Source of the DNA: Rhodospirillales bacterium
GTDB lineage: Bacteria; Pseudomonadota; Alphaproteobacteria; SP197
Direction: 5' to 3'
Length of the DNA: 64,000 bases
NCBI GenBank assembly: GCA_014323865.1
Contig: JACONG010000016.1
Coordinates: 19,685-83,684 of the forward strand
Shown here: piece by piece, positions 1-64,000 of the stretch
How the letters are laid out: the number at the start of each line of letters is the position of its first letter
Position numbering within the stretch: position 1 is the stretch's first letter
Position numbers and translations under genes: made by a program
Notes under the pieces: model-generated
The model's input: the letters and a program-made list of their open reading frames with translations, nothing else
Database searches by the model: none
Told to the model about the DNA's origin: nothing

Positions 1-89
1 GCGGTGGGCGTCGTACTCTTCTCCTGAGCCCAGGCGGAAACACCTGCAACCAGGAGCACACTTGCAACAACGTTTGACAGTTTGTTCAT
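1..89 (-). CDS. Secreted protein, N-terminal fragment (runs off window)
   Basis: Only the first 29 or so codons are in the window. The ATG is at 89, read leftward. The translation starts with Met-Asn-Lys-Leu, followed by a hydrophobic stretch and a small-residue site ending Ala-Trp-Ala before Gln-Glu. This is a typical Sec signal peptide with cleavage near residue 21, so the product is periplasmic or secreted. The start and its ribosome binding site lie in a perfect 20-bp tandem duplication. The mature protein cannot be identified. Confidence 0.6.
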   Translation of the reverse strand, partial: MNKLSNVVASVLLVAGVSAWAQEKSTTPT

Positions 90-125
90 TGTCGGGGTCC
101 CCTTGTCATTGTCGGGGTCCCCTTG
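86..125 (-). repeat. 20-bp perfect tandem duplication spanning RBS and start codon
   Basis: Two identical 20-bp copies lie at 86-105 and 106-125. On the minus strand each copy contains an AAGGGGA ribosome binding site and an ATG. The upstream copy (ATG at 109) therefore opens a 7-codon reading frame whose TGA overlaps the ATG of the secreted protein. The duplication creates a tiny upstream ORF coupled to the real start. Confidence 0.75.
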
Positions 126-455
126 GACATCGTGCATCCAAGCCGATCAGGGCGATGGATGTCAAGCTGTTTTTTGCAGCTCTCGGAATTTTTTTGCGGC
201 GCTCATCCGGAGCAGGGCCTTGAGACTGCAGAACGCCATCCCGGCCCTGCCGTTCAGGCACCGGCGAGCCCGTCTCGCACCACCGCCGCAGGCACCGACA
301 GGCCGCCCTCAATCGCATCGACGACCCGGCGGCGAAGGTCCAGTCCGTAGCAACAGCAACGCCCCATAATATCTGCCTCCCGAATCCCCTGCGGGTACAG
401 AATCATGGGGTGGAACGAAGGGGAATCTCCTTGTTCGATCCTTGTTCGATTCAGA
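126..455. other. Intergenic stretch with no recognisable gene
   Basis: This lies between the divergent secreted-protein start and the 3' end of the XRE-cupin gene. Short open frames exist on both strands, but none resembles a protein family or has a convincing ribosome binding site. T-runs near 170-200 could belong to a promoter or terminator. I see nothing I can name. Confidence 0.4.
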
Positions 456-1100
456 TCAAGAGGAAGACGCTCTGGGATACACGATGACGCTGAGGAAGCG
501 GACCGGAAGCTCGATCAGGGTTTCGGGCCCGTGCGGCGCCTCGGCGTCGAAGAACAGGGAGTCACCGGGTTCCATGCGGTAGCGACGGCCGCCGTGGTGG
601 TAGTCCATGGTGCCTTCCACGACATAGAGGAACTCCTGACCCTCATGGCGGAAGACGGGGAAGACCTCGGACTCGTGGGTCAGGGTGATCATGTAGGGCT
701 CAACCGCGACCTTCTTGCCAACGCTGTGGCCCAGCAGCGCATACTGGTGGCCCGCCCGGGTGCCACGGCGTTCGATCTTGAGCCCCTCGCCCGCCTTGAC
801 GTGGCTTGCGTCGCGCTGCTCCTCGAAGTGCTGGAAGAGTGCCGTGAAGGGCACGTTGAGCGCACGCGCCAGACCCTTGAGCGTGGTCAGCGAGGGCGAA
901 GTCAGGCCGTTCTCGATCTTCGAGAGCATGCCGTTCGAAAGGCCGGCAAGCGAGGCAAGCTCGCCCACGGTCATGCCGAGTTTCTTGCGCTGAGCGCGAA
1001 CCTGGCTGCCGATCGCCGCCTCCAGGTCGCGTCCCCCGTCGTCGAGGCTGTGCGGATCCTGATCGAGCAGGTGGCGGCTGTCGTCGTGTGTTTCAGGCAC
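456..1100 (-). CDS. XRE-family transcriptional regulator with C-terminal cupin domain
   Basis: This 214-residue DNA-binding regulator has an HTH_3 domain at about residues 30-90, with the Ser-Asn-Gly-Met-Leu-Ser-Lys-Ile-Glu-Asn recognition segment. A cupin-2 domain follows (about 140-210) with His-Glu-Gly-Gln-Glu and a Pro-Gly-Asp-Ser turn. Proteins of this layout (PuuR/SutR-like) sense a small molecule through the cupin and repress nearby metabolic genes; the ligand here is unknown. The start is a GTG immediately after the TAA of the upstream cold-shock gene, so the two are translationally coupled. No ATG offers a better start, because the next candidates would cut into the HTH. Confidence 0.8.
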   Translation of the reverse strand: MPETHDDSRHLLDQDPHSLDDGGRDLEAAIGSQVRAQRKKLGMTVGELASLAGLSNGMLSKIENGLTSPSLTTLKGLARALNVPFTALFQHFEEQRDASHVKAGEGLKIERRGTRAGHQYALLGHSVGKKVAVEPYMITLTHESEVFPVFRHEGQEFLYVVEGTMDYHHGGRRYRMEPGDSLFFDAEAPHGPETLIELPVRFLSVIVYPRASSS

Positions 1101-1103
1101 TGG

Positions 1104-1325
1104 TTACATCGCCTCGTCGTCGATATGGCCGGCGGCCAACCGGTGCGCCAGCGGGCCGAGTGCATCGTGGCGCACCGTGAAATTGACGGAATCGCCAGGC
1201 ACCAGCGTCGCACGCACCGCTTCGTCCGCGCTGGCAAGATCGAACGCGATGTCGGGCCCGCCATCGGACGGGCGGACGAAGCCGTAACCCCTGGCCGGGT
1301 TGAGCCAGACGATCTCACCGTTCAT
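1104..1325 (-). CDS. Divergent cold-shock-domain protein
   Basis: A 73-residue single cold-shock domain. The opening Met-Asn-Gly-Glu-Ile-Val-Trp-Leu-Asn and the Gly-Tyr-Gly-Phe-Val motif correspond to RNP1 of CspA. RNP2 is degenerate (Ile-Ala-Phe-Asp in place of Val-Phe-Val-His), which may weaken nucleic-acid binding. Family members bind single-stranded RNA or DNA and act as RNA chaperones. It ends 3 nt before the GTG of the XRE-cupin gene and is probably co-transcribed with it. The start at 1325 is the only ATG that keeps the first beta strand. Confidence 0.65.
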   Translation of the reverse strand: MNGEIVWLNPARGYGFVRPSDGGPDIAFDLASADEAVRATLVPGDSVNFTVRHDALGPLAHRLAAGHIDDEAM

Positions 1326-1537
1326 ATCCCACGTTTCGTGCCGGGGACGCTGACTGTCAAGCAGCGCAGACGACGCCGATCGCCAGGCAGCAGCAACGTG
1401 AGGGCGAGGGCGAGACCGAACGCAGACCCGGAGACAGCGTTCTGCTCGATACACAGGATCGCTCGACCATGTCTGCGGGCATCGAACTGTCCGTGAAGCC
1501 GTTCCCGAAGAGCTCGAACGACAACGCGTGAAAACGC

Positions 1538-1565
1538 TTGCTCTTACCCTGGCGATGACTAATAT
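1538..1565 (+). promoter_or_regulatory. Candidate promoter of the rimP-nusA operon
   Basis: A TTGCTC hexamer at 1538-1543 and TAATAT at 1560-1565 are separated by 16 bp, close to the sigma-70 pattern. It lies upstream of a hairpin-plus-T-run and about 155 bp before rimP. This is pattern matching only. Confidence 0.35.
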
Positions 1566-1603
1566 CCTGCCCGCCTTGAAGCGTGGCCTTCAGGGCAGAA
1601 TAC

Positions 1604-1629
1604 GGGTGGGCCACGGTCCATCCTTTTTT
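1604..1629 (+). terminator. Hairpin plus T-run in the rimP leader (probable attenuator)
   Basis: GGGTGG at 1604-1609 pairs with CCATCC at 1618-1623 (one G-T wobble) and is followed directly by six Ts at 1624-1629, then TGTTTT. This has the form of an intrinsic terminator. It stands 90 bp upstream of rimP, after the candidate promoter and with no gene ending just before it on this strand, so premature termination controlling the operon is the likeliest role. Confidence 0.5.
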
Positions 1630-1718
1630 GTTTTCATTGGTGTTGCGTGGAGTCGTCGCCCGGCGCGCCAGCGGTCGTCCGAAGGTCCGGTTCCGGCTTC
1701 ATGCGCGGGGCAGGATGG

Positions 1719-2234
1719 ATGAGCCTGGCGGGCGAGATCGAAGGACTGATCAACAGAACCGTCGAAGCGATGGGCTTCCGAGTGGTACGCGTGAAGATGT
1801 TCACGCATCCCCGGCGGACCTTGCAGATCATGGCCGAAAGGGCCGACGGGTCACCGGTGATCGTCGACGACTGCACATTGTTGAGCCGGGCCATCGGTCC
1901 GCTGCTCGACGCCGAGGACCCGATTCCGGGAGCCTATGACCTCGAGGTCAGCTCCACCGGGATCGACCGGCCGCTGGTCAGGCCGGAGGATTACACGCGG
2001 CTCGCCGGTTTCGAGGCGAAGCTCGTGGTCGATCCGCCGCAGAACGGGCAACGCAAGTTCCGCGGCCGGGTCGAGGGGATGGCCGGCGGCCATGTCCGGT
2101 TGCAACTGGAGGGTGATCGGGTTGCCGATTTGCCTTTTGAGGTGATTGTGGAAGGCCAGCTTGTCCTGACCGACGAGCTGATGAAGACCATGACGTCGCC
2201 TCGCGACGAGGCCAGCGCCACGGAAACGGAGTGA
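1719..2234 (+). CDS. rimP: Ribosome maturation factor RimP
   Basis: RimP helps assemble the 30S subunit. This protein has about 171 residues. The N-terminal domain includes Ala-Met-Gly-Phe-Arg-Val-Val-Arg-Val, and the central Asp-Tyr-Asp-Leu-Glu-Val-Ser-Ser-like segment (here Tyr-Asp-Leu-Glu-Val-Ser-Ser-Thr-Gly-Ile-Asp-Arg-Pro-Leu) is the family hallmark. An SH3-like C-terminal domain follows. The ATG at 1719 is chosen because the predicted N-terminal helix begins there; in-frame starts at 1647 (GTG) and 1701 would add residues not expected in the family. It is the first gene of the rimP-nusA-ylxR-infB cluster, 6 nt before nusA. Confidence 0.9.
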   Translation: MSLAGEIEGLINRTVEAMGFRVVRVKMFTHPRRTLQIMAERADGSPVIVDDCTLLSRAIGPLLDAEDPIPGAYDLEVSSTGIDRPLVRPEDYTRLAGFEAKLVVDPPQNGQRKFRGRVEGMAGGHVRLQLEGDRVADLPFEVIVEGQLVLTDELMKTMTSPRDEASATETE

Positions 2235-2240
2235 AGGATT

Positions 2241-3839
2241 ATGACGGCAACCGAAGCTGTTGCATCTCGGGTTATCTATCAGGAACTGGTCCAGATTGCC
2301 GAGGCGGTCGCGCGCGAGAAGGGGATTGAGCGCGAAACCGTCGTCGAAGCGATGGAGCAGGCGATTCAGCACGCCGGCAAACGCAAGTACGGCCAGGAGC
2401 TCGACATTCGCGCGTCGATCGACCGGACGTCCGGTGCGGTCTCGCTGCAGCGCTTCATCGAGGTCTGCGAGCCCGAGGACATCGAGATTCCCGGCGCCCA
2501 GATGACGCTCGAAGAAGCACACCTGCAGAACCCGATCGCCGAGATCGGCGACTTCATCGCCGAGGACCTGCCGCCGATCGAGTTCGGCCGCATCGCCGCC
2601 CAGACCGCCAAGCAGGTCATCGTGCAGAAGGTGCGCGAGGCCGAGCGTGAGCGGCAGTACAACGAATACAAGGACCGCATCGGCGAGATCATCAACGGCC
2701 TGGTCAAGCGACCCGAACACGGCCACTGGATCATCGATCTGGGCAAGGCCGAGGCCATGTTGCGGCGCGACGAATGCCTGCCGCGCGAGATCCTGCGCCG
2801 CGGCGATCGCATACGCGCCTACATCCATGACGTGCGCCAGGAGCCGCGCGGCCCGCAGATCTTCATCAGCCGCACTCAGCCGCAATTCATGGCGAAGCTC
2901 TTCGCCCAGGAGGTGCCGGAGATCTACGACGGCATCATCGAGATCAAGGCCGTGGCACGGGATCCCGGCAGCCGCGCCAAGATCGCCGTGATGTCGAACG
3001 ACGGCTCGATCGACCCCGTCGGCGCCTGCGTCGGTATGCGCGGCAGCCGCGTGCAGGCCGTTGTGCAGGAGCTTGGCGGCGAGAAGATCGACATCATCCC
3101 GTGGTCACCCGATACCGCGACCTTCGTGGTGAACGCCCTGCAGCCCGCCGAGGTTGCCAAGGTCGTGATGGACGAGGAGGACCGCCGCATGGAGGTGGTC
3201 GTGCCCGACGACCAGCTGTCGCTCGCCATTGGCCGCCGCGGCCAGAACGTGCGCCTGGCCTCTCAGCTCGTCGGCTGGGACATCGACATCATGACCGAGA
3301 CCAACGAAAGCGAGCGCCGCATCGAGGAGATGCGCATCCGCAGCGAGCACTTCATGGATGCACTCGATGTAGACGACGTGCTGGCCCGCCTTCTCGTGAC
3401 CGAAGGTTTCAGCGAGGCCGACGAAGTGGCCTATGTCCCGGTCGAGGAGCTTGCCTGGATCGAGGGCCTGGACGACGCCATCGCCCAGGAGCTCCAGAAC
3501 CGCGCCCTCCAGTTCGTCGAGGAGCGCGATCGCCAGATGGACGCACGCCGCCGCGAGCTGGGCGTCGACGACGCGGTCGCGGAGATCGAGGGCCTGACGC
3601 CGATCATGCTGGTCCAGCTCGGCGAGAAGGACATCAAGACGCTCGATGATCTCGGGGACCTGGCCGGCGACGAGCTGATCGAGGACTACCTGCCCGGCAG
3701 CTATCTGACGCTCGATGAGGCCAACGCAATCATCATGGCCGCGCGCGCCCACTGGTTCGACGGCGAGGAGCCGATCGAAGAAGAGGCCGAGGCCGTCGAG
3801 GGCGAGGACGACGCGGCGACCGAGGAGATTGCATCCTGA
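2241..3839 (+). CDS. nusA: Transcription termination/antitermination factor NusA
   Basis: NusA binds RNA polymerase and nascent RNA and modulates pausing, termination and antitermination. Its 532 residues have the usual order: N-terminal polymerase-binding domain, S1 domain (about 135-200), two KH domains (the Val-Gly-Ala-Cys-Val-Gly-Met-Arg-Gly and [10 protein letters not shown] loops), and an acidic C-terminal region with two helix-hairpin-helix acidic repeats. The tail is strongly acidic (Glu/Asp-rich). The gene sits between rimP and ylxR, as in most bacteria. Confidence 0.97.
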
Positions 3840-3853
3840 GCGCAGCACCCCGC

Positions 3854-4450
3854 ATGAGCGAACTCGCGGACGACACCGTGCGCCGCTGTCTTGCGACCGG
3901 CGAAAGCGCCGACAAGAAACTGCTGGTGCGTTTCGTGCTGGCGCCCGACGGCAAGGTTGTGCCTGACCTTGCCGAACGGCTGCCCGGTCGCGGGGCCTGG
4001 GTCTCGGCGCGCCGCGAGGCGATCGAACAGGCCGTGGCCAAGGGACTGTTCTCGCGCGGATTCAAGGGACGTGCGCTGGCCGATTCCGATCTGCCGGCGA
4101 GTGTCGAGAGCCTTCTGGTCCAGCGTATCATCGAGCTTCTGGGTTTTGCCCGGCGCGCCGGCGAGGCGGTGACGGGGTTCGAAAAATGCAGGTCCATGGG
4201 CGCGCGCACCGGCACGGTGTTGCTGCATGCCCGCGATGGTTCTATGGACGGCCTGCGCAAGCTGGCAGGCGCCGGGACGGAACGCGCGGTCCGCGTTCTG
4301 GAGGGCGCGGAGTTGGGTGCGCCCTTCGGTCGTGACATGGCGGTCCATGTCGCGCTGGCCAAGTGCGGCCTGACCGAGAAGATTGTGCGAGAGTGTTCCC
4401 GTCTGGCCGGATTCCGGACGGACGCCGACGGCGGGAAGGAAGGACGGTAG
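3854..4450 (+). CDS. ylxR: YlxR (DUF448) / L7Ae-like RNA-binding protein
   Basis: A 198-residue protein with an N-terminal DUF448 domain (Arg-Arg-Cys-Leu-Ala-Thr-Gly ... Gly-Arg-Gly-Ala-Trp-Val) and a C-terminal ribosomal-L7Ae-like domain (about 90-190, with [12 protein letters not shown]). In alphaproteobacteria these two domains are commonly fused at this locus between nusA and infB. The role is nucleic-acid binding associated with transcription or translation and is not precisely defined. It starts 14 nt after nusA and ends 2 nt before infB. Confidence 0.9.
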
Positions 4451-4452
4451 TC

Positions 4453-7038
4453 ATGGCAAGTGCCGACGACACAGACAAGAAGCCGAAAACGCTGAGCCTG
4501 GGCGGCCGTCCCGGCAGACGACTCGAGCTCAAGACGACCGAGGATGGCGGCCAGGTGCGCCAGAGCTTCAGCCATGGCCGTTCACGCCAGGTGGCTGTCG
4601 AAGTCAAGAAGCGTCGTGTCATTCGTCCCGGCCGCAGCGAGGCCGGGCCAGCGGCACCCGAACCCGTCGTCAAGGAGGGGCCCACGGTGGTGGAAGCCGA
4701 AGCGCCTGCCGCGCTGACGGCCGTCGCGCCGGTCGAGACAAGCGAAGAGGTTCGCGCCCCGCTGGTTCTCAAGAACCTGACCGACCAGGAACGCGAAGGC
4801 CGCATGCGTGCGCTCGAGCAGGCACGCAAGGCCGAGGAAGAGGCCCACAAGCAGGCCGAGATCGACGCCAAGCTGCGTGCAGAGGAGGAGGTGAGGCTCG
4901 CCACCGAGCGTGCCGAGGCCGAACAGCGCGCGAAGGAAGAAGAGGAACGCCGCCAGGCCGAGGAACAGGCCGAGACTATCGTCGAGTCCGAGCCGGCGGC
5001 CGCCGAACCCGCGGCTGCAGTGCCTGCACCGGCCGCCGCAGCGCCGGCAGAAGTGGAACAGGACAAGCGCCGCAACAAGCGCGACAAGCGTTCGCCCCTG
5101 GCACCGAAGACCCGGCCCGGTGATCGCCGCCGCAGCGGCAAGCTGACGGTCGCCCAGGCACTATCGGGCGACGGCGAGGAAGAGCGTGCCCGTAGCCTCG
5201 CGGCCGCCAAGCGCGCCCGTGAGAAGCTCAAGCAGCAGCAAGCCGGTCAGAAGGCATCCGGCCCGTCGAAGAAGTTTGTCCGCGAGGTCACCGTACCTGA
5301 GGCCATTCTTGTCAGCGAGCTGGCCAACCGCATGGCCGTGCGTGGCAGTGAGGTGGTCAAGAAGCTGATGCAGATGGGCCAGATGGTGACCGTCAACCAG
5401 ACGATCGACGCCGACACCGCCGAGCTTCTGGTCGAGGAGTTTGGCCACAAGGTCCGGCGCGTCTCCGAGGCCGATGTCGAGGTCGGCCTGAAGCAGGACG
5501 ACGATCCCGCTGAACTCAAGGCACCGCGCGCTCCCGTGGTCACCATCATGGGCCACGTCGACCACGGCAAGACGTCGCTGCTGGACGCTCTGCGCAAGAC
5601 CGACGTGGTCGCGGGCGAGGCCGGCGGCATCACGCAGCACATCGGCGCCTACCAGGTACAGCTCGCCGGCGGCGACCGCATCACCTTCCTGGATACGCCG
5701 GGCCACGCCGCCTTCACGGCCATGCGTGCACGTGGGGCCAAGGTGACCGACATCGTCATCCTGGTCGTTGCGGCCGACGACTCGGTCATGCCGCAGACCC
5801 GCGAGGCGATTGATCATGCCCGCACCGCCGAGGTGCCGATCATCGTGGCGATCAACAAGTCCGACCTGCCCGGTGCCAACCCCGACAAGGTTCGCCAGGA
5901 CCTGCTGCAGCACGAGCTGGTGGTCGAGGACATGGGCGGCGACATCCTTGATGTCGAGATCTCGGCTACCAAGGGCACCGGCCTCGACAAATTGGGAGAG
6001 GTAATCCTGCTGCAGGCCGAACTGCTCGAACTCAAGGCCAACGCCGATCGTCATGCCGAGGGCATCGTGGTCGAGGCACGGCTGGAGAAGGGCCGCGGCG
6101 CGGTTTCGACCGTGCTGGTCCAGCGCGGCACGCTCAAGGTCGGCGACACGATCGTCGTCGGCAAGGAGTGGGGCCGCATCCGTGCGCTGGTCGATGACCG
6201 CGGCAAAAACGTGAAGCAAGCCGAACCGTCCACGCCCGTCGAGGTTCTGGGTCTCTCGGGCACGCCGATAGCCGGTGACGAGTTCTTCGTCGTCGAGAAC
6301 GAGAGGCGGGCACGCGAGATCGCGGCTTACCGTGAGGAGCAGGAGCGCCAGCAGAAGATCACCTCGGTCGGCCGCAGTTCGGTCGAGCAGCTCTTCGCCA
6401 ACATCGCTGCGGGCGAGACCCGGGAGCTTCCGCTAGTCATCAAGGCGGATGTGCACGGCTCGGCCGAAGCCATCGCCCACAGCCTGGAACAGCTCGGCAC
6501 CGAAGAGGTGAAGCCGCGCATCCTGGTTTCGGCGGTCGGCGGCATCAGCGAGAGTGACGTGACGCTGGCCAAGGCTTCGAACGCGATCATCTTCGGCTTC
6601 AACATTCGCTCGAACAGCCAGGCCCGCCAGCTCGCCGAAAAGGAGGGCGTGGAGATCCGCTACTACCGGATCATCTACGAGCTTCTCGACGACGCGAAGA
6701 CCATGCTCTCGGGCCTGCTGATGCCGGAGATTCAAGAGAAGGTCCTGGGCGCGGCTCAGGTGCTCGACACCTTCGAGATCTCCAGGATCGGCCGTATCGC
6801 CGGTTGCCGCGTCATGGACGGCGTCGTCAAGCGCAACGCCAATGTCCGGCTGCTGCGCGACGGCCACATCCTGTTCGAAGGCCCGATCAAGTCGCTCCGC
6901 CATCACAAGGAAGAGGTGCGTGAGATCAAGCAGGGTTCGGAATGCGGCATCCAGCTCGACGGCCACCACGACATCGAGGTCGGCGACGAAATCGAGGCCT
7001 ACGAGCTGGCGGAGGTCGCGCGCACGCTCGATGGCTAG
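4453..7038 (+). CDS. infB: Translation initiation factor IF-2
   Basis: This GTPase delivers fMet-tRNA to the 30S subunit. It has 861 residues. The N-terminus is basic and Ala/Glu-rich, with a long charged coiled stretch (about 110-220) typical of alphaproteobacterial IF-2. An IF2_N domain follows at about 280-330, then the G domain with Gly-His-Val-Asp-His-Gly-Lys-Thr at residue 367, Asp-Thr-Pro-Gly-His and Asn-Lys-Ser-Asp, then domains II, III and IV. The ATG at 4453 follows ylxR by 2 nt; an earlier in-frame start inside ylxR gives non-homologous residues. It overlaps rbfA by 8 nt. Confidence 0.97.
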
Positions 7039-7405
7039 GCGGAAGAAGCCGGCAGCACCGGGCCAGCGCCAGCTCCGGGTCGGCGAGGAAATCCGGCACG
7101 TCCTGTCGTACATGTTCACCCGCAGCGAGGTGCACGATTCGGCGCTCATGGGCCAGGTCATCACCGTTTCGGAGGTGCGCATGAGTCCCGACCTGCGCCA
7201 TGCCACGTGTTTCGTCATGCCGCTGGGCGGCGAGAACCTCGACACGGTGATCACAGGGCTCGAGCGCGCGGCGCCCTACCTGCGCGGCGAGGTGGCCCGA
7301 CGTGTTCGCATGCGCGTCGCGCCGGAGCTGAACTTCAAGGCCGACCACGGTTTCGACCACGCCCAGCGTGTCAGCGACCTCCTGAACGAGGCCGATGGCG
7401 CGTAG
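7031..7405 (+). CDS. rbfA: Ribosome-binding factor A
   Basis: RbfA is a KH-fold factor for late 30S maturation and 16S 5'-end processing. It has 124 residues, with the Gln-Leu-Arg-Val-Gly-Glu-Glu-Ile-Arg opening helix, [11 protein letters not shown] in the middle and the Pro-Glu-Leu-Asn-Phe segment near the end. The ATG at 7031 lies inside the last codons of infB, and the 3' end overlaps truB by 11 nt. This gives tight translational coupling in the cluster. Confidence 0.93.
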
Positions 7406-8324
7406 GCGGAACGGCCGGAAGGTCGACGGCTGGATTATCGTCGACAAGCCCCAGGGCATGACCTCGACCCAGATGATCGGCAAGGTGCGGCGAGCGACGA
7501 AGGCGGCCAAGCTCGGCCATGGCGGCACGCTCGATCCCGTGGCGACCGGCATTCTGCCCATCGCGCTCGGTGAAGCGACCAAGACGATCCCCTACTGCCA
7601 GGACGCGACAAAGGTCTATGGCGTCACCATCCGCTGGGGCGAGGCGACCGCGACCGACGACGTCGAGGGCAACGTGACGGAGACACGCGCCCACAGGCCC
7701 GGCGAGGCGGCTATCCGCGCAGCGCTGCCGACCTTCACCGGTATGATCTCCCAGATGCCGCCTGCGTTCTCAGCGCTCAAGGTCGACGGCAAGCGGGCCT
7801 ATGATCTCGCGCGCAAGGGTGAAGCGCCCGAACTCAAGTCGCGCGACATCAGGATCGACCGGATCGACCTTGTGGCCATGCCTGACGCCGACCACGCCGA
7901 GTTCGAGGTCGTCTGCGGCAAGGGGACCTATATCCGGGCGCTCGCCCGTGACCTGGCCCGGACGCTCGGCACGGTCGGTCATGTCGCGACCCTGCGCCGG
8001 ACGCAGGTCGGCCCCTTCCGGGAGGCCATGGCGATTTCGATAGATAAGCTCGCCGAATGTGATACAAGTGCGCCGCTTTCCGGGGTGCTTTTGCCCGTGG
8101 AGACAGCGCTGGACGACATCCCGGCGCTTGCCTTGACGGAGACCGAGGCTCGCCTGCTGCGGCAGGGGCAGACGGTCGAAGTGCCCGGAGCAAGCAACGG
8201 TCCCTGTCAGGTCCGATCCGGCCGGAACCTTGTCGCCATCGGCAAAGTCGAGGCCTGTTTCCTGAGGCCGCTGCGTGTGTTGAACCTTAAAGAGGAAGAG
8301 AGCCACGATGTCGATCACGGCTGA
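7395..8324 (+). CDS. truB: tRNA pseudouridine(55) synthase TruB
   Basis: TruB makes pseudouridine 55 in the T-loop of tRNAs. It has 309 residues. The catalytic aspartate is Asp47 in [10 protein letters not shown], preceded by the Val-Asp-Lys-Pro-Gln-Gly-Met-Thr-Ser motif. Other TruB signatures are Tyr-Ile-Arg-Ala-Leu-Ala-Arg-Asp and a C-terminal PUA-like extension. The start overlaps rbfA by 11 nt, and the 3' end overlaps rpsO by 17 nt. Confidence 0.96.
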
Positions 8325-8577
8325 ACGCAAGGCTGAACTCATCAAGGAGTACGGCCGCGAAGAGGGCGACACCGGTTCACCCGAGGTCCAGGTTGCGATC
8401 CTGACGGAACGAATTGTCAACCTGACCGAACACTTCAAGACCCACCGCAAGGACAAGCATTCCCGCCGCGGCCTGCTCATGCTCGTGAGCCGCCGCCGCT
8501 CGATGCTCGACTATCTGCGGGGCACAAGCGAGGAGCGTTACCAGACGCTTATCAGGAGCCTCGGTATCCGGCGCTGA
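8308..8577 (+). CDS. rpsO: 30S ribosomal protein S15
   Basis: The 89-residue S15 binds 16S rRNA in the central domain. The sequence has the expected Asp-Thr-Gly-Ser-Pro-Glu-Val-Gln motif, the His-Phe-Lys-Thr-His-Arg-Lys-Asp loop and Arg-Arg-Gly-Leu-Leu helix. A strong AGAGGAAGAG ribosome binding site lies just upstream, within the end of truB. The rpsO-pnp order is the standard one. Confidence 0.97.
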
Positions 8578-8817
8578 TCCGAAACGGTACGGGAACGCAG
8601 GCAACGTGTCCCCGCTTCTGTATCCGGAAACCGGCAATGGGCTGAACCGAGCACCCATGGCGCTGTCGCTGGAAGGCCAACGGGCCTTCATGAACCCGTT
8701 CTCCATGGGGGAGAGCGGCGTCACAGGCTGTGCGGTCCCATACGGGGGATCGCAGCAGAAGAGGATTTGAGCCTGAGCGCTGCGTCGTTTGATCCGTGGG
8801 AAGAGGAAGAGAAATCA
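8578..8817 (+). other. rpsO-pnp intergenic leader
   Basis: 240 nt without a gene. Partly complementary segments around 8670-8720 (GGCC-rich arms) could fold into a hairpin. In enterobacteria the pnp leader is processed by RNase III for autoregulation; whether that applies here cannot be told from sequence alone. Confidence 0.35.
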
Positions 8818-10986
8818 ATGTTTACCATCCACAAGCAAGAGATCGTCTGGGGCGGACGCAAGCTGACGCTCGAGACGGGAAAGATCGCCCGGCAGGCCGA
8901 CGGCGCCGTCATGGCGACCTATGGCGACACGACCGTGCTGTGCACGGCGGTGGCCCAGAAGCAGTCCCGCGAGGGTATCGACTTTTTCCCGCTCACCGTG
9001 AACTACCAGGAAAAGGCGTTCGCGGCAGGCAAGATCCCCGGCGGCTTCTTCAAGCGTGAAGGCCGCCCGGCGGAAAAGGAAACCCTGGCTTCGCGCATCA
9101 TTGACCGGTCGATCCGGCCGCTCTTCGCGCCCGGGTTCCGCAACGAGACCCAGGTCATCTGCACCGTGCTGAGCCACGACCTCGAGAACGACCCCGACAT
9201 CGTCGCTCTGGTCGGTGCCTCGGCCGCACTCACCATGTCGGGCATTCCCTTCATGGGCCCGATCGGCGGTGCCCGTGTCGGCGTGGTCGACGGCGAGTAT
9301 ATGCTCAACCCGACGCTGGCCCATATGGCCGAGACCGACCTCGATCTCGTCGTCGCCGGCCGTTTGGACGCGGTGATGATGGTCGAATCGGAGGCCAGGG
9401 AGCTCTCCGAGGAGAAGATGCTGGGCGCAGTCATGTTCGCCCATCGCGAGTTCCAGCCGGTAATCCAAGCGATCATCGAACTGGCCGAGGCCTGCGCCAA
9501 GGAGCCCTGGGACCTGCCGGAGCCCGAGGATCACAGCGCGCTCGAAGCCAAGGTCAAGGAGCTCTGCGGCGACGCGCTCGCCGAGGCCTTCAGGGAGCCC
9601 GACAAGCTGGCCCGCCAGGACAAGGTCGCGGCAGCCAAGCAGATCGCCAGGGATCACTTCGCTGAGGACAAGGAGGTCGACGGCAACGTGCTCGCCGGCA
9701 TCCTGAAGGGCCTGGAGAAGTACACCCTGCGCGAGGCGACGCTTTCGACCGGCACCCGTGTCGACGGCCGCGATCTCAGCACGATCCGCCCGATCGTCTC
9801 GGAGGTCGGCGTTCTGAGTCGCAGTCACGGCTCGGCGCTCTTCACCCGTGGCGAGACCCAGGCGCTCGTGACCGCCACGCTGGGCACCGGCCAGGATGAG
9901 CAGATCATGGACGCGCTCGAGGGCGAATACCGCGAGCATTTCATGCTGCACTACAACTTCCCGCCCTACTCGGTCGGTGAGGCGAGCTTTCTGCGTTCGC
10001 CGGGCCGTCGCGAGATCGGCCACGGAAAGCTGGCTTGGCGGGCGATCCATCCGCTCCTGCCGGCCAAGGAAGACTTCCCCTACACGATCCGCGTGGTCTC
10101 CGAGATCACCGAGTCGAACGGCTCGAGCTCCATGGCCACCGTTTGTGGCACCTCACTCTCACTGATGGACGCCGGTGTTCCGCTCAAACGGCCCTGCGCC
10201 GGTATCGCCATGGGTCTTATCAAGGAAGACGAGCGCTTCGCGGTTCTGAGTGACATCCTGGGCGACGAGGACCACCTCGGCGACATGGACTTCAAGGTCG
10301 CGGGTACCGAGGAGGGTGTCACCAGCCTCCAGATGGACATCAAGATCGCCGGTATCACCGAGGAGATCATGAAGGTCGCGCTGGAGCAGGCCAAGGACGG
10401 ACGCCTGCACATCCTGGGCGAGATGGCCAAGGCCATTTCGGCCGGCCGTGAAACGCTGTCGGACTTCGCGCCGCGCATCACCACGATCTCGATCCCGACC
10501 GACAAGATCCGCGACATCATCGGCCCTGGCGGCAAGATGATCCGCGAGATCACCGAGAAGTCGGGCACCAAGATCGACATTGAGGACGACGGCACGATCA
10601 AGATCGCGTCGTCGGACAATGCCGCGACCGAGATCGCGCTGAAGCTGATCAAGGACATCGTGGCCGAGCCCGAGATCGGCGTGATCTACGACGGCACGGT
10701 CGTGAAGGTTATGGAGTTCGGCGCCTTCGTGAACTTCATCGGCAAGCGCGACGGCCTGGTCCACATCTCCGAACTCGCCGAGGGCCGTGTCGCCACGGTC
10801 AGCGACGTGGTGAGCGAGGGCGACACCGTGAAGGTCAAGGTGCTGGGCATCGACGACCGCGGCAAGATCAAGCTCTCCATGCGCGTCGTGAACCAGGAGA
10901 CCGGCGAGGACATCTCCGAGGAGATGGCCCAAAAGGACGCCCAGCGCCGCGCCGAACGCGAAGCCCGCAGAACCCGGCCAGTGTGA
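8818..10986 (+). CDS. pnp: Polyribonucleotide nucleotidyltransferase (PNPase)
   Basis: PNPase is a 3'-to-5' phosphorolytic exoribonuclease and component of the degradosome. It has 722 residues: two RNase PH domains separated by a helical domain, then a KH domain (Ile-Ile-Gly-Pro-Gly-Gly-Lys) and an S1 domain (Gly-Thr-Val-Val-Lys-Val ... Val-His-Ile-Ser-Glu-Leu). The ATG at 8818 follows a GGAAGAGGAAGAG purine-rich RBS; an in-frame start at 8767 would add a non-conserved leader. The 240-nt gap after rpsO holds no gene and probably carries leader RNA structure. Confidence 0.97.
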
Positions 10987-11060
10987 CGACGGCGAAGGCA
11001 AGAAGGACGGCGGTGCGACGATGACGACCGGAGCTGAGGCCCTCTGACCCGGTGAACTCC

Positions 11061-11090
11061 GGCCGGGCGGTGAACTTCCGCCGCCCGGCC
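11061..11090 (+). terminator. GC-rich hairpin after pnp
   Basis: GGCCGGGCGG at 11061-11070 and CCGCCCGGCC at 11081-11090 form a perfect 10-bp stem with a 10-nt loop, followed by the moderately T-rich GTTGTCGTTATGTT. It lies 75 bp past the pnp stop and before the next gene. It probably ends the ribosomal cluster, although the T-tract is weak. Confidence 0.6.
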
Positions 11091-11128
11091 GTTGTCGTTA
11101 TGTTGGGCCAAATGAATCGGATCGACGT

Positions 11129-12526
11129 ATGAAGCCGCTGAATTCCATACGAATCTCCGGACGCGATGTTCTGCCGCTCGTCGAGGGTGGCAAGGGTATC
11201 TCGGTATCGAACGGCGAAAGCTCCGGTGCCTGGTCTGCCTGCGGTGGCGTCGGAACGTTTTCGGGCGTCAACGCAGACTTCCGCGACGACGACGGCGAGC
11301 TGATCGAGCAGCTTTATCACGGCAAGAGCCGCAAGGAGCGCCACGAGGAGCTGATCGCCTTCGGCATCAAGGGCGGCATCCACCAGGCCAAGGTCGCCCA
11401 CGATCTGTCGGGCGGCGAAGGCGCGATCCACATGAACGTGCTGTGGGAAATGGGCGGCTGCGAGCGCATCCTTCACGGCGTGCTCGAGGGCGCGAAGGGG
11501 CTCGTGAACGGCGTCACCTGCGGTGCGGGCATGCCTTACAAGATGGCGCAGATCTGCGCTGAGTACGGGGTCTACTACTATCCCATCGTGAGTTCGGCCC
11601 GTGCCTTCCAGATCCTCTGGAAGCGCGCCTACAAACGTTTCCCCGATCTTCTGGGCGGCGTGGTCTACGAGGACCCGTGGCGCGCGGGCGGCCACAACGG
11701 ACTGTCGAACGTCGAGGACCCCCAAGTTCCGGAAGACCCCTATCCGCGTGTCGTCGACCTGCGCAAGACCATGATCGAGTGCGGTCTCGACGAGACCCCT
11801 ATCTTCATGGCCGGCGGCGTCTGGCGCGTCGACGAGTGGGAGGACTGGCTCGACAATCCCGAGGTCGGCACCATCGCCTTCCAGTTCGGCACCCGGCCGC
11901 TGCTGACCGAGGAGAGCCCGATCTCCAACACCTGGAAGCGCCGCCTGCCGACGTTGCGAGAGGGTGAGATCTACCTCAACCGCTTCAGCCCGACGGGCTT
12001 CTACTCCTCGGCGGTAGAGAACAGCTTCCTTCTCGAACTCAAGGACCGCAACGACCGCCAGGTCGCCTATTCGACCGAGCCGGTTGGCGATCATGTCGTC
12101 GAGTACAAGTTTGGCCCGCGCGGCCGTGCGATCTACCTGACCGAGCACGACCTCGAGCATGTCGAAACCTGGGTTGCCCAGGGTTTCACCGAGCAGCTCA
12201 AGACGCCAGATTCGACAGTGGTCTTGATGACCCCGGAGAAGTCGCGTCAGATCCGCACCGACCAGATCGAATGCATGGGCTGTCTCAGCCAGTGCCGCTT
12301 TTCGAACTGGAAGGCCGACGAGAGCGGCACCACGGGCCGCAAGCCCGATCCGCGCAGCTACTGCATCCAGAAGACGCTGCAGACCATCAGCCACTCCGAC
12401 GATATCGAGACCCAGCTGATGTTCGCCGGACACAATGCGTTCCGTTTTGCGTCCGACCCCTGGTACGCCGACGGCTTCGTGCCGACCGTGGCCCAGCTCA
12501 TGGACCGGCTGCAAACGGGCCAGTAG
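11129..12526 (+). CDS. Nitronate monooxygenase-like flavoprotein (NPD/2-nitropropane dioxygenase family)
   Basis: A 465-residue protein of the NPD-like TIM-barrel FMN family. Family features are Val-Asn-Gly-Val-Thr-Cys-Gly-Ala-Gly-Met-Pro (about 130-140), the Gly-Gly-Val-Val-Tyr-Glu-Asp segment followed by a His-Asn-Gly-Leu-like stretch in place of the classic Gly-Gly-His, and Phe-Met-Ala-Gly-Gly-Val-Trp. The C-terminal 100 residues contain a Cys cluster (Glu-Cys-Met-Gly-Cys-Leu-Ser-Gln-Cys) unusual for simple nitronate monooxygenases, hinting at a metal or Fe-S site. Enzymes in the family oxidise nitronates or act as enoyl reductases; the substrate is not evident. It stands alone between the pnp terminator and a broken FAD-oxidase gene. 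Confidence 0.75.
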   Translation: MKPLNSIRISGRDVLPLVEGGKGISVSNGESSGAWSACGGVGTFSGVNADFRDDDGELIEQLYHGKSRKERHEELIAFGIKGGIHQAKVAHDLSGGEGAIHMNVLWEMGGCERILHGVLEGAKGLVNGVTCGAGMPYKMAQICAEYGVYYYPIVSSARAFQILWKRAYKRFPDLLGGVVYEDPWRAGGHNGLSNVEDPQVPEDPYPRVVDLRKTMIECGLDETPIFMAGGVWRVDEWEDWLDNPEVGTIAFQFGTRPLLTEESPISNTWKRRLPTLREGEIYLNRFSPTGFYSSAVENSFLLELKDRNDRQVAYSTEPVGDHVVEYKFGPRGRAIYLTEHDLEHVETWVAQGFTEQLKTPDSTVVLMTPEKSRQIRTDQIECMGCLSQCRFSNWKADESGTTGRKPDPRSYCIQKTLQTISHSDDIETQLMFAGHNAFRFASDPWYADGFVPTVAQLMDRLQTGQ

Positions 12527-12529
12527 TCG

Positions 12530-13100
12530 CCAGGGCACCTTGCCGAGGTTCATGATCCTCCGGGGCTCAAGAGCGGCCTTGATCGCCGTCATCGCGGCCA
12601 GTTTCTCGCCATCGCCCCGTTCCTTCAGGAAGGCGCGCTTCTCCAGTCCGATGCCGTGTTCGGCGCTGAACGAGCCGCCGGACCCGACGAGGCCGTCGAA
12701 GATCGTCGCATTGACAGGATCATGCAGCGCCGGGGCGACCGTGTCGGTCTTGGTGATGGTGAGGTTGAGATTGCCGTCGCCCAGATGGCCCATGGTGAAC
12801 AGCAGTAGATCGGGCTCGACCGTCTTCAACCGTGCGGCAGGACCTTGTCGATCTCCCGCCGCGCTCCTCGCGCACGGCCCACATGCGGTTGCGCTCGTCG
12901 ACATTCATGGCGAGCACCGCGTCAGAGGCTTCTTCAACCTCCAGCACATCGGCCAGGATTTCCTCGGGCACCTCCTAGGCGGCCTCGGCGTGTTCACCGG
13001 CGAGATCGACCAGCAGCAGGACATGACCGTTGGGTGCAAAGCCACCATCCGCCTTGTCGACCGCGGAATGCCCAGTATCGGCCTGCAACCCGCCGTTGTG
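12530..13100 (-). pseudogene. Decayed FAD-linked oxidase (GlcD / D-lactate dehydrogenase type), C-terminal half
   Basis: On the minus strand the segment 12875-13040 encodes a recognisable FAD-oxidase stretch (His-Val-Leu-Leu-Leu-Val-Asp-Leu-Ala-Gly-Glu-His, then Asp-Glu-Arg-Asn-Arg-Met-Trp-Ala-Val-Arg-Glu), interrupted by a stop. After a frame change, 12545-12840 encodes Gly-His-Leu-Gly-Asp-Gly-Asn-Leu-Asn-Leu, the Glu-His-Gly-Ile-Gly motif and the terminal Arg-Arg-Ile-Met-Asn-Leu-Gly-Lys-Val. The expected stop just after Gly-Lys-Val is missing, the region between the two blocks is shortened, and the FAD-binding N-terminal domain is absent. It is a nonfunctional relic. Confidence 0.8.
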
Positions 13101-13307
13101 TAAGGGCCCAGGCGGGGAGTTGGTGCCATCGGGTTCGTGGTCGCCGACGCCTGTTGTGCCGCGGAAGCCGCCGACATTGCGTCTCTGGAGGCGTTGATCG
13201 GCCCGCGCCACCATGTCTCGCTGGTGGACGGGTTTGCACGCACGGTCCCGTTCATGCCCGGCCATCCAGCTGATCGTCATCACAATTGCGACCGGCCATC
13301 GCAAAGT
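13101..13307. other. Gap between FAD-oxidase relic and irr
   Basis: A plus-strand frame from about 13109 to 13311 reads like real protein (Val-Val-Ala-Asp-Ala-Cys-Cys-Ala-Ala-Glu, then a Phe-Ala-Arg-Thr-Val-Pro-Phe-Met-Pro-Gly-His run) but has no start codon or RBS and matches no family I recognise. It may be another gene remnant. Confidence 0.3.
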
Positions 13308-13323
13308 TTATAGTTATTCCAGT
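13308..13323 (+). promoter_or_regulatory. Candidate ICE-like Irr operator upstream of irr
   Basis: TTATAG-TTA-TTCCAGT partly matches the alphaproteobacterial iron-control element (TTAGAA-NNN-TTCTAAA) and shares the TTCCAG half with a better site upstream of the rubrerythrin gene. It lies 13 nt before the irr start, in an AT-rich patch, where self-regulation would be expected. Confidence 0.4.
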
Positions 13324-13335
13324 TTACACCCCCAT

Positions 13336-13773
13336 ATGACGACCATGATGAAGCACCCCGAATCGCTCATCGCCGATCTGCGCGACCGCATGCGTGACGC
13401 TGGTCTGCGCCCGACGCGTCAGCGCGAACAGCTTGCCCTGTTGCTGTTCCAGGACGGCAACCGGCACCTCACGGCCGAAACCCTGCATCGCGAGGCCATG
13501 CAGGACGGCATCCGCGTGTCTCTGGGGACCGTCTACAACACGCTGCACCAGTTCACGGAAGCCGGGCTTCTGCGCGAGGTCGTGGTCGATTCCAGTCGCG
13601 CCTACTTCGACACAAACACCGGCGCACACCATCATTTCTTCAACACGGCGAGCCACGAGTTGACCGACATTCCAGCCGACAGCGTTGCCGTCGGCTCGCT
13701 CCCGGCGCCTCCATCCGGAACCGAAGTTGACGGCGTCGACGTGGTCATCAGGGTGACACCCTGCGCACGGTAA
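13336..13773 (+). CDS. irr: Fur-family iron response regulator, Irr type
   Basis: A 145-residue Fur-superfamily repressor. It has the winged helix (Arg-Pro-Thr-Arg-Gln-Arg and [10 protein letters not shown]) and the metal/heme-binding His cluster Gly-Ala-His-His-His-Phe-Phe diagnostic of Irr rather than Fur. Irr represses iron-consuming and activates iron-uptake genes according to heme status. There is no N-terminal heme regulatory Cys-Pro motif. The ATG at 13336 is chosen over upstream in-frame codons that fall in noncoding sequence. It precedes rubrerythrin, the Fe-S protein and DUF3501 on the same strand. Confidence 0.85.
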
Positions 13774-13816
13774 GATGGCGCTTCCCAGTTTTTTCGCGCC
13801 TGCATCTTGAACGTAG

Positions 13817-13832
13817 TTAGAATAATTCCAGA
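13817..13832 (+). promoter_or_regulatory. Candidate ICE (Irr) operator upstream of rubrerythrin
   Basis: TTAGAA-TAA-TTCCAGA is an imperfect inverted repeat that matches the ICE pattern TTAGAA-NNN-TTCTAAA at all but two defined positions. It is 91 nt upstream of the rubrerythrin start and 40 nt after the irr stop, so Irr binding here would control the three downstream genes. Confidence 0.5.
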
Positions 13833-13923
13833 TGAATTTGTGTGGGACGGGGATCGTTCCGCACGCTCGTGACGTATTGAGAGTCCTGTCCCGGAGGGGA
13901 CGCACTGAAATAAGGAGAGACCC

Positions 13924-14343
13924 ATGCCGCTTGGTGGCACCAAGACCGAAGACAACCTCAAGGCCGCTTTCGCCGGCGAGAGCCAGGCGAACCGCCGCTA
14001 CCTGTATTTCGCACAGAAGGCCGACGTTGAAGGCTACAACGACGTCGCCGCCGTGTTCCGTTCGACCGCCGAAGGCGAGACCGGTCACGCCCACGGCCAC
14101 CTCGAGTTCCTTGAGGAGACCGGTGACCCTGCGACCGGCGAGCCAATCGGTTCGACCGAGAACAACCTGAAGGCCGCCATCACCGGTGAGACCCACGAGT
14201 ACACCGACATGTACCCGGGCATGGCGCGCACCGCCCGCGACGAAGGCTTCGACGAGATCGCCGATTGGTTCGAAACTCTCGCCAAGGCCGAGAAGAGCCA
14301 CGCCGGCCGTTTCCAGAAGGCGCTCGACACCCTCGACGCCTGA
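13924..14343 (+). CDS. Rubrerythrin-type ferritin-like protein (no rubredoxin domain)
   Basis: A 139-residue four-helix-bundle diiron protein with the Glu-x-x-x-Asn-Arg-Arg-Tyr, Glu-Gly-Glu-Thr-Gly-His, Glu-Thr-His-Glu-Tyr and Glu-Lys-Ser-His ligand motifs spaced as in rubrerythrins. The C-terminal rubredoxin CxxC domain of classical rubrerythrin is absent, as is usual for the short alphaproteobacterial form. Likely role: peroxide reduction or iron handling in the cytoplasm. A strong AAGGAGAG RBS precedes the ATG. It is the first gene of the rubrerythrin / Fe-S / DUF3501 operon next to irr. Confidence 0.9.
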
Positions 14344-14471
14344 TCCGGAGGCCAAGGAGCCCCGCCCCGCGCGGGGCTCCCGATTTGTCCGTCCGTTTTG
14401 CAGAGAGACGTCAGAACGCGGGATCGACGATTCCGCGCACCCTGATCGTTTGCCTCCCGGGGGAAGGCACC

Positions 14472-15833
14472 ATGACCGCTCGTGAAGGCAGCCTCGACGC
14501 ACCCACGCGTCACGTTCTCGATTGGCAAAGCCCCGATTTCATCGATCCCGACAAGATCGATATCGAGCTGCGCCGGGTGTTCGATATATGTCACGGCTGC
14601 CGGCGCTGCTTCAACCTGTGCGACTCCTTCCCGCAGCTCTTCGATCTGATCGACGAGAGTGAGTCGGGCGAGCTCGACACGGTCAACAGCAAGGACTTCA
14701 AGCCCGTCATCGACGCCTGCACGCTGTGCGACATGTGCTTCATGACGAAATGCCCCTATGTCCCGCCCCACGAGTTCGACCTCGACTTCCCGCATCTGAT
14801 GCTTCGCGCCCGCGCTGCCGAGTTCCAGCGCGGCGAGGTTGGCTTCATCGACAAGAAGCTCGCCGACACCGATTCCAATGGAAAGCTCGGCACCACCTTC
14901 TCATCGCTCGCCAACTGGTCCTGCAAGAAAGACAACGGCCTGACCCGTCCGATCATGGAGAAGGTCGCGGGCATCGACACCCGTGCCGAACTGCCCGGCT
15001 TCAATCCGAAGAGCCTTGTAGCCCAGGCCAGGGCCGATCCGCTCCAGCCCAACAAGGATGCACCGGCCTTCGGCCGCAAGGCGGTCATCTACGCCACCTG
15101 CTTCTCGAACTGGAACGATGCCGCAATCGGCGAGGCCGGACGTCGCGTGCTGGCGCACAACGGCGTCGAGACGGAAGTCGTGCATCCCGCCTGCTGCGGC
15201 ATGCCAAGGCTCGAACAGGGCGATCTCGCCGACGTGATGAACCGTGCGAAGACGGTTGCCAGGGCGCTGCTGCCTTATGTCGACCAAGGCTATGACGTGG
15301 TCGCGCTGGTGCCGAGCTGCGCGCTGATGATGAAATTCGAATGGCCGCTCATCGTACCGAACGATCCCGACATCCAGCGTCTGGCCGAAGCGACCCGCGA
15401 CGTTAGCGAGTACGTCATGGAGATCTCCAAGGCCGAGGGTCTGGTCGATGGCATGACCGGCATCAACATGCCGATCACGCTCCACATCGCCTGCCACGCG
15501 CGGGCCCAGAACATGGGTGCCAAGGCCGCCGAAATGTTGCGCCTGATCCCCGAAGCCAAGGTCACCGTGATCGAGCGCTGCTCGGGCCACGGCGGCACTT
15601 GGGGAATCAAGAAGCCGACCTTCGAGCTCGGCATGAAGGTGGGCAAGCCGGTCTTCCGGAATGCCGCCAAGGCCGACCCCGACGGCAAGGGTTACATCGT
15701 GTCGGAGTGCCCGCTGGCCGGCATTCACATCCGCCAGGGCGTCGAGGAGATATCGGGACGCGAGACGCCGCCACCCGAGGCCGCACATCCGATTCAGCTC
15801 GTCGCCAAGGCTTACGGCCTGCAGGGCCTCTGA
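14472..15833 (+). CDS. Heterodisulfide-reductase-related Fe-S oxidoreductase (CCG domains)
   Basis: A 453-residue soluble protein. Two 4Fe-4S motifs occur near the N-terminus ([11 protein letters not shown] and Cys-Thr-Leu-Cys-Asp-Met-Cys ... Cys-Pro, about 40-95). Two cysteine-rich CCG-like modules follow (Pro-Ala-Cys-Cys-Gly-Met-Pro; Ala-Cys-His-Ala ... Arg-Cys-Ser-Gly-His-Gly-Gly). The architecture resembles GlpC/HdrB electron-transfer subunits. It is conserved beside rubrerythrin and DUF3501 in many alphaproteobacteria, so it plausibly feeds electrons to the rubrerythrin; that link is inferred. The ATG at 14472 follows GGGGGAAGG. Confidence 0.85.
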
Positions 15834-15880
15834 CGAACGAACAAGGGGGCGGGACAACCCGCACGGAAAGGACACGGAGA

Positions 15881-16471
15881 ATGACCGCCATGACCAAACT
15901 CACCCGCGACGACATCATTGATCTCGCGACCTACACCGCCGCGCGCAGCGACCATCGCCAGGCCGCGCGCGCCATCAAGCAGCACCGCCGCCTCGATCTC
16001 GGCCCCTTCGTGTCGTTCTACTTCGAGAACCGCGACACCATGTGGCACCAGATTCACGAGATGCTCTACATTGAGAAGGGTGGTGAGGAGCAGATCGCCG
16101 ATGAGCTCGAGGCCTACAACCCGCTGATCCCTGAAGGACACGACCTGCGCTGCACAATGATGATCGAGATCGACGACGAGGCCAGACGCAACGCCACCCT
16201 GCGCAAGCTGGGTTGGATCGACGAGAAGATCGTGCTGCGCGCCGGCGACCATGCCGTGCGGGCCGAAGCGCTGCAAGACACCGAGCGCAACACCGCCGAC
16301 GGCAAGACGTCGAGCGTCCATTTCCTCGTCTTCCGCTTCGATGACGCGGCGGCCGCAGCCTTCCGCGATCCCGGGGTCCGCGCTACGCTCGATATCGAGC
16401 ACGAGAACTACGGCCACAGCGCCGTCATCACCGGCGAGACCCGGAAGGGACTGGCCGCCGACCTGGCCTGA
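15881..16471 (+). CDS. DUF3501 family protein
   Basis: A 196-residue protein of unknown function. Recognisable family segments are the Leu-Thr-Arg-Asp-Asp-Ile-Ile opening, Arg-Arg-Leu-Asp-Leu-Gly-Pro-Phe-Val-Ser-Phe-Tyr-Phe-Glu-Asn-Arg-Asp-Thr (about 38-55) and the Gln-Ile-His-Glu-Met-Leu helix. It follows the Fe-S protein by 47 nt in the conserved order rubrerythrin / Fe-S oxidoreductase / DUF3501, so it probably acts in the same iron or peroxide pathway. A second Met lies four codons in; the first follows the better RBS (ACGGAGA). Confidence 0.85.
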   Translation: MTAMTKLTRDDIIDLATYTAARSDHRQAARAIKQHRRLDLGPFVSFYFENRDTMWHQIHEMLYIEKGGEEQIADELEAYNPLIPEGHDLRCTMMIEIDDEARRNATLRKLGWIDEKIVLRAGDHAVRAEALQDTERNTADGKTSSVHFLVFRFDDAAAAAFRDPGVRATLDIEHENYGHSAVITGETRKGLAADLA

Positions 16472-16623
16472 GGCGAGCTCTCGCCGCGCATTTCCTCAAG
16501 GGATGCAATCGCCGGTGCTTTTGGTTAGGTAGGACCGATCTTCCGACGCGCCCGAGTTCGAGCCTTGTCCGGTCGAACGCCCGGCGCAGCTCTTCCCTGT
16601 GAAAGCGAGACGTTCCCACGACC

Positions 16624-18057
16624 ATGGCCATTGTCGAATCCCTGACCCATACGGCGATCGAGAACCTGCGCCTCGGCAACCGTGACGAGGCCGAGAAGAT
16701 GCTGCGCGATGCGTGCCGCATGGACCCGTCGCACATCCGCTCCCATTGCGTGCTGGCGACCTTGATCTATCAGGACGGCGACACCGCAACCGCCCTGTCG
16801 ATCCTCGACCGCTTCGAGGCCGACCACCCCGACAAGCCCGAGATCATCCGCGCCCGTGCCGAGGTTCTGCTCGGCAGCGGCGAGCTCGAGGCCGCGCTTG
16901 AGGTACAGACCCGGGCACGGCAGCTCAATCCGCGTGATCCCCACGGCTACTTGCAGGAGGGCATCGTCCTGGAACGCCTGGGTCGGCACGCCGAGGCAGA
17001 GGAATGCATACGCCAGGCGCTCTACTTCAACCCCAACCTGACCGGTGCTCTGCAGGTTCTGGGTACGATGGCCTATCGGGCCGGGCGGTTGCACGAGGCC
17101 GCCGATGTGCTGAACCGCGTTCGCGTCGGACAGAAACCTGGTGTCGATCCACACCACCATCAGGCCCGCGCGCTCTTTGCGCTGGGCGCGTACGACCACC
17201 TGATGTCGCTCGCGCCCGCACTGTCGGTCGCCCAGCGGCACGGCGAAACGGTCATGAAAGCGATCGCCGCGTGGTGCTGCGACCAGCCGGAAGTCTGCGC
17301 GGAACAGCTGATTGAGGCGATACCTCTGGCCAACCAGTCGATCGTCAACAGCCCCAACAGGGCCGCCTTCATCGCCCGTTGCCGCCTGCTCGACACCTTG
17401 GTGAAGTGGCGCCACGGGCATCCCGACAGCTACGGCGGGACCGCGGCCGCGCATCTCCACGTCATCGGCGATGGCGGTGTGCTGCCGATCGCGAACCTGA
17501 CGGTGCGGCTCGGCGGTGGCGTGACACGCCTGTCTGCATATCCCGTGCTCGACGGAGCCGCCGCCGACTTCACGGATGACGAGTCCGATGCGCGGCGCGC
17601 GACGTTTGATGCCATGGCCGGACGTGTGCCGCAGGGTGCGGACGTGCTGGCGGTCTTCGGCGAACGCGACTGTCGCCTGCGCGAAGGCATCATGCCGGCG
17701 GTGCGCAAGGATCCGGACTTTGACTGGAAGGAGCGGGTCGACACGATTGTCGGCAACTACGTCACCGCCATGAGCGCCCGCGCCTCGGAACGCGGCTGGT
17801 CCCTGCGCTTCGTAACCCCGCCGATGACCAACATCAACGTCAGCTGCCTGCCTGACACCGCGCAACGCCTGCATCTCGGCATTCATACCTGCTTCCATGA
17901 TACCCTAGCCGCGGCAGCCGCGAAGGCCAGCTGCGGTCTGGTCGACCTCAAGGCGTGCACCACCGACGATGCCGGCCACGCCCGCCACGCCCGCTTCATC
18001 GACGCCAACCATGTCTGGCCCTCGACCTTCGTCGAGGCTCTTGAGGCGGCCGGCTAG
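16624..18057 (+). CDS. Tetratricopeptide-repeat protein with C-terminal SGNH-like domain
   Basis: 477 residues. The first 200 or so form TPR helices (motifs such as Leu-Gly-Asn-Arg-Asp-Glu-Ala-Glu-Lys-Met-Leu and Leu-Gly-Arg-His-Ala-Glu-Ala-Glu). From about residue 278 the sequence resembles SGNH/GDSL-fold domains found in alphaproteobacterial TPR proteins: His-Val-Ile-Gly-Asp-Gly-Gly-Val-Leu-Pro, then Val-Phe-Gly-Glu-Arg-Asp-Cys-Arg and a late Asp-Ala-Asn-His-Val-Trp. The usual Gly-Asp-Ser is Gly-Asp-Gly here, so the nucleophile is absent and catalysis is doubtful. No signal peptide is seen. Function unknown. Confidence 0.6.
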   Translation: MAIVESLTHTAIENLRLGNRDEAEKMLRDACRMDPSHIRSHCVLATLIYQDGDTATALSILDRFEADHPDKPEIIRARAEVLLGSGELEAALEVQTRARQLNPRDPHGYLQEGIVLERLGRHAEAEECIRQALYFNPNLTGALQVLGTMAYRAGRLHEAADVLNRVRVGQKPGVDPHHHQARALFALGAYDHLMSLAPALSVAQRHGETVMKAIAAWCCDQPEVCAEQLIEAIPLANQSIVNSPNRAAFIARCRLLDTLVKWRHGHPDSYGGTAAAHLHVIGDGGVLPIANLTVRLGGGVTRLSAYPVLDGAAADFTDDESDARRATFDAMAGRVPQGADVLAVFGERDCRLREGIMPAVRKDPDFDWKERVDTIVGNYVTAMSARASERGWSLRFVTPPMTNINVSCLPDTAQRLHLGIHTCFHDTLAAAAAKASCGLVDLKACTTDDAGHARHARFIDANHVWPSTFVEALEAAG

Positions 18058-18074
18058 AGCGGATTCACACACTC

Positions 18075-18127
18075 AGAGCATCTTCACCCGTCCAGATTGA
18101 ATCAATCTGGACGGGTGAAGATGCTCT
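18075..18127. repeat. Perfect 26-bp palindrome between convergent genes
   Basis: The arms at 18075-18100 and 18102-18127 are exact reverse complements with one central base. The element separates the converging TPR and ribokinase genes, and its right arm contains the first two bases of the complement of the ribokinase stop. It could act as a bidirectional terminator. Its length and perfection suggest a mobile palindromic repeat of the kind dispersed in alphaproteobacterial genomes, but no second copy is seen in this window. Confidence 0.8.
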
Positions 18128-19037
18128 AGAAGGGCTCCGCCGGTGGCAGGTCGCCAAGCCGGGCGTCGATCGCCTCCGCATCGGGCAGGGCCGGCATGGC
18201 ACCGTGTTGAAGACAGGTCAGTGCCCCGGCCACGGACCCGCAACGCAGGGCATCCTGCAGCTCCATGCCGTTGTCAAGCGCGGCCGTCAGCGCGCCGGTG
18301 AAGGCATCGCCCGCGCCGACCGTGTCGATCGGCGTGATGGCGAGACTGCCCACACGCCAGCGTGCATGCGGACCGATCGCCACGGCACCATCGGCACCCA
18401 GTGTCACGATGGTCGTCAGCCCATGCTCGGCGGCGAAGCGGGTCGCGACATCAACCGGCGACCGTTCGGTCATGCCGAGTTCATCGACCACCTGGCGGGT
18501 CTCACACTCGTTGAGGATCAGGAGATCAAGTGTCTCGGGCATGATCGGGCCCGCCGGCGCGCAGTTCAGCACAACCCGCTTGCCGGCCGCCTTGGCGCGC
18601 TGGGCCAGCGTGAAGGTCGCACGCAGCGGTACCTCCATCTGGAGCAGCACGGTGGTGCATTCGCCCAGAAGCTCGTCGGTCACGGTCTCGTGGTCGGGGC
18701 TCATGTTGGCACCGCTGGCAACAAGGATCTGGTTCTCGCCGTCGTCCGCCACGGCAATGACGGCAATGCCCGTGGGCGCCTCGACATGTTCGATCAGGCT
18801 GGTGTCGACGTCGTGCGCGGAGACGATCTCCAGAAGATCGTCACCATAGCTGTCGCGGCCGACGCAACCGACGATCACGACTTCGCCCCCGGCACGCGCC
18901 GCGGCGACCGCCTGGTTCGCACCTTTGCCGCCCGGTGCCGTGGCATGGCTCGGGGAGAGCACCGTCTCGCCCGGCCCCGGCAGCTCCGGCACGGGAACGA
19001 TCAGATCCATGTTGAGCGAACCGAAGACGATGATCAT
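18126..19037 (-). CDS. rbsK: Ribokinase (PfkB-family sugar kinase)
   Basis: A 303-residue PfkB-family kinase that phosphorylates ribose or a related sugar or nucleoside with ATP. It has Asn-Met-Asp-Leu near the N-terminus, the Pro-Gly-Gly-Lys-Gly-Ala-Asn-Gln-Ala-Val substrate loop (about 40) and the catalytic Asp-Thr-Val-Gly-Ala-Gly-Asp-Ala-Phe anion-hole motif (about 240-250). Both are characteristic of ribokinase. It is not next to other ribose genes. The start at 19037 gives the standard N-terminus. Confidence 0.8.
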   Translation of the reverse strand: MIIVFGSLNMDLIVPVPELPGPGETVLSPSHATAPGGKGANQAVAAARAGGEVVIVGCVGRDSYGDDLLEIVSAHDVDTSLIEHVEAPTGIAVIAVADDGENQILVASGANMSPDHETVTDELLGECTTVLLQMEVPLRATFTLAQRAKAAGKRVVLNCAPAGPIMPETLDLLILNECETRQVVDELGMTERSPVDVATRFAAEHGLTTIVTLGADGAVAIGPHARWRVGSLAITPIDTVGAGDAFTGALTAALDNGMELQDALRCGSVAGALTCLQHGAMPALPDAEAIDARLGDLPPAEPF

Positions 19038-19064
19038 GCCTGGCTCTGGCGTCGATTGTTACGG

Positions 19065-19101
19065 ACCCACCAACCATGCGTCCGTTGCATCGTTGGTGGG
19101 T
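19065..19101. terminator. Inverted repeat between glnT and rbsK
   Basis: ACCCACCAAC at 19065-19074 pairs with GTTGGTGGGT at 19092-19101, with an inner ATGC/GCAT pair in the loop. This strong hairpin lies in the 145-nt gap between two minus-strand genes. It may terminate glnT transcription, but no T-run follows, so a rho-independent role is uncertain. Confidence 0.4.
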
Positions 19102-19134
19102 GGGGGCGCGACTGCGGCCCCGCGCCAGTCAGGC

Positions 19135-19182
19135 GCGAAGGCCAAGCGAACGGAGTGAGCACCCGGCGACTGAGGGCCGAAA
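19135..19182 (-). repeat. Dispersed 48-bp repeat, copy 1 (3' of glnT)
   Basis: About 48 bp that closely match 63814-63862 (roughly 80% identity by eye, shared core GAGCACCCGGCG). Both copies sit directly after the stop codon of a minus-strand gene: glnT here and cnoX at the other site. The position suggests a 3'-end element. Confidence 0.6.
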
Positions 19183-20526
19183 CTAACAGTCCAGCGTGTT
19201 GTCGCGCTCCCACTGAGTCAGGTAGCGGGCGTAGTCGTTCCACTCGCGCGCCTGCATGCGCAGGAAGGCGTTCATCGTCTCGTCGCCCAGATAGGCCCGC
19301 AGCATCGCATTCTTCTCGGTGATACGCACGGCATCCATCAGGTTCAGCGGCAGGCGCTTGACGTCGAGCTTCCTGAGGTCAGCACTGCGGCGCGCCTCGT
19401 ACATGTTGATGTCGAGCCGCTTGCCGGGATCGGTCTTGTTGGCGATGCCGTCGAGACCCGCGGCCAGAAGCGCGGCCTGGGCCAGATAGGGATTCGTGGC
19501 ACCGTCCATCAGGCGGAACTCGAAGCGGCCCTCGTCGGGGATGCGCACCATGTGGGTGCGGTTGTTGCCGGTGTAGCTCACGGTGTTGGGTGACCAGGTC
19601 GCACCCGACGCCGTGACCGAGCCGTTGATGCGCTTGTAGCTGTTGACCGTGGGATTGAAGATCGAGGTCAGCGCCTCGGCGTTCTGAAGCACGCCGCCCA
19701 GGAAGTTGTAGCCCAGCTTCGAGATGCCGAGCTCGCCCTTGGGATCATGGAACAGATTCTTCTTGCCGCTCTTGTCCCAGATGCTGGCATGCGTATGGCA
19801 GCCGTTGCCGGTGATGTGGCTGAACGGCTTGGGCATGAACGTCGCCCGCAGCCCGTGTTTCTCGGCGATCGACTTCACCATGAACTTGAAGAAGGTGTGA
19901 CGGTCGGCCGTGATCAGGACATCGTCGAAATCCCAGTTCATCTCGAACTGGCCGTTGGCGTCCTCATGGTCGTTCTGGTAGGGGCCCCAACCAAGCGACA
20001 GCATGGCGTCGCAGATCTCGGAGACCACCTCGTAGCGCCGCATCAGGGCCTGCTGGTCGTAGCAGGGCTTGGCCATGGTGTCGCGCCGATCGGAGATGTC
20101 CAAGCCGTCCTCGCTGATCAGGTGATACTCGCACTCGACGCCGGTCTTGAGCCGGTAGCCCTTCTTGGCGGCAAGCGCAATCATGCGGCGCAGCACATTG
20201 CGCGGGCCGTGCTCGACCTCCTTGCCGTCCATCATGAGATTGCCGGGCATCCAGCCGACTTCCGGCCTCCAGGGCAGCTGCACGAGCGCGCTGGGATCGG
20301 GCACCGCGAACATGTCGGGGTGCGCCGGGGTCATGTCGAGATTGGTGGCGAACCCGGCAAACCCGGCGCCGTCCTTGACCATGCCATCGATCGCGACGGC
20401 CGGAACCAGCTTCGACCGCGCGACACCCGCGAGGTCCGAAAAGCTGATGAGGAAATACTTGATGCCCTTGTCTTTGGCGATCTGCGAAACCGTCTTCGTC
20501 GCCTTCTTGACTGCTTGCCGTGCCAT
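19183..20526 (-). CDS. glnT: Type III glutamine synthetase (GlnT-like)
   Basis: About 447 residues with the glutamine synthetase fold: the Ser-Asp-Leu-Ala-Gly beta-grasp, Val-Glu-Cys-Glu-Tyr-His, the Glu-Asp-Ala-Asn-Gly-Gln-Phe-Glu active-site segment, Gly-Asn-Gly-Cys-His-Thr-His and the Arg-Phe-Glu-Phe-Arg loop. It is closest to the GlnT/GSIII-like enzymes of rhizobia and related bacteria, which ligate ammonia or an amine to glutamate; gamma-glutamylmethylamide synthetase is an alternative. The ATG at 20526 has a GGGAG RBS; a GTG 12 nt upstream is less likely. It has no glnB/glnA neighbours. Confidence 0.8.
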   Translation of the reverse strand: MARQAVKKATKTVSQIAKDKGIKYFLISFSDLAGVARSKLVPAVAIDGMVKDGAGFAGFATNLDMTPAHPDMFAVPDPSALVQLPWRPEVGWMPGNLMMDGKEVEHGPRNVLRRMIALAAKKGYRLKTGVECEYHLISEDGLDISDRRDTMAKPCYDQQALMRRYEVVSEICDAMLSLGWGPYQNDHEDANGQFEMNWDFDDVLITADRHTFFKFMVKSIAEKHGLRATFMPKPFSHITGNGCHTHASIWDKSGKKNLFHDPKGELGISKLGYNFLGGVLQNAEALTSIFNPTVNSYKRINGSVTASGATWSPNTVSYTGNNRTHMVRIPDEGRFEFRLMDGATNPYLAQAALLAAGLDGIANKTDPGKRLDINMYEARRSADLRKLDVKRLPLNLMDAVRITEKNAMLRAYLGDETMNAFLRMQAREWNDYARYLTQWERDNTLDC

Positions 20527-20631
20527 GAATGCTCCCACATGCTGAAGGTGAACGTTATGGCCCGGACTTTAGCCTCTGACACGCCGAAGTCCATGCCTGC
20601 AGCCCGCAAGCCGACAAGCCAGGTGCGAAGT

Positions 20632-20982
20632 TCAGAAGCGTTCTTCCCCGTGTTCACGGACGGAATCGGGAAAGTCGCGGTAAAGCGCGAAGAAGACGTC
20701 CTCGACCTTGGAGTTCACCGCGTGGTGCAGGCCCTCGACGGGATCGACCCGGCGAGCGACACGGCCGAAGGCGTCGTCCATCTGCGCCATGGAATCGAAC
20801 TCCAGCGTGATGTGCCACTCCGGCAGGTTCGGATGGCCCAGGCCCAGCTTGCGCCGCGTGACCCGGTAGCCGACAAGCCCGCCCTCCGCCTTCAGATGCT
20901 CCAGATAGGCATGGGCCGCATCGGAAAAGTCGGTGTCCTTCACGCCCACCTTGAGCGATGCCCAGATGTGATAGATGTCCAT
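20632..20982 (-). CDS. Small conserved protein, DUF6614-like
   Basis: A 116-residue soluble protein. It opens Met-Asp-Ile-Tyr-His-Ile-Trp and has Tyr-Arg-Val-Thr-Arg-Arg-Lys-Leu-Gly-Leu-Gly, Glu-Trp-His-Ile-Thr-Leu-Glu-Phe and Phe-Phe-Ala-Leu-Tyr-Arg-Asp-Phe-Pro-Asp. The alternating strand/helix pattern suggests a ferredoxin-like dimeric alpha-beta barrel. I believe it belongs to the DUF6614 family, function unknown. It lies just upstream of glnT on the same strand (106-nt gap) and 6 nt downstream of the DUF5131 fragment. Confidence 0.6.
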   Translation of the reverse strand: MDIYHIWASLKVGVKDTDFSDAAHAYLEHLKAEGGLVGYRVTRRKLGLGHPNLPEWHITLEFDSMAQMDDAFGRVARRVDPVEGLHHAVNSKVEDVFFALYRDFPDSVREHGEERF

Positions 20983-20988
20983 GGTTGT

Positions 20989-21489
20989 CTACTTGGCTGA
21001 TGAAACCTGATCCTGCGGAAACTCGTCGTAAGTCCGACCTCCCAACTCACGACCCATTCGCTTCTTTTGCTTCCCGCCCCATTGCTTGAAGAAGAAGGCT
21101 GTCCGGTGATACCGACAAGACGTGAGGATCTCATCGACCCACTCGGGCTCCATTGGTCGCGCACCAGGGCCACTTTCACCCCCGACAATCGCCCAATGAA
21201 TATCCTTCAGATTCGGCGAACCAACCGCTCCGATCAGTGGTTCGAACGACACAAAGCGCACGACGCAATCGACCTGACGCAAGTGCTCGATGCGCCCAAG
21301 AAACTCACTGGTTTCGACACTGGTCCCAAGCCAGACATTCGGCAGGCGACCGAGACGCGGTGTGATTTGCTGCATCCGCTCCGGCCGTTTTGTCAGCACC
21401 TGATAGGTATGTTGCGGTGTCTCACTCATTACCTGCCAGACGCGTTTGATATCTTGTTCTGCAAGATCTTCATGAAGCAGGTCGCACAT
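20989..21489 (-). pseudogene. DUF5131 (phage Gp37/Gp68-like) protein, N-terminally truncated
   Basis: 166 residues matching the C-terminal two-thirds of DUF5131 proteins: Cys-Asp-Leu-Leu-His-Glu-Asp, Val-Leu-Thr-Lys-Arg-Pro-Glu-Arg-Met, Trp-Leu-Gly-Thr-Ser-Val-Glu, Val-Gly-Gly-Glu-Ser-Gly-Pro-Gly-Ala-Arg-Pro and Phe-Phe-Lys-Gln-Trp-Gly-Gly. Full-length members begin about 100 residues earlier with a Cys-rich radical-SAM-like motif. Here an in-frame TGA stands immediately before the Met and no upstream frame supplies that part. Base composition is lower in GC than the neighbours, suggesting transfer. Probably inactive. Confidence 0.75.
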
Positions 21490-21557
21490 CAATCAGTTTG
21501 ACTTTTTCACTTTACTCCCCTGCACAGATTTAGAGAAGAGGCAACGAGTTGCGCACC

Positions 21558-23243
21558 CTAATCCAGCACCGGAACAGCGTCTTCGGCCTTGACACGCCGC
21601 CGTGTCTTCTTGACCGGGGGTGGCACACGGGTCAACGCCCACTTCACGACGGTGCTTTCGCCGTTCAGCCCGCCGGAGATGACAACCTGCTGGCTGCGTT
21701 TCATCTGGCCGGTACCGAGATAGACGCTGTCGGTCAGCTCCAGCACACCGCCCGACATGCGCATGCGCCAGCCCTCGCCCGAGGGCAGGCGCAGGAGCGC
21801 GCCCTGGCCGTCCCGCACCACGGCGGCCTGGACATCGGGGTGGAGGTGGAAGCGCAGGGCGAACTTTGTGCCACCCGGGCCCTCGAGGACATCTTCGCCA
21901 CGCACATCCTCGCCGGTCGCCGAGAGGTAGAGCGAGCGGCGGTGCACCAGTCTGCCGAGCGGCCGGTAGCCGTCGTGGCTCAGGGTGAGCAGCACGGCGC
22001 CGTCTTCCTCGTCGCGCTCGACGGTCACGTTGCGGGGCGCGCGGCCCAGGCTGCCGTCCCTCCTGATCTCGACCGCGTTCTCGTCGTCGGCCGCCATGGT
22101 CGAGTGCGCGGCGGTCTCCCGCACAGCGGTGCGCCACGAGGCATCGGCGCCCTGCCAGGCACCCATGTTCACAATCAGCCGTTCCGGTCCGATGCTCATC
22201 TCGAAGGCGAGCGGTGCGGCATGGGCATGCGCGGCATAGTCGGAAGCAGGAGGCCCACCGGCATCGGCCAGGATCAGCGTCTTGCGTGCGCTGAGCCGCT
22301 CATAGCCCGTGTGCTGCGCCCGGCTGACCGGCTTGCCCGTGGCCTGGCCCATGGCGAGCACGTTGTCGATCAGCTCCGCGCTCTCCTCCGTGCCGCCGTT
22401 GAAGAGCGCCAGCGCCCCGTCGCCGTGGCGGTAGAAGCGCAGCATGGGGGCCGCCCGGTCGATGGTCTGCTGCAGCCAGTCGGGCACCGGCTTCTTGGCC
22501 TGGATCAGTGCAAGGCGGACGTCCACCAGGTCGCGCATGAGAAGAAACTGGACACTGGGATTGCGCTCGCGCTGGCCGCCGTCGGGCAGCATCTGACGAT
22601 TGAGCTCATGCTCCAGGAGCCGCATGGCCTGGGCAAAGCGTTTCTCCGCGCCCGGCAGCGTGAGGCCGGCATAAAGCAACGCCTTCACCGCGCCGATCCG
22701 ACCGAGACCCTCCGGTCCCGCATTCACGACCCGGGCGAGATGGCGGGTCTGTTCGGCCAGGCTCTGCAAAAACCGGCGACGGAACAGCGCATCGGCACCG
22801 TTCAGAAGAAACCCGCTATGCGTCGTCCAGGCGACCAACCTGCGACCGAGGATGTCGGCTCGCCAGGCAAACCGGTCCCAGCTGCCGCAATCGGCCATCC
22901 AGCCCGCCACGGCATGGCGCGCGGTTTGCCGCGAATCGCCGCCAGCTTCGCGCAGGTCACGCAGCCAGGTGAAGCCGTGAATCTCCTCGAGCCAGCCCGT
23001 CCAGGCGGCATCGGGATACCATTCGGGTGCATCGTCCCTGGGATCGAACTGCAGGGTCTGGCCGGCCAATCGCCAAATGCCGTCGGTCATCGCCCGACCG
23101 CGCGCCGCCTCACCCGGCCAGGGATCGGTCGGTGCCTGCAGAACCTGATCGGGCGCGCGGCCCAGCAGGGTCAGCCGGTAGAGCGGGCTGCCGTAGTAGA
23201 GCGCCTTCACGCTGCGCACCGGCCGAGAGAAGAGACCGCTCAT
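21558..23243 (-). CDS. Heparinase II/III-family protein
   Basis: A 561-residue protein with an N-terminal alpha/alpha toroid and a C-terminal beta-sandwich of the heparinase II/III type (Asn-Met-Gly-Ala-Trp-Gln-Gly, then Thr-Ala-Ala-His-Ser-Thr at about 390-400 and the His-Asp-Gly-Tyr motif). In alphaproteobacteria such genes commonly lie next to rpe and rsmB, as here. The substrate of this class is unproven; a polysaccharide lyase or envelope glycan role is plausible. No clear signal peptide. The ATG at 23243 is 22 nt after the rpe stop. Tail is Lys/Arg-rich. Confidence 0.8.
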   Translation of the reverse strand: MSGLFSRPVRSVKALYYGSPLYRLTLLGRAPDQVLQAPTDPWPGEAARGRAMTDGIWRLAGQTLQFDPRDDAPEWYPDAAWTGWLEEIHGFTWLRDLREAGGDSRQTARHAVAGWMADCGSWDRFAWRADILGRRLVAWTTHSGFLLNGADALFRRRFLQSLAEQTRHLARVVNAGPEGLGRIGAVKALLYAGLTLPGAEKRFAQAMRLLEHELNRQMLPDGGQRERNPSVQFLLMRDLVDVRLALIQAKKPVPDWLQQTIDRAAPMLRFYRHGDGALALFNGGTEESAELIDNVLAMGQATGKPVSRAQHTGYERLSARKTLILADAGGPPASDYAAHAHAAPLAFEMSIGPERLIVNMGAWQGADASWRTAVRETAAHSTMAADDENAVEIRRDGSLGRAPRNVTVERDEEDGAVLLTLSHDGYRPLGRLVHRRSLYLSATGEDVRGEDVLEGPGGTKFALRFHLHPDVQAAVVRDGQGALLRLPSGEGWRMRMSGGVLELTDSVYLGTGQMKRSQQVVISGGLNGESTVVKWALTRVPPPVKKTRRRVKAEDAVPVLD

Positions 23244-23265
23244 GGCCGCCTCGGTCAGCCCACCA

Positions 23266-23979
23266 TCACTCGCGCAAGGCGGCGATATTGGGGGCGTAAC
23301 CCGCCGGCCCGTCCTTGAAGACGGCGGTGCCAGCAACCAGCACATCGGCGCCCGCCTTGATCACCCGGGGTGCGGTCTCGGTCGTGACACCGCCGTCGAC
23401 CTCCAGATCGATGGTACGGCCGCTTGCGTCGATCATCGCGCGGAGCTCGGCGATCTTGGTGAGGCTGCTCTCGATAAAACGCTGGCCGCCGAAGCCCGGA
23501 TTGACGCTCATCACCAGGATCAGGTCGACGAGGTCCATGACACAGGCCACGGCCGAAGCCGGAGTCTGGGGATTGAGCGAAACGCCAGCCTTCACGCCAG
23601 TCGCCTTGATGGCCTGCAACGTACGGTGTGTGTGCGGCGAAGCCTCGATATGCACGGTGACGATGTCGCTGCCCGCCTTGATGAAGGCGTCGAGCAGCGG
23701 ATCGACCGGCGCGATCATCAAGTGCACGTCGAACGGCTTGGCACTGTGCGGCTTGAGCTTGCCGATCATCGGCGGACCGAGCGTCAGGTTCGGCACGAAG
23801 TGGCCGTCCATCACGTCGACATGGATGTAGTCGCAACCGGCGGCGTCGATCGCGCGGATCTCCTCGCCCAGCCGGGCAAAATCGGCCGAGAGAATGGAGG
23901 GAGCGATGCGGATCGGCTGTTGCACGACGATGAGGTAACAGGTTCCGAGTCCTGCGACAACGGCTGAGACCGGCCGCAT
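23266..23979 (-). CDS. rpe: Ribulose-phosphate 3-epimerase
   Basis: Interconverts ribulose-5-phosphate and xylulose-5-phosphate in the pentose phosphate pathway. TIM barrel with [10 protein letters not shown], [15 protein letters not shown], Ser-Val-Asn-Pro-Gly-Phe-Gly-Gly-Gln and Leu-Glu-Val-Asp-Gly-Gly-Val, i.e. all catalytic and metal-binding positions. The start is uncertain: ATG at 23979 adds a short hydrophobic leader, whereas GTG at 23925 gives the canonical N-terminus just before Ile-Arg-Ile-Ala-Pro-Ser. It lies between rsmB and the heparinase gene on the same strand. Confidence 0.92.
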
Positions 23980-24041
23980 GTGGAACGCTTGGAACGAACA
24001 CTCTGTGGCTCTGCGTGCCAACAGTTGGTTGTTGCCGCAGG

Positions 24042-25328
24042 TCAGGTGCTGCGCTTCACCCGCATGGTGAAGAAACCGTCCATGCCGCCGTCGGACGCCA
24101 TGTGACAGGGCAGCGTGCGCAGGCAGCCGGTGGCGTCGACCGCGGCGGTGAGCCCGCCGACCTCGTCGGGACTGACAGGAAGCTGGATGACATCGGCGTG
24201 CCGTTCCAGGCAGCGGGCGAGCTGGGCCTCGCCCTCCTCGGGCTGCAGTGAACAGACAGCGTAGACCAGCGTGCCGCCCGGCTTCAGACCGGCGAGCGCG
24301 TTGTCGATCATACGCGCCTGAAGCTGGCTGAGGCGCGGGGGATCGTCCGGCCCTTTGGTCCAGGCGATATCGGGGTGGTGCCGGATCGTCCCGGTACCAC
24401 TGCACGGCGCATCGAGAAGCACGGCATCGACGGGCGCATCGGGCCGCCAGGATACGGCATCGGCGACGACCGTTTCGACCGTGAGGCCAAGCCGGCTCAT
24501 GTTCTCGTCGAGGCGCCCGAGACGGCGTTCAGAGAGATCGACCGCCGTCACGCGGGCGCCGGCCGCGGCGAGCTGGGCGGTCTTGCCGCCGGGTGCAGCA
24601 CAGAAATCGATGACATGCTGACTCGCGACATCGCCCAGGAGCCGCGCGGGCAGCGACGCCGCGGCGTCCTGCACCCACCAGCCGCCCGAGGCGTAGCCGG
24701 GCAGATCATCGACGGGCCCGGACATGGTACGGCGCAGACCACCGGTCGGCAGCAGGCGGGCATCGAGCCGGGCGGCCCAGCCGACGGCATCGCTGGCGAC
24801 CGAGAGGTCGAGCGCAGCGCGGCGGCCGTGGGATTCGGCAATTGCACGGGCGTTCTCCGGTCCGTAGTCCGTGTCCCAAGACGACCACAGCCACTTGGGC
24901 GTGTTGAGAAGCGCGGCATCCTGCTTGGCGATCATCGCCGCACCCTCGCGCCCGAGCCGACGCAGGATGGCGTTGACCAGACCGGCATGGGCGTTGGCGC
25001 GCTTGCGTGCCAGGTCGACAGCCGTGGAGACGGCCGCGTGGGGTGCGAAACCGAGAAACAGCAACTGGGCGGTGGCGAGCCGCAGGATCGCACGCGTGAC
25101 CCGCTCCTTCTTCGGCAGCGGCCGTTTCAGACAGGCACGGACCAGCGCATCAATCTGGCCCAGGCGACGGCAGGTCTCCGCCGTGATCGTCGCCACCAGC
25201 GCCCGGTCGCGCGGCTCCAGCATCCTGTGGCGACGGTCGCGATCGAGCACGTCATCGAGCGGCTTGCCGTCCTCCAGACACGCGACCAGCGCGTCCAGCG
25301 CAACCATACGGGGATCGTTGCGAGCCAA
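24042..25328 (-). CDS. rsmB: 16S rRNA (cytosine-967-C5) methyltransferase RsmB
   Basis: 428 residues. The N-terminal NusB-like RNA-binding domain is followed by a SAM-dependent methyltransferase domain. Signatures: [10 protein letters not shown] (SAM site, about 245), Asp-Ala-Pro-Cys-Ser-Gly-Thr-Gly (catalytic Pro-Cys) and the second conserved Cys in Tyr-Ala-Val-Cys-Ser-Leu. The start is either TTG at 25328, 1 nt after the preceding relic, or ATG at 25307; the alignment does not decide. It is upstream of rpe on the same strand. Confidence 0.93.
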
Positions 25329-25331
25329 GCG

Positions 25332-26045
25332 TCAGCCGTCGCGCAGGTTGAGGAAGCCCTGCAGGGCATGCGGCGCATAGGCGCGGGCCTTGGCCAGGAA
25401 GTCCCTGTAACTGGCATCGATACGCTGGCCGATGTCGTCCTCGGTGCCAAGTTCGGCGACGACCTCGGCGGTCTCGCTGCACAACCGGTCAACGACCGCA
25501 TCGGGGAAGGCACGGACATCGACGCCAAGCTCGGCAAGCTGCGGATAGGCCTCGGCGTTGTGATAGGCGAAGTCGCTCAGCGCCTGCTCGGTCGCCGCGG
25601 CAGCCGCGGTCTCGACCATCGCCTTGAAATCGTCGTCGATCGCATCCCAGGCGGCGCACCCGATGGCAACCTCGATCATGGCCGAGGGTTCGTGCCAGCC
25701 CGGCATGTAGTAGATCGGCGCCCACTGGTAGAGGCCCATGGCGATGTCGTTCCAGGGTCCGACCCAGTCGGCCGCCTGCTGGCCGGAGGTGCCACTGAAG
25801 AACGGGACCAGGCCAAAGCCATCGTAGAGCTCCCGCCAGAGCGCCATGCCTCCGCCATGACTGAGCCAGGCGGCCGACTCGGTCGTGGTCAGGCCGAACG
25901 GAATGGCGCTGAAGAAGAAGTTGAACGCGGCATGCCGATCCACCCAGAAACAGGGCGAGCCGTGAAACAGCTCCACCCGACCGTTGAGGACTGCATCGAA
26001 AGCCTCGAACGGTCCGGCGATCAGGCGGCGGCGTGAGACGGACAT
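25332..26045 (-). pseudogene. TRAP transporter solute-binding protein DctP, internally deleted
   Basis: 237 codons remain of an approximately 360-residue periplasmic DctP. The start (Met-Ser-Val-Ser-Arg-Arg-Arg-Leu-Ile-Ala-Gly) looks like a Tat leader, but it jumps straight into mid-protein sequence (Phe-Glu-Ala-Phe-Asp-Ala-Val). A second in-frame junction near 25770 joins Gln-Gln-Ala-Ala-Asp-Trp to Val-Gly-Pro-Trp-Asn-Asp, removing roughly 60 residues that normally hold the substrate-contact Arg (the Arg-Met-Pro-Gly-Leu-Gly segment). The C-terminus is intact. No DctQ or DctM genes are nearby. The frame is open, but the protein cannot fold as a binding protein. Confidence 0.75.
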
Positions 26046-26118
26046 GGCGTGGGCTCCAGCAGGTCAGCGATCGGCATAGTGCCCAAAGGTTGGGCGACCC
26101 GTCACGCAGACAATCGCA

Positions 26119-26970
26119 TCAAGTCCAGGGGCCCGACTGCCCCGCCATCGCACACAGGCGTCGGATGCGTTCCGCGGTCTTCGGGTGGGTGCTGAAGAGC
26201 CCGTCGATCTTGTGAGCGTGGAGCGGGTTGATGATGAACATGTGCGCGGTGGCCGGGTTGGCTTCGGCGCGTTCGTTATCAATACCGCGGGCGCCGCGAT
26301 CAATCTTCTCGAGTGCGGAGGCGAGCCACAGCGGGCGGCCGCAGATTTCCGCGCCGATGGCGTCGGCCTCGTACTCGCGAGAGCGGCTGATCGCCATCTG
26401 CACCATGGCGGCGGCCATGGGCGCCAGGATCGCCATGGCAAGCACGCCGATGATGCCGAGCGGCGAGTTCCGGCTGCCGCCGAAGAACATGGCGAAGCTC
26501 GCCAGCATCGAGAGTGCGCCCGCCATGGTGGCCGTGATCGTCATGATCAGCGTGTCGCGGTTCTTCACATGCGCCAGCTCATGCGCCATCACGCCTGCGA
26601 CCTCCTCGGAGCTCAGCATGCGCAGGAGGCCCTTGGTCGCCGCGACCGCGGCGTTGTCGGGGTTGCGGCCGGTGGCAAAGGCATTCGGCTGCAGCGTGTC
26701 GATAATGTAGACCCGTGGCATCGGCATCCCGGCATTGCGCGCCAGCTGCTCGACAATGCCGTGCAGCTCCGGCGCGGTCTTGCGATCGACCTCGCGCGCG
26801 CCGTGCATCCGAAGCACCATCTTGTCGGAGTTCCAGTAGGCGAAGAAGTTCATGCCCGCAGCGGCGACGAGCGCAACGAGAATCCCGCCTTCGCCGCCCA
26901 TCAGGAAGCCGCCGACCAGCAGGATCGCGGTCAAGGCGGCCATCAGCATGAAGGTCTTGGCGTGGTTCAT
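26119..26970 (-). CDS. htpX: Zinc metalloprotease HtpX
   Basis: A membrane-bound M48 protease for quality control of misfolded membrane proteins. About 283 residues: two N-terminal membrane helices (about 5-60), catalytic zinc motif His-Glu-Leu-Ala-His in Val-Met-Ala-His-Glu-Leu-Ala-His-Val, two further hydrophobic segments, Glu-Tyr-Glu-Ala-Asp with the third zinc ligand, and the C-terminal [12 protein letters not shown]. The ATG at 26970 starts the first membrane helix; another at 26985 adds five residues. Confidence 0.93.
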
Positions 26971-27044
26971 TGGCAATTCCGACATATTCAATCCAGAATG
27001 TGGGGACGCAGGACCGGGACCTTCAAGATCGAGAGCCCGAGACG

Positions 27045-27380
27045 ATGGCTGATTCGAACACGACCGACGATGAACGCCGCAAGGCGGAAGTGGCGCGCCT
27101 GCGCGCGGCCGAACGTTCCACCACACCGGAGGCTTACAACGTCAAGAGCAAGCCCCAGGTCACGGTCGACCCGATGTCTGGCGCCGGCGATTCCTACGGC
27201 ACGCTGTTCGGCTCCTGTTTCGCCGGCTCGACCAGCTGGCGCCAGCACCTAGCGACGGCCATGCAGCTGGGCACCTATGGCTTGGCCCATATCGCGCTGA
27301 TCCTGAACGTCGCCCAGTGCGAATGGTGGTATGAGCCCGGCATGTACGGCGGTCCGCCGGAGTACGGCAGCAGCCGCTGA
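27045..27380 (+). CDS. Hypothetical protein
   Basis: A 111-residue protein with a charged N-terminal half ([12 protein letters not shown]) and a C-terminal region with a weak hydrophobic helix ([11 protein letters not shown]) followed by a Tyr/Gly/Pro-rich end. I do not recognise the family. It is divergent from htpX with a 74-nt gap. The ATG at 27045 is chosen because upstream codons fall in the htpX promoter region. Codon use looks like that of its neighbours. Confidence 0.5.
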
Positions 27381-27439
27381 TCGACGCTTCTCTCCGATCA
27401 ACCTTCGTGCTGTGATCCCCTGCAACGGGAGACAGCAGC

Positions 27440-28213
27440 ATGAGCACGCAACTCTTCGATCTCACGGGCAAGGTGGCGGTGGTCACGGGCTCAGGGCGCG
27501 GCCTGGGCCGTGCCATGGCCACGGGTCTGGCGGCGGCCGGCGCGAAGGTGGTGACCGCAGGCCGCACGGCTTCCGACGCCGAGGCGACAGCGGCCGAGAT
27601 CCGCGAGGCGGACCATGACGCCCATGCCATTCCGTTCGACGCATGCAGCCGCGCCGAGAACTGCCGGCTGTTCGACGAGACCATCGCGCACTTCGGCCGG
27701 CTCGACATCGCCGTGGTGAACCACGGCATCGGACGCGCGAAGCCAGCGGTCGAGGTGACCGACGACGAGTTCGCCGAGATGATCGACATCAACCTGAAGT
27801 CCGCCTTCGTCTGCGCCCAGGAGGCCGCCCGACGCATGGTCGCACAGGGCACGGGCGGCGCAATCGTCTTCACGTCGTCGACCGGCAGCCTGGTCGCCTT
27901 CGACCAGCTCTCGACCTATGGCGCGGCCAAGGGCGGCGTTGACCAGATGTGCCGCCACTTTGCCCAGGAGCTCGCGCCCCAGGGCATCCGCGTGAACGCC
28001 GTGAACCCGGGCTACATGGAACACCACATGCGCGGCGCCACGGGCCGCCACGAGACAGCGGAGATGGCCGAAGAGATCCGCCGGACAACACCCATGGCCC
28101 GGCGCGGCCGGCCCGAGGAGATGGCGGGTCCGGTGATCTTTCTTGCGTCTGATGCCGCGAGCTTCGTGACCGGTCACATCCTGCCGGTCGACGGCGGCTA
28201 CGTGGCGATCTGA
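27440..28213 (+). CDS. SDR-family NAD(P)-dependent oxidoreductase (1 of 2)
   Basis: A 257-residue classical short-chain dehydrogenase: cofactor motif Thr-Gly-Ser-Gly-Arg-Gly-Leu-Gly, structural Asn-His-Gly-Ile-Gly, catalytic Ser in Thr-Ser-Ser-Thr-Gly-Ser, Tyr-Gly-Ala-Ala-Lys (Tyr/Lys pair), and Asn-Pro-Gly-Tyr plus C-terminal Pro-Val-Asp-Gly-Gly-Tyr. Similar to 3-oxoacyl-ACP or gluconate dehydrogenases; the substrate cannot be told. It is in tandem with a second SDR (60-nt gap), sharing the same overall pattern, probably an ancient duplication. RBS GGGAGACAG. Confidence 0.85.
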   Translation: MSTQLFDLTGKVAVVTGSGRGLGRAMATGLAAAGAKVVTAGRTASDAEATAAEIREADHDAHAIPFDACSRAENCRLFDETIAHFGRLDIAVVNHGIGRAKPAVEVTDDEFAEMIDINLKSAFVCAQEAARRMVAQGTGGAIVFTSSTGSLVAFDQLSTYGAAKGGVDQMCRHFAQELAPQGIRVNAVNPGYMEHHMRGATGRHETAEMAEEIRRTTPMARRGRPEEMAGPVIFLASDAASFVTGHILPVDGGYVAI

Positions 28214-28273
28214 AGAGGGCGACTTATGCCTCTGGCTCGCTCCTGGCTGGTGCCGCAATCTCCAAAGGAAACC

Positions 28274-29068
28274 ATGAACATGTCTAACAACCTCTTCGAT
28301 CTCACAGGACGCACGGCCGTCGTTACCGGAGCTGGCAAGGGGCTGGGTGCCGAAATGGCGAAGGCGCTGGCGCGGGCGGGAGCAAACGTGGTGTTGGCCG
28401 CGCGTACAAAGGCCGATATCGACGGTGTCGCCGCGGCGATAGTCGAGGACGGCGGCACGGCCCATGCTGTCGCCTGCGATGCAACGAAGCGCAGCGACGT
28501 CGAGGACCTGATCGCTGCAGCCGTCTCACAATTCGGTGCGCTCGACATCATGGTGGTGAACCACGGTCTCGGCCCCGCCAGGGACCTGCTTGACGTCACC
28601 GACGAGGACCTCGACAGCGTGATCGGGGTCAACGTCAACAGCGCCTTTCTCTGCGCCCAGCTCGCCGGCAAGCAGATGATCGACCAGGGCCAGGATGAGC
28701 AAGGACGGGGCGGCGCGATTGTGATCACGTCATCCTCGGCCAGCCGGGTCGCCTGCTGGGGTTACTCCTACTATGGCGCCTCGAAGGGCGGGATCGACCA
28801 GCTCGTGCGCCAGCTCGCGCAGGAATGGGCACCGCACGGCATCCGCGTCAATGCGATCAATCCGGGCTACACCGACAACGAGATGGCCGGCACCGGCGAC
28901 GTCCACGACACGCCGGAGGTCGCGGCCTTCATCAATCGCTTCATTCCCTTCGGCCGCCGCGGGCGGGCCGAGGAGATGGGCGGACCCGTGGTCTTTCTGG
29001 CCAGCGACGCCGCAAGCTACGTTACCGGCCACTGCCTTTTCGTCGACGGCGGTTACGCGGCGGTGTGA
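28274..29068 (+). CDS. SDR-family NAD(P)-dependent oxidoreductase (2 of 2)
   Basis: A 264-residue classical SDR with Thr-Gly-Ala-Gly-Lys-Gly-Leu-Gly, Val-Val-Asn-His-Gly-Leu-Gly, the catalytic Ser in Thr-Ser-Ser-Ser-Ala-Ser, and Tyr-Tyr-Gly-Ala-Ser-Lys. It shares Asn-Leu-Phe-Asp-Leu-Thr-Gly near the start and the Phe-Val-Asp-Gly-Gly-Tyr end with its upstream neighbour. The ATG at 28274 follows AAAGGAAACC; an earlier ATG at 28226 would add a non-SDR leader. Probably co-transcribed with the first SDR. Substrate unknown. Confidence 0.85.
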   Translation: MNMSNNLFDLTGRTAVVTGAGKGLGAEMAKALARAGANVVLAARTKADIDGVAAAIVEDGGTAHAVACDATKRSDVEDLIAAAVSQFGALDIMVVNHGLGPARDLLDVTDEDLDSVIGVNVNSAFLCAQLAGKQMIDQGQDEQGRGGAIVITSSSASRVACWGYSYYGASKGGIDQLVRQLAQEWAPHGIRVNAINPGYTDNEMAGTGDVHDTPEVAAFINRFIPFGRRGRAEEMGGPVVFLASDAASYVTGHCLFVDGGYAAV

Positions 29069-29192
29069 CCCTCACCCTCTTGCAAGCGGGAGAGGGGATT
29101 CGCCGGTATCTCGTTCTGCGACCCCTCGCCCCTCGGGGGAGAGGGCAGCGGAGACTTGGCGGAAAACCCGCCTGGTCGGAGCCGGGTGAGGT
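29069..29192. repeat. Intergenic inverted-repeat element flanked by CCCTCACC/GGGTGAGG
   Basis: Starting right after the second SDR stop, a CCCTCACCCTC end and a GGGTGAGG end bracket about 120 bp containing two internal hairpins (CCCTCT..AGAGGG and a C/G-rich one near 29130). Elements of this composition occur between genes in many GC-rich proteobacteria. It may serve as the 3' end of the SDR operon. Confidence 0.55.
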
Positions 29193-29194
29193 GG

Positions 29195-29660
29195 CCTCTT
29201 CCTCATCGGGGTTCCGGAAGCTCTCGATCTTCGCCTGCTGCTCGGCCGAGAGCACGGTATCGGTGGTCAGATGCGGCAGGCTGTGGAGGCCGTCGAACCG
29301 GGTGCGTTTGCTTTCAGCGCCGAAGGCGCGCGCGGGCGACACGCGATCGGGCTCGTCGAGGGACCCACAAGGTGAAGCCGATCCAGCTGTCGCCGTCGAA
29401 CCGAAACCAGAGCGGCGTGCCGCAATCACTGCAGAAGCCAGGCGTCATGATGCTGGAACTCTTGAACAGCTTGGGTTCGCCGTGAGTCCAGGCAAAACCG
29501 CAAGCCTTGACCGCGGCATAGGCAGCGATCGGCCCGCCCATCGCCTTCTGGCACATGCGGCAGTGACAGACATGCGGGTTCACGGGCTTGCGGTAGATTT
29601 CCTGACGCACGGCGCCGCACTGGAAGCCACCAGTCAAGACGGCGGGACCGACGCGCTTCA
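29195..29660 (-). pseudogene. GFA-domain (Mss4-like, zinc) protein, frameshifted
   Basis: The minus strand encodes a GFA domain: Thr-Gly-Gly-Phe-Gln-Cys-Gly-Ala-Val-Arg, Cys-His-Cys-Arg-Met-Cys-Gln-Lys, Gly-Phe-Cys-Ser-Asp-Cys-Gly-Thr, with zinc-binding cysteines intact. A one-base frameshift near 29365 separates Trp-Ile-Gly-Phe-Thr-Leu-Trp from the expected C-terminal Ser-Leu-Asp-Glu-Pro part. There is no start codon of its own: the frame runs in from the upstream membrane-protein remnant. Likely inactive. Confidence 0.75.
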
Positions 29661-29882
29661 CGACGATCTCGTCGACCTGTCCGGCAAGCCAGACGATGCC
29701 GTGGAACATCGGCAGGCACAGAAGCCCGCCCACCAGCAGTTGCCAGCCTTGTGCTGCTGCCACAAGTCCTCCGGTGCGTTCGCAAAGGCCTCGACAAAGC
29801 CGAACAGCCCGAAGACGAAGATCATCCCCCGGATCAGCGCGACCAGCACCAGCGGGATCCAGATCCAACGGCTGAGTTCCAT
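29660..29882 (-). pseudogene. Small membrane protein remnant upstream of GFA gene
   Basis: From the ATG at 29882 the product begins Met-Glu-Leu-Ser-Arg-Trp and has a membrane helix (Leu-Val-Leu-Val-Ala-Leu-Ile-Arg-Gly-Met-Ile-Phe-Val-Phe). The coding then shifts frame near 29735, where the second hydrophobic segment (Leu-Leu-Cys-Leu-Pro-Met-Phe-His-Gly-Ile-Val-Trp) lies in another frame and runs into the GFA relic without a stop. It was probably a two-helix protein of about 90 residues. Confidence 0.55.
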
Positions 29883-29992
29883 CGTCAGGTCCCTCTTTCG
29901 TGCTGTATCGGGGCGCGTTCCCTTGTCGCATCCAGAACCGAGGCACGCTTCTGCGGCTCCAGTCATGCGGCGATGATCCGGTCGATCGCAAG

Positions 29993-30298
29993 TCAGCCGA
30001 CCGCCAAGGCAAGCGCATGGGCGATCGCGAGAAAGCTCGGCGGCACAACCGGCGTATGGAAGAAAAGCGCGTCCGGAGGGACAAAGGCAAGATGCTGGGC
30101 GATCCCGCACACCGACCAGAGCGAAAGGAGCCGCCAGCAAAATGGCTTCGAGCTCCCGGGGTCGTCCATATCCAGGTCAGGACTGTGCCCAACGATGATG
30201 GTATCGGAACAGGGCCGGCACGGTTGCACAGCGCGATGATGCCGGCGACGAAGACGTAGAAGATACCGGACCAGCCATCCGAGCCAGCGGAGGGTCAT
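29993..30298 (-). pseudogene. Frameshifted small membrane protein
   Basis: Just downstream of the AraC gene, the ATG at 30298 begins Met-Thr-Leu-Arg-Trp-Leu-Gly-Trp-Leu. The natural continuation (Phe-Tyr-Val-Phe-Val-Ala-Gly-Ile-Ile-Ala-Leu-Cys) is in another frame, and the C-terminal part (Leu-Ser-Leu-Trp-Ser-Val-Cys-Gly-Ile-Ala-Gln-His) is back in the first, so two compensating indels bracket about 30 codons. No family recognised. Confidence 0.45.
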
Positions 30299-30302
30299 AG
30301 CC

Positions 30303-31118
30303 TCACCCCTCCCGCGCCAGATAACGCCCCGGCGTTTCGCCGAGCGACCGGCGGAACATGGTGATGAAGGCGCTGGGGCTGTCGTAGCCCAGGTCGAGCG
30401 CAACGGTGGTGACGGGATCGCCCGCGGCAAGACGTTCGATAGCGGCCTGGAGGCGGCGGCGCTGGCGCCAGGCGCCGAAAGTCATGCCGGTCTCCTTCTG
30501 GAAGAGGCGCGCGAGCGTGCGTTCGCTGGCCCCGGCTTCCTGCGCCCAATCGCCAAGGTCGCGTCGGTCGCCGGGATTGTCGATCAGGGCCTGGGTGACC
30601 GACGCCAGCCTTGCATCATCGGGCAGCGGCAGATGGAGCGGCTCGGGTTTCAGGCGGCGAAACTCGTCGGGCACGACCGCGACCAGGCGGGCCTCGGGAC
30701 CATCGGACGGATAAGCCCGGCCGAGCGCGACGACCTTCAGGATCAGCTCGCGAAGGAAGGGCGAGACCGAAAACACACTGCAGGTCTGCGGCAACCCCTC
30801 GGTCACGCTGGGGTCGAGATAGAGCGAACGCATGGCCACCTCGCGCAGTGCCAGCACGGCATGTTCGGTGCCCGCCGGGACCCAGACCGCCTGCTGTGGC
30901 GGCACGATCCAGGTACCGCTGCGCGTGCGCACGGTCATGACCCCCCGGATGGCAAACAGGAGCTGGCCACGCAGATGGTTGTGCCAGCCCGTATCGTAGG
31001 CCACCTCGTCGCGGGCGAAGCCGAGGACCGGCAGGGCGGGATCAAGCACCTCACCGGGGTCGAAGCCGTCGGGATACAGCAGGGTGGGCTGGCCGGGGCG
31101 TTGTCCTTTTTGCGTCAT
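30303..31118 (-). CDS. AraC-family transcriptional regulator
   Basis: 271 residues: an N-terminal cupin-like sensor domain (about 25-120, with His-Asn-His-Leu-Arg-Gly-Gln-Leu) and a C-terminal pair of helix-turn-helix motifs (about 165-265, Ser-Glu-Arg-Thr-Leu-Ala-Arg-Leu-Phe and Leu-Gly-Tyr-Asp-Ser-Pro-Ser-Ala-Phe). The type that lacks a large sensor often regulates a divergent transporter; here a divergent MFS gene begins 98 nt away, making it the probable target. The effector is unknown. Confidence 0.88.
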   Translation of the reverse strand: MTQKGQRPGQPTLLYPDGFDPGEVLDPALPVLGFARDEVAYDTGWHNHLRGQLLFAIRGVMTVRTRSGTWIVPPQQAVWVPAGTEHAVLALREVAMRSLYLDPSVTEGLPQTCSVFSVSPFLRELILKVVALGRAYPSDGPEARLVAVVPDEFRRLKPEPLHLPLPDDARLASVTQALIDNPGDRRDLGDWAQEAGASERTLARLFQKETGMTFGAWRQRRRLQAAIERLAAGDPVTTVALDLGYDSPSAFITMFRRSLGETPGRYLAREG

Positions 31119-31215
31119 TGGTTGTCAGTCTAACGCAAGACGGGCAGAGGTGAACGGGCTATCCATTCATCACTGGCGTTTCCCGACGCTGCGACCAAAC
31201 GAGAAGGTCTCCGAC

Positions 31216-32460
31216 ATGGCTCGCACATCATCGCTCTTCGCCGACTGGCATGGCGTCCTGAAGGACGGCTGGCGCAGCCCGCAGATTCTGCTGCTGGTCT
31301 TTGCCGCATCGATTCCACTGGCCTTCGAGCCCTGGATGGCGCTGATCAACAACTTCGCGGTCGACGAGGTGAACTTCACCGGTCTTGAGCGCGGCATCCT
31401 GGAATCCGTGCGCGAGATCCCCGGTTTCCTCGCCTTCACCGTCGTCTACATGCTGCTGATCTGGCGCCAGCAGACCTTCGCCATCCTGGCGCTCACCATC
31501 ATGGGTCTGGGCGTGGCGCTCACCGGGCTCCTGCCCTCGGTCTGGGGCCTCTATTTCACGACGCTTCTGATGTCGACCGGCTTCCACTACCTCGCGACAA
31601 TGGAGCAGTCGCTTGCCATGCAGTGGACCGACAAGCAGCAGTTGCCACTGGTGCTGGGCCGTATCGCCGCAGTCGGCTCGATCGGCTCGCTGATCGCCTA
31701 TGCCCTGGTTTATGTTGCCTTCGAGTTTCTCGAGTCGCCCTATTGGGTGGTCTACCTGATCGCCGGAACAGCGACGATGGGCCTCGGCGTCTTCTGCTGG
31801 CTCTTCTTCCCGAAGTTCAACGAGGACAGCTACCAGACCGCCAGGATCATCGTGCGCAAGCGCTACTGGCTCTACTACGCGCTCGAGTTCATGTCGGGCG
31901 GCCGGCGCCAGATCTTCGTCGGCTTCGCCGCCTTCCTGATGGTCGCCGAGTTCGGCTACCGGCCCGAGGCCGTGGTCGCGCTGTTCGCCGCAAACCACAT
32001 CATCGCCGTGTGGCTCGCCCCACGCGTCGGCCGGCTCATCATGCGCTGGGGCGAACGGCCCGCGCTGATCCTGGAGTACATCGGCCTGATCGGCGTCTTT
32101 GTCGCCTACGCCTTCGTCGAGGTCGCCTGGATGGCCGCCGCGCTCTACATCATCGACCACCTGTTCTTCGCACTCGCCATCGCGATCAAGAGCTACTTCC
32201 GCAAGATCGCCGACCCGTCGGACATTGCCTCGACCGCCGGCGTCTCGTTCACGATCAACCACATCGCCGCGGTCACCATGCCCTGGATGCTGGGTCTGAT
32301 CTGGGTCGCCGACGAGGATGGCCGCATGGCCGTCTTCCTCGTCGGTGCCGCCATGGCCTGCATGTCGCTGGCGCTCGCCCTGATGGTTCCGCACCGCCCC
32401 GAGCCCGGCCAGGAGACCACGGTCTGGCAAAGCGGCGTGGCGCGACAGGCGGCGGAGTAG
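31216..32460 (+). CDS. MFS-type transporter
   Basis: A 414-residue integral inner-membrane protein with about 11-12 hydrophobic helices. The first follows Pro-Gln-Ile-Leu-Leu-Leu-Val-Phe-Ala-Ala, and later ones include Ile-Ala-Ala-Val-Gly-Ser-Ile-Gly-Ser-Leu-Ile-Ala. A central charged loop (Lys-Phe-Asn-Glu-Asp-Ser-Tyr-Gln-Thr-Ala-Arg) separates two six-helix halves, as in major facilitator proteins. The ATG at 31216 has an AGAAGG RBS. It is divergent from the AraC regulator, so an exporter or importer under its control is likely. Substrate unknown. Confidence 0.75.
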   Translation: MARTSSLFADWHGVLKDGWRSPQILLLVFAASIPLAFEPWMALINNFAVDEVNFTGLERGILESVREIPGFLAFTVVYMLLIWRQQTFAILALTIMGLGVALTGLLPSVWGLYFTTLLMSTGFHYLATMEQSLAMQWTDKQQLPLVLGRIAAVGSIGSLIAYALVYVAFEFLESPYWVVYLIAGTATMGLGVFCWLFFPKFNEDSYQTARIIVRKRYWLYYALEFMSGGRRQIFVGFAAFLMVAEFGYRPEAVVALFAANHIIAVWLAPRVGRLIMRWGERPALILEYIGLIGVFVAYAFVEVAWMAAALYIIDHLFFALAIAIKSYFRKIADPSDIASTAGVSFTINHIAAVTMPWMLGLIWVADEDGRMAVFLVGAAMACMSLALALMVPHRPEPGQETTVWQSGVARQAAE

Positions 32461-32512
32461 GCAGGCGGTTGTCGGCCATGGTGCAGAGTTCCCCGCAACA
32501 GGCGGCGGCACC

Positions 32513-32650
32513 ATGGGCGCTTCTCTCCGGGACAAGACCGCACTCGTGACCGGTGCGGCAAGCGGCATCGGTCGGGTGATGCCGGTGATGCCGGCGCCTT
32601 CACAACCGGCCAGGCCCTGGGACGTCAATGGCGGCTCGGCGATGCCCTGA
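32513..32650 (+). pseudogene. SDR gene reduced to its two ends by an internal deletion
   Basis: The first 21 codons from the ATG at 32513 give a perfect SDR start (Lys-Thr-Ala-Leu-Val-Thr-Gly-Ala-Ala-Ser-Gly-Ile-Gly-Arg). Only about 15 codons later the sequence matches an SDR C-terminus (Thr-Thr-Gly-Gln-Ala-Leu, then after one extra base Asp-Val-Asn-Gly-Gly-Ser-Ala-Met-Pro and a stop). About 200 codons are missing, including the catalytic Ser-Tyr-Lys. A 3-hydroxybutyrate-dehydrogenase-like ancestor is likely. Confidence 0.8.
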
Positions 32651-32729
32651 TACGGCCCGGGCCAGCGTGAGCTTGATCACCCGCACTTTCTGTGGCACAC
32701 TTCAGTTTCGTCTGCGAGGAGTGCAAGCC

Positions 32730-33630
32730 ATGGCTCATCGGTCTTTCATCCGGCCCGCGGTTTTTCTACTCATCGGTCTGCTTATTGGCGTCTCGCCGGC
32801 GGTCGCGCAGAATGGTGCTGCAGTATCATCAGTGGCGGAGCTTGAGGAGCAGCTAGAGAATCTGCGCAAACAGATCAATGATGCCAAGAATACTCCTGTT
32901 CTCGTCAAGATCCGCGATGACGCCAGCGGTTTCCAGTCGAAACTTAAGAGGGCGGCTGACGATGCAGAAGATCGATTTTTATATCTTCAAAGTGATCGGG
33001 AAAAAATCAGTTTTTTGGAAGACGAAATCGACTGGTATATGGATGAAATCGAAGATATTGAAGACGAAATCAGTTTTTTGGAAGACGAAATCGACTGGTA
33101 TATGGATGAAATCAAAGATATTGAAGACAAAATTATGCAGAATGAAGCACAGATTGCAGATATTGGGGGGGCGTGATGTCACGGAGACAGCGCTTAACGC
33201 TCTTCGGTCTGAACGGGCCAAGATTGCAGAACTTGGCGATGCATTCAAGCTTATCTTGAAGCAGATCGAAATTCGGAATGGCGAAATTATCGCCAAAGAG
33301 AACTTCCGCTTATGGGTTGCTGGTGGCTTCGGTTTGCTGGTGGCCCTTCTGATCTTTGGCCTTTTGTTGGTCGCCTTATTCAAGAAGGACATGGCGAATG
33401 CCATCTTCGGAACCGGTTCGGGACTGCAGTTTGTTGCCCTGTTTCTCATCCTGATTATCGTCGGCATGTTCGGCGTGTCGGAGATACTCGGGGACAAGGA
33501 ACTCGCGGCTATTCTGGCCGCGATCGCCGGCTATATCCTCGGCCGCTCGCAGACCGGAACCGACACGACTCAGAATGGCGACAGCGGCACGCCACAACCG
33601 GCCCCCGGCAATCCGGCCTCCGGCAGTTAG
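32730..33630 (+). CDS. Coiled-coil membrane protein split at a G7 tract (possible phase variation)
   Basis: Signal peptide (residues 1-27, ending Ala-Val-Ala-Gln), then Glu/Asp-rich coiled coil. A 63-bp tandem repeat (33004-33066, 33067-33129) encodes two copies of Ile-Ser-Phe-Leu-Glu-Asp-Glu-Ile-Asp-Trp-Tyr-Met-Asp-Glu. In the sequenced state translation ends at 33176, after 148 codons. Past a G7 run at 33165-33171, the next frame stays open to 33630 and continues the coiled coil into two hydrophobic helices (about 33310-33390 and 33425-33490) and a polar Gly/Pro tail. That part has no plausible start codon. Loss of one G would give a 299-residue protein. GC is lower than in neighbours. Family not recognised. 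Confidence 0.65.
33004..33129 (+). repeat. 63-bp tandem repeat, two copies, in coiled-coil gene
   Basis: Two adjacent in-frame 63-bp units that differ at only two positions (Glu/Lys and the last base). They encode a 21-residue coiled-coil unit. Near-identity implies recent duplication. Confidence 0.9.
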
Positions 33631-33663
33631 AACATCGTGGACGCGATCTGATCCAGGCCCGCG

Positions 33664-34765
33664 CTATCCCTTCGCCGTCTCGTAGAGGGCGTTGGCCAAG
33701 ACGCGGCAACCGGCCGCGAGACCGGCGGGCGTGGCGCGTTCGTCCTCGTTGTGGCCGATGCCGCCGGTGCTGGGCACGACGATCATGCCCGTGGGGCAGC
33801 ACGGCACCATGGACCTGGCGTCACGATCGGCACCCGACGGCATGGCCATCGCGGGAATGCCGGGTTCGCCCGCGATCCGCTCGACCGAGGCGATAACGCC
33901 GGGGTCAAAATCGGCGGGATCGCCCGCATGACGGCGCGAGACCGAAACCTCGCAGGGGCTTGCGTGGGCCGGGCGGAAAACTCGCGTTCCGGATGGCGGA
34001 AGCCGATCGTGAAAACCACCTTGCCGGGGATCGTGTCGGGCGACCCCGGATAGGCTTGGAAGCGACCCCACGGTGAAGCGCACCGTGTCCGTGGGATCGG
34101 CGAGATCCCGATGTAGCGCGTCGATGATGGCGTGTGCCGAGCGGAAGGCATCGCGCCGCTGGCCAAGCGGCACCGTGCCGGCGTGACCGTCGATGCCAGT
34201 CACCCTGACCTCGAAGCTCGAACCGCCCTGGATGCCGGTGACCGCACCCACCATGAGACCCTCGCTTTCGAGCCGGGGGCCCTGTTCGATATGAGCCTCG
34301 ATGTATCCCGCCATCGCGATCCCGCCGCACCGATGTTCGGCATCCGGTGTCACGGCAACAAGCGTGCGTTCGAGTTCGTCCTTCAGCACCGCACCGTCCG
34401 GAGCGGTAGCGTCCCACAGCTCCTCGATTGTGTGTCTGGTGGAGAACACAAGGCTTCCGGTACAGCCGGGTGCATAGCGGCAGCCTTCCTCGTTGGCCCA
34501 GACCACCGCCTCGACCGGGCGGCGGTGCCCGAGCCCACCGGCGGGCTGCGTGTCGAGATGTGAGCCCGACCGACAGCACGGCCTCGGCGTCGGGGCCGTC
34601 TTTGCGCACGAAGAGATTGCCGGCCTCGTCGGCGATCAGGCGAAAGCCGCGTTCGGCAGCCCAACCGGCCAGCGTGGCGCGCGCCTTGCCGTTATCCTCG
34701 GTGAGTGCCTGGCGGTTGACCCCGCCATTGCCAGTCCTGCCGAACTCGGCGATCCTGATTCGCAA
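33664..34765 (-). pseudogene. M20-family amidohydrolase (N-carbamoyl-amino-acid hydrolase/allantoate amidohydrolase type), broken
   Basis: Five blocks of an M20 hydrolase can be followed in three frames. The start, near 34765, is Met-Arg-Ile-Arg-Ile-Ala-Glu-Phe-Gly-Arg-Thr; Ser-His-Leu-Asp-Thr-Gln-Pro-Ala-Gly-Gly needs removal of one inserted base; then Val-Val-Trp-Ala-Asn-Glu-Glu-Gly; then Gly-Gly-Ser-Ser-Phe-Glu-Val and Asp-Gly-His-Ala-Gly-Thr-Val-Pro; two more frame changes follow near 34080 and 33950 before an intact C-terminus. About 30 residues between Gly-Gly and the Trp-Ala-Asn-Glu-Glu block are deleted, including the bridging Asp-Gly of the metal site. Nonfunctional. Confidence 0.85.
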
Positions 34766-34787
34766 AGTCGCTGGTCCGTGCCACGGC

Positions 34788-35243
34788 TCAGCTCTTCTTC
34801 CGGAACGCCACGCTGCGACCGGCCCAGTCGGGAAGCGGAATGGGCGTGACCGTGGCGAGCTTCGCCAGCACCTCGTCCGACATCGGGCCCACGCCCTGTT
34901 CCTGATGGTAGTGCAGGGTCATGGCCTCGAAGGTGGCGCAGATGCGGTCATCGACCCTCATGACATGGCCGAAGATGGCGCGCCTGGCGTCGTGGCCCAG
35001 ACACATGCTCTCGAAACGCAGGGTCTCACCCTTCTGCACCTCATCGAGATACCGCACATGGGACTCCACCGTCATCATGGCGAACCCGGTTTCGTCGAAG
35101 TAGGCGGTGCCGACCCCGAGATGGGCCTGAAACTCCCAGGATGCATCGCTGGCAGCGACCACGTAGTAACCCTCGTTCATGTGGCCGTAATGATCGGTCC
35201 AGGCTTCGGGCACCTCGACCGAGTAGAGTTCCAAGCCGCTCAT
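34788..35243 (-). CDS. Acyl-CoA thioesterase, hotdog fold
   Basis: A 151-residue hotdog-fold protein: catalytic-type Trp-Thr-Asp-His-Tyr-Gly-His-Met-Asn, Val-Glu-Ser-His-Val-Arg-Tyr-Leu-Asp-Glu-Val and Gly-Glu-Thr-Leu-Arg-Phe-Glu-Ser-Met. It is similar to the thioesterases found in carnitine/betainyl-CoA degradation operons, but no carnitine genes are present here. The ATG at 35243 is used; an upstream in-frame codon would add 41 residues outside the fold. Neighbours on both sides are decayed, yet this frame is intact. Confidence 0.75.
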   Translation of the reverse strand: MSGLELYSVEVPEAWTDHYGHMNEGYYVVAASDASWEFQAHLGVGTAYFDETGFAMMTVESHVRYLDEVQKGETLRFESMCLGHDARRAIFGHVMRVDDRICATFEAMTLHYHQEQGVGPMSDEVLAKLATVTPIPLPDWAGRSVAFRKKS

Positions 35244-35380
35244 CGTGCATCTCCCTGATGTTGCCCGAAACCTACCAGCGCGGTCCCCGGCAACAAGCAC
35301 ATCAGGGGCATTTCCCGACCGACGGAACGAGCCTGGTCTTCGGATCATGTCCGATTCCGTTCTCACTCCCGACCGAGGCC

Positions 35381-36028
35381 ATGGCCAAGGCCGCGCCCAT
35401 CACCCGGCGCGCGCTGAAAGCCCTGATGAAGCGCTCGAATGTACCAGCGCTGATGCGCCTGCCGCTCTGGCTCGGCCTGCTCGGCTGCACGGGCACACTG
35501 ATCCGGCTGGCGATGGGCATCTGGTGGATGGTAACGGCGATGTTCGTGCACGGCATGGTCATGGTTCGTCACTTCTCGCTGCAGCATGAGTGTATCCACT
35601 TCACCTGCTTCCGCACCCGCAGGGTCAACGAATGGGTGGCGCACTGGTGCGGCCTGGTGATCTGCGATCCGGCGATCTACTTCCGCTGCGAACACTGCGA
35701 CCACCATACCCAGGTCGTGGGCCGCGATCCCGAGCTGATCCCCCTAGCCGACAGCGTCTGGGGCCACCTCGAACCGGACGACATCACGCCGGTCAAACAT
35801 GCGGGCCGCCGGCTTGCCGTCTACAACGCCACCGACGCCCGCCGCAGTCATGGCGGCGCCGATCTCTGCGACGGCTATCTCGACGGCCCCCTGATCGAAG
35901 GCCCCCTGCACCAAGGCTTCTTCGACATCCACACCGGAGAAGCCAGGGGCCGACCCGCGACAAGACCCATCAAGGTGCTCACGTGCCGCGTTCACGACGG
36001 CATGGTGCGGATCAGGTCTGAAGGATGA
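35381..36028 (+). pseudogene. Chimera: fatty-acid-desaturase N-terminus joined to a Rieske ferredoxin lacking its cysteines
   Basis: The first 130 residues are a membrane desaturase with two helices and the boxes His-Glu-Cys-Ile-His and Glu-His-Cys-Asp-His-His. The third His box and second membrane pair are missing. From about 35773 the protein switches to a Rieske-type ferredoxin (Asp-Ile-Thr-Pro-Val-Lys-His-Ala-Gly-Arg-Arg-Leu-Ala-Val-Tyr). The expected Cys-x-His and Cys-x-x-His ligands read Arg-Ser-His and Gly-Pro-Leu-His: both histidines remain and both cysteines are replaced, so no 2Fe-2S cluster can form. A deletion between two genes best explains it. Confidence 0.8.
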
Positions 36029-36111
36029 AGGGCCTGCCTTTTGCGAAAACCATTCCTTGCCTCACACCGGAAAACGAACAACGGATGGCGCATTGTTTCG
36101 GCTCGAACGAT

Positions 36112-36870
36112 TCACGCCCGTGGACGCAACACGTGGTGGTGGGCTTCGTCGTAGAGGCGGCTGTCGCGGAAGTCGGCGTTGTCGAGCACGGGGCCGACCA
36201 GAATGAGCGCGGTGCGGGTGAAGCCGGCCTCCTTCACCTTTGGCCGGATGTCGGCGAGCGTGCCGGTCAGGAAGGCTTCATCCGGCCAACTCACCCGGTA
36301 GGCGACCACGACCGGGCAGTCCTCGCCGTAGAACGGCATGAGTTCGCGCACGACGCGCGCGAGGTTGTTGACCGAAAGATGGATCGCCAGCGTCGCACCC
36401 GATGCCGCCAGGGTCGCGAGATCCTCACCCTCGGGCATCGCGGTCGCACGCACGGCGGTGCGCGTGAGGATCACGGTCTGGCTGATGTCGGGCAGTGTGA
36501 GCTCGGTCTTGAGCGCCGCGGCCACCGCCGCGAAGGCCGGCACGCCCGGCGTCACGTCATAAGGGATGCCGATGTCGTCGAGCCGCCGCATCTGTTCGGC
36601 GATGGCGCCGTAGAGGGACGGATCGCCGGAGTGCACGCGCGCGACGGCGAGGCCGCGGCCGTGCGCGTCTTCGATCATGCCGATGATCTCGTCGAGATGG
36701 AGCGGTGCAGTGTCGGTCACCTCGGCCTCGGGATCGGCCTGGGCGATCACGCCCCCGGGCACCAGCGAGCCGGCATAGAGCACCACCGGGCATGCCTTGA
36801 TCAGGTTCAGCCCGCGCACCGTGATCAGGTCCGGCGCGCCGGGCCCGGCACCAATGAAATGAACGGTCAT
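36112..36870 (-). CDS. cobM: Precorrin-4 C11-methyltransferase CobM
   Basis: A 252-residue SAM-dependent corrin methyltransferase acting at C11 of precorrin-4. It has the family Gly-Ala-Gly-Pro-Gly-Ala-Pro-Asp-Leu-Ile-Thr opening, Tyr-Ala-Gly-Ser-Leu-Val, Val-His-Ser-Gly-Asp-Pro-Ser-Leu-Tyr-Gly and Val-Thr-Pro-Gly-Val-Pro-Ala motifs specific to CobM/CbiF. It is the last gene of the cbiX-cobH-cobL-cobI-cbiG/cobJ-cobM operon and starts 1 nt after the preceding stop. Confidence 0.93.
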   Translation of the reverse strand: MTVHFIGAGPGAPDLITVRGLNLIKACPVVLYAGSLVPGGVIAQADPEAEVTDTAPLHLDEIIGMIEDAHGRGLAVARVHSGDPSLYGAIAEQMRRLDDIGIPYDVTPGVPAFAAVAAALKTELTLPDISQTVILTRTAVRATAMPEGEDLATLAASGATLAIHLSVNNLARVVRELMPFYGEDCPVVVAYRVSWPDEAFLTGTLADIRPKVKEAGFTRTALILVGPVLDNADFRDSRLYDEAHHHVLRPRA

Positions 36871-36871
36871 C

Positions 36872-38677
36872 TCAATTCTCTCGTTTTTTCGCGTAGCCGC
36901 GGGGGGTGTAGATCGCATCGGCACCGCGGTGGCGGATGCGACGGGTGGCGGATGCGCCGACGAGCACGACGCTCATCATGTCGACATCGTCGACCGCGAG
37001 CGTGTCGAGGGTAACGTGGCGCAACGATTCACCCTCGCGGCCAAGCAGGCGGCCGATCACGACCGGTGTGTCTCCCGGCCGGTGGTCGAGCAGGACCGTG
37101 CGCGCTTCGGCCAGGAGGTCGCGGCGGCAGTGGGAGACGGGATTGTAGAAGGCGATGGCGAAATCGCCGAGCGCGGCGGCACGCACACGCTGCAAAACGA
37201 CGGCGCGCGGGGTCAGGAGATCTGACAGCGAGATCGCACAGAAGTCATGGCCGATCGGCGCACCGACACGCGCTGCGGCAATCTGCAACGCCGAAACGCC
37301 GGGCACCACGTCGATCCCAACACCACGCCAGGACGCCACGTTCTCGAGATCGAGCAACTCGTAGACCAAGCTCGCCATGGCGTAGACACCCGGGTCGCCG
37401 GAACAGAGCAGCGCGACGGTGTGGCCGGCACCAGCCAAATCCAGCGCCGCGCGGCACCGTTCGGTCTCTTCGCCCAAGGGGAAGTCATGCCGCGTCTTGC
37501 CGCGCATCAGGGGGCCTGCAAGGTCGAGGTAGTAGCCGTAGCCGACGACATCGGTGGCCTGGGCAATCGCGCGGCTCGCGGCCGGCGTGCGCATCTCGGC
37601 GGCACCCGGGCCCAGGCCGACGAGCGTCAGGCGGCCAGGCACATGACCGACGGCCCGGGCATCGATGTCGGACGGCGCGCGCGCGACGGCACAGGTCGCC
37701 CGGCTTGACTTTGCCTTGGGAACGATCAACGTCGCCTCAGCCCCGGCCGCGGCCAGGGCCGCACCCTCTGAGACACCGTGGCAACCGACCTCGGCGAAGA
37801 CCACATCCGATGGCGTCTTCAGCCGTGGCGTTTCCTGCTCCAGCCGCGCGCCATCGAAGACGACGAAGGGCACGCCGAGATCGTCGGCCAAAGCCAGCAT
37901 CGCAACCTCGTCGGCCTTGAGATCGAGGCTCGCGACACACGCGATGGCGCCCTCGGACAGGCCCGCTTGCTCCAGGGTCTCCCGGACGAGCTGTCGCAGC
38001 TCCTCGGGATCACAGCCACGCTCACAACCGACGCCCAGTGCAAGGACCGGCGGGTGCAGGACGACATCGCCGGTCGCGTCCGTGCGGTCCGTCACGACCA
38101 CGGCGCGTGCTCCCGCGTCATCGAGCGGCAGGCCGCTCCCGGTCAGCCAGGCGGCATCGCCGGCGTCACATTGCAGGCGCACGGCTTCGCCCGCCAGTAT
38201 CGCGGCCATCACGTCCTTGGCCGCCTCGGCACCGACCAGACGCCAGCCCGGTGGCGGATCGTCGAGTGCCACGCCGAAGCGCACATCGCTGGCCGTGGTC
38301 AGAGCCGCATGACCACCCAGGATCCCGGCGCAACGCGCAGCCAACGCATTCGCACCATGATGACCGCCGAGCAGAGGCACGACCGACGAACCATCCTCGG
38401 CGACGGCGACCACGGCTGCTTCGTTCCACTTGTCATCAAGCAGAGGTGCGACGGCACGGATCAGAATGCCCGCCGCACAGACGCCGACCACGGGCACGCC
38501 CGCCGCGAACAGTGCCGCGACGTGCTCCATCGTATCATCGAAAGGGACATCGGCGTCGGCCACCCGCCGCGCCAGACCGTGCACGGACGCATCGGGCAGC
38601 ACTTCGGCAAGACGCCGGGCGGATGCGAGGCCCGACGGTCCCAGACAGATGATGGCGCCGCCAGTGGGCAGGGTCAT
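36872..38677 (-). CDS. CbiG-CobJ fusion (cobalamin ring-contraction steps)
   Basis: 601 residues. The first 345 or so are CbiG: an N-terminal domain with Val-Cys-Ala-Ala-Gly-Ile-Leu-Ile-Arg and Leu-Leu-Gly-Gly-His-His-Gly-Ala-Asn, a middle domain, and a CobE-like C-terminal domain with Leu-Gly-Val-Gly-Cys-Glu-Arg-Gly. From about 350 comes CobJ, precorrin-3B C17-methyltransferase (Leu-Gly-Pro-Gly-Ala-Ala-Glu-Met-Arg-Thr, Ser-Gly-Asp-Pro-Gly-Val-Tyr-Ala-Met-Ala and Tyr-Asn-Pro-Val-Ser). Fusion pairs the ring-contraction methyltransferase with the lactone-opening protein. ATGA overlap with cobI upstream. Confidence 0.9.
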   Translation of the reverse strand: MTLPTGGAIICLGPSGLASARRLAEVLPDASVHGLARRVADADVPFDDTMEHVAALFAAGVPVVGVCAAGILIRAVAPLLDDKWNEAAVVAVAEDGSSVVPLLGGHHGANALAARCAGILGGHAALTTASDVRFGVALDDPPPGWRLVGAEAAKDVMAAILAGEAVRLQCDAGDAAWLTGSGLPLDDAGARAVVVTDRTDATGDVVLHPPVLALGVGCERGCDPEELRQLVRETLEQAGLSEGAIACVASLDLKADEVAMLALADDLGVPFVVFDGARLEQETPRLKTPSDVVFAEVGCHGVSEGAALAAAGAEATLIVPKAKSSRATCAVARAPSDIDARAVGHVPGRLTLVGLGPGAAEMRTPAASRAIAQATDVVGYGYYLDLAGPLMRGKTRHDFPLGEETERCRAALDLAGAGHTVALLCSGDPGVYAMASLVYELLDLENVASWRGVGIDVVPGVSALQIAAARVGAPIGHDFCAISLSDLLTPRAVVLQRVRAAALGDFAIAFYNPVSHCRRDLLAEARTVLLDHRPGDTPVVIGRLLGREGESLRHVTLDTLAVDDVDMMSVVLVGASATRRIRHRGADAIYTPRGYAKKREN

Positions 38678-39447
38678 CGCCAGGCCTCGCCGCGGCGGTG
38701 GATCAGCACCATGGAGAAATAGGGCGCCTTGGCCGCGTCGATCTCGGCAAACGGCAGGACCACCTGATTGGCCATGGTTGCGTGTTCGACGTAATGGGCA
38801 TCGCCGGTCAGACCGAGGTCGGTCAGGACGCGTCGGATCTTCTCAAGGTGGCGGCCGACCTTGATGATCGCCGCGGCCTCGACGTTCTCCAGGCGTCGCC
38901 GCATGGTCTCCTCGTCCAGGATGCCAGGACAGATCAACAGCGTGTCGTCACGTGCGGCGAGCGGTGCGCCGGCTGCCGCCGGGCAGGCCACCAGCGACGA
39001 GACACCGGGCACGACCTCAATCCGATACCGTTCGGCCAAGCGCCCGAAGAGATACATGAAGCTGCCGTAGAAAAACGGATCGCCCTCGCAGATCGCGGCG
39101 ACGTCGCGGCCGGCATCGAGATGTTCGGCGATGCCTTCGGCGGCACGGTCATAAACCGCCTCGACGGGGAAGCGATTGAGGTCGAGCGGCATGCGAATCG
39201 CGATCTCGGTCTGATCTCCGGACAGGAATCCCCCCACGATGCCGCGTGCCAGGCTCTCGCCATGCTCGGGCGCGGGATAGGCCACGACCGGCACCGACAT
39301 GAGCAGCCGATGCGCCTTCAGCGTGATGAGTTCCGGATCGCCCGGCCCCACCCCGAGTCCGAAGAGTGTACCCGCGGCCTGCCCACCGGAGGCCCTGCAA
39401 GCCATTGGGTCAACCTGTCCGTTGCTTTCTGGCGAAGGTGCGGTCAT
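38674..39447 (-). CDS. cobI: Precorrin-2 C20-methyltransferase CobI
   Basis: A 257-residue SAM methyltransferase adding the C20 methyl of precorrin-2. Motifs: Gly-Leu-Gly-Val-Gly-Pro-Gly-Asp-Pro-Glu-Leu-Ile-Thr, Tyr-Pro-Ala-Pro, Glu-Gly-Asp-Pro-Phe-Phe-Tyr-Gly-Ser and Pro-Gly-Val-Ser-Ser. The ATG at 39447 overlaps the cobL stop by 4 nt, making it preferable to an upstream in-frame codon inside cobL. A Ser/Asn-rich leader of about 25 residues precedes the domain. Confidence 0.93.
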   Translation of the reverse strand: MTAPSPESNGQVDPMACRASGGQAAGTLFGLGVGPGDPELITLKAHRLLMSVPVVAYPAPEHGESLARGIVGGFLSGDQTEIAIRMPLDLNRFPVEAVYDRAAEGIAEHLDAGRDVAAICEGDPFFYGSFMYLFGRLAERYRIEVVPGVSSLVACPAAAGAPLAARDDTLLICPGILDEETMRRRLENVEAAAIIKVGRHLEKIRRVLTDLGLTGDAHYVEHATMANQVVLPFAEIDAAKAPYFSMVLIHRRGEAWR

Positions 39448-40649
39448 GGCTTGGTCACCCGCCACTGGGTCACGGGCATCAGCGGCCGCCAGCCCACCAG
39501 TCGCCCGACCGGTCCGGCACACGCCACCGACACACGCACGAGCTCACCGCCATGACGGGCGTAGAGACCCGTCAGCGTCCGCTCGCCGTTCAACGTCACG
39601 CTGTTGGCGACAAGGCGACCGCCGGGCTTCAGCGCATCCCAACAGGCCTGGATCAGGCCGGGCATACCGACGCCGCCGCCGACGAACACGGCGTCCGGCG
39701 CGGCAAGGCCCTCGAATGCATCGGGCGCTTCGCCGGCAACGATCCGGAGGCCGGGCGTTCCAAGCGCCGAGGCGTTCTCCGCGATCATCGCGCGACGCTC
39801 TTCATTGCGTTCGATGGCAATGGCGGTCGTGCGATCGGCCGCACGCATCCATTCGATCGCCACGGAGCCACATCCGGCGCCGACATCCCAGAGACAGCGG
39901 CCGGGCAACGACTGCAGGGCGGAGACGGCCATGGCGCGGATATCCTGCTTGGTCAGCTGGCCATCGTGGCGGAAGGCGTCATCGGGCAGGCCCGGTGTGC
40001 GCGGCAGCACCACCGCGTCGGGATCGGCGGCAAGATCGATCGCCAGCGTGTTGAGATCATCGACGTCGTCGGTCACGCCTTTGGCGGCGGTTGTCGAGAC
40101 AATGCGCTCCTTCGGCCCGCCCATGTGACAGAGCACATGGATCTCGCTGGGTCCGAAGCCCGCGTCGTTCAACCGCTGGGCCACGACAGCCGGCGTCATG
40201 CGATCCTCCGACAGGATCAGCAGTCTCTGGCCCGGGACCAGATAGGCATTGATCAACTCCAACGGCCTGCCGTGAAGCGTGAGCTGCACGGTCTCCGCCA
40301 GCGGCCAGCCGAGACGGGCACAGGCCAGGGTGAAGGCCGAGATACCCGGCAGAATGACCACGGCCTTGCGTCCGAAGCGCCGCATGAGGGTTACGCCGAT
40401 GCCATAGGCCATGGGGTCGCCGGTCGCCAGCACACAGACCTTCCTGCCTTCGAAACCTTCGAGCCGCTCGACCGTTTTTTTCAGCGGACTCTCCCAGGCG
40501 TGTGTCTCGGCCTTGGTCTCGCCCAAGAGTTCGAAATGACGGTCGCCGCCGACGATGATCTCGGCATCGTCGACCAGCAAACGCGCCGCTGGCGCGAGAC
40601 CATCGAGTCCGTCCTCACCGAGACCCACGATCGACAACCAGGGGTTCAT
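39444..40649 (-). CDS. cobL: Precorrin-6Y C5,15-methyltransferase (decarboxylating) CobL
   Basis: 401 residues fusing CbiE (N-terminal, Val-Gly-Leu-Gly-Glu-Asp-Gly and Thr-Gly-Asp-Pro-Met-Ala-Tyr-Gly) with CbiT (C-terminal, Trp-Asp-Val-Gly-Ala-Gly-Cys-Gly-Ser-Val-Ala-Ile-Glu-Trp). It methylates C5 and C15 and removes the acetate carboxyl of ring C. Overlaps cobH and cobI by 4 nt at each end. Confidence 0.94.
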   Translation of the reverse strand: MNPWLSIVGLGEDGLDGLAPAARLLVDDAEIIVGGDRHFELLGETKAETHAWESPLKKTVERLEGFEGRKVCVLATGDPMAYGIGVTLMRRFGRKAVVILPGISAFTLACARLGWPLAETVQLTLHGRPLELINAYLVPGQRLLILSEDRMTPAVVAQRLNDAGFGPSEIHVLCHMGGPKERIVSTTAAKGVTDDVDDLNTLAIDLAADPDAVVLPRTPGLPDDAFRHDGQLTKQDIRAMAVSALQSLPGRCLWDVGAGCGSVAIEWMRAADRTTAIAIERNEERRAMIAENASALGTPGLRIVAGEAPDAFEGLAAPDAVFVGGGVGMPGLIQACWDALKPGGRLVANSVTLNGERTLTGLYARHGGELVRVSVACAGPVGRLVGWRPLMPVTQWRVTKP

Positions 40650-42217
40650 GCGATCCCTCCCATGAGCGCGTTCACGCCGGCGGCGGCAAGCGCACTACCG
40701 CCCCGCCGACCATGAACGGTGATGTAGTCGAGGCCGCTTTCGGCGAGCGCCTGTTTCGATTCGGCCGCACCGACAAAGCCGACCGGCATGCCGATGACCA
40801 GAGCAGGGCGCGGACCGCCCTCGCCCGCCAGTTCGAGGATACGAAAAAGTGCCGTGGGTGCGTTGCCCACAACGACCACCGCCCCGTCGATCTCGCTCGC
40901 CATCAGGTCCATGGCCGCCCACGAGCGCGTCGTGTGGAGTTTGTCGGCGCGGCGCGCCGTTGCCTTGCCGGCGACCTTGCAGAGGATGCGGTTGCCGGCG
41001 GGAAGCCGTCTGGCAATCACGCCCTTGGCGACCATCTCGACGTCGCACAGGATCGGTGCACCGGACTCCAGGGCCCTGCGGCCGCGCGCGAGCGCACCGT
41101 CGCTGGCATCAAGATCGGAAACGATGTCGGTCATGCCGCAGGTATGGATGAGGCGCACCGCGAGCGGGTGGAGCGAACGCGGCAGACCGGAAAGATCGGC
41201 CTCGCCTTCAATGATGCGGCGCGACTCCACATAGATCGCCGCACCGTCATTGAGATAGGCGTAGCCCACTCCGGAGAAGGCTGCATCGACATCGACCGCA
41301 ATGGCCCCGGAACGGATACGTTCCTCACCGACCCCGAGGATCCAAGCCTCCTCCTCTTCGACCGCAGCGCGCTCGGCCGAGCCCAGCGCTGCTGAGCCGG
41401 CGAACAACGGTGCCAGACCGTCATTGTCGTCGAGATCGGCCATGTAGGCGGCGATCGCCTGGACCTGCAGCGCATCCTTCACCTGACCGGCAACCGACTG
41501 CGGCGCCACCAGCGACGGGTAGATCTCCGCCAGAACGACGGGATGGCGACGGGTGTCGGCAGTCTTGAGCGGACTGAGTCCGGTTTCGAAGGGCCAGACC
41601 CGGGCATGGTCCTTCAGCCGAATGTCCGAACGCAGGGCATGAACCACCGGCAGACCCGTCAATACCTGGCCGCCGACCGATCCGACGCCCGAGAGCTTCC
41701 AGACCGGCTGCGGGCCCGTGATGCGGTGTTCGCACAGCCGCTTCTCATCAAGGCCGAAGTCGTAGGTCGGCTTGGTCGGTTCGAGATCACGGTAGTCGCG
41801 GCCGGGCGGATGGCCCCAGAACGGTCCGGCACCGTGGCCGATGATGCGGTTGAGCCGGTCGGCAGCATCGAAGCGGTTGTTGCGGTTGTCGGGGCTGTCG
41901 TGGACGTGGCGCGTCAGCGTCAGCCACATGGCGTGCCACGGCACACCTTCGAGGCCCAGGGCTTCGGCCGTACCGCGCACATACCCGAACGGAAAGTCGA
42001 AGCCGACCAGCACACGCCGCCCGCGGTCCAGCAGCCCGACAAGCAGATCGCCCAGGCGGTCGCGCGCCTGCCAGCGGGTTTCCGGATTCTCCAGCGCATG
42101 CAGCCGCAGTCCCGCCCCGGTCCGCTCGGCGAGTGCGAACCAGATCGAGTCCTTTCCCGTCTTCGGACGTGCTTCCGCGCTCCAGTCGACCATCAGATAG
42201 GCATCGAACAGCGGCAT
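40646..42217 (-). CDS. cobH: Two-domain protein: N-terminal DUF429-like domain fused to precorrin-8X methylmutase CobH
   Basis: 523 residues. The C-terminal 200 or so (from about 310) are CobH/CbiC, moving the C11 methyl to C12 to make hydrogenobyrinate: Arg-Leu-Ile-His-Thr-Cys-Gly-Met with the catalytic His, Asp-Val-Glu-Met-Val-Ala-Lys-Gly, and Gly-Met-Pro-Val-Gly-Phe-Val-Gly-Ala-Ala-Glu-Ser-Lys. The N-terminal 290 begin Ala-Tyr-Leu-Met-Val-Asp-Trp-Ser-Ala, and contain Val-Gly-Phe-Asp-Phe-Pro-Phe-Gly-Tyr and Ala-Glu-Ile-Tyr-Pro-Ser, resembling DUF429/RNase-H-like nuclease-fold proteins found next to cob genes elsewhere. Its role is unknown. Confidence 0.85.
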   Translation of the reverse strand: MPLFDAYLMVDWSAEARPKTGKDSIWFALAERTGAGLRLHALENPETRWQARDRLGDLLVGLLDRGRRVLVGFDFPFGYVRGTAEALGLEGVPWHAMWLTLTRHVHDSPDNRNNRFDAADRLNRIIGHGAGPFWGHPPGRDYRDLEPTKPTYDFGLDEKRLCEHRITGPQPVWKLSGVGSVGGQVLTGLPVVHALRSDIRLKDHARVWPFETGLSPLKTADTRRHPVVLAEIYPSLVAPQSVAGQVKDALQVQAIAAYMADLDDNDGLAPLFAGSAALGSAERAAVEEEEAWILGVGEERIRSGAIAVDVDAAFSGVGYAYLNDGAAIYVESRRIIEGEADLSGLPRSLHPLAVRLIHTCGMTDIVSDLDASDGALARGRRALESGAPILCDVEMVAKGVIARRLPAGNRILCKVAGKATARRADKLHTTRSWAAMDLMASEIDGAVVVVGNAPTALFRILELAGEGGPRPALVIGMPVGFVGAAESKQALAESGLDYITVHGRRGGSALAAAGVNALMGGIA

Positions 42218-42241
42218 GGATCGTCAGACCAGCAAACAACC

Positions 42242-42272
42242 TGTCATGCCCTGGCTAGACCGGGCGATGACA
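42242..42272. other. Stem-loop between cbiX and cobH
   Basis: TGTCATGCCC at 42242-42251 pairs with GGGCGATGACA at 42262-42272 with one bulged base. It lies in the 73-nt gap between cbiX and cobH. No T-run follows in either direction, so it is more likely an mRNA processing or stability element than a terminator. Confidence 0.35.
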
Positions 42273-42290
42273 AAAGGGGGGTGACCGCCA

Positions 42291-43253
42291 TCACGCCTTC
42301 AGCGTCTTTGGCCCCAGCGGATGATCGGCATGGGGATAGGGGTGGTGATGGCCGTGACCATGGTCGTGCGCCTTGCCGGTGCCGATGCCCTCGACGTGAT
42401 GGTGATGGCTCTCCTGCTGCAGGCCGACCTCGTCCTCGAAACCGAGGACCTGCTCGCGATACTTGCAGGTCTGGCAGTTCATGTTGCCCGTGCCTTCGAG
42501 AATCTCGTGCACTCGCGCGACGAAGGTGTCGACGACCTGCGGGTGGTCGTTGAGATGACCCGCCTTCACGAACTGGATGTCGGGGTACTGGGCGGCGACC
42601 GTATCGGTCGCGTCGTAGATGCGCTGCACGAGGATTCCTGTGAAGAGAAAGTAGGGGAACACCAGGATGCGCTTGAAGCCAAGCTTCACGACATGCTCGA
42701 GCGCTGGCTGGACGAGGGGGAACGTGACCCCCGAATATGCCGTTTCGCCCCAACCGAACCCGAGGCCTTCCCACAGCATGCGCGAGACCTTCGAGACATT
42801 GGAGTTGGCGTCGGGGTCCGAGGCACCGCGGCCGACTGTCATGAGCAACGTGTCGTGCGACGCGACGACGCCGTGCTCCGCATCGGCCGCCGCCATGGCT
42901 TCCATGACCCGATCGCCGGCGGCGCGAACCATACGCGTGTCGATCCCGAGATCACGGCCAAAACGGATCGTCACGTCGTTCTGCGCCGCATAGGCGTTGA
43001 GCACGCTGGGCACATCGTTCTTCACGTGACCCGCGGCAAACAGCATGCCGGGCACAGCGAGGATCTCCTCGGCCCCGCCCTCACGCAGCTTGTCGAGACC
43101 GGTGCGGATGATCGGTGTGGCGAACTCCAGGAAGCCGTGTTCAAGCGGCCAGTCGAACCGCTCCTTCAGCTTCTCGGCGATCGCCCCGAACTCGGTGACC
43201 GCGCCTTCGTCCCGGCTGCCGTGGCCGCACAGCATGACCGCTCTCTTGCTCAT
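42291..43253 (-). CDS. cbiX: Sirohydrochlorin cobaltochelatase CbiX-like with His-rich tail
   Basis: 320 residues with two tandem chelatase halves: His-Gly-Ser-Arg-Asp at residue 10 and a second domain around 120-250. It inserts cobalt into sirohydrochlorin or a similar early tetrapyrrole. After about residue 255 the protein has Met-Asn-Cys-Gln-Thr-Cys-Lys-Tyr-Arg (possible metal or Fe-S site) and a His-rich end with clusters such as His-His-His-His and His-Asp-His-Gly-His-Gly-His-His-His, likely a cobalt reservoir. First gene of the minus-strand cob operon, divergent from cobD. Confidence 0.88.
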   Translation of the reverse strand: MSKRAVMLCGHGSRDEGAVTEFGAIAEKLKERFDWPLEHGFLEFATPIIRTGLDKLREGGAEEILAVPGMLFAAGHVKNDVPSVLNAYAAQNDVTIRFGRDLGIDTRMVRAAGDRVMEAMAAADAEHGVVASHDTLLMTVGRGASDPDANSNVSKVSRMLWEGLGFGWGETAYSGVTFPLVQPALEHVVKLGFKRILVFPYFLFTGILVQRIYDATDTVAAQYPDIQFVKAGHLNDHPQVVDTFVARVHEILEGTGNMNCQTCKYREQVLGFEDEVGLQQESHHHHVEGIGTGKAHDHGHGHHHPYPHADHPLGPKTLKA

Positions 43254-43321
43254 GTCCTCAAACCTTCTTGTTGTGGTGTTGTCCAATTGACGCCTGCCGC
43301 GTCCCACGTCACGTAAGCGCC

Positions 43322-44290
43322 ATGTTGTTCGATCTCGCGACGCCGGTCGGGCTGGCCGCGGCGCTCCTTCTTGACGGATTCATCGGCGATCCGCGCTGGC
43401 TCTGGTCGCGCGTTCCGCATCCCGTGGTGCTGCTCGGTGCCGCGATCGGCTGGGCCGACCGCAAGCTCAACCGGCGCGACGAGACGAGCCGCCGCATGCG
43501 CGGCGTTCTGGTGCTTGTCGGCGCCATCGTAGCCAGCGGAGGGCTGGGCTACGCCATCGCGATGCTGACCGAGGCGACGACCTGGGGCTGGCTTCCGGAG
43601 GCCCTGATCGCGTTCTCGCTGATTGCCCAGCGCGACCTCCACGACCATGTCGGACAGGTCGCCCGAGCATTGCGTCGCGACGGTCTCGAGGGCGGTCGGC
43701 GAGCTGTCTCCCAGATCGTCGGCCGCGACCCCGACGCGCTCGACGGGCCGGGTGTCTGCCGCGCGGCGATCGAGAGCTGCGCCGAGAACTTCTCCGACGG
43801 CGTCATCGCGCCCGTCTTCTGGTACCTGCTGCTCGGCCTGCCCGGGCTTACGATCTACAAGGCGGTAAACACGCTCGACAGCATGATCGGCCACAAGACC
43901 GATCACTACCGCGCTTTCGGCTGGGCCTCGGCACGCTTCGACGATCTTCTGAACCTCGTCCCCGCACGCCTGTCGGGCCTCATTGTCGTGGTCGCGGCTG
44001 CCATCATGCAGGGTGCCGATCCCCGTGATGCCCTGCGCGCCATGCTGCGTGATGCCCGCCATCACAAGTCGCCCAACGCCGGCTGGCCGGAAGCCGCCTT
44101 CGCTGGAGCGCTCGGCATCGCCATCGCCGGACCGCGCCGCTACCACGGCGAGGTCGTGCGCGACGCGTGGATGGGCAACGGTCGCGCCCAGTGCACGCCG
44201 CAGGACATCGACGCCACGCTGCGTCTCTACGTCAACGCCTGCGTACTCTGGGGCATCGCCAGCATCTGCCTGCTGGCCTGGACCCTCTAG
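43322..44290 (+). CDS. cobD: Adenosylcobinamide-phosphate synthase CobD/CbiB
   Basis: A 322-residue inner-membrane protein of the CbiB family that attaches aminopropanol (phosphate) to adenosylcobyric acid. Motifs: Leu-Asp-Gly-Phe-Ile-Gly-Asp-Pro, Pro-His-Pro-Val-Val, Asn-Thr-Leu-Asp-Ser-Met-Ile-Gly-His-Lys, and Trp-Pro-Glu-Ala-Ala-Phe-Ala-Gly-Ala-Leu-Gly. Several hydrophobic helices are present. Convergent with cobQ (7-nt gap) and divergent from cbiX. Confidence 0.93.
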   Translation: MLFDLATPVGLAAALLLDGFIGDPRWLWSRVPHPVVLLGAAIGWADRKLNRRDETSRRMRGVLVLVGAIVASGGLGYAIAMLTEATTWGWLPEALIAFSLIAQRDLHDHVGQVARALRRDGLEGGRRAVSQIVGRDPDALDGPGVCRAAIESCAENFSDGVIAPVFWYLLLGLPGLTIYKAVNTLDSMIGHKTDHYRAFGWASARFDDLLNLVPARLSGLIVVVAAAIMQGADPRDALRAMLRDARHHKSPNAGWPEAAFAGALGIAIAGPRRYHGEVVRDAWMGNGRAQCTPQDIDATLRLYVNACVLWGIASICLLAWTL

Positions 44291-44297
44291 ACGAACC

Positions 44298-45773
44298 TCA
44301 GCGACCACGGGCGATCTCCAGCCAGTGGTCGAGATTCATGGTGGCCTCAATGGTGTCGGCAACCTCGTCGAGGGCATGCTCGACCTGAGCTTCGAATGCG
44401 ATACCGCTTTCGGCGCGCGCCTTGAGGCGGGCGAGGAAAGCGTGGCGAAAACCATCGGCGGCAAAGAGGCCGTGGAGATAACAACCCATGACGCGACCGT
44501 CGGTCGAGACCGCGCCGTCAGGCCCACTCGCCAGCTCGACCATCGGACGCGCACGGGCCGGCCCTTCGGTGACGCCGATGTGCATCTCGTAGCCGCTGAT
44601 CTCTTCGCCGGTCGCGAGCTCGTGGCCCTGCATGGCAACCAGGGTCTTGTCGCCGGCGAGCACGGTGTCGATATCGAGCAGGCCGAGGCCCGGCTCGTTA
44701 CCTGCCGGCCCTTCGATGCCGTCGGGGTCGCTCACGGTACGACCGAGCATCTGGTAGCCGCCACACAGGCCGACAACCCAACCGCCGCGCCGGACATGGG
44801 CGGCAAGGTCGATGTCCCAGCCGTTTGCCTTCATCGCGGCAAGGTCACCCTTGGTGCTCTTCGATCCCGGCAGGACGATGAGATCGGCGTCGCCCGGCAG
44901 GGCGTCGCCGGGGTTCACCAGTGTCACCGCAACGTCGGGTTCGGCAGCCAGCGGATCAAGATCGTCGAAGTTGGAAATCCGATCGAAACGCGGCACCGCG
45001 ACCTTGATGGCGCCATCGGCGACACCGCCGAACACCGCCTTGCTGTCGAGCGCCACTGCATCTTCGGCCGGGAGGCACCGCGCCGCCGGCATGTGCGGGA
45101 CGACGCCGAGGCAGTCGAGCCCGGTGCGGTCGCGGATGATGTCGATGGCACCGTCAAACAGCGAAACGTCGCCCCGGAACTTGTTGATGCAATATCCCTT
45201 AACCCGTGCCCGCTCGTCGGAATCCAGCAGGGCCATGGTGCCGACGACCGCGGCGATCACGCCGCCCCGGTCGATATCGCCCGCCAGCACCACCGGCACC
45301 TCGGCCGCCTCGGCAAAGCCCATGTTGGCGATGTCGCCGGCACGAAGATTGATCTCGGCAGGGGATCCCGCGCCCTCGACAAGGACCAGGTCGGCCTCGG
45401 CGCTGACGCGCCCGAAACTTTCCAGCACCTTCGCGATGAGTTGCGGCTTGAGCTCGTGGTAGGCGCGCGCCTGTGAGGATCCGAACACCTTGCCCTGCAC
45501 GACCACCTGCGCGCCCTTCTCTGACTGCGGCTTCAGCAGCACCGGGTTCATGTGAACGCTGGGTGCCGCGCCGCAGGCGCGCGCCTGCAACATCTGGGCG
45601 CGGCCGATCTCGCCGCCATCGGCGGTCACACCGGCATTGTTCGACATGTTCTGCGGCTTGAACGGCCGCACGGCGAGACCCCGCCGGGTTAAGGCACGCG
45701 CCAAGCCCGCGACAAGCAGCGACTTGCCGACGTCCGAGCCGGTGCCCTGCACCATGACGGCAGGGGTCGCCAT
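44298..45773 (-). CDS. cobQ: Cobyric acid synthase CobQ
   Basis: A 491-residue glutamine-dependent amidotransferase forming amides b, d, e and g on adenosylcobyrinic a,c-diamide. The N-terminal P-loop-like ATPase (Gly-Thr-Gly-Ser-Asp-Val-Gly-Lys-Ser), Asn-Met-Ser-Asn-Asn-Ala and [10 protein letters not shown] motifs are followed by a class I glutaminase with Gly-Leu-Cys-Gly-Gly-Tyr-Gln-Met-Leu (nucleophile Cys). Last gene of the riboswitch-preceded cobP-W-N-O-SYLF-cobQ group, 1 nt after the SYLF gene. Confidence 0.95.
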
Positions 45774-45774
45774 G

Positions 45775-46350
45775 TCAGTCCGATCCCTTCAGGGTGTTGC
45801 GCAGGATGTCCGCATCCGCGCTCCAGACCTCGCCACCCTGGATGATCTCGCGCGTCGTCACGGGCTCGCCGTAGTAGGCCATGTTGGCATCCTCGTCGGG
45901 GATCAGAAGGGTTCCTTCGATTGAAATGCCGATGAAGAGCCCGTCGCCCGTTCCGTACGCGTGGATGTCGTCATCGAGATCCGTCGACGTGGTCGCCGTC
46001 TCGACATCGGCACCCGCAGGGCCAGCCTGCAGGCCGACGCTGGCCGAACCGACATCCGGGAAGGCCGGGTAGCTCCGTTCGCCGGTGTTGACGTCGCACG
46101 CCAGGATTACGGCGCGGCAGACCTCGCCACCAATGATGAAGCCCGCCTTGACGAGCTGCGGGATCACCACAACGCCGTGTGTCCGATCGAGCAGGCTGCG
46201 CAGATTCTCGACGTCGGGATCCGAAACCAGCTCGAACGCGGTATAGGCGGCATCGTCCACCACCATCTGCTCCTTGTCGGCGTGCGCCTGCATTGGCGCC
46301 AGAAGCAGAACGGACAAGGCCAAAACCGACGCAACGAAACGGTTGGTCAT
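45775..46350 (-). CDS. SYLF/Ysc84-domain secreted protein with a shortened domain
   Basis: 191 residues with a signal peptide (ending Gln-Ala-His-Ala). The SYLF-like region has [13 protein letters not shown], Gly-Ser-Ala-Ser-Val-Gly-Leu-Gln, and [13 protein letters not shown]. Normal SYLF domains have about 30-35 more residues between the Val-Gly-Leu-Gln strand and the Gly-Pro-Ala-Gly-Ala strand (the stretch ending in Ala-Gly-Ala-Asp); here they are joined directly. The gene lies inside the cob operon between cobO and cobQ with a 15-nt gap and 1-nt gap. Its link to B12 is unknown. Confidence 0.65.
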
Positions 46351-46365
46351 GGCTGTTTCTCCGTC

Positions 46366-46986
46366 TCAGAACTCCACCCCGGGCTGACTCTTCACGCCGT
46401 CCCGGAAGGGATGCTTGATGAGTGTCATCTCGGTCACCAGGTCAGCGAGCTCGATGAGCTGCTCCTTGGCGTTCCGTCCGGTCGCGACGACATGCAAATC
46501 GGGCCGTTTCTGGGCCAGCGTGTCGAGCACATCGTCGAGGTCGATGTAGTCGTAGCGCAACGCGATGTTGAGCTCGTCCAGGATCACCATGCGGATCTCC
46601 GGGTCGGCCATCAGTTCCTTGGACTGTTCCCAGGCGGCATTGGCGGCGGCGATGTCGCGTTTGCGATCCTGCGTCTCCCAGGTGAAGCCCTCGCCCATGA
46701 TGCGGAAGGTGACCTGGTCCGGATACTGGCTGAAGAGCATGTGCTCACCCGTCTCGCCACGGCCCTTGATGAACTGGACGATGCCGATCTTGTAGCCGTG
46801 TCCCAGGCAGCGCAGCGCCATGCCCCAGGCGGCCGACGACTTGCCCTTGCCCTTGCCGGTGTGAACGATGATGAGACCGCGTTCCTCGATCTTGCCTGCC
46901 ATCAGCTTGTCGCGTGCGGCCTTGCGCTTCTTCATCTTCTCGCGGTGGCGTTCATTGATGTCTTCGGTGATCTCGCCTTCGCTCAT
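46366..46986 (-). CDS. cobO: Cob(I)yrinic acid a,c-diamide adenosyltransferase CobO
   Basis: A 206-residue P-loop adenosyltransferase of the CobA/BtuR type that attaches the upper adenosyl ligand. Features: Gly-Lys-Gly-Lys-Gly-Lys-Ser-Ser-Ala-Ala-Trp-Gly P-loop (about 46), Gly-Glu-Gly-Phe-Thr-Trp-Glu-Thr-Gln and Leu-Asp-Glu-Leu-Asn. Charged N-terminal helix (Glu/Lys/Arg-rich). Overlaps cobN by 4 nt upstream. Confidence 0.95.
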   Translation of the reverse strand: MSEGEITEDINERHREKMKKRKAARDKLMAGKIEERGLIIVHTGKGKGKSSAAWGMALRCLGHGYKIGIVQFIKGRGETGEHMLFSQYPDQVTFRIMGEGFTWETQDRKRDIAAANAAWEQSKELMADPEIRMVILDELNIALRYDYIDLDDVLDTLAQKRPDLHVVATGRNAKEQLIELADLVTEMTLIKHPFRDGVKSQPGVEF

Positions 46987-49900
46987 GCCACTTTCTCCTT
47001 CTCGCTGCGGCCTGCAATCAGGCCTTCAAGAATTGCTGCCGTGCTGTTGCGACGCGGCGTCCACAGACCGCGCGTCTGCGCTTCGCTCAGACGGGCAGCG
47101 ATGTCGCGCAGAGCATCGGGATTGACCTCTTCGAGGAAGTCTCGGACCTCGTCGTCGTCCAGATAGGCGTCGAACACCGCATCGAAATGATGGTCCGGCA
47201 CACAACGCGCCGAGGACGCAAAGCCGAACAGGTAGTCGACCGTGGCCGCCATCTCGAAGGCGCCCTTGTAGCCGTGGCGCATAACGCCGGCGATCCACTT
47301 GGGATTGACGACACGCGCGCGCACGACACGCGCAATCTCTTCGGTCAGTGTCCGGATACGCGGGTTCTCGGGGCACGAATGATCATTGTGATAGATCGCC
47401 GGCTGCAGGCCCGAGGCCTTGCGCACCGCGGCCGCCAGCCCACCCTCGAACTGGTAGTAGTCGTCGGAATCCAGAAGATCGTGCTCACGGTTGTCCTGAT
47501 TGTGGACGATCGCCTCTACCTTGCCGAGGCGCTCCTCGAACAGTGCGTGTGCGGCGGCGCCCTCCTTGCCGGCACCATAGGCGTAGCCGGACCAGGCGAC
47601 ATAGGCGCGCGCCAGATCGTCGGCGTGATTCCAGCCGCCCTCGTCGATCAGGGCCTGCAGGCCTGCGCCATAGGCGCCCGGCTTGGAGCCAAACACGCGT
47701 GTTGCGGCCAGGCGTCGCGCCGTCTGGTCGTCGCCCGCTTCGAGCTGGGCGCATGCTGCCAACGGGTTTGTTGCACCATCCTCGTCGAGCATAGCCACGG
47801 CACGAGCGGCACTGTCGACGAGATCGATCAGCGACGGGAAGGCATCGCGGAAGAATCCCGACACCCGCAGCGTGACATCGACACGGGGACGTCCGAGCAC
47901 ACCCGACGGCATGATCTCGAAGCCGGTGACACGGCCGCTGCGCGGCTCCCATGTCGGCTGCACGCCCATCAGCGCCAGCGCCTGCGCGATGTCGTCACCG
48001 CCGGTGCGCATGTTGGCCGTGCCCCAGGCCGAGAGCGCCACGGCGCGCGGCCAGTCGCCGTGTTCCTGGGCGTGGCGCTCGATCAGGCGTGTGGCGGAGG
48101 CCCAGCCCAATCGCCAGGCCGCCGGCGTCGGCACCGCTCGGGTGTCGACCGAATAGAAGTTGCGCCCGGTCGGCAGAACGTCGGGACGGCCGCGCGAGGG
48201 CGCACCGGATGGACCCGGCACCACGAACCGTCCGCCGAGCCCGGCGAGCAGGCCGTCGAGCTCACGTGTCCCACAGGCCTCTACCACCGGGCGAAGATGA
48301 CCCTCGATCTCAGCCAACACCGCGGCGGTCGCTGTCCATGCAGGCGCGCAGATTGTCGTGCCGTCGATCAGCGCACTCGCGAGCAGCTCCAGTCGTTCCA
48401 CCGTATCGCCCATGGTGCGCCAGGGGTCATCGGTCAGGGTTACAAGAGCATCGGGCCGCGACCCGGTCCAAGTCGACGCCATGTCGGGGGCGAGCGGATC
48501 GAAGCCGAGCCCGAGATCACCGGCCAGCGCTCGGGTTAGCGAGGCATGGCCGCCGCTGCCGTTGCCACGCGGCACCCGGGTCAGCGCCACCAGCAACGAT
48601 GTCTGCAAGCCCCCGTCGGGTGCGGTACCGAAGACATGGAGGCCGTCGCGAATCTGCATCTCCTTGAGTTCGCAGAGGTAGCCGTCGAGCTTGGTCAGCT
48701 TCTCGGCCTCATCGTCGCCGGCGCCGATGCCGCAGTCCTGATCGAGGCCGGTGGAGGCGCAGAGCTCCAGGATGTCGCGCACCAAGATCGGCAGGCGGCG
48801 CGGGTCGGTCTGGCCAGCCTCGAAGTACTCGTCGATCAGAGCTTCCAGGTCGCGCAGGTGGCCGTAGGTCTCCGCCCGCGCCAGGGGCGGTGTGAGGTGG
48901 TCAACAATGACGGCGGCCGTGCGCCGCTTGGCCTGGGTGCCTTCGCCGGGATCGTTGACGATAAAAGGATAGAGATGCGGCACCGGCGCAAGCACCGTTT
49001 CGGGGAAACAGCCATCCGAAAGGGCCAGCGCCTTGCCCGGCAACCATTCGAGATTGCCGTGCTTGCCGAGATGGATGACGGCGTGGGCGCCGAATGAAGC
49101 CGTGAGCCACATGTAGAAGGCGAGATAGCCATGCGGCGGCACGAGATCGGGATCGTGATAGGTCGCTTTGGGATCAATGTTGTAGCCGCGCGCCGGCTGC
49201 ATCCCGACGACGACGTTACCCCAGCGGTGGATGCTGAGCTGGAACGCACCCTCGGCGACATGCGGATCGTTCTCCGGCGCGCCCCACCGATCGGTCATCG
49301 CGGCACGCACCGCCTCGGGCAGCGCGTCGAACTGGGCGCGATAGTCATCAAGCGGGAGCGTCACACCCGACCGTTTCCAGGCGCGGGTAACGAGATCGTT
49401 GGTCGGTCCTGCCAGCAGCGTCTCGATCAGCGCCGTGCCGTCACTGGGCGCCCCGTCGACGATGTAGCCAGCCTTACCCAACGCCCCGAGCACACGGGCG
49501 GCAGATGCCGGCGTGTCGAGCCCGACGCCGTTGCCGATGCGGGCGTCCTTGTTGGGATAGTTCGCCAGCACGATCACCACCTGCCGCTCGTTCTCCGGCG
49601 TCCGGCGCAACCGCGCCCAGGCGGCAGCCAACGTCGCCGTCCAGGCCACACGGTCGGGCACCGCCTCGTGGCGCACCACGTTGGTCTGGGTCACCGCGTC
49701 CCAGCGCCGTGCCGACTTGAACGAGATCGCGCGGGTCATGATACGCCCATCGACCTCGGGCAGCGCCACGTTCATGGCGATGTCGCGCGGCGCGAGGCCG
49801 CGCGTGCCCTCGTCCCAGCTTTCCCGCGTTCCGCCCGACAGAACGGCCTGCAGGATCGGGCAGTCGGCAGCGTCAAAAGGTGTCGGCCCGCGCTCCGCAT

Positions 49901-50720
49901 CGGGGCTTGCCAGCGCGAAGCCGGTGCAGTTCACGATGACCGACGGCGGGTGGGCGGAAAGCGCCTCTTCGACAAAGGCGGCGGCAGCCGGGTCCTTCAG
50001 GCTCTGACTGTAGAGCGGCAGGGCGTTGAGGCCCTGATCGGCGAGCGCCGATACCAGCGCGTCGACCGGTGCCGTGTCCCCGGCCTGAACCAGCGCGCGA
50101 TAGAACACGATCGCCGCCACGGGGCGATTCGGCAGCCAGTCCTCGGCGATACGTTCAAGAGGCACGTCACCGATGCCGGGCCGGTAGCAGCCTGCCCGCG
50201 GCAGCAACTCCGGCGCCTCCGCGATGACATCGCGTCCCGCTAGCCCGGCGACATGGCTGAGGAAGGCATCGGCGTTCGCCGCGCCACCGTGCACCAGATA
50301 GGCCCAGAGACGGTCGTAGTCCACATCGTCCACGGTCGAAAGCCGCCTGAGCTCCTGGTCTTCCTTGTCGTCGCCGGGGAGCAACGCGAGCGCGATCCGG
50401 TTCTCGCGGGCAATAGCGGCGATCTCGTCGGTGCCGTAGCGCCAATAGGCAGCACCGCCCAGCAGCCTTGCAACCACAACCGTCGCCTCTTTCACGACCG
50501 CGTCGACATAGGTGTCGACCGAGAGGTTGTGGCCGAGCTGCATCGTGTTCGCGAGGCGCAGGCTCGGCGCATCCTCGCCGCGCCGGCCGGCCGCGTCGGA
50601 CAGCAGTGCAAGCTCCGTGTCGGCTGCCGACAGCACGACGATCTCGCCCGGGTCCTGGCCCAGGTCGATCGCTTCGGTGCCGTCGGAAACCTCTCCGGGC
50701 TGCGCCGCCAGAAGGTGCAT
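46983..50720 (-). CDS. cobN: Cobaltochelatase subunit CobN
   Basis: The large ATP-dependent cobaltochelatase subunit inserts Co2+ into hydrogenobyrinic acid a,c-diamide. At 1245 residues it has the normal length. Signature segments include His-Leu-Gly-Lys-His-Gly-Asn-Leu-Glu-Trp-Leu-Pro-Gly-Lys (about 555) and Pro-His-Leu-Tyr-Pro-Phe-Ile-Val-Asn-Asp-Pro-Gly-Glu-Gly, and a C-terminal Gly-Ala-Phe-Glu-Met-Ala-Ala-Thr-Val-Asp-Tyr-Leu-Phe-Gly. Needs two small AAA+/MIDAS partners, absent here. Shares a single base with cobW and overlaps cobO. Confidence 0.96.
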   Translation of the reverse strand: MHLLAAQPGEVSDGTEAIDLGQDPGEIVVLSAADTELALLSDAAGRRGEDAPSLRLANTMQLGHNLSVDTYVDAVVKEATVVVARLLGGAAYWRYGTDEIAAIARENRIALALLPGDDKEDQELRRLSTVDDVDYDRLWAYLVHGGAANADAFLSHVAGLAGRDVIAEAPELLPRAGCYRPGIGDVPLERIAEDWLPNRPVAAIVFYRALVQAGDTAPVDALVSALADQGLNALPLYSQSLKDPAAAAFVEEALSAHPPSVIVNCTGFALASPDAERGPTPFDAADCPILQAVLSGGTRESWDEGTRGLAPRDIAMNVALPEVDGRIMTRAISFKSARRWDAVTQTNVVRHEAVPDRVAWTATLAAAWARLRRTPENERQVVIVLANYPNKDARIGNGVGLDTPASAARVLGALGKAGYIVDGAPSDGTALIETLLAGPTNDLVTRAWKRSGVTLPLDDYRAQFDALPEAVRAAMTDRWGAPENDPHVAEGAFQLSIHRWGNVVVGMQPARGYNIDPKATYHDPDLVPPHGYLAFYMWLTASFGAHAVIHLGKHGNLEWLPGKALALSDGCFPETVLAPVPHLYPFIVNDPGEGTQAKRRTAAVIVDHLTPPLARAETYGHLRDLEALIDEYFEAGQTDPRRLPILVRDILELCASTGLDQDCGIGAGDDEAEKLTKLDGYLCELKEMQIRDGLHVFGTAPDGGLQTSLLVALTRVPRGNGSGGHASLTRALAGDLGLGFDPLAPDMASTWTGSRPDALVTLTDDPWRTMGDTVERLELLASALIDGTTICAPAWTATAAVLAEIEGHLRPVVEACGTRELDGLLAGLGGRFVVPGPSGAPSRGRPDVLPTGRNFYSVDTRAVPTPAAWRLGWASATRLIERHAQEHGDWPRAVALSAWGTANMRTGGDDIAQALALMGVQPTWEPRSGRVTGFEIMPSGVLGRPRVDVTLRVSGFFRDAFPSLIDLVDSAARAVAMLDEDGATNPLAACAQLEAGDDQTARRLAATRVFGSKPGAYGAGLQALIDEGGWNHADDLARAYVAWSGYAYGAGKEGAAAHALFEERLGKVEAIVHNQDNREHDLLDSDDYYQFEGGLAAAVRKASGLQPAIYHNDHSCPENPRIRTLTEEIARVVRARVVNPKWIAGVMRHGYKGAFEMAATVDYLFGFASSARCVPDHHFDAVFDAYLDDDEVRDFLEEVNPDALRDIAARLSEAQTRGLWTPRRNSTAAILEGLIAGRSEKEKVA

Positions 50721-51766
50721 CAGATCACCCGGCCACTCAGCTCTTCTGCAATGGCAGCCGCGTCGAGACCCTTGAGGCCGATCACGACGAGTTCGCTGCG
50801 GCGGGTCTCGCCCTCGTTCCAGGGACGGTCAAAGTAGCGCTCGAAGCGGCCGCCGACACCCTGGACGACGTGGCGCATCGGTTTGTCGGGCACCTCGAGA
50901 AAGCCCTTCACGCGCAGGATTTCGTGACGCGCGACTGTCTCCTTCAGTTTCGCCTCCAGCGCCTCGGGCGCCGCGATGGCCTCGAAGCCGATGGTGAAGG
51001 TGTCGAAGTCGTCGTGGTCATGATCGCCGTCGACACCGTCGTGGTGCGAGGGGCAGCTGTCGAGATCATCCTTGGCCGCGGCGCCGATACCCAGCAGGGC
51101 CAGAGGATCGATGCTGCTGCCCGATGCCGTGACGACCTTGGTCGCGGCACGCCGGTTGGCATCGACGATCTCGCGCGCCTGGGCCGCCGTGCTTTCGTCC
51201 ATCAGGTCGGCCTTGTTGAGCACGATCACGTCGGCCGACAGAAGCTGCTCCTCGAAGACCTCCTGCAGCGGGTTCTCATGATTGATGTTCGGGTCCTTCT
51301 CGCGCTGGGCGGCGACCGCGTCGGGATCGTCGGCAAAGCGCCCGTCGGCCACGGCACGGCCGTCGATCACGGCAACGACGCCGTCCATGGTGACGCGTGT
51401 CTTCACCTCCGGCCAGGTGAAGGCCTTGATCAGCGGCTTGGGCAGCGCGAGCCCCGAGGTCTCGATGATGATGTGCTCGGGCGGATCGTCTCGGTCGATC
51501 AGGGCCTGAATCGTCGGTAGGAAGTCGTCTGCTACGGTACAGCAGACGCAGCCGTTGGCGAGCTCCACGATGTCCTCGTCCTTGCAGCCTTCGTAGCCGC
51601 AGCCACGGATCAGCTCGCGGTCAACGCCGAGAGCGCCGAACTCGTTGATCACGAAGGCGAAGCGGCGGCCGCCCGCATTCTGAATCAGGTGCCGGATCAG
51701 CGTGGTCTTGCCCGCACCGAGAAAGCCGGTGATGACGGTGGCGGGAATCTTCGAAGCAAGGGTCAT
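50720..51766 (-). CDS. cobW: Cobalamin biosynthesis G3E GTPase CobW
   Basis: A 348-residue metallochaperone GTPase that delivers cobalt. Gly-Phe-Leu-Gly-Ala-Gly-Lys-Thr-Thr Walker A (about 16), Glu-Thr-Ser-Gly-Leu-Ala in the Walker B region, the metal motif Gly-Cys-Val-Cys-Cys-Thr-Val, Asn-Lys-Ala-Asp-Leu guanine-specificity loop, and a His/Asp-rich linker (Ser-His-His-Asp-Gly ... His-Asp-His-Asp-Asp) suited to binding cobalt. It sits between cobP and cobN, both overlapping. Confidence 0.95.
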   Translation of the reverse strand: MTLASKIPATVITGFLGAGKTTLIRHLIQNAGGRRFAFVINEFGALGVDRELIRGCGYEGCKDEDIVELANGCVCCTVADDFLPTIQALIDRDDPPEHIIIETSGLALPKPLIKAFTWPEVKTRVTMDGVVAVIDGRAVADGRFADDPDAVAAQREKDPNINHENPLQEVFEEQLLSADVIVLNKADLMDESTAAQAREIVDANRRAATKVVTASGSSIDPLALLGIGAAAKDDLDSCPSHHDGVDGDHDHDDFDTFTIGFEAIAAPEALEAKLKETVARHEILRVKGFLEVPDKPMRHVVQGVGGRFERYFDRPWNEGETRRSELVVIGLKGLDAAAIAEELSGRVI

Positions 51767-52341
51767 CGGGTGTCCTTCAGGGTTTGCGGCAAGCTGGCGG
51801 TGACGAAGACGACGCGGCCGGCCACCACGGCGATCTTTTGATGAAGCAGCCCCGCGGCGTCGCGAAAGCGACGGGCCAGCGCGTTTTCGGGCACGACTCC
51901 CTGGCCAACCTCGTTGGAGACCAGCACGATGGGACCGTCGAGTGCGAGAAGAGTGTCGGCGAGCGCGTCGCCTTCGGCCGCGACATCGCGCTCGGCGGCC
52001 ATCAGGTTGGCGAGCCAGAGGGTGAGGCAGTCGACGAGCACGGCACGATCGGCGCGCACCTCGGCGCGCAGGGTCTTGGCCAGCGCAAGCGGTTCCTCAA
52101 TCGTCGTCCAATCGGGACCGCGCCGCTCGCGGTGAAGGCGGATTCGCTCGCTCATCTCGCCGTCGCCGGATTCCGATGTCGCGAGATAGATCTTCCGCAG
52201 TCCCGTTTCGTCGATCGCCGACTCGGCCAAGGCACTCTTGCCGGAGCGGGCACCGCCGAGCACCAGGCACACATGCGGGTTCCCACCCTGGGCGGGATCG
52301 GCGCGCCTCGCGGGCGCATCGGGGACAACGGCAACGGACAT
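51763..52341 (-). CDS. cobP: Adenosylcobinamide kinase / cobinamide-phosphate guanylyltransferase CobP (CobU)
   Basis: A 192-residue bifunctional enzyme phosphorylating and then guanylylating adenosylcobinamide. P-loop Gly-Gly-Ala-Arg-Ser-Gly-Lys-Ser (about 29), Arg-Ile-Arg-Leu-His-Arg-Glu-Arg-Arg with the active His, Val-Asp-Cys-Leu-Thr-Leu-Trp-Leu-Ala-Asn, and Ser-Asn-Glu-Val-Gly-Gln-Gly. The ATG at 52341 follows GGGAGG directly downstream of the cobalamin riboswitch. First gene of the operon, ATGA-coupled to cobW. Confidence 0.95.
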   Translation of the reverse strand: MSVAVVPDAPARRADPAQGGNPHVCLVLGGARSGKSALAESAIDETGLRKIYLATSESGDGEMSERIRLHRERRGPDWTTIEEPLALAKTLRAEVRADRAVLVDCLTLWLANLMAAERDVAAEGDALADTLLALDGPIVLVSNEVGQGVVPENALARRFRDAAGLLHQKIAVVAGRVVFVTASLPQTLKDTR

Positions 52342-52377
52342 CCGACCTCCCTCCGAGGCACGCTGGGTCCAAGGGCG

Positions 52378-52548
52378 GAACGGGGAGGTCTCCTGGCTCC
52401 GGATTGCAGACCACCGAGGCCCCTTCCCGGGCGGCGTCTTCATGCGCCGTCCAGTGGGATCGTGCCTCGCGTCTCACCGTTACAGTTGCGGGGGCAGCGC
52501 CGGCTTGGGAGCGAACTCCGCACCGGCTTCCCTCGTCACGTTCCAAGG
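52378..52548 (-). promoter_or_regulatory. Cobalamin (AdoCbl) riboswitch
   Basis: The minus strand shows the conserved class I elements in order: a GAAGCCGGTGCG-type paired entry, GCGCTGCCCCCGCAACTG (B12 box partner), GGTGAG, a CCACTGG, and GCCAGGAGACC close to the end. It is 40 nt upstream of cobP. AdoCbl binding normally hides the RBS or promotes termination, so high B12 should lower cobP-W-N-O-SYLF-cobQ expression. The other cob groups show no such leader in this window. Confidence 0.95.
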
Positions 52549-52701
52549 GACTTCGTTTATCAGAGTTGCCGACCGAGTACCAAGGAGATTAGGCGACGTG
52601 GTGGTTTCCGCAGATGAGAACAAAAAACGAATTGCTTCTACGCGTATGCCCTGCGATCCTTCTGTTTGGTGCAAGGATTGGCGGATTAGAGCGGATTAGA
52701 A

Positions 52702-53364
52702 ATGCACTCCGAAAACTCAGTTCATGCTGCTAGCGAAGATCTCCTCCGATTTGTTGGAGAACAGAAATTCTCGACAATCTTGGCCGATCCTCCTTGGCGG
52801 TTCGTGAATCGAACCGGAAAGATGGCACCAGAGCATCGACGCCTGTCGCGCTATGAAACCTTATCAACAGAGGAGATTGCGACACTGCCTATCAGTAAAA
52901 TATCACAACCGACTGCACATCTCTATCTTTGGGTCCCGAACGCCTTACTTCCTGAAGGTTTGATAGTGTTGGATGCGTGGGGATTCAATTACAAGTCGAA
53001 TCTGATTTGGCATAAAATCAGGAAAGATGGCGGTTCAGATGGACGTGGCGTTGGCTTTTACTTTAGAAACGTCACAGAGATGCTGCTTTTCGGGGTAAGA
53101 GGAAAGAATGCGCGCACACTTCCTCCCGGTCGTCGCCAAGTGAACATGGTCCAAGCGCGAAAACGCGAGCACTCACGCAAGCCTGACGAGCAGTACGCGA
53201 TTATCGAGGAATGCAGTTGGGGCCCCTTTTTAGAGCTGTTTGGAAGGGGAGAGAGAGATGGTTGGTCCACTTGGGGCAACCAGGCTGATTCAAACTATCA
53301 GCCCTCTTGGCCAACTTACAGTTACAACTCGACAAGAATTCTGGAAGTCGAGGACCCAGTTTAG
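52702..53364 (+). CDS. MT-A70-family DNA adenine-N6 methyltransferase
   Basis: A 220-residue MT-A70 methyltransferase. Catalytic Ala-Asp-Pro-Pro-Trp-Arg-Phe (about 29-35) and the later Val-Thr-Glu-Met-Leu-Leu-Phe-Gly-Val-Arg-Gly, Ser-Arg-Lys-Pro-Asp-Glu-Gln-Tyr and Phe-Gly-Arg-Gly-Glu-Arg-Asp-Gly-Trp motifs are intact. The gene has clearly lower GC and different codon use from its neighbours and sits in a 1.3-kb island between the riboswitch and cobC. The convergent partner, probably a restriction enzyme, is broken, so the methyltransferase is now an orphan. Weak RBS; ATG directly follows GGATTAGA. Confidence 0.88.
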   Translation: MHSENSVHAASEDLLRFVGEQKFSTILADPPWRFVNRTGKMAPEHRRLSRYETLSTEEIATLPISKISQPTAHLYLWVPNALLPEGLIVLDAWGFNYKSNLIWHKIRKDGGSDGRGVGFYFRNVTEMLLFGVRGKNARTLPPGRRQVNMVQARKREHSRKPDEQYAIIEECSWGPFLELFGRGERDGWSTWGNQADSNYQPSWPTYSYNSTRILEVEDPV

Positions 53365-53771
53365 ATATCTTCTACATAGAGAGCGTCTGTAATAGCGAAG
53401 GTGAAAACCGGGCATCCACCACCTCCCCCTCCATCGAGTCTTGGCCATAATTTCGTATGGTGCGTAGTAGATGCCCCGTACGAGCTACCCTTGCCGAGTG
53501 AGTTAAATATATCTTGATAGTCGTACCGAACTGCTTCTCTTCCCATTCTAGCTAGATCGTAGAATGTGCTATCAATCCGCTTTGCAATTGGAGATTTTCA
53601 TCCATCTGGTGCGATGATTTCAGACTTGAGCAACTTGAACTCTCTTAGAACCGTGAGAATCTGTTCCCACTCTTCCGGACAAGCGGCTGCGAGGACACCG
53701 GTCGCGTTTCGCCATTCTTTGATTAGGTATAAATCGGCGATATCTTCTGGGATCAGGTGAGTGGTGCTCAT
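53361..53771 (-). pseudogene. Degenerate partner of the MT-A70 gene, BglII-type restriction endonuclease-like
   Basis: From the ATG at 53771 an N-terminal piece (Ile-Pro-Glu-Asp-Ile-Ala-Asp-Leu-Tyr, then Ile-Ala-Pro-Asp-Gly) ends at a TGA (53598-53600). Past that, the same frame continues Lys-Ser-Pro-Ile-Ala-Lys-Arg-Ile-Asp-Ser, then jumps to a C-terminal block (Gly-Ala-Ser-Thr-Thr-His, Gly-Gly-Gly-Gly-Gly-Gly-Cys-Pro-Val) that recalls BglII/BstYI-like endonucleases. About 137 codons remain against roughly 190-220, so the central catalytic region is gone. The family call is from memory of motifs. Confidence 0.6.
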
Positions 53772-53830
53772 TTCGAGAACATCCCAGCATATGAGTGGCA
53801 TTAGCGAGAAGATCGCAGGAGACACAACCT

Positions 53831-54451
53831 TTAGTCAAGGTGGGGCTGTCGGTTCATGTAGACGACGCGCCAGTTTTCGGCATGGCCGTCGTCGCCCGTG
53901 AAGTGGTCGATACGGGTGACCGAGATGTTGTCGGTCGCGAATCGGAGGCCGGTCTCTGGGTCGAGATTGAGCGCCAGGGCCAGGGCCGCGCGGATGGTTC
54001 CGCCATGGGCCACGGCGATGATGTCACGTCCGGCCCATTCCTCGGTCAGCCGGTGGATCACGCGGGTCACCCGCACGCAGAGATCGGCGAAGCTCTCGCC
54101 ATTGGGCGCAGGATAGGTCGCGGGCGCGATCCAGAAGCGCCGGGCGGTCGGCAGCGCATAGACCTCGTCATAGGTCAGCCCATGCCAGTCGCCGAAGTCC
54201 TGCTCACCCAGGCCCGGCTCCTCGGTCGGCGCGATCACACGCCCGCCGGCCGCCGCGATCGCGGCGGCGGTCTGCTTGGTACGCTTGAGATGGCTTGTCA
54301 CCCAATGGGCTTCAGTCGGCAGGATCGCATTTAGCGCTTGGTAGGCTGGCGGATTGTCGGTGTCGCAGTTCGGGTCGGTCGAACCATAGACACGACCATT
54401 GGTCTCGGTCACCGGCGCATGACGCACCCACCACCATCTCGTCTGGGTCAT
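53831..54451 (-). CDS. cobC: Histidine phosphatase, probable alpha-ribazole phosphatase CobC
   Basis: A 206-residue phosphoglycerate-mutase-like phosphatase. The active-site Arg-His-Ala (in Trp-Val-Arg-His-Ala-Pro-Val-Thr), Gly-Glu-Gln-Asp-Phe-Gly-Asp-Trp-His-Gly-Leu and Ala-His-Gly-Gly-Thr-Ile-Arg are conserved. CobC dephosphorylates alpha-ribazole phosphate (or cobalamin phosphate) at the end of the pathway, and its neighbours are cobS and cobT. It follows cobS by 88 nt on the same strand. The second position of the usual Arg-His-Gly is Ala here. Confidence 0.8.
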   Translation of the reverse strand: MTQTRWWWVRHAPVTETNGRVYGSTDPNCDTDNPPAYQALNAILPTEAHWVTSHLKRTKQTAAAIAAAGGRVIAPTEEPGLGEQDFGDWHGLTYDEVYALPTARRFWIAPATYPAPNGESFADLCVRVTRVIHRLTEEWAGRDIIAVAHGGTIRAALALALNLDPETGLRFATDNISVTRIDHFTGDDGHAENWRVVYMNRQPHLD

Positions 54452-54539
54452 AATCTGATCCGATCGCGGCGGGGACGCGGTCGTGTCCCGTCGGCCCCAA
54501 TAGTGTCTCCCACAGAATGTGTCGCTTGCGTCACGCTGA

Positions 54540-55301
54540 TCACGACGCGGCGACGGCGGCGGCCAGAACGCCGACCTCGGCAGTCTGCTGGACCGCGCCC
54601 AGCACATCACCGGTCTTGCCCTCGAAGGTGCGCTGGCAAAGCCCGGCCATGATGAAGGCCGCGCCACAGCCCAGGATGAGCGCAGAGATCCAGCCGAACG
54701 GCAGCAACATCACCACAGTGATGGCGGCGGCCACCAGCAGCGCAGCCATGGTTTCCTGGAAATCGGGCATGCCCGCGCGGGCGCCGAGCCCGTCGGCGCG
54801 CGCAGGCACCATCATGCGCATGGCAACAACGACGCAGCCGCGCGAGAGTGCACCCGCGGCGACCAGCGCCATGACCACAGTCGCCGGATCCGCAAGAGTC
54901 GTCAGCGCGCCGATGCGTGCAGCCAAGAACAGAACGAGGGCGATCACACCGAACGCGCCGATCCGGCTGTCGCGCAGCACCTCAAGCTTGCGCTCGCGCG
55001 GTCCGTGCACGCCGAAACCGTCGGCGACATCGGCGAGACCGTCTTCGTGGAGCGCCCCGGTCAGCGCAATCATGACCAGCACGGCGGCCACAGCGGCCAG
55101 CCAAGGCCCCAGGCCGATCCACACCGCGACGAGAAATCCAAATCCGCCGGCAAATCCGACGCCGGCCCCGACCAGCGGAAACACCATGACCGCCCGCGCC
55201 AGAGGCATGTCCTCGGGCATCCGCACCGGCAAGCGGGTCAGAAACCCGACCGCCGCGCAAACCCTGTCGGACCAGTCGTGGCTGATATCGTCGGGCACCA
55301 T
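54540..55301 (-). CDS. cobS: Adenosylcobinamide-GDP ribazoletransferase CobS (CobV)
   Basis: A 253-residue inner-membrane protein condensing adenosylcobinamide-GDP with alpha-ribazole (phosphate). The Phe-Leu-Thr-Arg-Leu-Pro-Val segment, His-Glu-Asp-Gly-Leu-Ala-Asp-Val-Ala-Asp-Gly catalytic Asp box, Arg-Asp-Ser-Arg-Ile-Gly-Ala-Phe-Gly, and several hydrophobic helices identify the family. Divergent from cobT with a 154-nt gap. Confidence 0.94.
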   Translation of the reverse strand: MVPDDISHDWSDRVCAAVGFLTRLPVRMPEDMPLARAVMVFPLVGAGVGFAGGFGFLVAVWIGLGPWLAAVAAVLVMIALTGALHEDGLADVADGFGVHGPRERKLEVLRDSRIGAFGVIALVLFLAARIGALTTLADPATVVMALVAAGALSRGCVVVAMRMMVPARADGLGARAGMPDFQETMAALLVAAAITVVMLLPFGWISALILGCGAAFIMAGLCQRTFEGKTGDVLGAVQQTAEVGVLAAAVAAS

Positions 55302-55455
55302 GGCGCACTTATCGGTCCGCAGTCCGGGACGGTCAAGAGATCACAGTCTGCACCGACGAAGTGTCTTGAATGAACATCACCGTGACGCACCCGGTCGATG
55401 CAATGACGGGCAATCCGCATTAGCCTTCCGGCTCCTCCTTGCGGATGCTCCATTC

Positions 55456-56481
55456 ATGACGATCACCAGCTTCGACGACATCCGAGACCGCGTGCGCGCC
55501 ATGCCGGGCGCCGACGCCGAGGCGATTGCAGCGGCCCAGGCGCGCGATGCGGAACTGACCAAGCCGCCCCGTTCGCTCGGTCGCCTTGAGCAAATCGCGC
55601 TGTTCCTGGCCGGCTGGCAGGGACGGCACCCGCCTTCGGTCGATCGGGTATCGTTCATGGTCTTCGCCGGCAACCACGGTGTGACGGCTCAGGGCATCTC
55701 GGCCTTTCCGGCCGCGGTGACCCATCAGATGGTGGCAAACTTCGAGACCGGCGGGGCGGCGATCAACCAGCTCGCCAGGCTCGCGGGCACCGACCTCACA
55801 GTGATCCCGCTCGAGCTCGACCGGCCGACCGGAGATTTCTGCGCCGGACCGGCCATGACCGAAGCCGAGACCTGCGCCGCCTTCAGCACCGGCTACGACG
55901 CCGTCGGCGAGATCGACCTCGCCTGTATCGGCGAGATGGGAATCGGCAACACGACGGTGGCCGCGGCCTTGGGCGCGGCACTCTTCGGGGGCCGCGGCCG
56001 GGACTGGGCGGGTCCAGGAACCGGGCTCGATCCCGAGGGCGTGGCGCGCAAGGCCGATGTCATCGACCGCGCGCTGGCCCTTCATGCCGAGCGCCTCGCC
56101 GATCCGCTCGCGGCACTGGCGTGCCTGGGCGGGCGCGAGATCGCAGCCATGGCGGGGGCGCTTCTGGCCTGTCGTATGAAACACGTGCCAGTGATCCTCG
56201 ACGGCTTCGTCAACGGCGCGGCGGCGGCCGTGCTGAAGCGGCTCGACGCCGGCGCGCTCGACCATTGCCTCGCCGGACATCGCAGCGCCGAACCGGCAGC
56301 GGGTCGTTTGCTCGGCCACCTCGGCATGGCCGACGGCGACGAACCGCTGCTCGATCTCGGCATGCGCTTGGGCGAAGCCTCCGGTGCGGCCACGGCCGCG
56401 CTTCTGGTCAAGGCGGCGGTCGCCACCCACAACGGCATGGCGACCTTCGCGGAGGCCGGGGTCGCGGGCAAGGACGCCTGA
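55456..56481 (+). CDS. cobT: Nicotinate-nucleotide-dimethylbenzimidazole phosphoribosyltransferase CobT (CobU)
   Basis: 341 residues making alpha-ribazole phosphate from dimethylbenzimidazole. Conserved Lys-Pro-Pro-Arg-Ser-Leu-Gly-Arg-Leu-Glu, Ala-Gly-Asn-His-Gly-Val-Thr, Gly-Glu-Met-Gly-Ile-Gly-Asn-Thr-Thr and the C-terminal Leu-Asp-Leu-Gly-Met-Arg-Leu-Gly-Glu-Ala-Ser-Gly are present; catalytic Glu is expected near the C-terminus. The ATG at 55456 gives the canonical length. The next gene, mmcB, follows after 4 nt. Confidence 0.95.
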   Translation: MTITSFDDIRDRVRAMPGADAEAIAAAQARDAELTKPPRSLGRLEQIALFLAGWQGRHPPSVDRVSFMVFAGNHGVTAQGISAFPAAVTHQMVANFETGGAAINQLARLAGTDLTVIPLELDRPTGDFCAGPAMTEAETCAAFSTGYDAVGEIDLACIGEMGIGNTTVAAALGAALFGGRGRDWAGPGTGLDPEGVARKADVIDRALALHAERLADPLAALACLGGREIAAMAGALLACRMKHVPVILDGFVNGAAAAVLKRLDAGALDHCLAGHRSAEPAAGRLLGHLGMADGDEPLLDLGMRLGEASGAATAALLVKAAVATHNGMATFAEAGVAGKDA

Positions 56482-56485
56482 GACC

Positions 56486-56923
56486 ATGACCGACTCAGGT
56501 GAGGAACGCGCCGCCATCGGACTCGCCCGCGGCATCGGCCGGATGTTCGAGGCCATCAGCCAGGCGAGCCTCACCGAGTTCACGGTCCGCAGCGGAAGGC
56601 GCGCCGATGTCATCGCGCTCGATGCCAAGGGGCGGTTCACCATCGTCGAGATCAAGACCTCGCTCGCCGACTTCCGCGCCGATACCAAGTGGCCGGAGTA
56701 CCTCGACTTCTGTGACTTCTATCTCTTTGCCGTGCCCGAGGACTTCCCGCAGGAGGTTCTGCCCGACCACCACGGCCTAATCGTGGCCGACCGCTTTGAC
56801 GCCACCATCCTGAGGCCGTCGCCGGAGGCACCGATGAACGCCGCGCGGCGCAAGAGCCAGACCCTGCGGTTCGCGACACTCGCCGCCCGCCGCCTGCGCC
56901 AGCTCACCAATCCCGAGGTCTGA
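56486..56923 (+). CDS. mmcB: MmcB family DNA repair protein
   Basis: A 145-residue alphaproteobacterial MmcB/COG5321 protein: Arg-Ala-Asp-Val-Ile-Ala-Leu-Asp, Val-Glu-Ile-Lys-Thr-Ser-Leu-Ala-Asp-Phe-Arg-Ala-Asp-Lys-type (here Asp-Thr-Lys-Trp), and Phe-Leu-Phe-Ala-Val-Pro style strands of a PD-(D/E)xK-like fold. It is linked to mitomycin C-induced damage repair. Only 4 nt after cobT, so co-transcribed. Confidence 0.85.
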   Translation: MTDSGEERAAIGLARGIGRMFEAISQASLTEFTVRSGRRADVIALDAKGRFTIVEIKTSLADFRADTKWPEYLDFCDFYLFAVPEDFPQEVLPDHHGLIVADRFDATILRPSPEAPMNAARRKSQTLRFATLAARRLRQLTNPEV

Positions 56924-56926
56924 CCG

Positions 56927-57150
56927 TTACTCAATGTAGGTGGCATGACTCGCCGCGGGTGCCGCCTCGGGCGGTTCACCACCCGCGGCAAGCGCAGCCG
57001 CCGCAGCGATCAGGGCCTGACACTGCGCGAGATCGAGGCCCTCGCGCATGGCTTTGGTGACACAGTCGCAATAGGCCAGCCCCTTCACCAGCACGACGCC
57101 ATGCTGGTCGGCGACCACCCGCTCGAACACTGCACGCGTCACGATTCCTG
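56927..57150 (-). pseudogene. C-terminal remnant of an unknown protein
   Basis: The minus strand ends at 56927 with an Ala-rich tail after a conserved-looking stretch (Val-Val-Leu-Val-Lys-Gly-Leu-Ala-Tyr-Cys-Asp-Cys-Val-Thr-Lys-Ala-Met). About 70 codons look coding, then the plus-strand Rieske relic begins at about 57140. I do not recognise the family. Confidence 0.35.
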
Positions 57151-57618
57151 GTTTCTCGACTTCGACGCCAACTAAAAGATCTACCTGGAGAACTACGTCG
57201 AGAGTGATCACGTGTCCTCGGTCCATCCAGCCTTGAACGCCGAACTGGTGCCCTGCACCTTCACGACCAAGGCCGGCGGCCTCTACGAGGGTCTGTGGAA
57301 CTGGACCTGGCCGGCCTTCACATTGTGCTCTTCCACAGCGGCTACGACGTCAGCCGCATCTGCTCGCTGGGCCCGGAGAAGACGAGGGTTCACTTCGACT
57401 TCTTCGTCGATCCCGAAGCCGGCCTCACGGATGACCAAAAGGCTGCCACCTCGAAGGGCGTGCACGACCTTGTCGCCGAAGACACGGCAATCAGCGAAGC
57501 CGTCCACGCCAATCTCACCTCCGGCGTCTTCCCCGGCGGCTCCCTCGGCGCAAGGCACGAAGAAGGCATCGCCCCACGTGATGGGGGCATGAGGGTGAAG
57601 GTGGAGACGACGGGGTGA
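57140..57618 (+). pseudogene. Rieske oxygenase alpha-subunit catalytic domain, broken
   Basis: The plus strand carries Phe-Leu-Asp-Phe-Asp-Ala-Asn, a stop where Trp is expected, then Lys-Ile-Tyr-Leu-Glu-Asn-Tyr-Val-Glu-Ser-Asp-His-Val and His-Pro-Ala-Leu-Asn-Ala-Glu-Leu (iron ligands of the mononuclear site region), Gly-Leu-Tyr-Glu-Gly-Leu-Trp-Asn-Trp-Thr. A frame change near 57300 leads to the C-terminal Gly-Pro-Glu-Lys-Thr-Arg-Val and Gly-Val-Phe-Pro-Gly-Gly. The N-terminal Rieske domain is absent. Confidence 0.8.
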
Positions 57619-58218
57619 CTACCCCCATGCTGCCCGGATTTCGTCCTTGTGCAAGGCGAGCCAGAGGACCGGAACCACCGTGTTGGCGGCGACGATGCGG
57701 CCGTCTTCGACCATGGCGAGGGCCTCGTCGAAGGGCATGGTGTGAACCTTGATGTCCTCGTGTTCGTCGGCGAGGCCGTGGTAACCATCGGCGGTGCTGC
57801 TGTCGGCCTCGCCGATGAAGACGTGGAGTTCCTCGGTGACGGCCCCGCAGCTCGGCAGGAAGGCCATGATCTTGCGGAGATGGCCGAGTTCGAGGCCAGC
57901 CTCTTCCATCGCCTCGCGGCGGGCGACCTCGTCGGGCTCTTCGCCCGGCTTCATCGCGCCGGCAATCGCCTCGATCAGCCAGGGCGGGGCCGTGGTCTGG
58001 ATAGCGGCGACGCGGAACTGCTCGACGAGGACGACTGTGTCGCGGGCAGCGTCATAGGGCAGCACACAGGTCGCGGGACCGCGATCGAAGACCTCAATCC
58101 CGTGCTCGTCCGACCAGGTGCCGTCGTGCCGTTCGTAGCGCACATGCCAGCGGTCGGCGCGGAAGTAGCCGCTGTAGAGCTCCTCCTTGCGCACGATTTC
58201 GAACGTCTTGTCGCTCAA
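57619..58218 (-). CDS. NudF-type ADP-ribose pyrophosphatase (Nudix)
   Basis: About 199 residues with a perfect Nudix box (Gly-x5-Glu-x7-Arg-Glu-Ala-Met-Glu-Glu-Ala-Gly-Leu) starting near residue 95, and the NudF-like N-terminal beta strands with Val-Leu-Val-Glu-Gln-Phe-Arg-Val. It hydrolyses ADP-ribose to AMP and ribose phosphate. The likely start is TTG at 58218, 10 nt after GAGGAGG inside the macrodomain relic. The frame also stays open through that relic to 58434, so the earlier macro C-terminus is in frame with it. Confidence 0.75.
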   Translation of the reverse strand: MSDKTFEIVRKEELYSGYFRADRWHVRYERHDGTWSDEHGIEVFDRGPATCVLPYDAARDTVVLVEQFRVAAIQTTAPPWLIEAIAGAMKPGEEPDEVARREAMEEAGLELGHLRKIMAFLPSCGAVTEELHVFIGEADSSTADGYHGLADEHEDIKVHTMPFDEALAMVEDGRIVAANTVVPVLWLALHKDEIRAAWG

Positions 58219-58650
58219 AGGATAAAGGCCCTCCTCGGCCAAAGCGTCCCGGTAGTGCTCGGTATCAGCCGCACCGAAACAGCACAAGGTGACAATGATC
58301 GGCGTCTCCGACCGGGTAAAATAGCCGATGACCTCTTGAAGGGCGATGCGAAAGGCACACGCGATGGGAAACCCGTAGACTTCCGGTCGAGATCGAAGGG
58401 AAGGCGAACGACGCGAGATCGTGGTCTTCGGCAAGCGCCAGGCTGTTGCGGTAGAAATCGGCCAGAAGCCGGTCCTCGTCGTTTGCGCCGTCGCGCCAGA
58501 CCGGGCCCACCGTATGGATCACGTGACGCACCTTCAGGCTGAAGCCGGGCGTGATCACCGCCCGGCCGGTGAAGGCAGCCGTCGGTCTGACGGCAGGCCG
58601 TCATCAGTTCCGGCCCCGCCGCACGGTGGATCACGCCATCGGCCAGACGC
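58219..58650 (-). pseudogene. Macrodomain (MacroD-type) remnant spread over three frames
   Basis: Pieces of a macro domain in order on the minus strand: Asp-Gly-Val-Ile-His-Arg-Ala-Ala-Gly-Pro-Glu-Leu, then (frame change) [12 protein letters not shown] and Phe-Pro-Ser-Ile-Ser-Thr-Gly, then (frame change) Val-Tyr-Gly-Phe-Pro-Ile and the terminal Val-Thr-Leu-Cys-Cys-Phe-Gly. The N-terminal part with the ADP-ribose loop Asn-Ala-Ala-Asn is missing: the domain begins where a Rieske-oxygenase end leaves off. It directly precedes NudF, whose substrate ADP-ribose is the product of macrodomain chemistry. Confidence 0.75.
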
Positions 58651-59169
58651 AAACGATGGGCGCTGCGGTAACCCTGCATCATCGGCTCCAGCATGAAGCG
58701 GTCCCCCGCCGATGGTCTCGTGGAACAGATCGACGGCGCGGTCGACCGCGCTCTGTGGCCACTGATCGCCCCAGAACAGGAGCCCCGCCTCGTAACGCAC
58801 CTGGTCGGTGCCTTCGGGCTGCAGGCAGAGGGCTGTAGTCGGCAGCAAGGCCGATACCGCTGCCCGGCTGCATCATCGCCATGATGCAGGTGTTGGACTG
58901 GTCCTTTGTCAGGTGCGGATGACGCCGTCGCAGCCGTGGGTGATCACCATCGGCTCTTTCGCCAGCCGGTAGGGCATGAACTGGCCGGGCCCGGCGAGCT
59001 TCTCGACCCGGCCGACGCAGTGCCATTCCTTCTTGAAGAGATGCTCGACCTCGAGCGCCAGAAGATCGGGAGCGGTGTAGAAATCCGCGTGCATGGTCCA
59101 GGCCCGGTCGTGGCTCGATTGCAGGGTGCCCTCAAGCGCCGCTTTCACCCTGGCAAGCCCCTCGGTCAT
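58650..59169 (-). pseudogene. Rieske oxygenase alpha subunit reduced to its two ends
   Basis: From the ATG at 59169 an intact N-terminus (His-Ala-Asp-Phe-Tyr-Thr-Ala-Pro-Asp-Leu-Leu, Lys-Lys-Glu-Trp-His-Cys-Val-Gly-Arg) runs 87 codons to a stop at 58909. Then comes a C-terminal block (Ala-Leu-Cys-Leu-Gln-Pro-Glu-Gly-Thr-Asp, Phe-Trp-Gly-Asp-Gln-Trp and, after a frameshift in a G5 run near 58710, Met-Gln-Gly-Tyr-Arg-Ser). The Rieske cluster motifs and the iron site are deleted. It fuses into the macrodomain remnant. Confidence 0.8.
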
Positions 59170-59314
59170 GACCCTCTCCTCTCCAGAGGCGGCCAGCCTG
59201 GCGCCCGGTAATCGGCAGCGTCAAGACGCTCACGGCATCGCGACAGCGACGATGGTGCGCACGCAACCCAAGCTGGTCTATGCTCCGGCCTCTCCCCCTT
59301 GTAGGTCCTTCCCC

Positions 59315-60922
59315 ATGGCACGAGCAAAAGCGATGCGCGACAGCTACGCCCCGCCCCGATCCACGGTCTATGCCGAACACGGCATGGCCTGCACCTCGCA
59401 TCCCTATGCCTCGCTTGCGGCACTCGACATGCTGCGTTCGGGGGGTAATGCGATGGATGCGGTGGTGGCCGCGGCGGCAACACTGGCAGTGGTCGAGCCG
59501 ATGTCGACCGGCGTCGGCGGCGACGTCTTCTGTCTCTATGCGCCCAAGGGCTCGTCCGACATCGTGGCCTACAACGGTTCGGGCCGGGCGCCGGCGAAGG
59601 CCGAGGCCCGGTGGTTCCTCGACAACGGGATCGAGCAGCTCGAGAGCGACAGTCCGCACGCAGTCACGGTGCCGGGCACGATCGACGCCTGGTGCCGGCT
59701 GATCGCCGATCACGGCACCAAGGGGATCGACGAAGTTCTCCAGCCCGCCATCACCTATGCGGAAGAGGGCTATACGATCCACCCGGTGGTGCATCAGGCC
59801 TGGGTCGATTCCGAGGAGCGACTGGGCAAGGACCAGAACGCCAGGGACATCCTCCTGGTCGACGGCGAAGCGCCGGCGCTTGGTTCCAAACACACCCAGC
59901 CGCTGCTCGCCAGGACCATGCGCGAGGTGGCCGCCAAGGGGCGCAACGGCTTCTACACGAGCTGGGTCGCCGACGACATCGTGGCCTATCTCAACGAGCT
60001 CGGCGGTCTCCACACTGCCAACGACTTTGCTACCGCCGAGGGCGAATACGTCGAGCCGATCTCGACCGAGATGAACGGCTACCGGGTGTATGAATGCCCG
60101 CCCAACGGGCAGGGCATCGTCGCGTTGATGATGATGAACATCCTGAAGGGCTACGACATCGGATCGATGGAACCACTCTCGGCCGACCGCGTGCACCTGA
60201 CGCTCGAAGCCGGCCGGCTGGCCTTCCGCGACCGCGCCGAATACGTCGCCGATCCTGCGATGGCGGACGTCCCCGTGGAGACCCTGCTGTCTGACCACTA
60301 CGCCGATATGCAGCGCGCCGAGATCAATCCCTACAAGGCGATGAAGGATGTGCCAGGCCCGCGCCTGCCGAACTCGCCCAGCACGATCTACCTCTGCGTC
60401 GTCGACAAGGACCGCAATGCCGCGAGCTTCATCAACTCGACGTACTTCAGCTTTGGTTCATCGCGCGTTGCACCGCGGTCCGGCGTGGTCCTGCAGAACC
60501 GCGGCTGCGGTTTCGTCATCGAGTCCGGCCATCGGAACTGCATCGCGCCGGGCAAGCGACCGATGCACACCATCATCCCGGCCATGCTGACAAAGGGCGA
60601 CCGCGCCATCATGCCGTTCGGCGTGATGGGCGGCGACTATCAGCCTTGGGGGCACACCACCGTGCTGCAGAACATGCTGCTCTGGGGCATGGCGCCGCAG
60701 GAGGCGCTCGATCTGCCGCGCTACATGTACGACAACGGCGTCGCGCTCGTGGAGCCGTCGATCCCGGGCCATGTCATGCACGACCTCGCCCGGCGTGGCC
60801 ACAAGGTCGGCATCACGCCGGAGTCCCACGGCGGTGGCCAGGCAATCTGGATCGATTGGGAGCAGGGCACGCTGGCCGGCGGCACCGAACCGCGCAAGGA
60901 CGGTATGGCGCTGGGCTACTGA
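59315..60922 (+). CDS. ggt: Gamma-glutamyltransferase family protein
   Basis: A 535-residue Ntn-hydrolase of the GGT family. The N-terminal part has Ser-Gly-Gly-Asn-Ala-Met-Asp-Ala-Val-Val-Ala and Val-Glu-Pro-Met-Ser-Thr-Gly-Val-Gly-Gly-Asp. The autocleavage/catalytic Thr is Thr357 in Pro-Ser-Thr-Ile-Tyr-Leu-Cys-Val-Val-Asp. The C-terminal part has Pro-Met-His-Thr-Ile-Ile-Pro-Ala and Gly-Gly-Asp-Tyr-Gln-Pro-Trp-Gly-His. No signal peptide is evident, so it may be cytoplasmic, as in many alphaproteobacterial GGT-like enzymes. The ATG at 59315 follows AGGTCC; a GTG far upstream is unlikely. Confidence 0.88.
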   Translation: MARAKAMRDSYAPPRSTVYAEHGMACTSHPYASLAALDMLRSGGNAMDAVVAAAATLAVVEPMSTGVGGDVFCLYAPKGSSDIVAYNGSGRAPAKAEARWFLDNGIEQLESDSPHAVTVPGTIDAWCRLIADHGTKGIDEVLQPAITYAEEGYTIHPVVHQAWVDSEERLGKDQNARDILLVDGEAPALGSKHTQPLLARTMREVAAKGRNGFYTSWVADDIVAYLNELGGLHTANDFATAEGEYVEPISTEMNGYRVYECPPNGQGIVALMMMNILKGYDIGSMEPLSADRVHLTLEAGRLAFRDRAEYVADPAMADVPVETLLSDHYADMQRAEINPYKAMKDVPGPRLPNSPSTIYLCVVDKDRNAASFINSTYFSFGSSRVAPRSGVVLQNRGCGFVIESGHRNCIAPGKRPMHTIIPAMLTKGDRAIMPFGVMGGDYQPWGHTTVLQNMLLWGMAPQEALDLPRYMYDNGVALVEPSIPGHVMHDLARRGHKVGITPESHGGGQAIWIDWEQGTLAGGTEPRKDGMALGY

Positions 60923-60998
60923 TGGTGTTTCTGTCCACGATACGGGCATAAATCTGTTAGCATGTCCCGGAGTTTTTCCGCACGATTGGGCTGATGGC

Positions 60999-62012
60999 AT
61001 GGCGTCCGGTGAAGGCGAAGGGGTGAACGATCGGCAACCGTGGTCGGTCAGGGGCGTGGACCGCGAGGCCCGTGACCTTGCCGTGCGCGCCGCGCACGAA
61101 CGGCGCATGACGATCGGCGAATGGCTTTCCGAAACCGTCATCGAGGCGGCCCGGCGCGATCTTGATGAGCTGGCCGCCGAAGCCGGATCGTCGGGCCTGC
61201 CCGCAAAACAGGATCGCACGGGCGAGCTCGCCGGTGCCTTGGGGGCGTTGGTCAACCATCTGGAGAAGAGCGGCGGCCTCCCGGGCGAGCTGGCGAACCG
61301 GATCGGACGCACCGAGGCGGTCCTGACCGGACGCATGGAGCAGATCGCAGCGGCGATGTACGGCGTCATGCAGACCGTGGAAAAACAGGGCACGCGCACG
61401 GTCGACGGCGACGATGGCGCGCTGGCCGAGCAACAGGCCCGCATGGCCGAACAGATCAGCGCGATCGCCGAAGCCGAGCAACGCCGCGACCAGCAGATGG
61501 GCGCGATCGCCGAAGCGCTGACCATGCTGGCAACGAAGGGCGAGACGCCCCAGGCTCCCGCGCCTGCCACACCCGAAACGGACGACGCCGACGATGTCGA
61601 AGAACCGCTGATCGTCGACGCGGTCACGGACGACGATGCGCCGCTCGCCTACGGCGACCCTGTCGCAACGGAAGAACCACCGGCACCGGACGAGCGTGAC
61701 GACAAGTCGCTTTCGGTCGGCGAAACGCCCGAGGCCGAGCCCCTGACAGGCGGCCCCGACGACGACGAGGACGAACCCTTGACACTGTCCGATCCCGTCA
61801 CGCCGGAACGCCCGGAGCCTCAGTTCGGTCCGGGCCTCGGTGCCTACAACCCGTCGTCGCCGACCTACCAGCCGCGCCACCAAAACCCACGCGCCGAGGA
61901 GGTCAACCGCGAGATTCGTGAGTCAGCGTCCTCGCCTCCGGGCATGATGGATGACGATGACGACGGCGGTCGACGGCGGGGCTTTTTCGGCCGGATGTTC
62001 CGGCGCGGCTAG
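60999..62012 (+). CDS. PodJL/SEL1-like coiled-coil protein
   Basis: A 337-residue protein. The first 60 residues (Trp-Ser-Val-Arg-Gly-Val-Asp, Ala-Arg-Asp-Leu-Ala, Arg-Met-Thr-Ile-Gly-Glu-Trp-Leu) match the N-terminus of alphaproteobacterial PodJL/localization-factor proteins. Then follows a Gln/Ala-rich helical region and a long acidic Asp/Glu/Pro-rich tail ending in Arg-Gly-Phe-Phe-Gly-Arg-Met-Phe-Arg-Arg-Gly. The SEL1 repeats and peptidoglycan-binding part of full PodJL are absent. A polar scaffold role is conjecture. Confidence 0.6.
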   Translation: MASGEGEGVNDRQPWSVRGVDREARDLAVRAAHERRMTIGEWLSETVIEAARRDLDELAAEAGSSGLPAKQDRTGELAGALGALVNHLEKSGGLPGELANRIGRTEAVLTGRMEQIAAAMYGVMQTVEKQGTRTVDGDDGALAEQQARMAEQISAIAEAEQRRDQQMGAIAEALTMLATKGETPQAPAPATPETDDADDVEEPLIVDAVTDDDAPLAYGDPVATEEPPAPDERDDKSLSVGETPEAEPLTGGPDDDEDEPLTLSDPVTPERPEPQFGPGLGAYNPSSPTYQPRHQNPRAEEVNREIRESASSPPGMMDDDDDGGRRRGFFGRMFRRG

Positions 62013-62020
62013 AGCGGCAG

Positions 62021-62398
62021 TCAGGGGTCGCGGCTGAGCCCCTCGGCCTCCAGGCGATCGAGATAGGCCTGCCAAATCGTCACCTGATCACGGCCCAGAT
62101 CGTAGAGGTAATTCCACGAGAAAATTCCGGTGTCGTGCATGTCGTCGAAGCCGATCTTGATGGCGTAGTTGCCGATGGGCTCGACATTCATGATGCCGAC
62201 ATGGCGACGGCCGGCAATCGTCTTCTTCTGGCCCGCGCCATGGCCCTGGACCTCGGCCGACGGGCTTTCGACACGCAGCAGTTCGGCCGGCAACACGACC
62301 TTCGAGCCGTCGTCAAAATCGACCTCGAGAACCTTCTCGGCAGACTTCAGGCGGATTTCGGTCGGCCAGTGGCGTGTGGCTTGGGCATCGGACTTCAC
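62021..62398 (-). CDS. DUF971 protein (gamma-butyrobetaine hydroxylase N-terminal-like)
   Basis: A 125-residue DUF971 protein: Thr-Glu-Ile-Arg-Leu, Leu-Glu-Val-Asp-Phe-Asp-Asp-Gly, [14 protein letters not shown], Ile-Gly-Asn-Tyr-Ala-Ile-Lys-Ile and Gly-Ile-Phe-Ser-Trp-Asn-Tyr-Leu-Tyr. Such proteins often sit near Fe-S assembly or Mrp genes, but the precise role is unclear. The start is GTG, overlapping the Trm112-like stop as GTGA. Confidence 0.85.
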
Positions 62399-62586
62399 GC
62401 CTCGTCCCCGTCGATCTTGCGCGCCTCGTCGACCAGCATGATCGGTATGCCGTCGCGGATCGGATAGGCAAGACCCGCCTGCTCGCTGATCAACTCCTGC
62501 TTGTCGCGATCATACGTCAGCGGCCCCTTGGTCAGGGGACACACAAGAATCTCCAGCAGCTTCGGATCAACTCCGGCTTCGGTCAT
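62395..62586 (-). CDS. Trm112/YcaR-like zinc protein
   Basis: 63 residues with Leu-Glu-Ile-Leu-Val-Cys-Pro-Leu-Thr and [12 protein letters not shown], characteristic of Trm112-family proteins. Bacterial members are small; several methyltransferases use them as partners. Only one Cys is seen where a Cys pair is common in eukaryotic forms. It is GTGA-coupled to the DUF971 gene. Confidence 0.9.
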
Positions 62587-62808
62587 GGTGTGATCTCTTC
62601 TCTTCGGGCGACAGGTTGCCACACGGGGCGACAGTTAGGGAGGCCACATCCAAATCTGTTCGCGGTCAACCAAAACCTGACACATGCCGATGCTTCTGGA
62701 ACAAGAACACTCATGATTCAGTTGCGCCGCCTCTCGCACCAAACCGGGTCGATCTAAACAGCAATCTCCCGTTGTTGTTACCATGATCTGAGGATTGAGA
62801 GTGCTTGA

Positions 62809-63055
62809 ATGAGATATCCCGATGGAACTGAAGCCAGATTGGGTGATCGTGTGCGATTGCCTAGTGGTGTATGCGGAATTATTGCTCTTTCTTTTAATAC
62901 AGATAAATAATCTTCAGATTTTTCCCAAGGAAGACTGGAGTTACCTGGCGAGATGTGTAATGATAAAGACGAATCAAGGGGTTCTCATATGCTATGAAGA
63001 CCCAAATGGAATCGAGGCCCCGGCGCGGCAGCCCTTCGGGCCTGTGCCGGGGTAA
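62809..63055 (+). pseudogene. Small conserved protein (Imm-like/KOW-like leader), nonsense plus frameshift
   Basis: The N-terminal part (Met-Arg-Tyr-Pro-Asp-Gly-Thr-Glu-Ala-Arg-Leu-Gly-Asp-Arg-Val) resembles a small family beginning Tyr-Pro-Asp-Gly. It runs to a TAA at 62908 where Tyr is expected, and after an extra T in a T5 run the next frame continues (Phe-Pro-Lys-Glu-Asp-Trp-Ser-Tyr-Leu, Gly-Val-Leu-Ile-Cys-Tyr-Glu-Asp). AT-rich segment, likely transferred. Family memory is vague; the two-frame continuity is the firm part. Confidence 0.6.
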
Positions 63056-63067
63056 CAGCTTTTGTCA

Positions 63068-63733
63068 CTACTGCCGCGTCGCTTCGTTCTCGTCGCCTTC
63101 GCCACTCATTTGAAGGAGCGCAAGCAACGTCCGGGCGCGGGCGACAAAATCGATCGCTTCGAGCAGCGCCTGTTTTTCCGAGGGCTGGAAGGGGCATACC
63201 ATGGAAAGTGCGGTGACGAGGCTTTCGTCGTCGGCCTTTTCGATGGCATCCCAGTTGGCGTCGATCTGCTTGCGGCTGAAGAAAGCCTTGAGTTGTGTGA
63301 TCAGCGTATCACGCTCGATAACGCCGGTGCCGCCGTGGGCCCTCAGGTCGTCGCCGAAATCGGAGAAGTCAGCCTGGACGATCCGGTAGCCGCCGCCGAT
63401 CGTCGGCAGTTCCCGCTCGAGCCGGAAGCGCGCGACACCAGTGAGCATGACGAGATACCGGCCGTCGTCGGTCTCGGTCATCTGCGTGATGCGGCCTGCG
63501 CAGCCGATCGAGAAGCAGTGCGCGGTGCCAACATCAGCCGACTCTTCATCGGGCTGGATCATGCCGATCAGGCGCTCGCCCTTGAGCGCGTCCTCGATCA
63601 TCGCGACGTAACGCGGCTCGAAGATGTTGAGCGGGAGGGTGCCGCGCGGCAGCAGCAGGGAGCCGGGAAGCGGGAAGATCGGCAGCGTCTGCGGTAGTTC
63701 ATCAACTGCCCTGTAGTAGGGAATGCCCGTCAT
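63068..63733 (-). CDS. LON peptidase substrate-binding domain protein (LonN)
   Basis: A 221-residue stand-alone LON_substr_bdg domain: Leu-Pro-Ile-Phe-Pro-Leu-Pro-Gly-Ser-Leu-Leu-Leu-Pro-Arg-Gly, Leu-Asn-Ile-Phe-Glu-Pro-Arg-Tyr, Ile-Gly-Cys-Ala-Gly-Arg-Ile, and Phe-Arg-Leu-Glu-Arg-Glu. Bacterial stand-alone members lack the Lon ATPase and protease; function is unsettled. In alphaproteobacteria it commonly lies between cnoX and the Trm112-like gene, the order seen here. The ATG at 63733 follows GGAGGGA... on the minus strand only weakly; an upstream in-frame extension covers noncoding DNA. Confidence 0.9.
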   Translation of the reverse strand: MTGIPYYRAVDELPQTLPIFPLPGSLLLPRGTLPLNIFEPRYVAMIEDALKGERLIGMIQPDEESADVGTAHCFSIGCAGRITQMTETDDGRYLVMLTGVARFRLERELPTIGGGYRIVQADFSDFGDDLRAHGGTGVIERDTLITQLKAFFSRKQIDANWDAIEKADDESLVTALSMVCPFQPSEKQALLEAIDFVARARTLLALLQMSGEGDENEATRQ

Positions 63734-63813
63734 GGAGGGATCTGTCCTTACGCCAGTTGCTGCGGGCGGCCCGCAGGGGCGACGGTGCACGGAGGTGCGC
63801 CCGCTGTGTATAC

Positions 63814-63862
63814 GGCGAAAGCCAAACGAGCGGATGCGAGCACCCGGCGCTTTAGGGCAAAA
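63814..63862 (-). repeat. Dispersed 48-bp repeat, copy 2 (3' of cnoX)
   Basis: This matches the element at 19135-19182, including GCGAA-GCCAA, CGGA and the GAGCACCCGGCG core. It lies 8 nt past the cnoX stop on the minus strand, the same position relative to a stop as copy 1. Confidence 0.6.
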
Positions 63863-63870
63863 AAGGCCAA

Positions 63871-64000
63871 CTAGCTGAACCAGGCGGCACTGAGCTTGCG
63901 CCGCCCGTCCACGGTGGCCTCGTCGGTCGGTCCCCAAGCTTCGAAGAACTTCAGCAGTTCGCTGCGTGCGATTTCCTCGTTCCAGTCGCGCTTGATCTCG
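63871..64000 (-). CDS. cnoX: CnoX/thioredoxin-TPR co-chaperone, C-terminal end (runs off window)
   Basis: The last 42 codons are visible: Glu-Ile-Lys-Arg-Asp-Trp-Asn-Glu-Glu-Ile-Ala-Arg, Phe-Phe-Glu-Ala-Trp-Gly-Pro, then Gly-Arg-Arg-Lys-Leu-Ser and a stop. This is the conserved C-terminus of YbbN/CnoX holdases, in the expected position upstream of lonN. The rest is beyond the window edge. Confidence 0.8.
   Translation of the reverse strand, partial: EIKRDWNEEIARSELLKFFEAWGPTDEATVDGRRKLSAAWFS

Follow-up and report, generated by a model that had tools for sequence, protein, structure and literature searches.

Introduction

Host-bound bacteria provide the best-known cases of the stages between full-size and reduced genomes. 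In Salmonella, 346 of 378 pseudogenes carried a single lesion, and short deletions were the commonest class (141 of these 346), according to the available part of the report by Kuo and Ochman (2010, PMC2916853). The available sections of Delmotte et al. (2006, PMC1544356), on insect endosymbionts, treat host-restricted bacteria and count loss by the whole gene. A model of border-induced selection (Loewenthal et al. 2022, PMC9748784) was, in its available description, fitted to human introns; there, neutral sequence flanked by conserved borders retains its edges because protruding deletions are selected against. Within the accessible part of the literature on genome reduction among alphaproteobacteria, either free-living or linked to sponges, we found no report naming the genus studied here.

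We analyzed a 64,000-nucleotide stretch (the window; G000:C16:19685-83684) of genome G000, a draft in 18 contigs with a completeness of 99.88%. At 2.82 Mb, G000 is smaller than nine same-genus genomes, which measure 3.5-4.5 Mb.

Results

Broken Genes in the Window

The window is colinear with G004:C72 and G002:C2 over 25-63 kb, and with G005:C4 from 27.4 kb onward. Missing pieces were found by mapping the proteins of the relatives onto the window, and the attestation of full-length forms was judged on fetched DNA of relatives only. In comparison with the colinear same-genus genomes, pieces were missing from 12 genes in the span of 25-59 kb, and also from a FAD oxidase gene outside this span. 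The genes that the first-pass annotation had named as damaged each showed gaps in this mapping. The mutS gene of G002 is split in six pieces and frameshifts in G002 may be sequencing errors; no frameshift claim made here depends on G002 alone. The features are as follows.

12536..13040, minus strand: relic of a FAD-linked oxidase gene, outside the span, with residues 274-332 and 361-462 of 463
25332..26045, minus strand: relic of a DctP (TRAP solute-binding) gene, 237 aa as compared with 364 in G004
26046..26118, no strand: site of an extra 570-592 bp with a DUF2165 gene in G004/G002
26959..27044, no strand: site of about 1.3 kb extra in G004/G002, with a Rieske oxygenase gene
29196..29646, minus strand: relic of a GFA-family enzyme gene, frameshifted by +1 near 29367, its start lost in a 452-464 bp deletion
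29748..29882, minus strand: first 45 codons only of an unnamed 231-aa gene, on the far side of the 452-464 bp GFA deletion
32433..32511, no strand: junction with 1807 bp (as compared with G004), including a PhyH gene, missing
32511..32650, plus strand: SDR relic, first 20 residues fused to the last 22 or so, 607 bp lost as compared with G004
33667..34753, minus strand: M20 hydrolase pseudogene, with changes of -31, -66, -26, -1, +1 and +3 bp as compared with 2-4 other lineages
35381..36028, plus strand: fused desaturase-Rieske ORF, with a 571-577 bp deletion and also -6 and -18 bp
45775..46350, minus strand: SYLF/Ysc84 protein gene, exactly 35 residues shorter, in frame
52545..53840, no strand: insertion of 1.2-1.3 kb that G002, G004 and G005 lack, lower in G+C and containing a restriction-modification remnant
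52702..53364, plus strand: MT-A70 / type II methyltransferase gene inside this insertion, Pfam domain complete
53361..53762, minus strand: relic of a BglII/BstYI-family nuclease gene, matching residues 3-70 and 144-195 in a plasmid homologue of 215 aa
56924..57103, no strand: junction with 1.66 kb (G004) or more missing, comprising an amino-acid permease gene and an oxygenase start
57104..57573, plus strand: relic of a Rieske oxygenase gene, covering residues 170-339 (full length 351), with -39 bp and a -1 frameshift
57574..57618, no strand: site at which G004/G002 have about 829 bp more, including an alpha/beta-hydrolase gene; also missing here is the end of the oxygenase gene
58222..58640, minus strand: macrodomain-gene relic, residues 37-173 of the 174-aa gene of G009, in three frames
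58656..59169, minus strand: second Rieske oxygenase relic, both ends kept, with a 514 bp internal loss as compared with G004 and G002

The full forms of the M20, desaturase and SYLF genes were present in four other lineages, those of the GFA, SDR, PhyH, permease and both oxygenase genes in three, and that of the FAD oxidase, whose relic keeps parts of the C-terminal half only, in two (whole in G002 and G009). The PhyH gene, whole in G004/G002, G005 and G009, and the permease gene are entirely absent from the window. Four genes, namely the 231-aa gene (no Pfam family), the DUF2165 gene (not found in fetched DNA of G005, G008 and G009), one Rieske oxygenase gene and the alpha/beta-hydrolase gene, have a full form only in the G002/G004 pair; judged from these alignments, their absence in G000 may reflect either loss in G000 or gain in that pair.

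The DctP relic carries two in-frame deletions, one of 165 bp, on which G004, G002 and G009 agree, and one of 192 bp, from G004 and G002 only, and its Pfam DctP match is confined to profile positions 184-281. Whole copies of DctP occur in G002/G004; the G009 gene has its full length but a broken frame, and G005 gave only a partial, weak match. With these two relatives also affected, DctP decay is not confined to G000. The 31-bp deletion of the M20 gene is 30 bp in two of the four alignments. In the fused ORF, the 571-577 bp deletion joins the N-terminal 132 or so residues of a fatty-acid desaturase to a Rieske ferredoxin, so that two genes now form a single ORF. The Rieske oxygenase at 57.1-57.6 kb lacks its N-terminal 169 residues. 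In the macrodomain relic, the 36 N-terminal residues are without a match and there are two frame changes; the whole gene occurs only in G009, and the ORF at 58215-58694 had no Pfam match, the macrodomain name being assigned from sequence. The nuclease relic consists of two pieces in the same frame, with a stop within the first, separated by a gap of about 70-90 residues as gauged from plasmid homologues. The internal gap proposed for this "restriction-like partner" is thus present, but it lies in the insertion that G002, G004 and G005 lack. The further proposal that both ends remain is only partly borne out: it fits DctP, SDR, SYLF, the nuclease, the oxygenase at 58.66-59.17 kb and, through small deletions, M20, and the other broken genes have one end left. 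The refuting outcome named in the first-pass annotation, relatives that share the short forms with purifying selection acting on them, was not seen: none of the relatives examined has these forms, although G005 and G009 each have their own weak or frame-broken DctP.

The cob genes and other neighbours aligned to G004 at full length and in a single frame, consistent with the first-pass description of these genes as clean. G005 is mostly without two of the control genes, AraC and MFS.

Mode of Deletion

The first-pass annotation had regarded the losses as often in frame. Among within-gene deletions in the window, 7/14 were multiples of 3 (p = 0.15, as compared with 1/3), and 6/10 of those of at least 10 bp were in frame (p = 0.08), which does not bear out that claim. 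The deletions, listed manually, measured 165, 192, 105, 66, 39, 18 and 6 bp among those in frame and 607, 514, 31, 26, 5, 1 and 1 bp among those out of frame; the tally omits the macrodomain frame changes and the nuclease gap, the sizes of which are not fixed. A distinctive mutational process, such as defective repair or slippage at direct repeats, that excises internal and often in-frame pieces would find its best support in the clean in-frame losses of DctP (165 and 192 bp), SYLF (105 bp), M20 (66 bp) and the oxygenase (39 bp), and in the 7/11 deletions of at least 10 bp found in frame when a hydrolase-like gene outside the window is added (p = 0.04); without that gene, however, p is 0.08-0.15. 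The number of genes keeping both ends matched random deletion placement, with three seen and 2.0 expected (P = 0.31-0.33), and two genes were gone as compared with 1.0 expected, counting well-attested events. An excess of whole-gene loss (5 as compared with 1.7, P = 0.003), obtained with all 11 large G004 gaps taken as losses, was rejected because it disappears once three of the five genes counted, those known only from G002/G004, are omitted.

Direct repeats showed no excess at 13 junctions (mean score p = 0.29 as compared with random position pairs; lowest single value 0.08), although this is no strong negative because the relatives, about 75% identical, are too diverged. Two dispersed repeat families occur in the data, neither of them at any mapped junction. 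A repair defect was considered and rejected: mutS was above the cut-off in 9/10 genomes and addA in 3/10, and G000 has both of them intact; searches for Ku gave 0/10 genomes (1/14 in a control search). The relics also carry frameshifts of 1-5 bp, and the relatives bear a few scars of like kind. Taken together, these data make a distinctive excising process improbable, and the distinctive signature proposed in the first-pass annotation is not supported. The deletion sites show no repeat signature against these diverged relatives.

Constraint in the Relics and Tempo of Core Genes

Changes unique to G000 at codon positions 1+2 and 3 numbered 202:165 in the relics (12 segments of 7 relic genes), as compared with 934:1400 in 26 clean neighbours (p = 8e-8). 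The same relic genes showed 86:189 in G004 and 100:150 in a third genome. The G000 ratio implies, roughly, that about 0.44-0.47 of its branch was unconstrained. For DctP, comparison with G005 was confined to a short G005 gene call, and the relaxed count is that of the pooled relic test. SYLF is absent from this pool (too little alignment); tested separately, its short form showed no detectable relaxation, with constraint about that of the relatives.

That the short genes are functional, as trimmed or fused proteins kept by selection, is suggested by the open frames of the DctP and desaturase-Rieske relics, and by SYLF, which keeps its frame along with its constraint. Against this stand the relaxed constraint pooled over relics, the frame changes in the M20, GFA, both oxygenase and macrodomain genes, and an SDR remnant of only about 42 codons; as a general explanation it is unlikely, and kept function is likely true for SYLF only. 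An assembly or sequencing artefact, with the contig collapsed or misjoined at the relic sites, can appeal to the draft state of G000 in 18 contigs but is very improbable, as the first-pass annotation had held for sequencing error, given intact relatives, lesions that fall in dispensable genes with clean control genes between them, relaxed substitutions that misassembly could not produce, and several deletion sizes that agree among independent relatives.

Core genes showed no marked acceleration in G000, as judged from CobN branches and the 26 control genes. The CobN branch length was 0.14 in G000, as compared with 0.17 in G005, 0.21 in G008 and 0.18 in G009, and the position 1+2 rate in the controls was 0.056 in G000, as compared with 0.055 and 0.051; G000 had a mild excess over G004 in the control 1+2 : 3 ratio (odds 1.14, p = 0.02). 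There was no shift toward A+T, the G+C content being 0.633 in sampled G000 DNA and 0.609-0.716 in five relatives.

Gene Loss beyond the Window

A strict truncation census, restricted to genes intact in another lineage and leaving out places near stretch ends, gave 5/58 truncated places in the window, where it misses DctP, SDR and M20, 9/41 (8 distinct) outside it, in hand-picked stretches totalling about 360 kb of the 2.82 Mb, and 6/388 in five relatives. With two overlapping outside places merged, 8/40 were truncated (p = 6e-6 as compared with the relatives). This agrees with the earlier suggestion of a lineage losing genes by deletion; the loss is stronger in G000 than in its relatives and is seen outside the window as well. 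Under a looser filter, the counts were 15 for G000 and 12 for the five relatives together (G005 6, G008 3, G002 2, G004 1 and G009 0). Coding density outside the window was 0.743 in G000, as compared with 0.778-0.830; that of the window itself, 0.825, is not low, which counts against the decay reading. Ring_hydroxyl_A matches were fewest in G000 (19 as compared with 25-53), although per megabase G000 is about equal to G008, and DctP-family matches were not fewer (6 as compared with 2-8).

Discussion

The data presented above suggest, with a probability of roughly 85%, that ordinary reductive decay is stripping the G000 lineage of uptake and catabolic genes that it can dispense with. The need for these genes would have ended first, at different points in time that average out near the middle of the G000 branch; deletions no larger than 1.8 kb would then have built up under the usual bacterial deletion bias, and those reaching the retained cob, HtpX, MFS or GGT genes would have been purged by selection. 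Stumps may persist beside retained genes because protruding deletions are removed by selection, and no special excision mechanism would be required. Points that weigh against this reading are the coding density of the window, the shortened but unrelaxed SYLF, the damaged or weak DctP of G005 and G009, the Ring_hydroxyl_A and DctP-family counts, and the lack of an A+T shift or marked core acceleration. The decay in G000 is caught midway and is unusually easy to read, its mechanism being ordinary. For each gene, comparison with the colinear relatives gives the breakpoints, the frame and the age of the loss, and therefore drift and selection can be tested.

A bolder proposal, which we consider possible but doubtful, is that genome reduction in G000 has been caught midway with the usual marks of drift missing: G+C has stayed high, core genes evolve at a roughly normal rate and B12 synthesis is intact, even as Rieske-oxygenase and uptake genes erode. 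If so, G000 and its full-size same-genus relatives would form a natural experiment on shrinkage led by selection, with each stump recording when, and in what order, its gene was lost.

As in the available account of Salmonella (PMC2916853), the pseudogenes of G000 lie between conserved genes, short deletions being the top single lesion there. Unlike the single-lesion pseudogenes described in that account, M20, DctP and both oxygenases of G000 are multiply lesioned, with constraint gone, on average, since about the middle of the branch. The small-block loss, conserved gene order and early loss of weakly constrained genes resemble what the available sections on insect endosymbionts describe (PMC1544356); in contrast to the bacteria treated there, G000 has visible remnants, a high-GC genome and no marked core acceleration. 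The retention of edges between conserved borders is like that in the available description of border-induced selection (PMC9748784), with bacterial gene remnants in G000 taking the place of human introns.

Broken Accessory Genes and Their Counterparts in Related Genomes

The draft genome under study (G000; 2,820,038 bases in 18 contigs, 99.88% complete) was compared with nine genomes of the same genus (G001-G009; 3.5-4.5 Mb). In a CobN tree, constructed without G006 and with G009 represented by 40% of columns, G000, G005, G008, G009, the pair G002/G004 and the group G001/G003/G007 all met at one unresolved fork, and the G000 branch (0.14) was not long. In blastn and global alignments, the 25-63 kb part of the window ran colinear with contigs of G004 (C72) and G002 (C2) and, from 27.4 kb onward, with a contig of G005 (C4). 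When G004 proteins were mapped on the window, each clean gene gave one full-length match and the accessory genes named as broken in the first-pass annotation matched in pieces, in agreement with its description of damaged genes among clean neighbors.

Among the DNA stretches compared, full forms of M20, desaturase and SYLF were found in four other lineages (the G009 desaturase being split over two contig ends), those of GFA, SDR, both oxygenases, PhyH and the permease in three, and that of the FAD oxidase in two; PhyH and the permease are entirely gone from G000. The macrodomain gene was whole in G009 only. DctP was whole in G002/G004; the G009 copy has full length but is split over two frames, and G005 has only part of the gene. 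Four genes were found only in the G002/G004 pair: DUF2165, an alpha/beta hydrolase, a third Rieske oxygenase and the full form of a 231-aa gene. These differences from G000 may therefore reflect gain in that pair.

The missing pieces of DctP (165 bp; versus G004, G002 and G009), M20 (66 bp; versus G004, G005, G008 and G009) and the 57.1 kb oxygenase (39 bp; versus G004, G002, G005 and G009) were each of the same size in every comparison, and the desaturase-Rieske join lacked 577, 577 and 571 bp across the lineages compared. Four further losses have an exact size only by comparison with G004 or the G002/G004 pair: 192 bp from DctP, 514 bp from the second oxygenase, and two of 607 and 1807 bp around SDR. 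The second oxygenase, SDR and PhyH are nevertheless whole in further lineages.

Two broken genes were re-identified. The relic at 58.66-59.17 kb is that of a Rieske oxygenase, and the macrodomain relic sits at 58.22-58.64 kb; the intact order in G009 is oxygenase, macrodomain, NUDIX. The "restriction-like partner" is indeed broken and is a remnant of a BglII/BstYI-family nuclease, adjoining an MT-A70 methyltransferase whose domain is complete.

Window 52545-53840: low-GC insertion of 1.2-1.3 kb with the remnant of a type II restriction-modification system, not in G002, G004 or G005

This insertion, which carries both the nuclease remnant and the MT-A70 methyltransferase, adjoins a cobalamin riboswitch (52366-52588). 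A REP-like element of ~75 bp (29111-29200), with further copies in G000 and G009, lies within a 128-131 bp stretch missing from G002, G004 and G005. A dispersed repeat of ~130-180 bp occurs at ~237-441, at 4734-5172 of L198 (a G000 stretch outside the window) and elsewhere in G000, with about a dozen matches in this genome and none among the matches listed for the nine others. A coiled-coil-like gene at 32733-33630 evolves fast and aligns poorly to relatives; part of it is duplicated internally, and a run of G lies near 33165.

Constraint on the Remnants

G000-unique changes, at which two other lineages agree against G000, were tallied by codon position, a higher share at positions 1+2 indicating relaxed constraint. 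In 12 segments of seven relic genes, positions 1+2 had 202 such changes and position 3 had 165, versus 934 and 1400 in 26 control genes (p = 8e-8). The same relic genes gave 86:189 in G004 and 100:150 in a third genome, and the controls 914:1567 and 843:1311, respectively. With position 3 taken as neutral, the unconstrained share of the G000 branch is roughly 0.44-0.47. The losses look staggered in time, M20 being strongly relaxed and the second oxygenase hardly so, on small counts. SYLF in G000 lacks 35 internal residues that are retained in G004, G002, G005, G008 and G009; its substitution pattern was no more relaxed than in the relatives compared.

Core genes showed no marked acceleration, the ratio of changes at positions 1+2 to those at position 3 being mildly higher in G000 than in G004 (p = 0.02), and no AT shift was seen in G000. 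Thus, G000 may represent genome reduction without the usual marks of drift, a reading based on 26 control genes of one window.

Truncation in G000 and in Relatives

For genes that another lineage keeps intact, G000 was truncated at 5/58 places in the window and 9/41 outside, compared with 6/388 in five relatives (G004, 0/71; G002, 0/97; G005, 3/84; G008, 3/68; G009, 0/68). The G000 stretches outside the window were hand-picked, and those of the relatives were located through their similarity to G000. Two outside places overlap; merging them gave 8/40 (p = 6e-6). A looser filter gave 15 in G000 versus 12 in the five relatives together. These counts favor the earlier proposal of a lineage losing genes by deletion. 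Coding density was 0.743 in G000 outside the window versus 0.778-0.830, and 0.825 in the window itself. G000 had the fewest Ring_hydroxyl_A matches (19 versus 25-53), being similar to G008 per megabase, and six DctP-family matches versus 2-8. One outside gene, 196 aa versus 293 in G004, G005 and G008, kept its frame and showed relaxed substitution.

L198:17642-18229 (outside the window): hydrolase-like gene, a metallo-hydrolase by eye only

Decay is also evident in relatives. AraC and MFS remnants are fused in G005, with 1564 bp missing relative to window 30548-32113, an internal deletion of its own leaving a scar of the G000 type; a further 801 bp is missing from G005 across the genes for the macrodomain and the second oxygenase, and DctP is weak or broken in G005 and G009.

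Mode of Deletion

Eleven large deletions were placed at random in non-retained DNA containing 14 dispensable genes, the observed classes being assigned by hand. Genes with both ends kept, proposed as a signature of this lineage, numbered three versus 2.0 of 14 expected (P = 0.33). Genes wholly gone numbered five versus 1.7 with all 11 deletions counted (P = 0.003); this excess vanished (two versus 1.0, P = 0.21) in a rerun without three genes and the deletions attested only by G002/G004, in which both ends were kept in three versus 2.0 of 11 (P = 0.31). Since both counts lie near random expectation, the pattern matches the outcome of random deletions, and no special mode need be invoked. Nor did excision prove significantly in-frame in the window (7/14, p = 0.15; 6/10 at ≥10 bp, p = 0.08); adding the hydrolase-like gene gave 7/11 (p = 0.04). 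Direct repeats were not in excess at 13 junctions, as judged against relatives of only about 75% identity. Ku was found in none of the 10 genomes (0/10), and G000 has intact copies of mutS and addA.

Ordinary decay is the best-supported mechanism. A gene would cease to be needed, small and mid-size deletions would then pile up in it, and its edges may be shielded by retained neighbor genes. Such edge protection would be in line with border-induced selection, which has been described for introns (PMC9748784). Gene inactivation by small deletions in Salmonella (PMC2916853) and gene loss in small blocks in endosymbionts (PMC1544356) are documented.

Follow-up and report, generated by a model that had tools for sequence, protein, structure and literature searches.

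The broken gene and its frame junction

The window (the whole 64-kb stretch of DNA that was analyzed) contains two reading frames on the forward strand that change over at a run of seven Gs. We refer to them together as the broken gene. Its parts are as follows.

32730-33176 (+): 5' part of the broken gene, coding for a signal peptide and an acidic coiled coil (148 codons from ATG 32730)
33003-33128 (+): 63-bp in-frame tandem duplication (21 aa, three heptads), with 61/63 bases identical
33165-33171 (+): G7 tract, the site of the +1 frame change, which encodes Gly-Gly
33163-33630 (+): 3' part in the +1 frame, coding for the end of the coiled coil, two membrane helices, a GYILGR motif, and a hydrophilic tail

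The upstream frame (frame 0) is preceded by GAGGAG at 32716-32721 and ends with ...QIADIGGA. Its TGA stop (33174-33176) begins three bases past the G7 run; no other G or C run in the window reaches a length of 7. The +1 frame reads on as far as 33630. A preliminary description of this DNA had placed a G7 run exactly at the frame junction, and this proved correct. It had also described the second frame as lacking a start codon. That claim does not hold as worded, because TTG 33163, at the tract, and ATG 32878 are both candidate starts, but no Shine-Dalgarno-like site was seen ahead of the TTG. The further proposal that gain or loss of one G would toggle between two forms stands for the loss and fails for the gain. 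The frames are joined only by a tract that is one base shorter or two bases longer, and one additional G instead shifts reading into a third frame, which closes after 27 codons. The two copies of the 63-bp repeat differ at only 2 of 63 sites, in keeping with the earlier reading of this duplication as recent slippage. We looked for a second stop or frameshift in both halves of the broken gene and found none.

A frame-switch model, codon-position composition, and an internal repeat all locate the break at the tract or close to it. The model, which is based on codon positions, was trained outside 33003-33261 and run unconstrained, using neither the tract nor the stop. The switch it favored most was at 33174, the interval 33161-33180 took 69% of the weight, and the log-likelihood rose by 12.9 relative to remaining in frame 0 and by 21.4 relative to reading only the +1 frame. 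The low G+C content of codon position 2 shifts by one base at G7. Finally, the motif AGATTGCAGATATTGG (33151) is repeated as AGATTGCAGAACTTGG (33221) at a spacing of 70 nt, or 3n+1, and reads QIADIGG in frame 0 and KIAELGD in the +1 frame. Peptides of a read-through product would span the junction sequence QIADIGGRDVTETALNALR.

The hydropathy profile of the joined protein peaks at a signal peptide (residues 7-25) and two membrane helices (residues 199-217 and 235-253). A low-confidence structure model (mean pLDDT 52) shows an all-helical chain in which two long helices are separated by a loop containing the Gly-Gly of the tract; it was given no weight beyond these two features.

Relatives and the unbroken form

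A search of Pseudomonadota genomes returned one clear relative, L046 from genome G604, with 44% identity over the two-helix core (E 9.4e-17). Alignment of the core led to a second, L062 from Ningiella ruwaisensis (Alteromonadaceae), with 43% identity. L047 is a weak, possible third relative. In both L046 (294 aa) and L062 (306 aa), a single frame encodes the signal peptide, the coiled coil, and both membrane helices, giving a family length of about 280-306 residues. For comparison with these relatives, we joined the window protein through the tract. The joined protein aligned with each relative in a single HSP that crosses the junction (L046, E 1.6e-24, residues 43-278; L062, E 5.6e-23, residues 26-278). 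These HSPs support the earlier claim that the coiled coil continues into the second frame, which adds two membrane helices. A single coiled-coil, two-helix membrane protein split between the two frames is thus supported.

The window copy has the two-helix core and the KEL...GYILGR motif of the L046/L062 family, along with the same architecture and length. Its signal peptide and coiled coil lie in the same chain as the core solely when the two frames are joined. The relatives are unbroken, whereas the window copy has the G7 break and the 63-bp duplication and resides in a G+C-rich host genome. A full frame in relatives and a disrupted copy here is the pattern of a pseudogene created by frameshift. 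Because two distant relatives are each encoded in one frame and align across the junction, the long form is ancestral and the G7 allele a frameshift. The preliminary description had named relatives that never have the long form intact as evidence that would count against it; L046 and L062 are intact, an outcome in its favor. On these alignments, the long form is the normal product of the family.

Searches for other matches added little to the family. In Pfam, NCBIfam, and PHROGs, the first half returned coiled-coil background only. The membrane half gave nothing in PHROGs, no match above the curated cut-off in Pfam, and none in NCBIfam. Nothing was found in the PDB by sequence (membrane half) or by fold, and no relative was found in phages, plasmids, or IMG/VR. 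Other weak Pseudomonadota matches (transporters, a glycosyltransferase-like protein, and shadow frames) were rejected as chance matches to membrane helices or overlapping frames. A G287 match from a class-wide search belongs to a protein of 1000+ residues and was also rejected as chance. We found no conserved operon partner: the genes next to L046 are not those next to L062, and this genome lacks the 108-aa partner of L046.

Surroundings and other G/C runs

The broken gene looks horizontally acquired because its G+C content is 51% (46% in the first half) compared with 65% for the window and because it is absent from all nine congeners in which it was sought. The lowest G+C of any 400-bp stretch in the window (42%) also falls in this gene. 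The preliminary description had likewise called its composition foreign-looking. Among 385 genomes of the class, the gene is absent from nearly all. The congeners carry a transporter, a short-chain dehydrogenase, and an M20 peptidase in succession and close together, without such a gene. In the window, the broken gene sits between damaged versions of the last two.

32513-32650 (+): short-chain dehydrogenase remnant that keeps the first ~24 and last ~20 residues, with ~200 residues deleted plus a frameshift
33667-34759 (-): M20-type peptidase pseudogene in two frames with an internal deletion

The dehydrogenase is intact in four congeners (G002, G004, G005, and G009), and the peptidase forms intact frames of 420-434 aa in congeners. 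The genome measures 2.8 Mb at a completeness of 99.9%, compared with 3.5-4.5 Mb in the congeners. Since both neighbors and several other window genes are broken and the genome is smaller than those of its congeners, the gene lies in an eroding stretch.

Other features of the window were recorded alongside this gene. Genes that are intact in congeners are frameshifted or truncated at 12536-13040 (-), 29205-29646 (-), 35348-36028 (+), 57104-57573 (+), and 58653-59169 (-). At 35369-36025, the start of a fatty-acid desaturase continues into a Rieske-like domain, perhaps as a deletion fusion. Further patches of low G+C, which may be foreign inserts, occur at 53266-53665 (46%), 62616-63015 (46%), and 21184-21583 (53%). 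A cobalamin riboswitch (Rfam RF00174, 74 bits) lies at 52366-52588 (-).

We examined about 54 G/C runs of at least 7 in the genome, stretch by stretch, a set that covers all but a few such runs. Only two of them split gene bodies: the window G7 and a G8 in a second gene, L093. Runs of 7-10 G/C leave the frames intact in GcvP, an Mrp antiporter subunit, a PgeF/laccase family protein, a class-III aminotransferase, MurA, and EF-P. Several apparent frame changes at runs were gene borders, such as mraZ/rsmH, murE/murF, and hemB and its next gene. G7+ runs are otherwise far rarer than a first-order model predicts, with 6 observed and 55 expected at length 7.

L093:359-1949 (G000:C4:112859-114449): gene for a foreign secreted protein with repeated domains, with G8 at L093:964-971 (G000:C4:113464-113471)

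The L093 gene has a G+C content of 54% and codes for a signal peptide. Frame 0 stops right after the G8, and the +1 frame goes on (SEGGRNVAIRKVV...), a shift in the same direction as in the window gene. A paralogous copy of the repeat downstream confirms the joined reading. N20 gaps occur farther down the gene. Both frame-breaking runs share GGG GGG GCG TRA TGT C (downstream CGTRATGTC), and their downstream bases are the most similar among 1275 pairs of G7+ runs (8/9, 9/11). The only exact matches to the pattern GGGGGCGTRATGTC in the genome are the window and L093 sites. Both sites came to our notice through a stop codon that is itself part of this pattern, and the pattern was built from them; for these reasons, and because the L093 gene has assembly gaps, we give the shared context modest weight.

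Long runs were also seen at other loci. A lipoprotein resembling the L093 protein (L072:10315-10983, -) contains a C20 at 10907-10926 (G000:C16:430907-430926). On the coding strand, this G20 run lies in frame just after the lipobox Cys and encodes a poly-Gly linker, making it a candidate hypermutable tract. G16 and C11 runs at L085:987-1022 and L086:957-987 adjoin 20-N scaffold gaps and are likely sequencing or assembly artefacts.

Explanations for the frame change

We favor, with confidence somewhat above even, the explanation that a recent slippage frameshift struck a foreign envelope-protein gene whose ancestral form was whole and that the gene is most likely simply off. The ancestral product would have been one chain with a signal peptide, a periplasmic coiled coil, and two C-terminal membrane helices predicted to anchor it. 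After horizontal acquisition, the gene would have been frameshifted at the G7 encoding the Gly-Gly turn, presumably by replication slippage, in a genome that is losing genes. The G7 allele would give an acidic coiled coil of 148 residues that is secreted but lacks its anchor, and the membrane part would go untranslated, with probable loss of function. The frameshift may be revertible, with revertants arising at a low rate. The break looks recent because 150 codons remain open after the tract, as do 0.35% of mononucleotide shuffles. Two observations count against plain breakage. The 3' part lacks a second lesion, and a switchable or recoded gene would look alike. The L093 gene is broken in the same manner and carries the same motif downstream, and plain decay does not predict such a pair.

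Under phase variation, the G tract would be kept, and strand slippage would toggle the product between a truncated secreted form and an anchored form, as at the poly-G contingency loci of Neisseria and Campylobacter. The sole gene-body breakers among the runs examined both occur in foreign genes coding for signal peptides, the L072 lipoprotein carries its G20 after the lipobox Cys, and G7+ runs are otherwise scarce. We nevertheless consider phase variation unlikely. The G7 may be a slippage-prone repeat at the frame break, but its length barely reaches the threshold, at the lower limit of the usual range, where slippage only begins to count. The genome also contains mutS, and decay is widespread around the gene. 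Seven is also the limit applied to meningococcal tracts, with shorter G/C tracts classed as weak and not over-represented (PMC5084427). For mga, a change from C8 to C7 failed to qualify as phase variation for lack of spontaneous reversion (PMC11868660).

If the gene were instead recoded, a +1 ribosome slip on GGG or slippage of RNA polymerase on the G run would produce both forms at a fixed ratio. The sequence shared by the two frame-breaking runs, the closest downstream match of all pairs compared, speaks for recoding. Also counted in its favor was transcriptional slippage on A or T tracts, which has been inferred for frameshifted genes in the reduced genomes of Blochmannia (PMC3017870). Against this, the shared pattern was derived from the two sites themselves, stop codon included, and L046 and L062 need no frameshift. 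We know of no +1 recoding signal of this form, and seven Gs are short for transcriptional slippage. We judge recoding to be improbable, and marginally more so the broader proposal that a small set of foreign envelope-protein genes carries a common G-tract element (G7-8 then CGTRATGTC) with a +1 change, at which slippage or recoding yields truncated and full-length forms. An assembly or sequencing error, in which the true tract length differs and the gene is intact, seems no likelier to us than recoding. The sequence is known from a single assembly, and the G16 and C11 at N20 gap edges show that poly-G artefacts occur at scaffold ends. However, the window contains no N gap and the tract is not near any gap, and the neighboring breaks include large deletions rather than homopolymer errors. 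Such an error is unlikely because no other checked G/C run of at least 7 inside a conserved gene, including the runs of 7-10 listed above, breaks its frame.

If the break is no more than a frameshift, as we favor, it shows what becomes of an acquired envelope gene as its host genome shrinks, and it calls attention to a small family of coiled-coil membrane proteins that has yet to be described. Should the tract act as a switch or a recoding site, an uncultured G+C-rich lineage would gain a poly-G contingency or recoding element, with L093 as a second gene.

The locus can be compared with two kinds of known systems. Like the poly-G contingency loci of Neisseria and Campylobacter, it has a G tract in the coding region of an envelope-protein gene and a frame change at that tract; unlike them, its tract is just 7 long and is known from one assembly. 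Like the homopolymer frameshifts of Blochmannia and of mga in group A streptococci (C8/C7), it has a single homopolymer indel in a gene that is otherwise in frame, and, as in Blochmannia, the reduced genome contains other pseudogenes. It differs from these cases in that the tract consists of G in an acquired gene of a G+C-rich genome, rather than poly-A in an ancestral gene.
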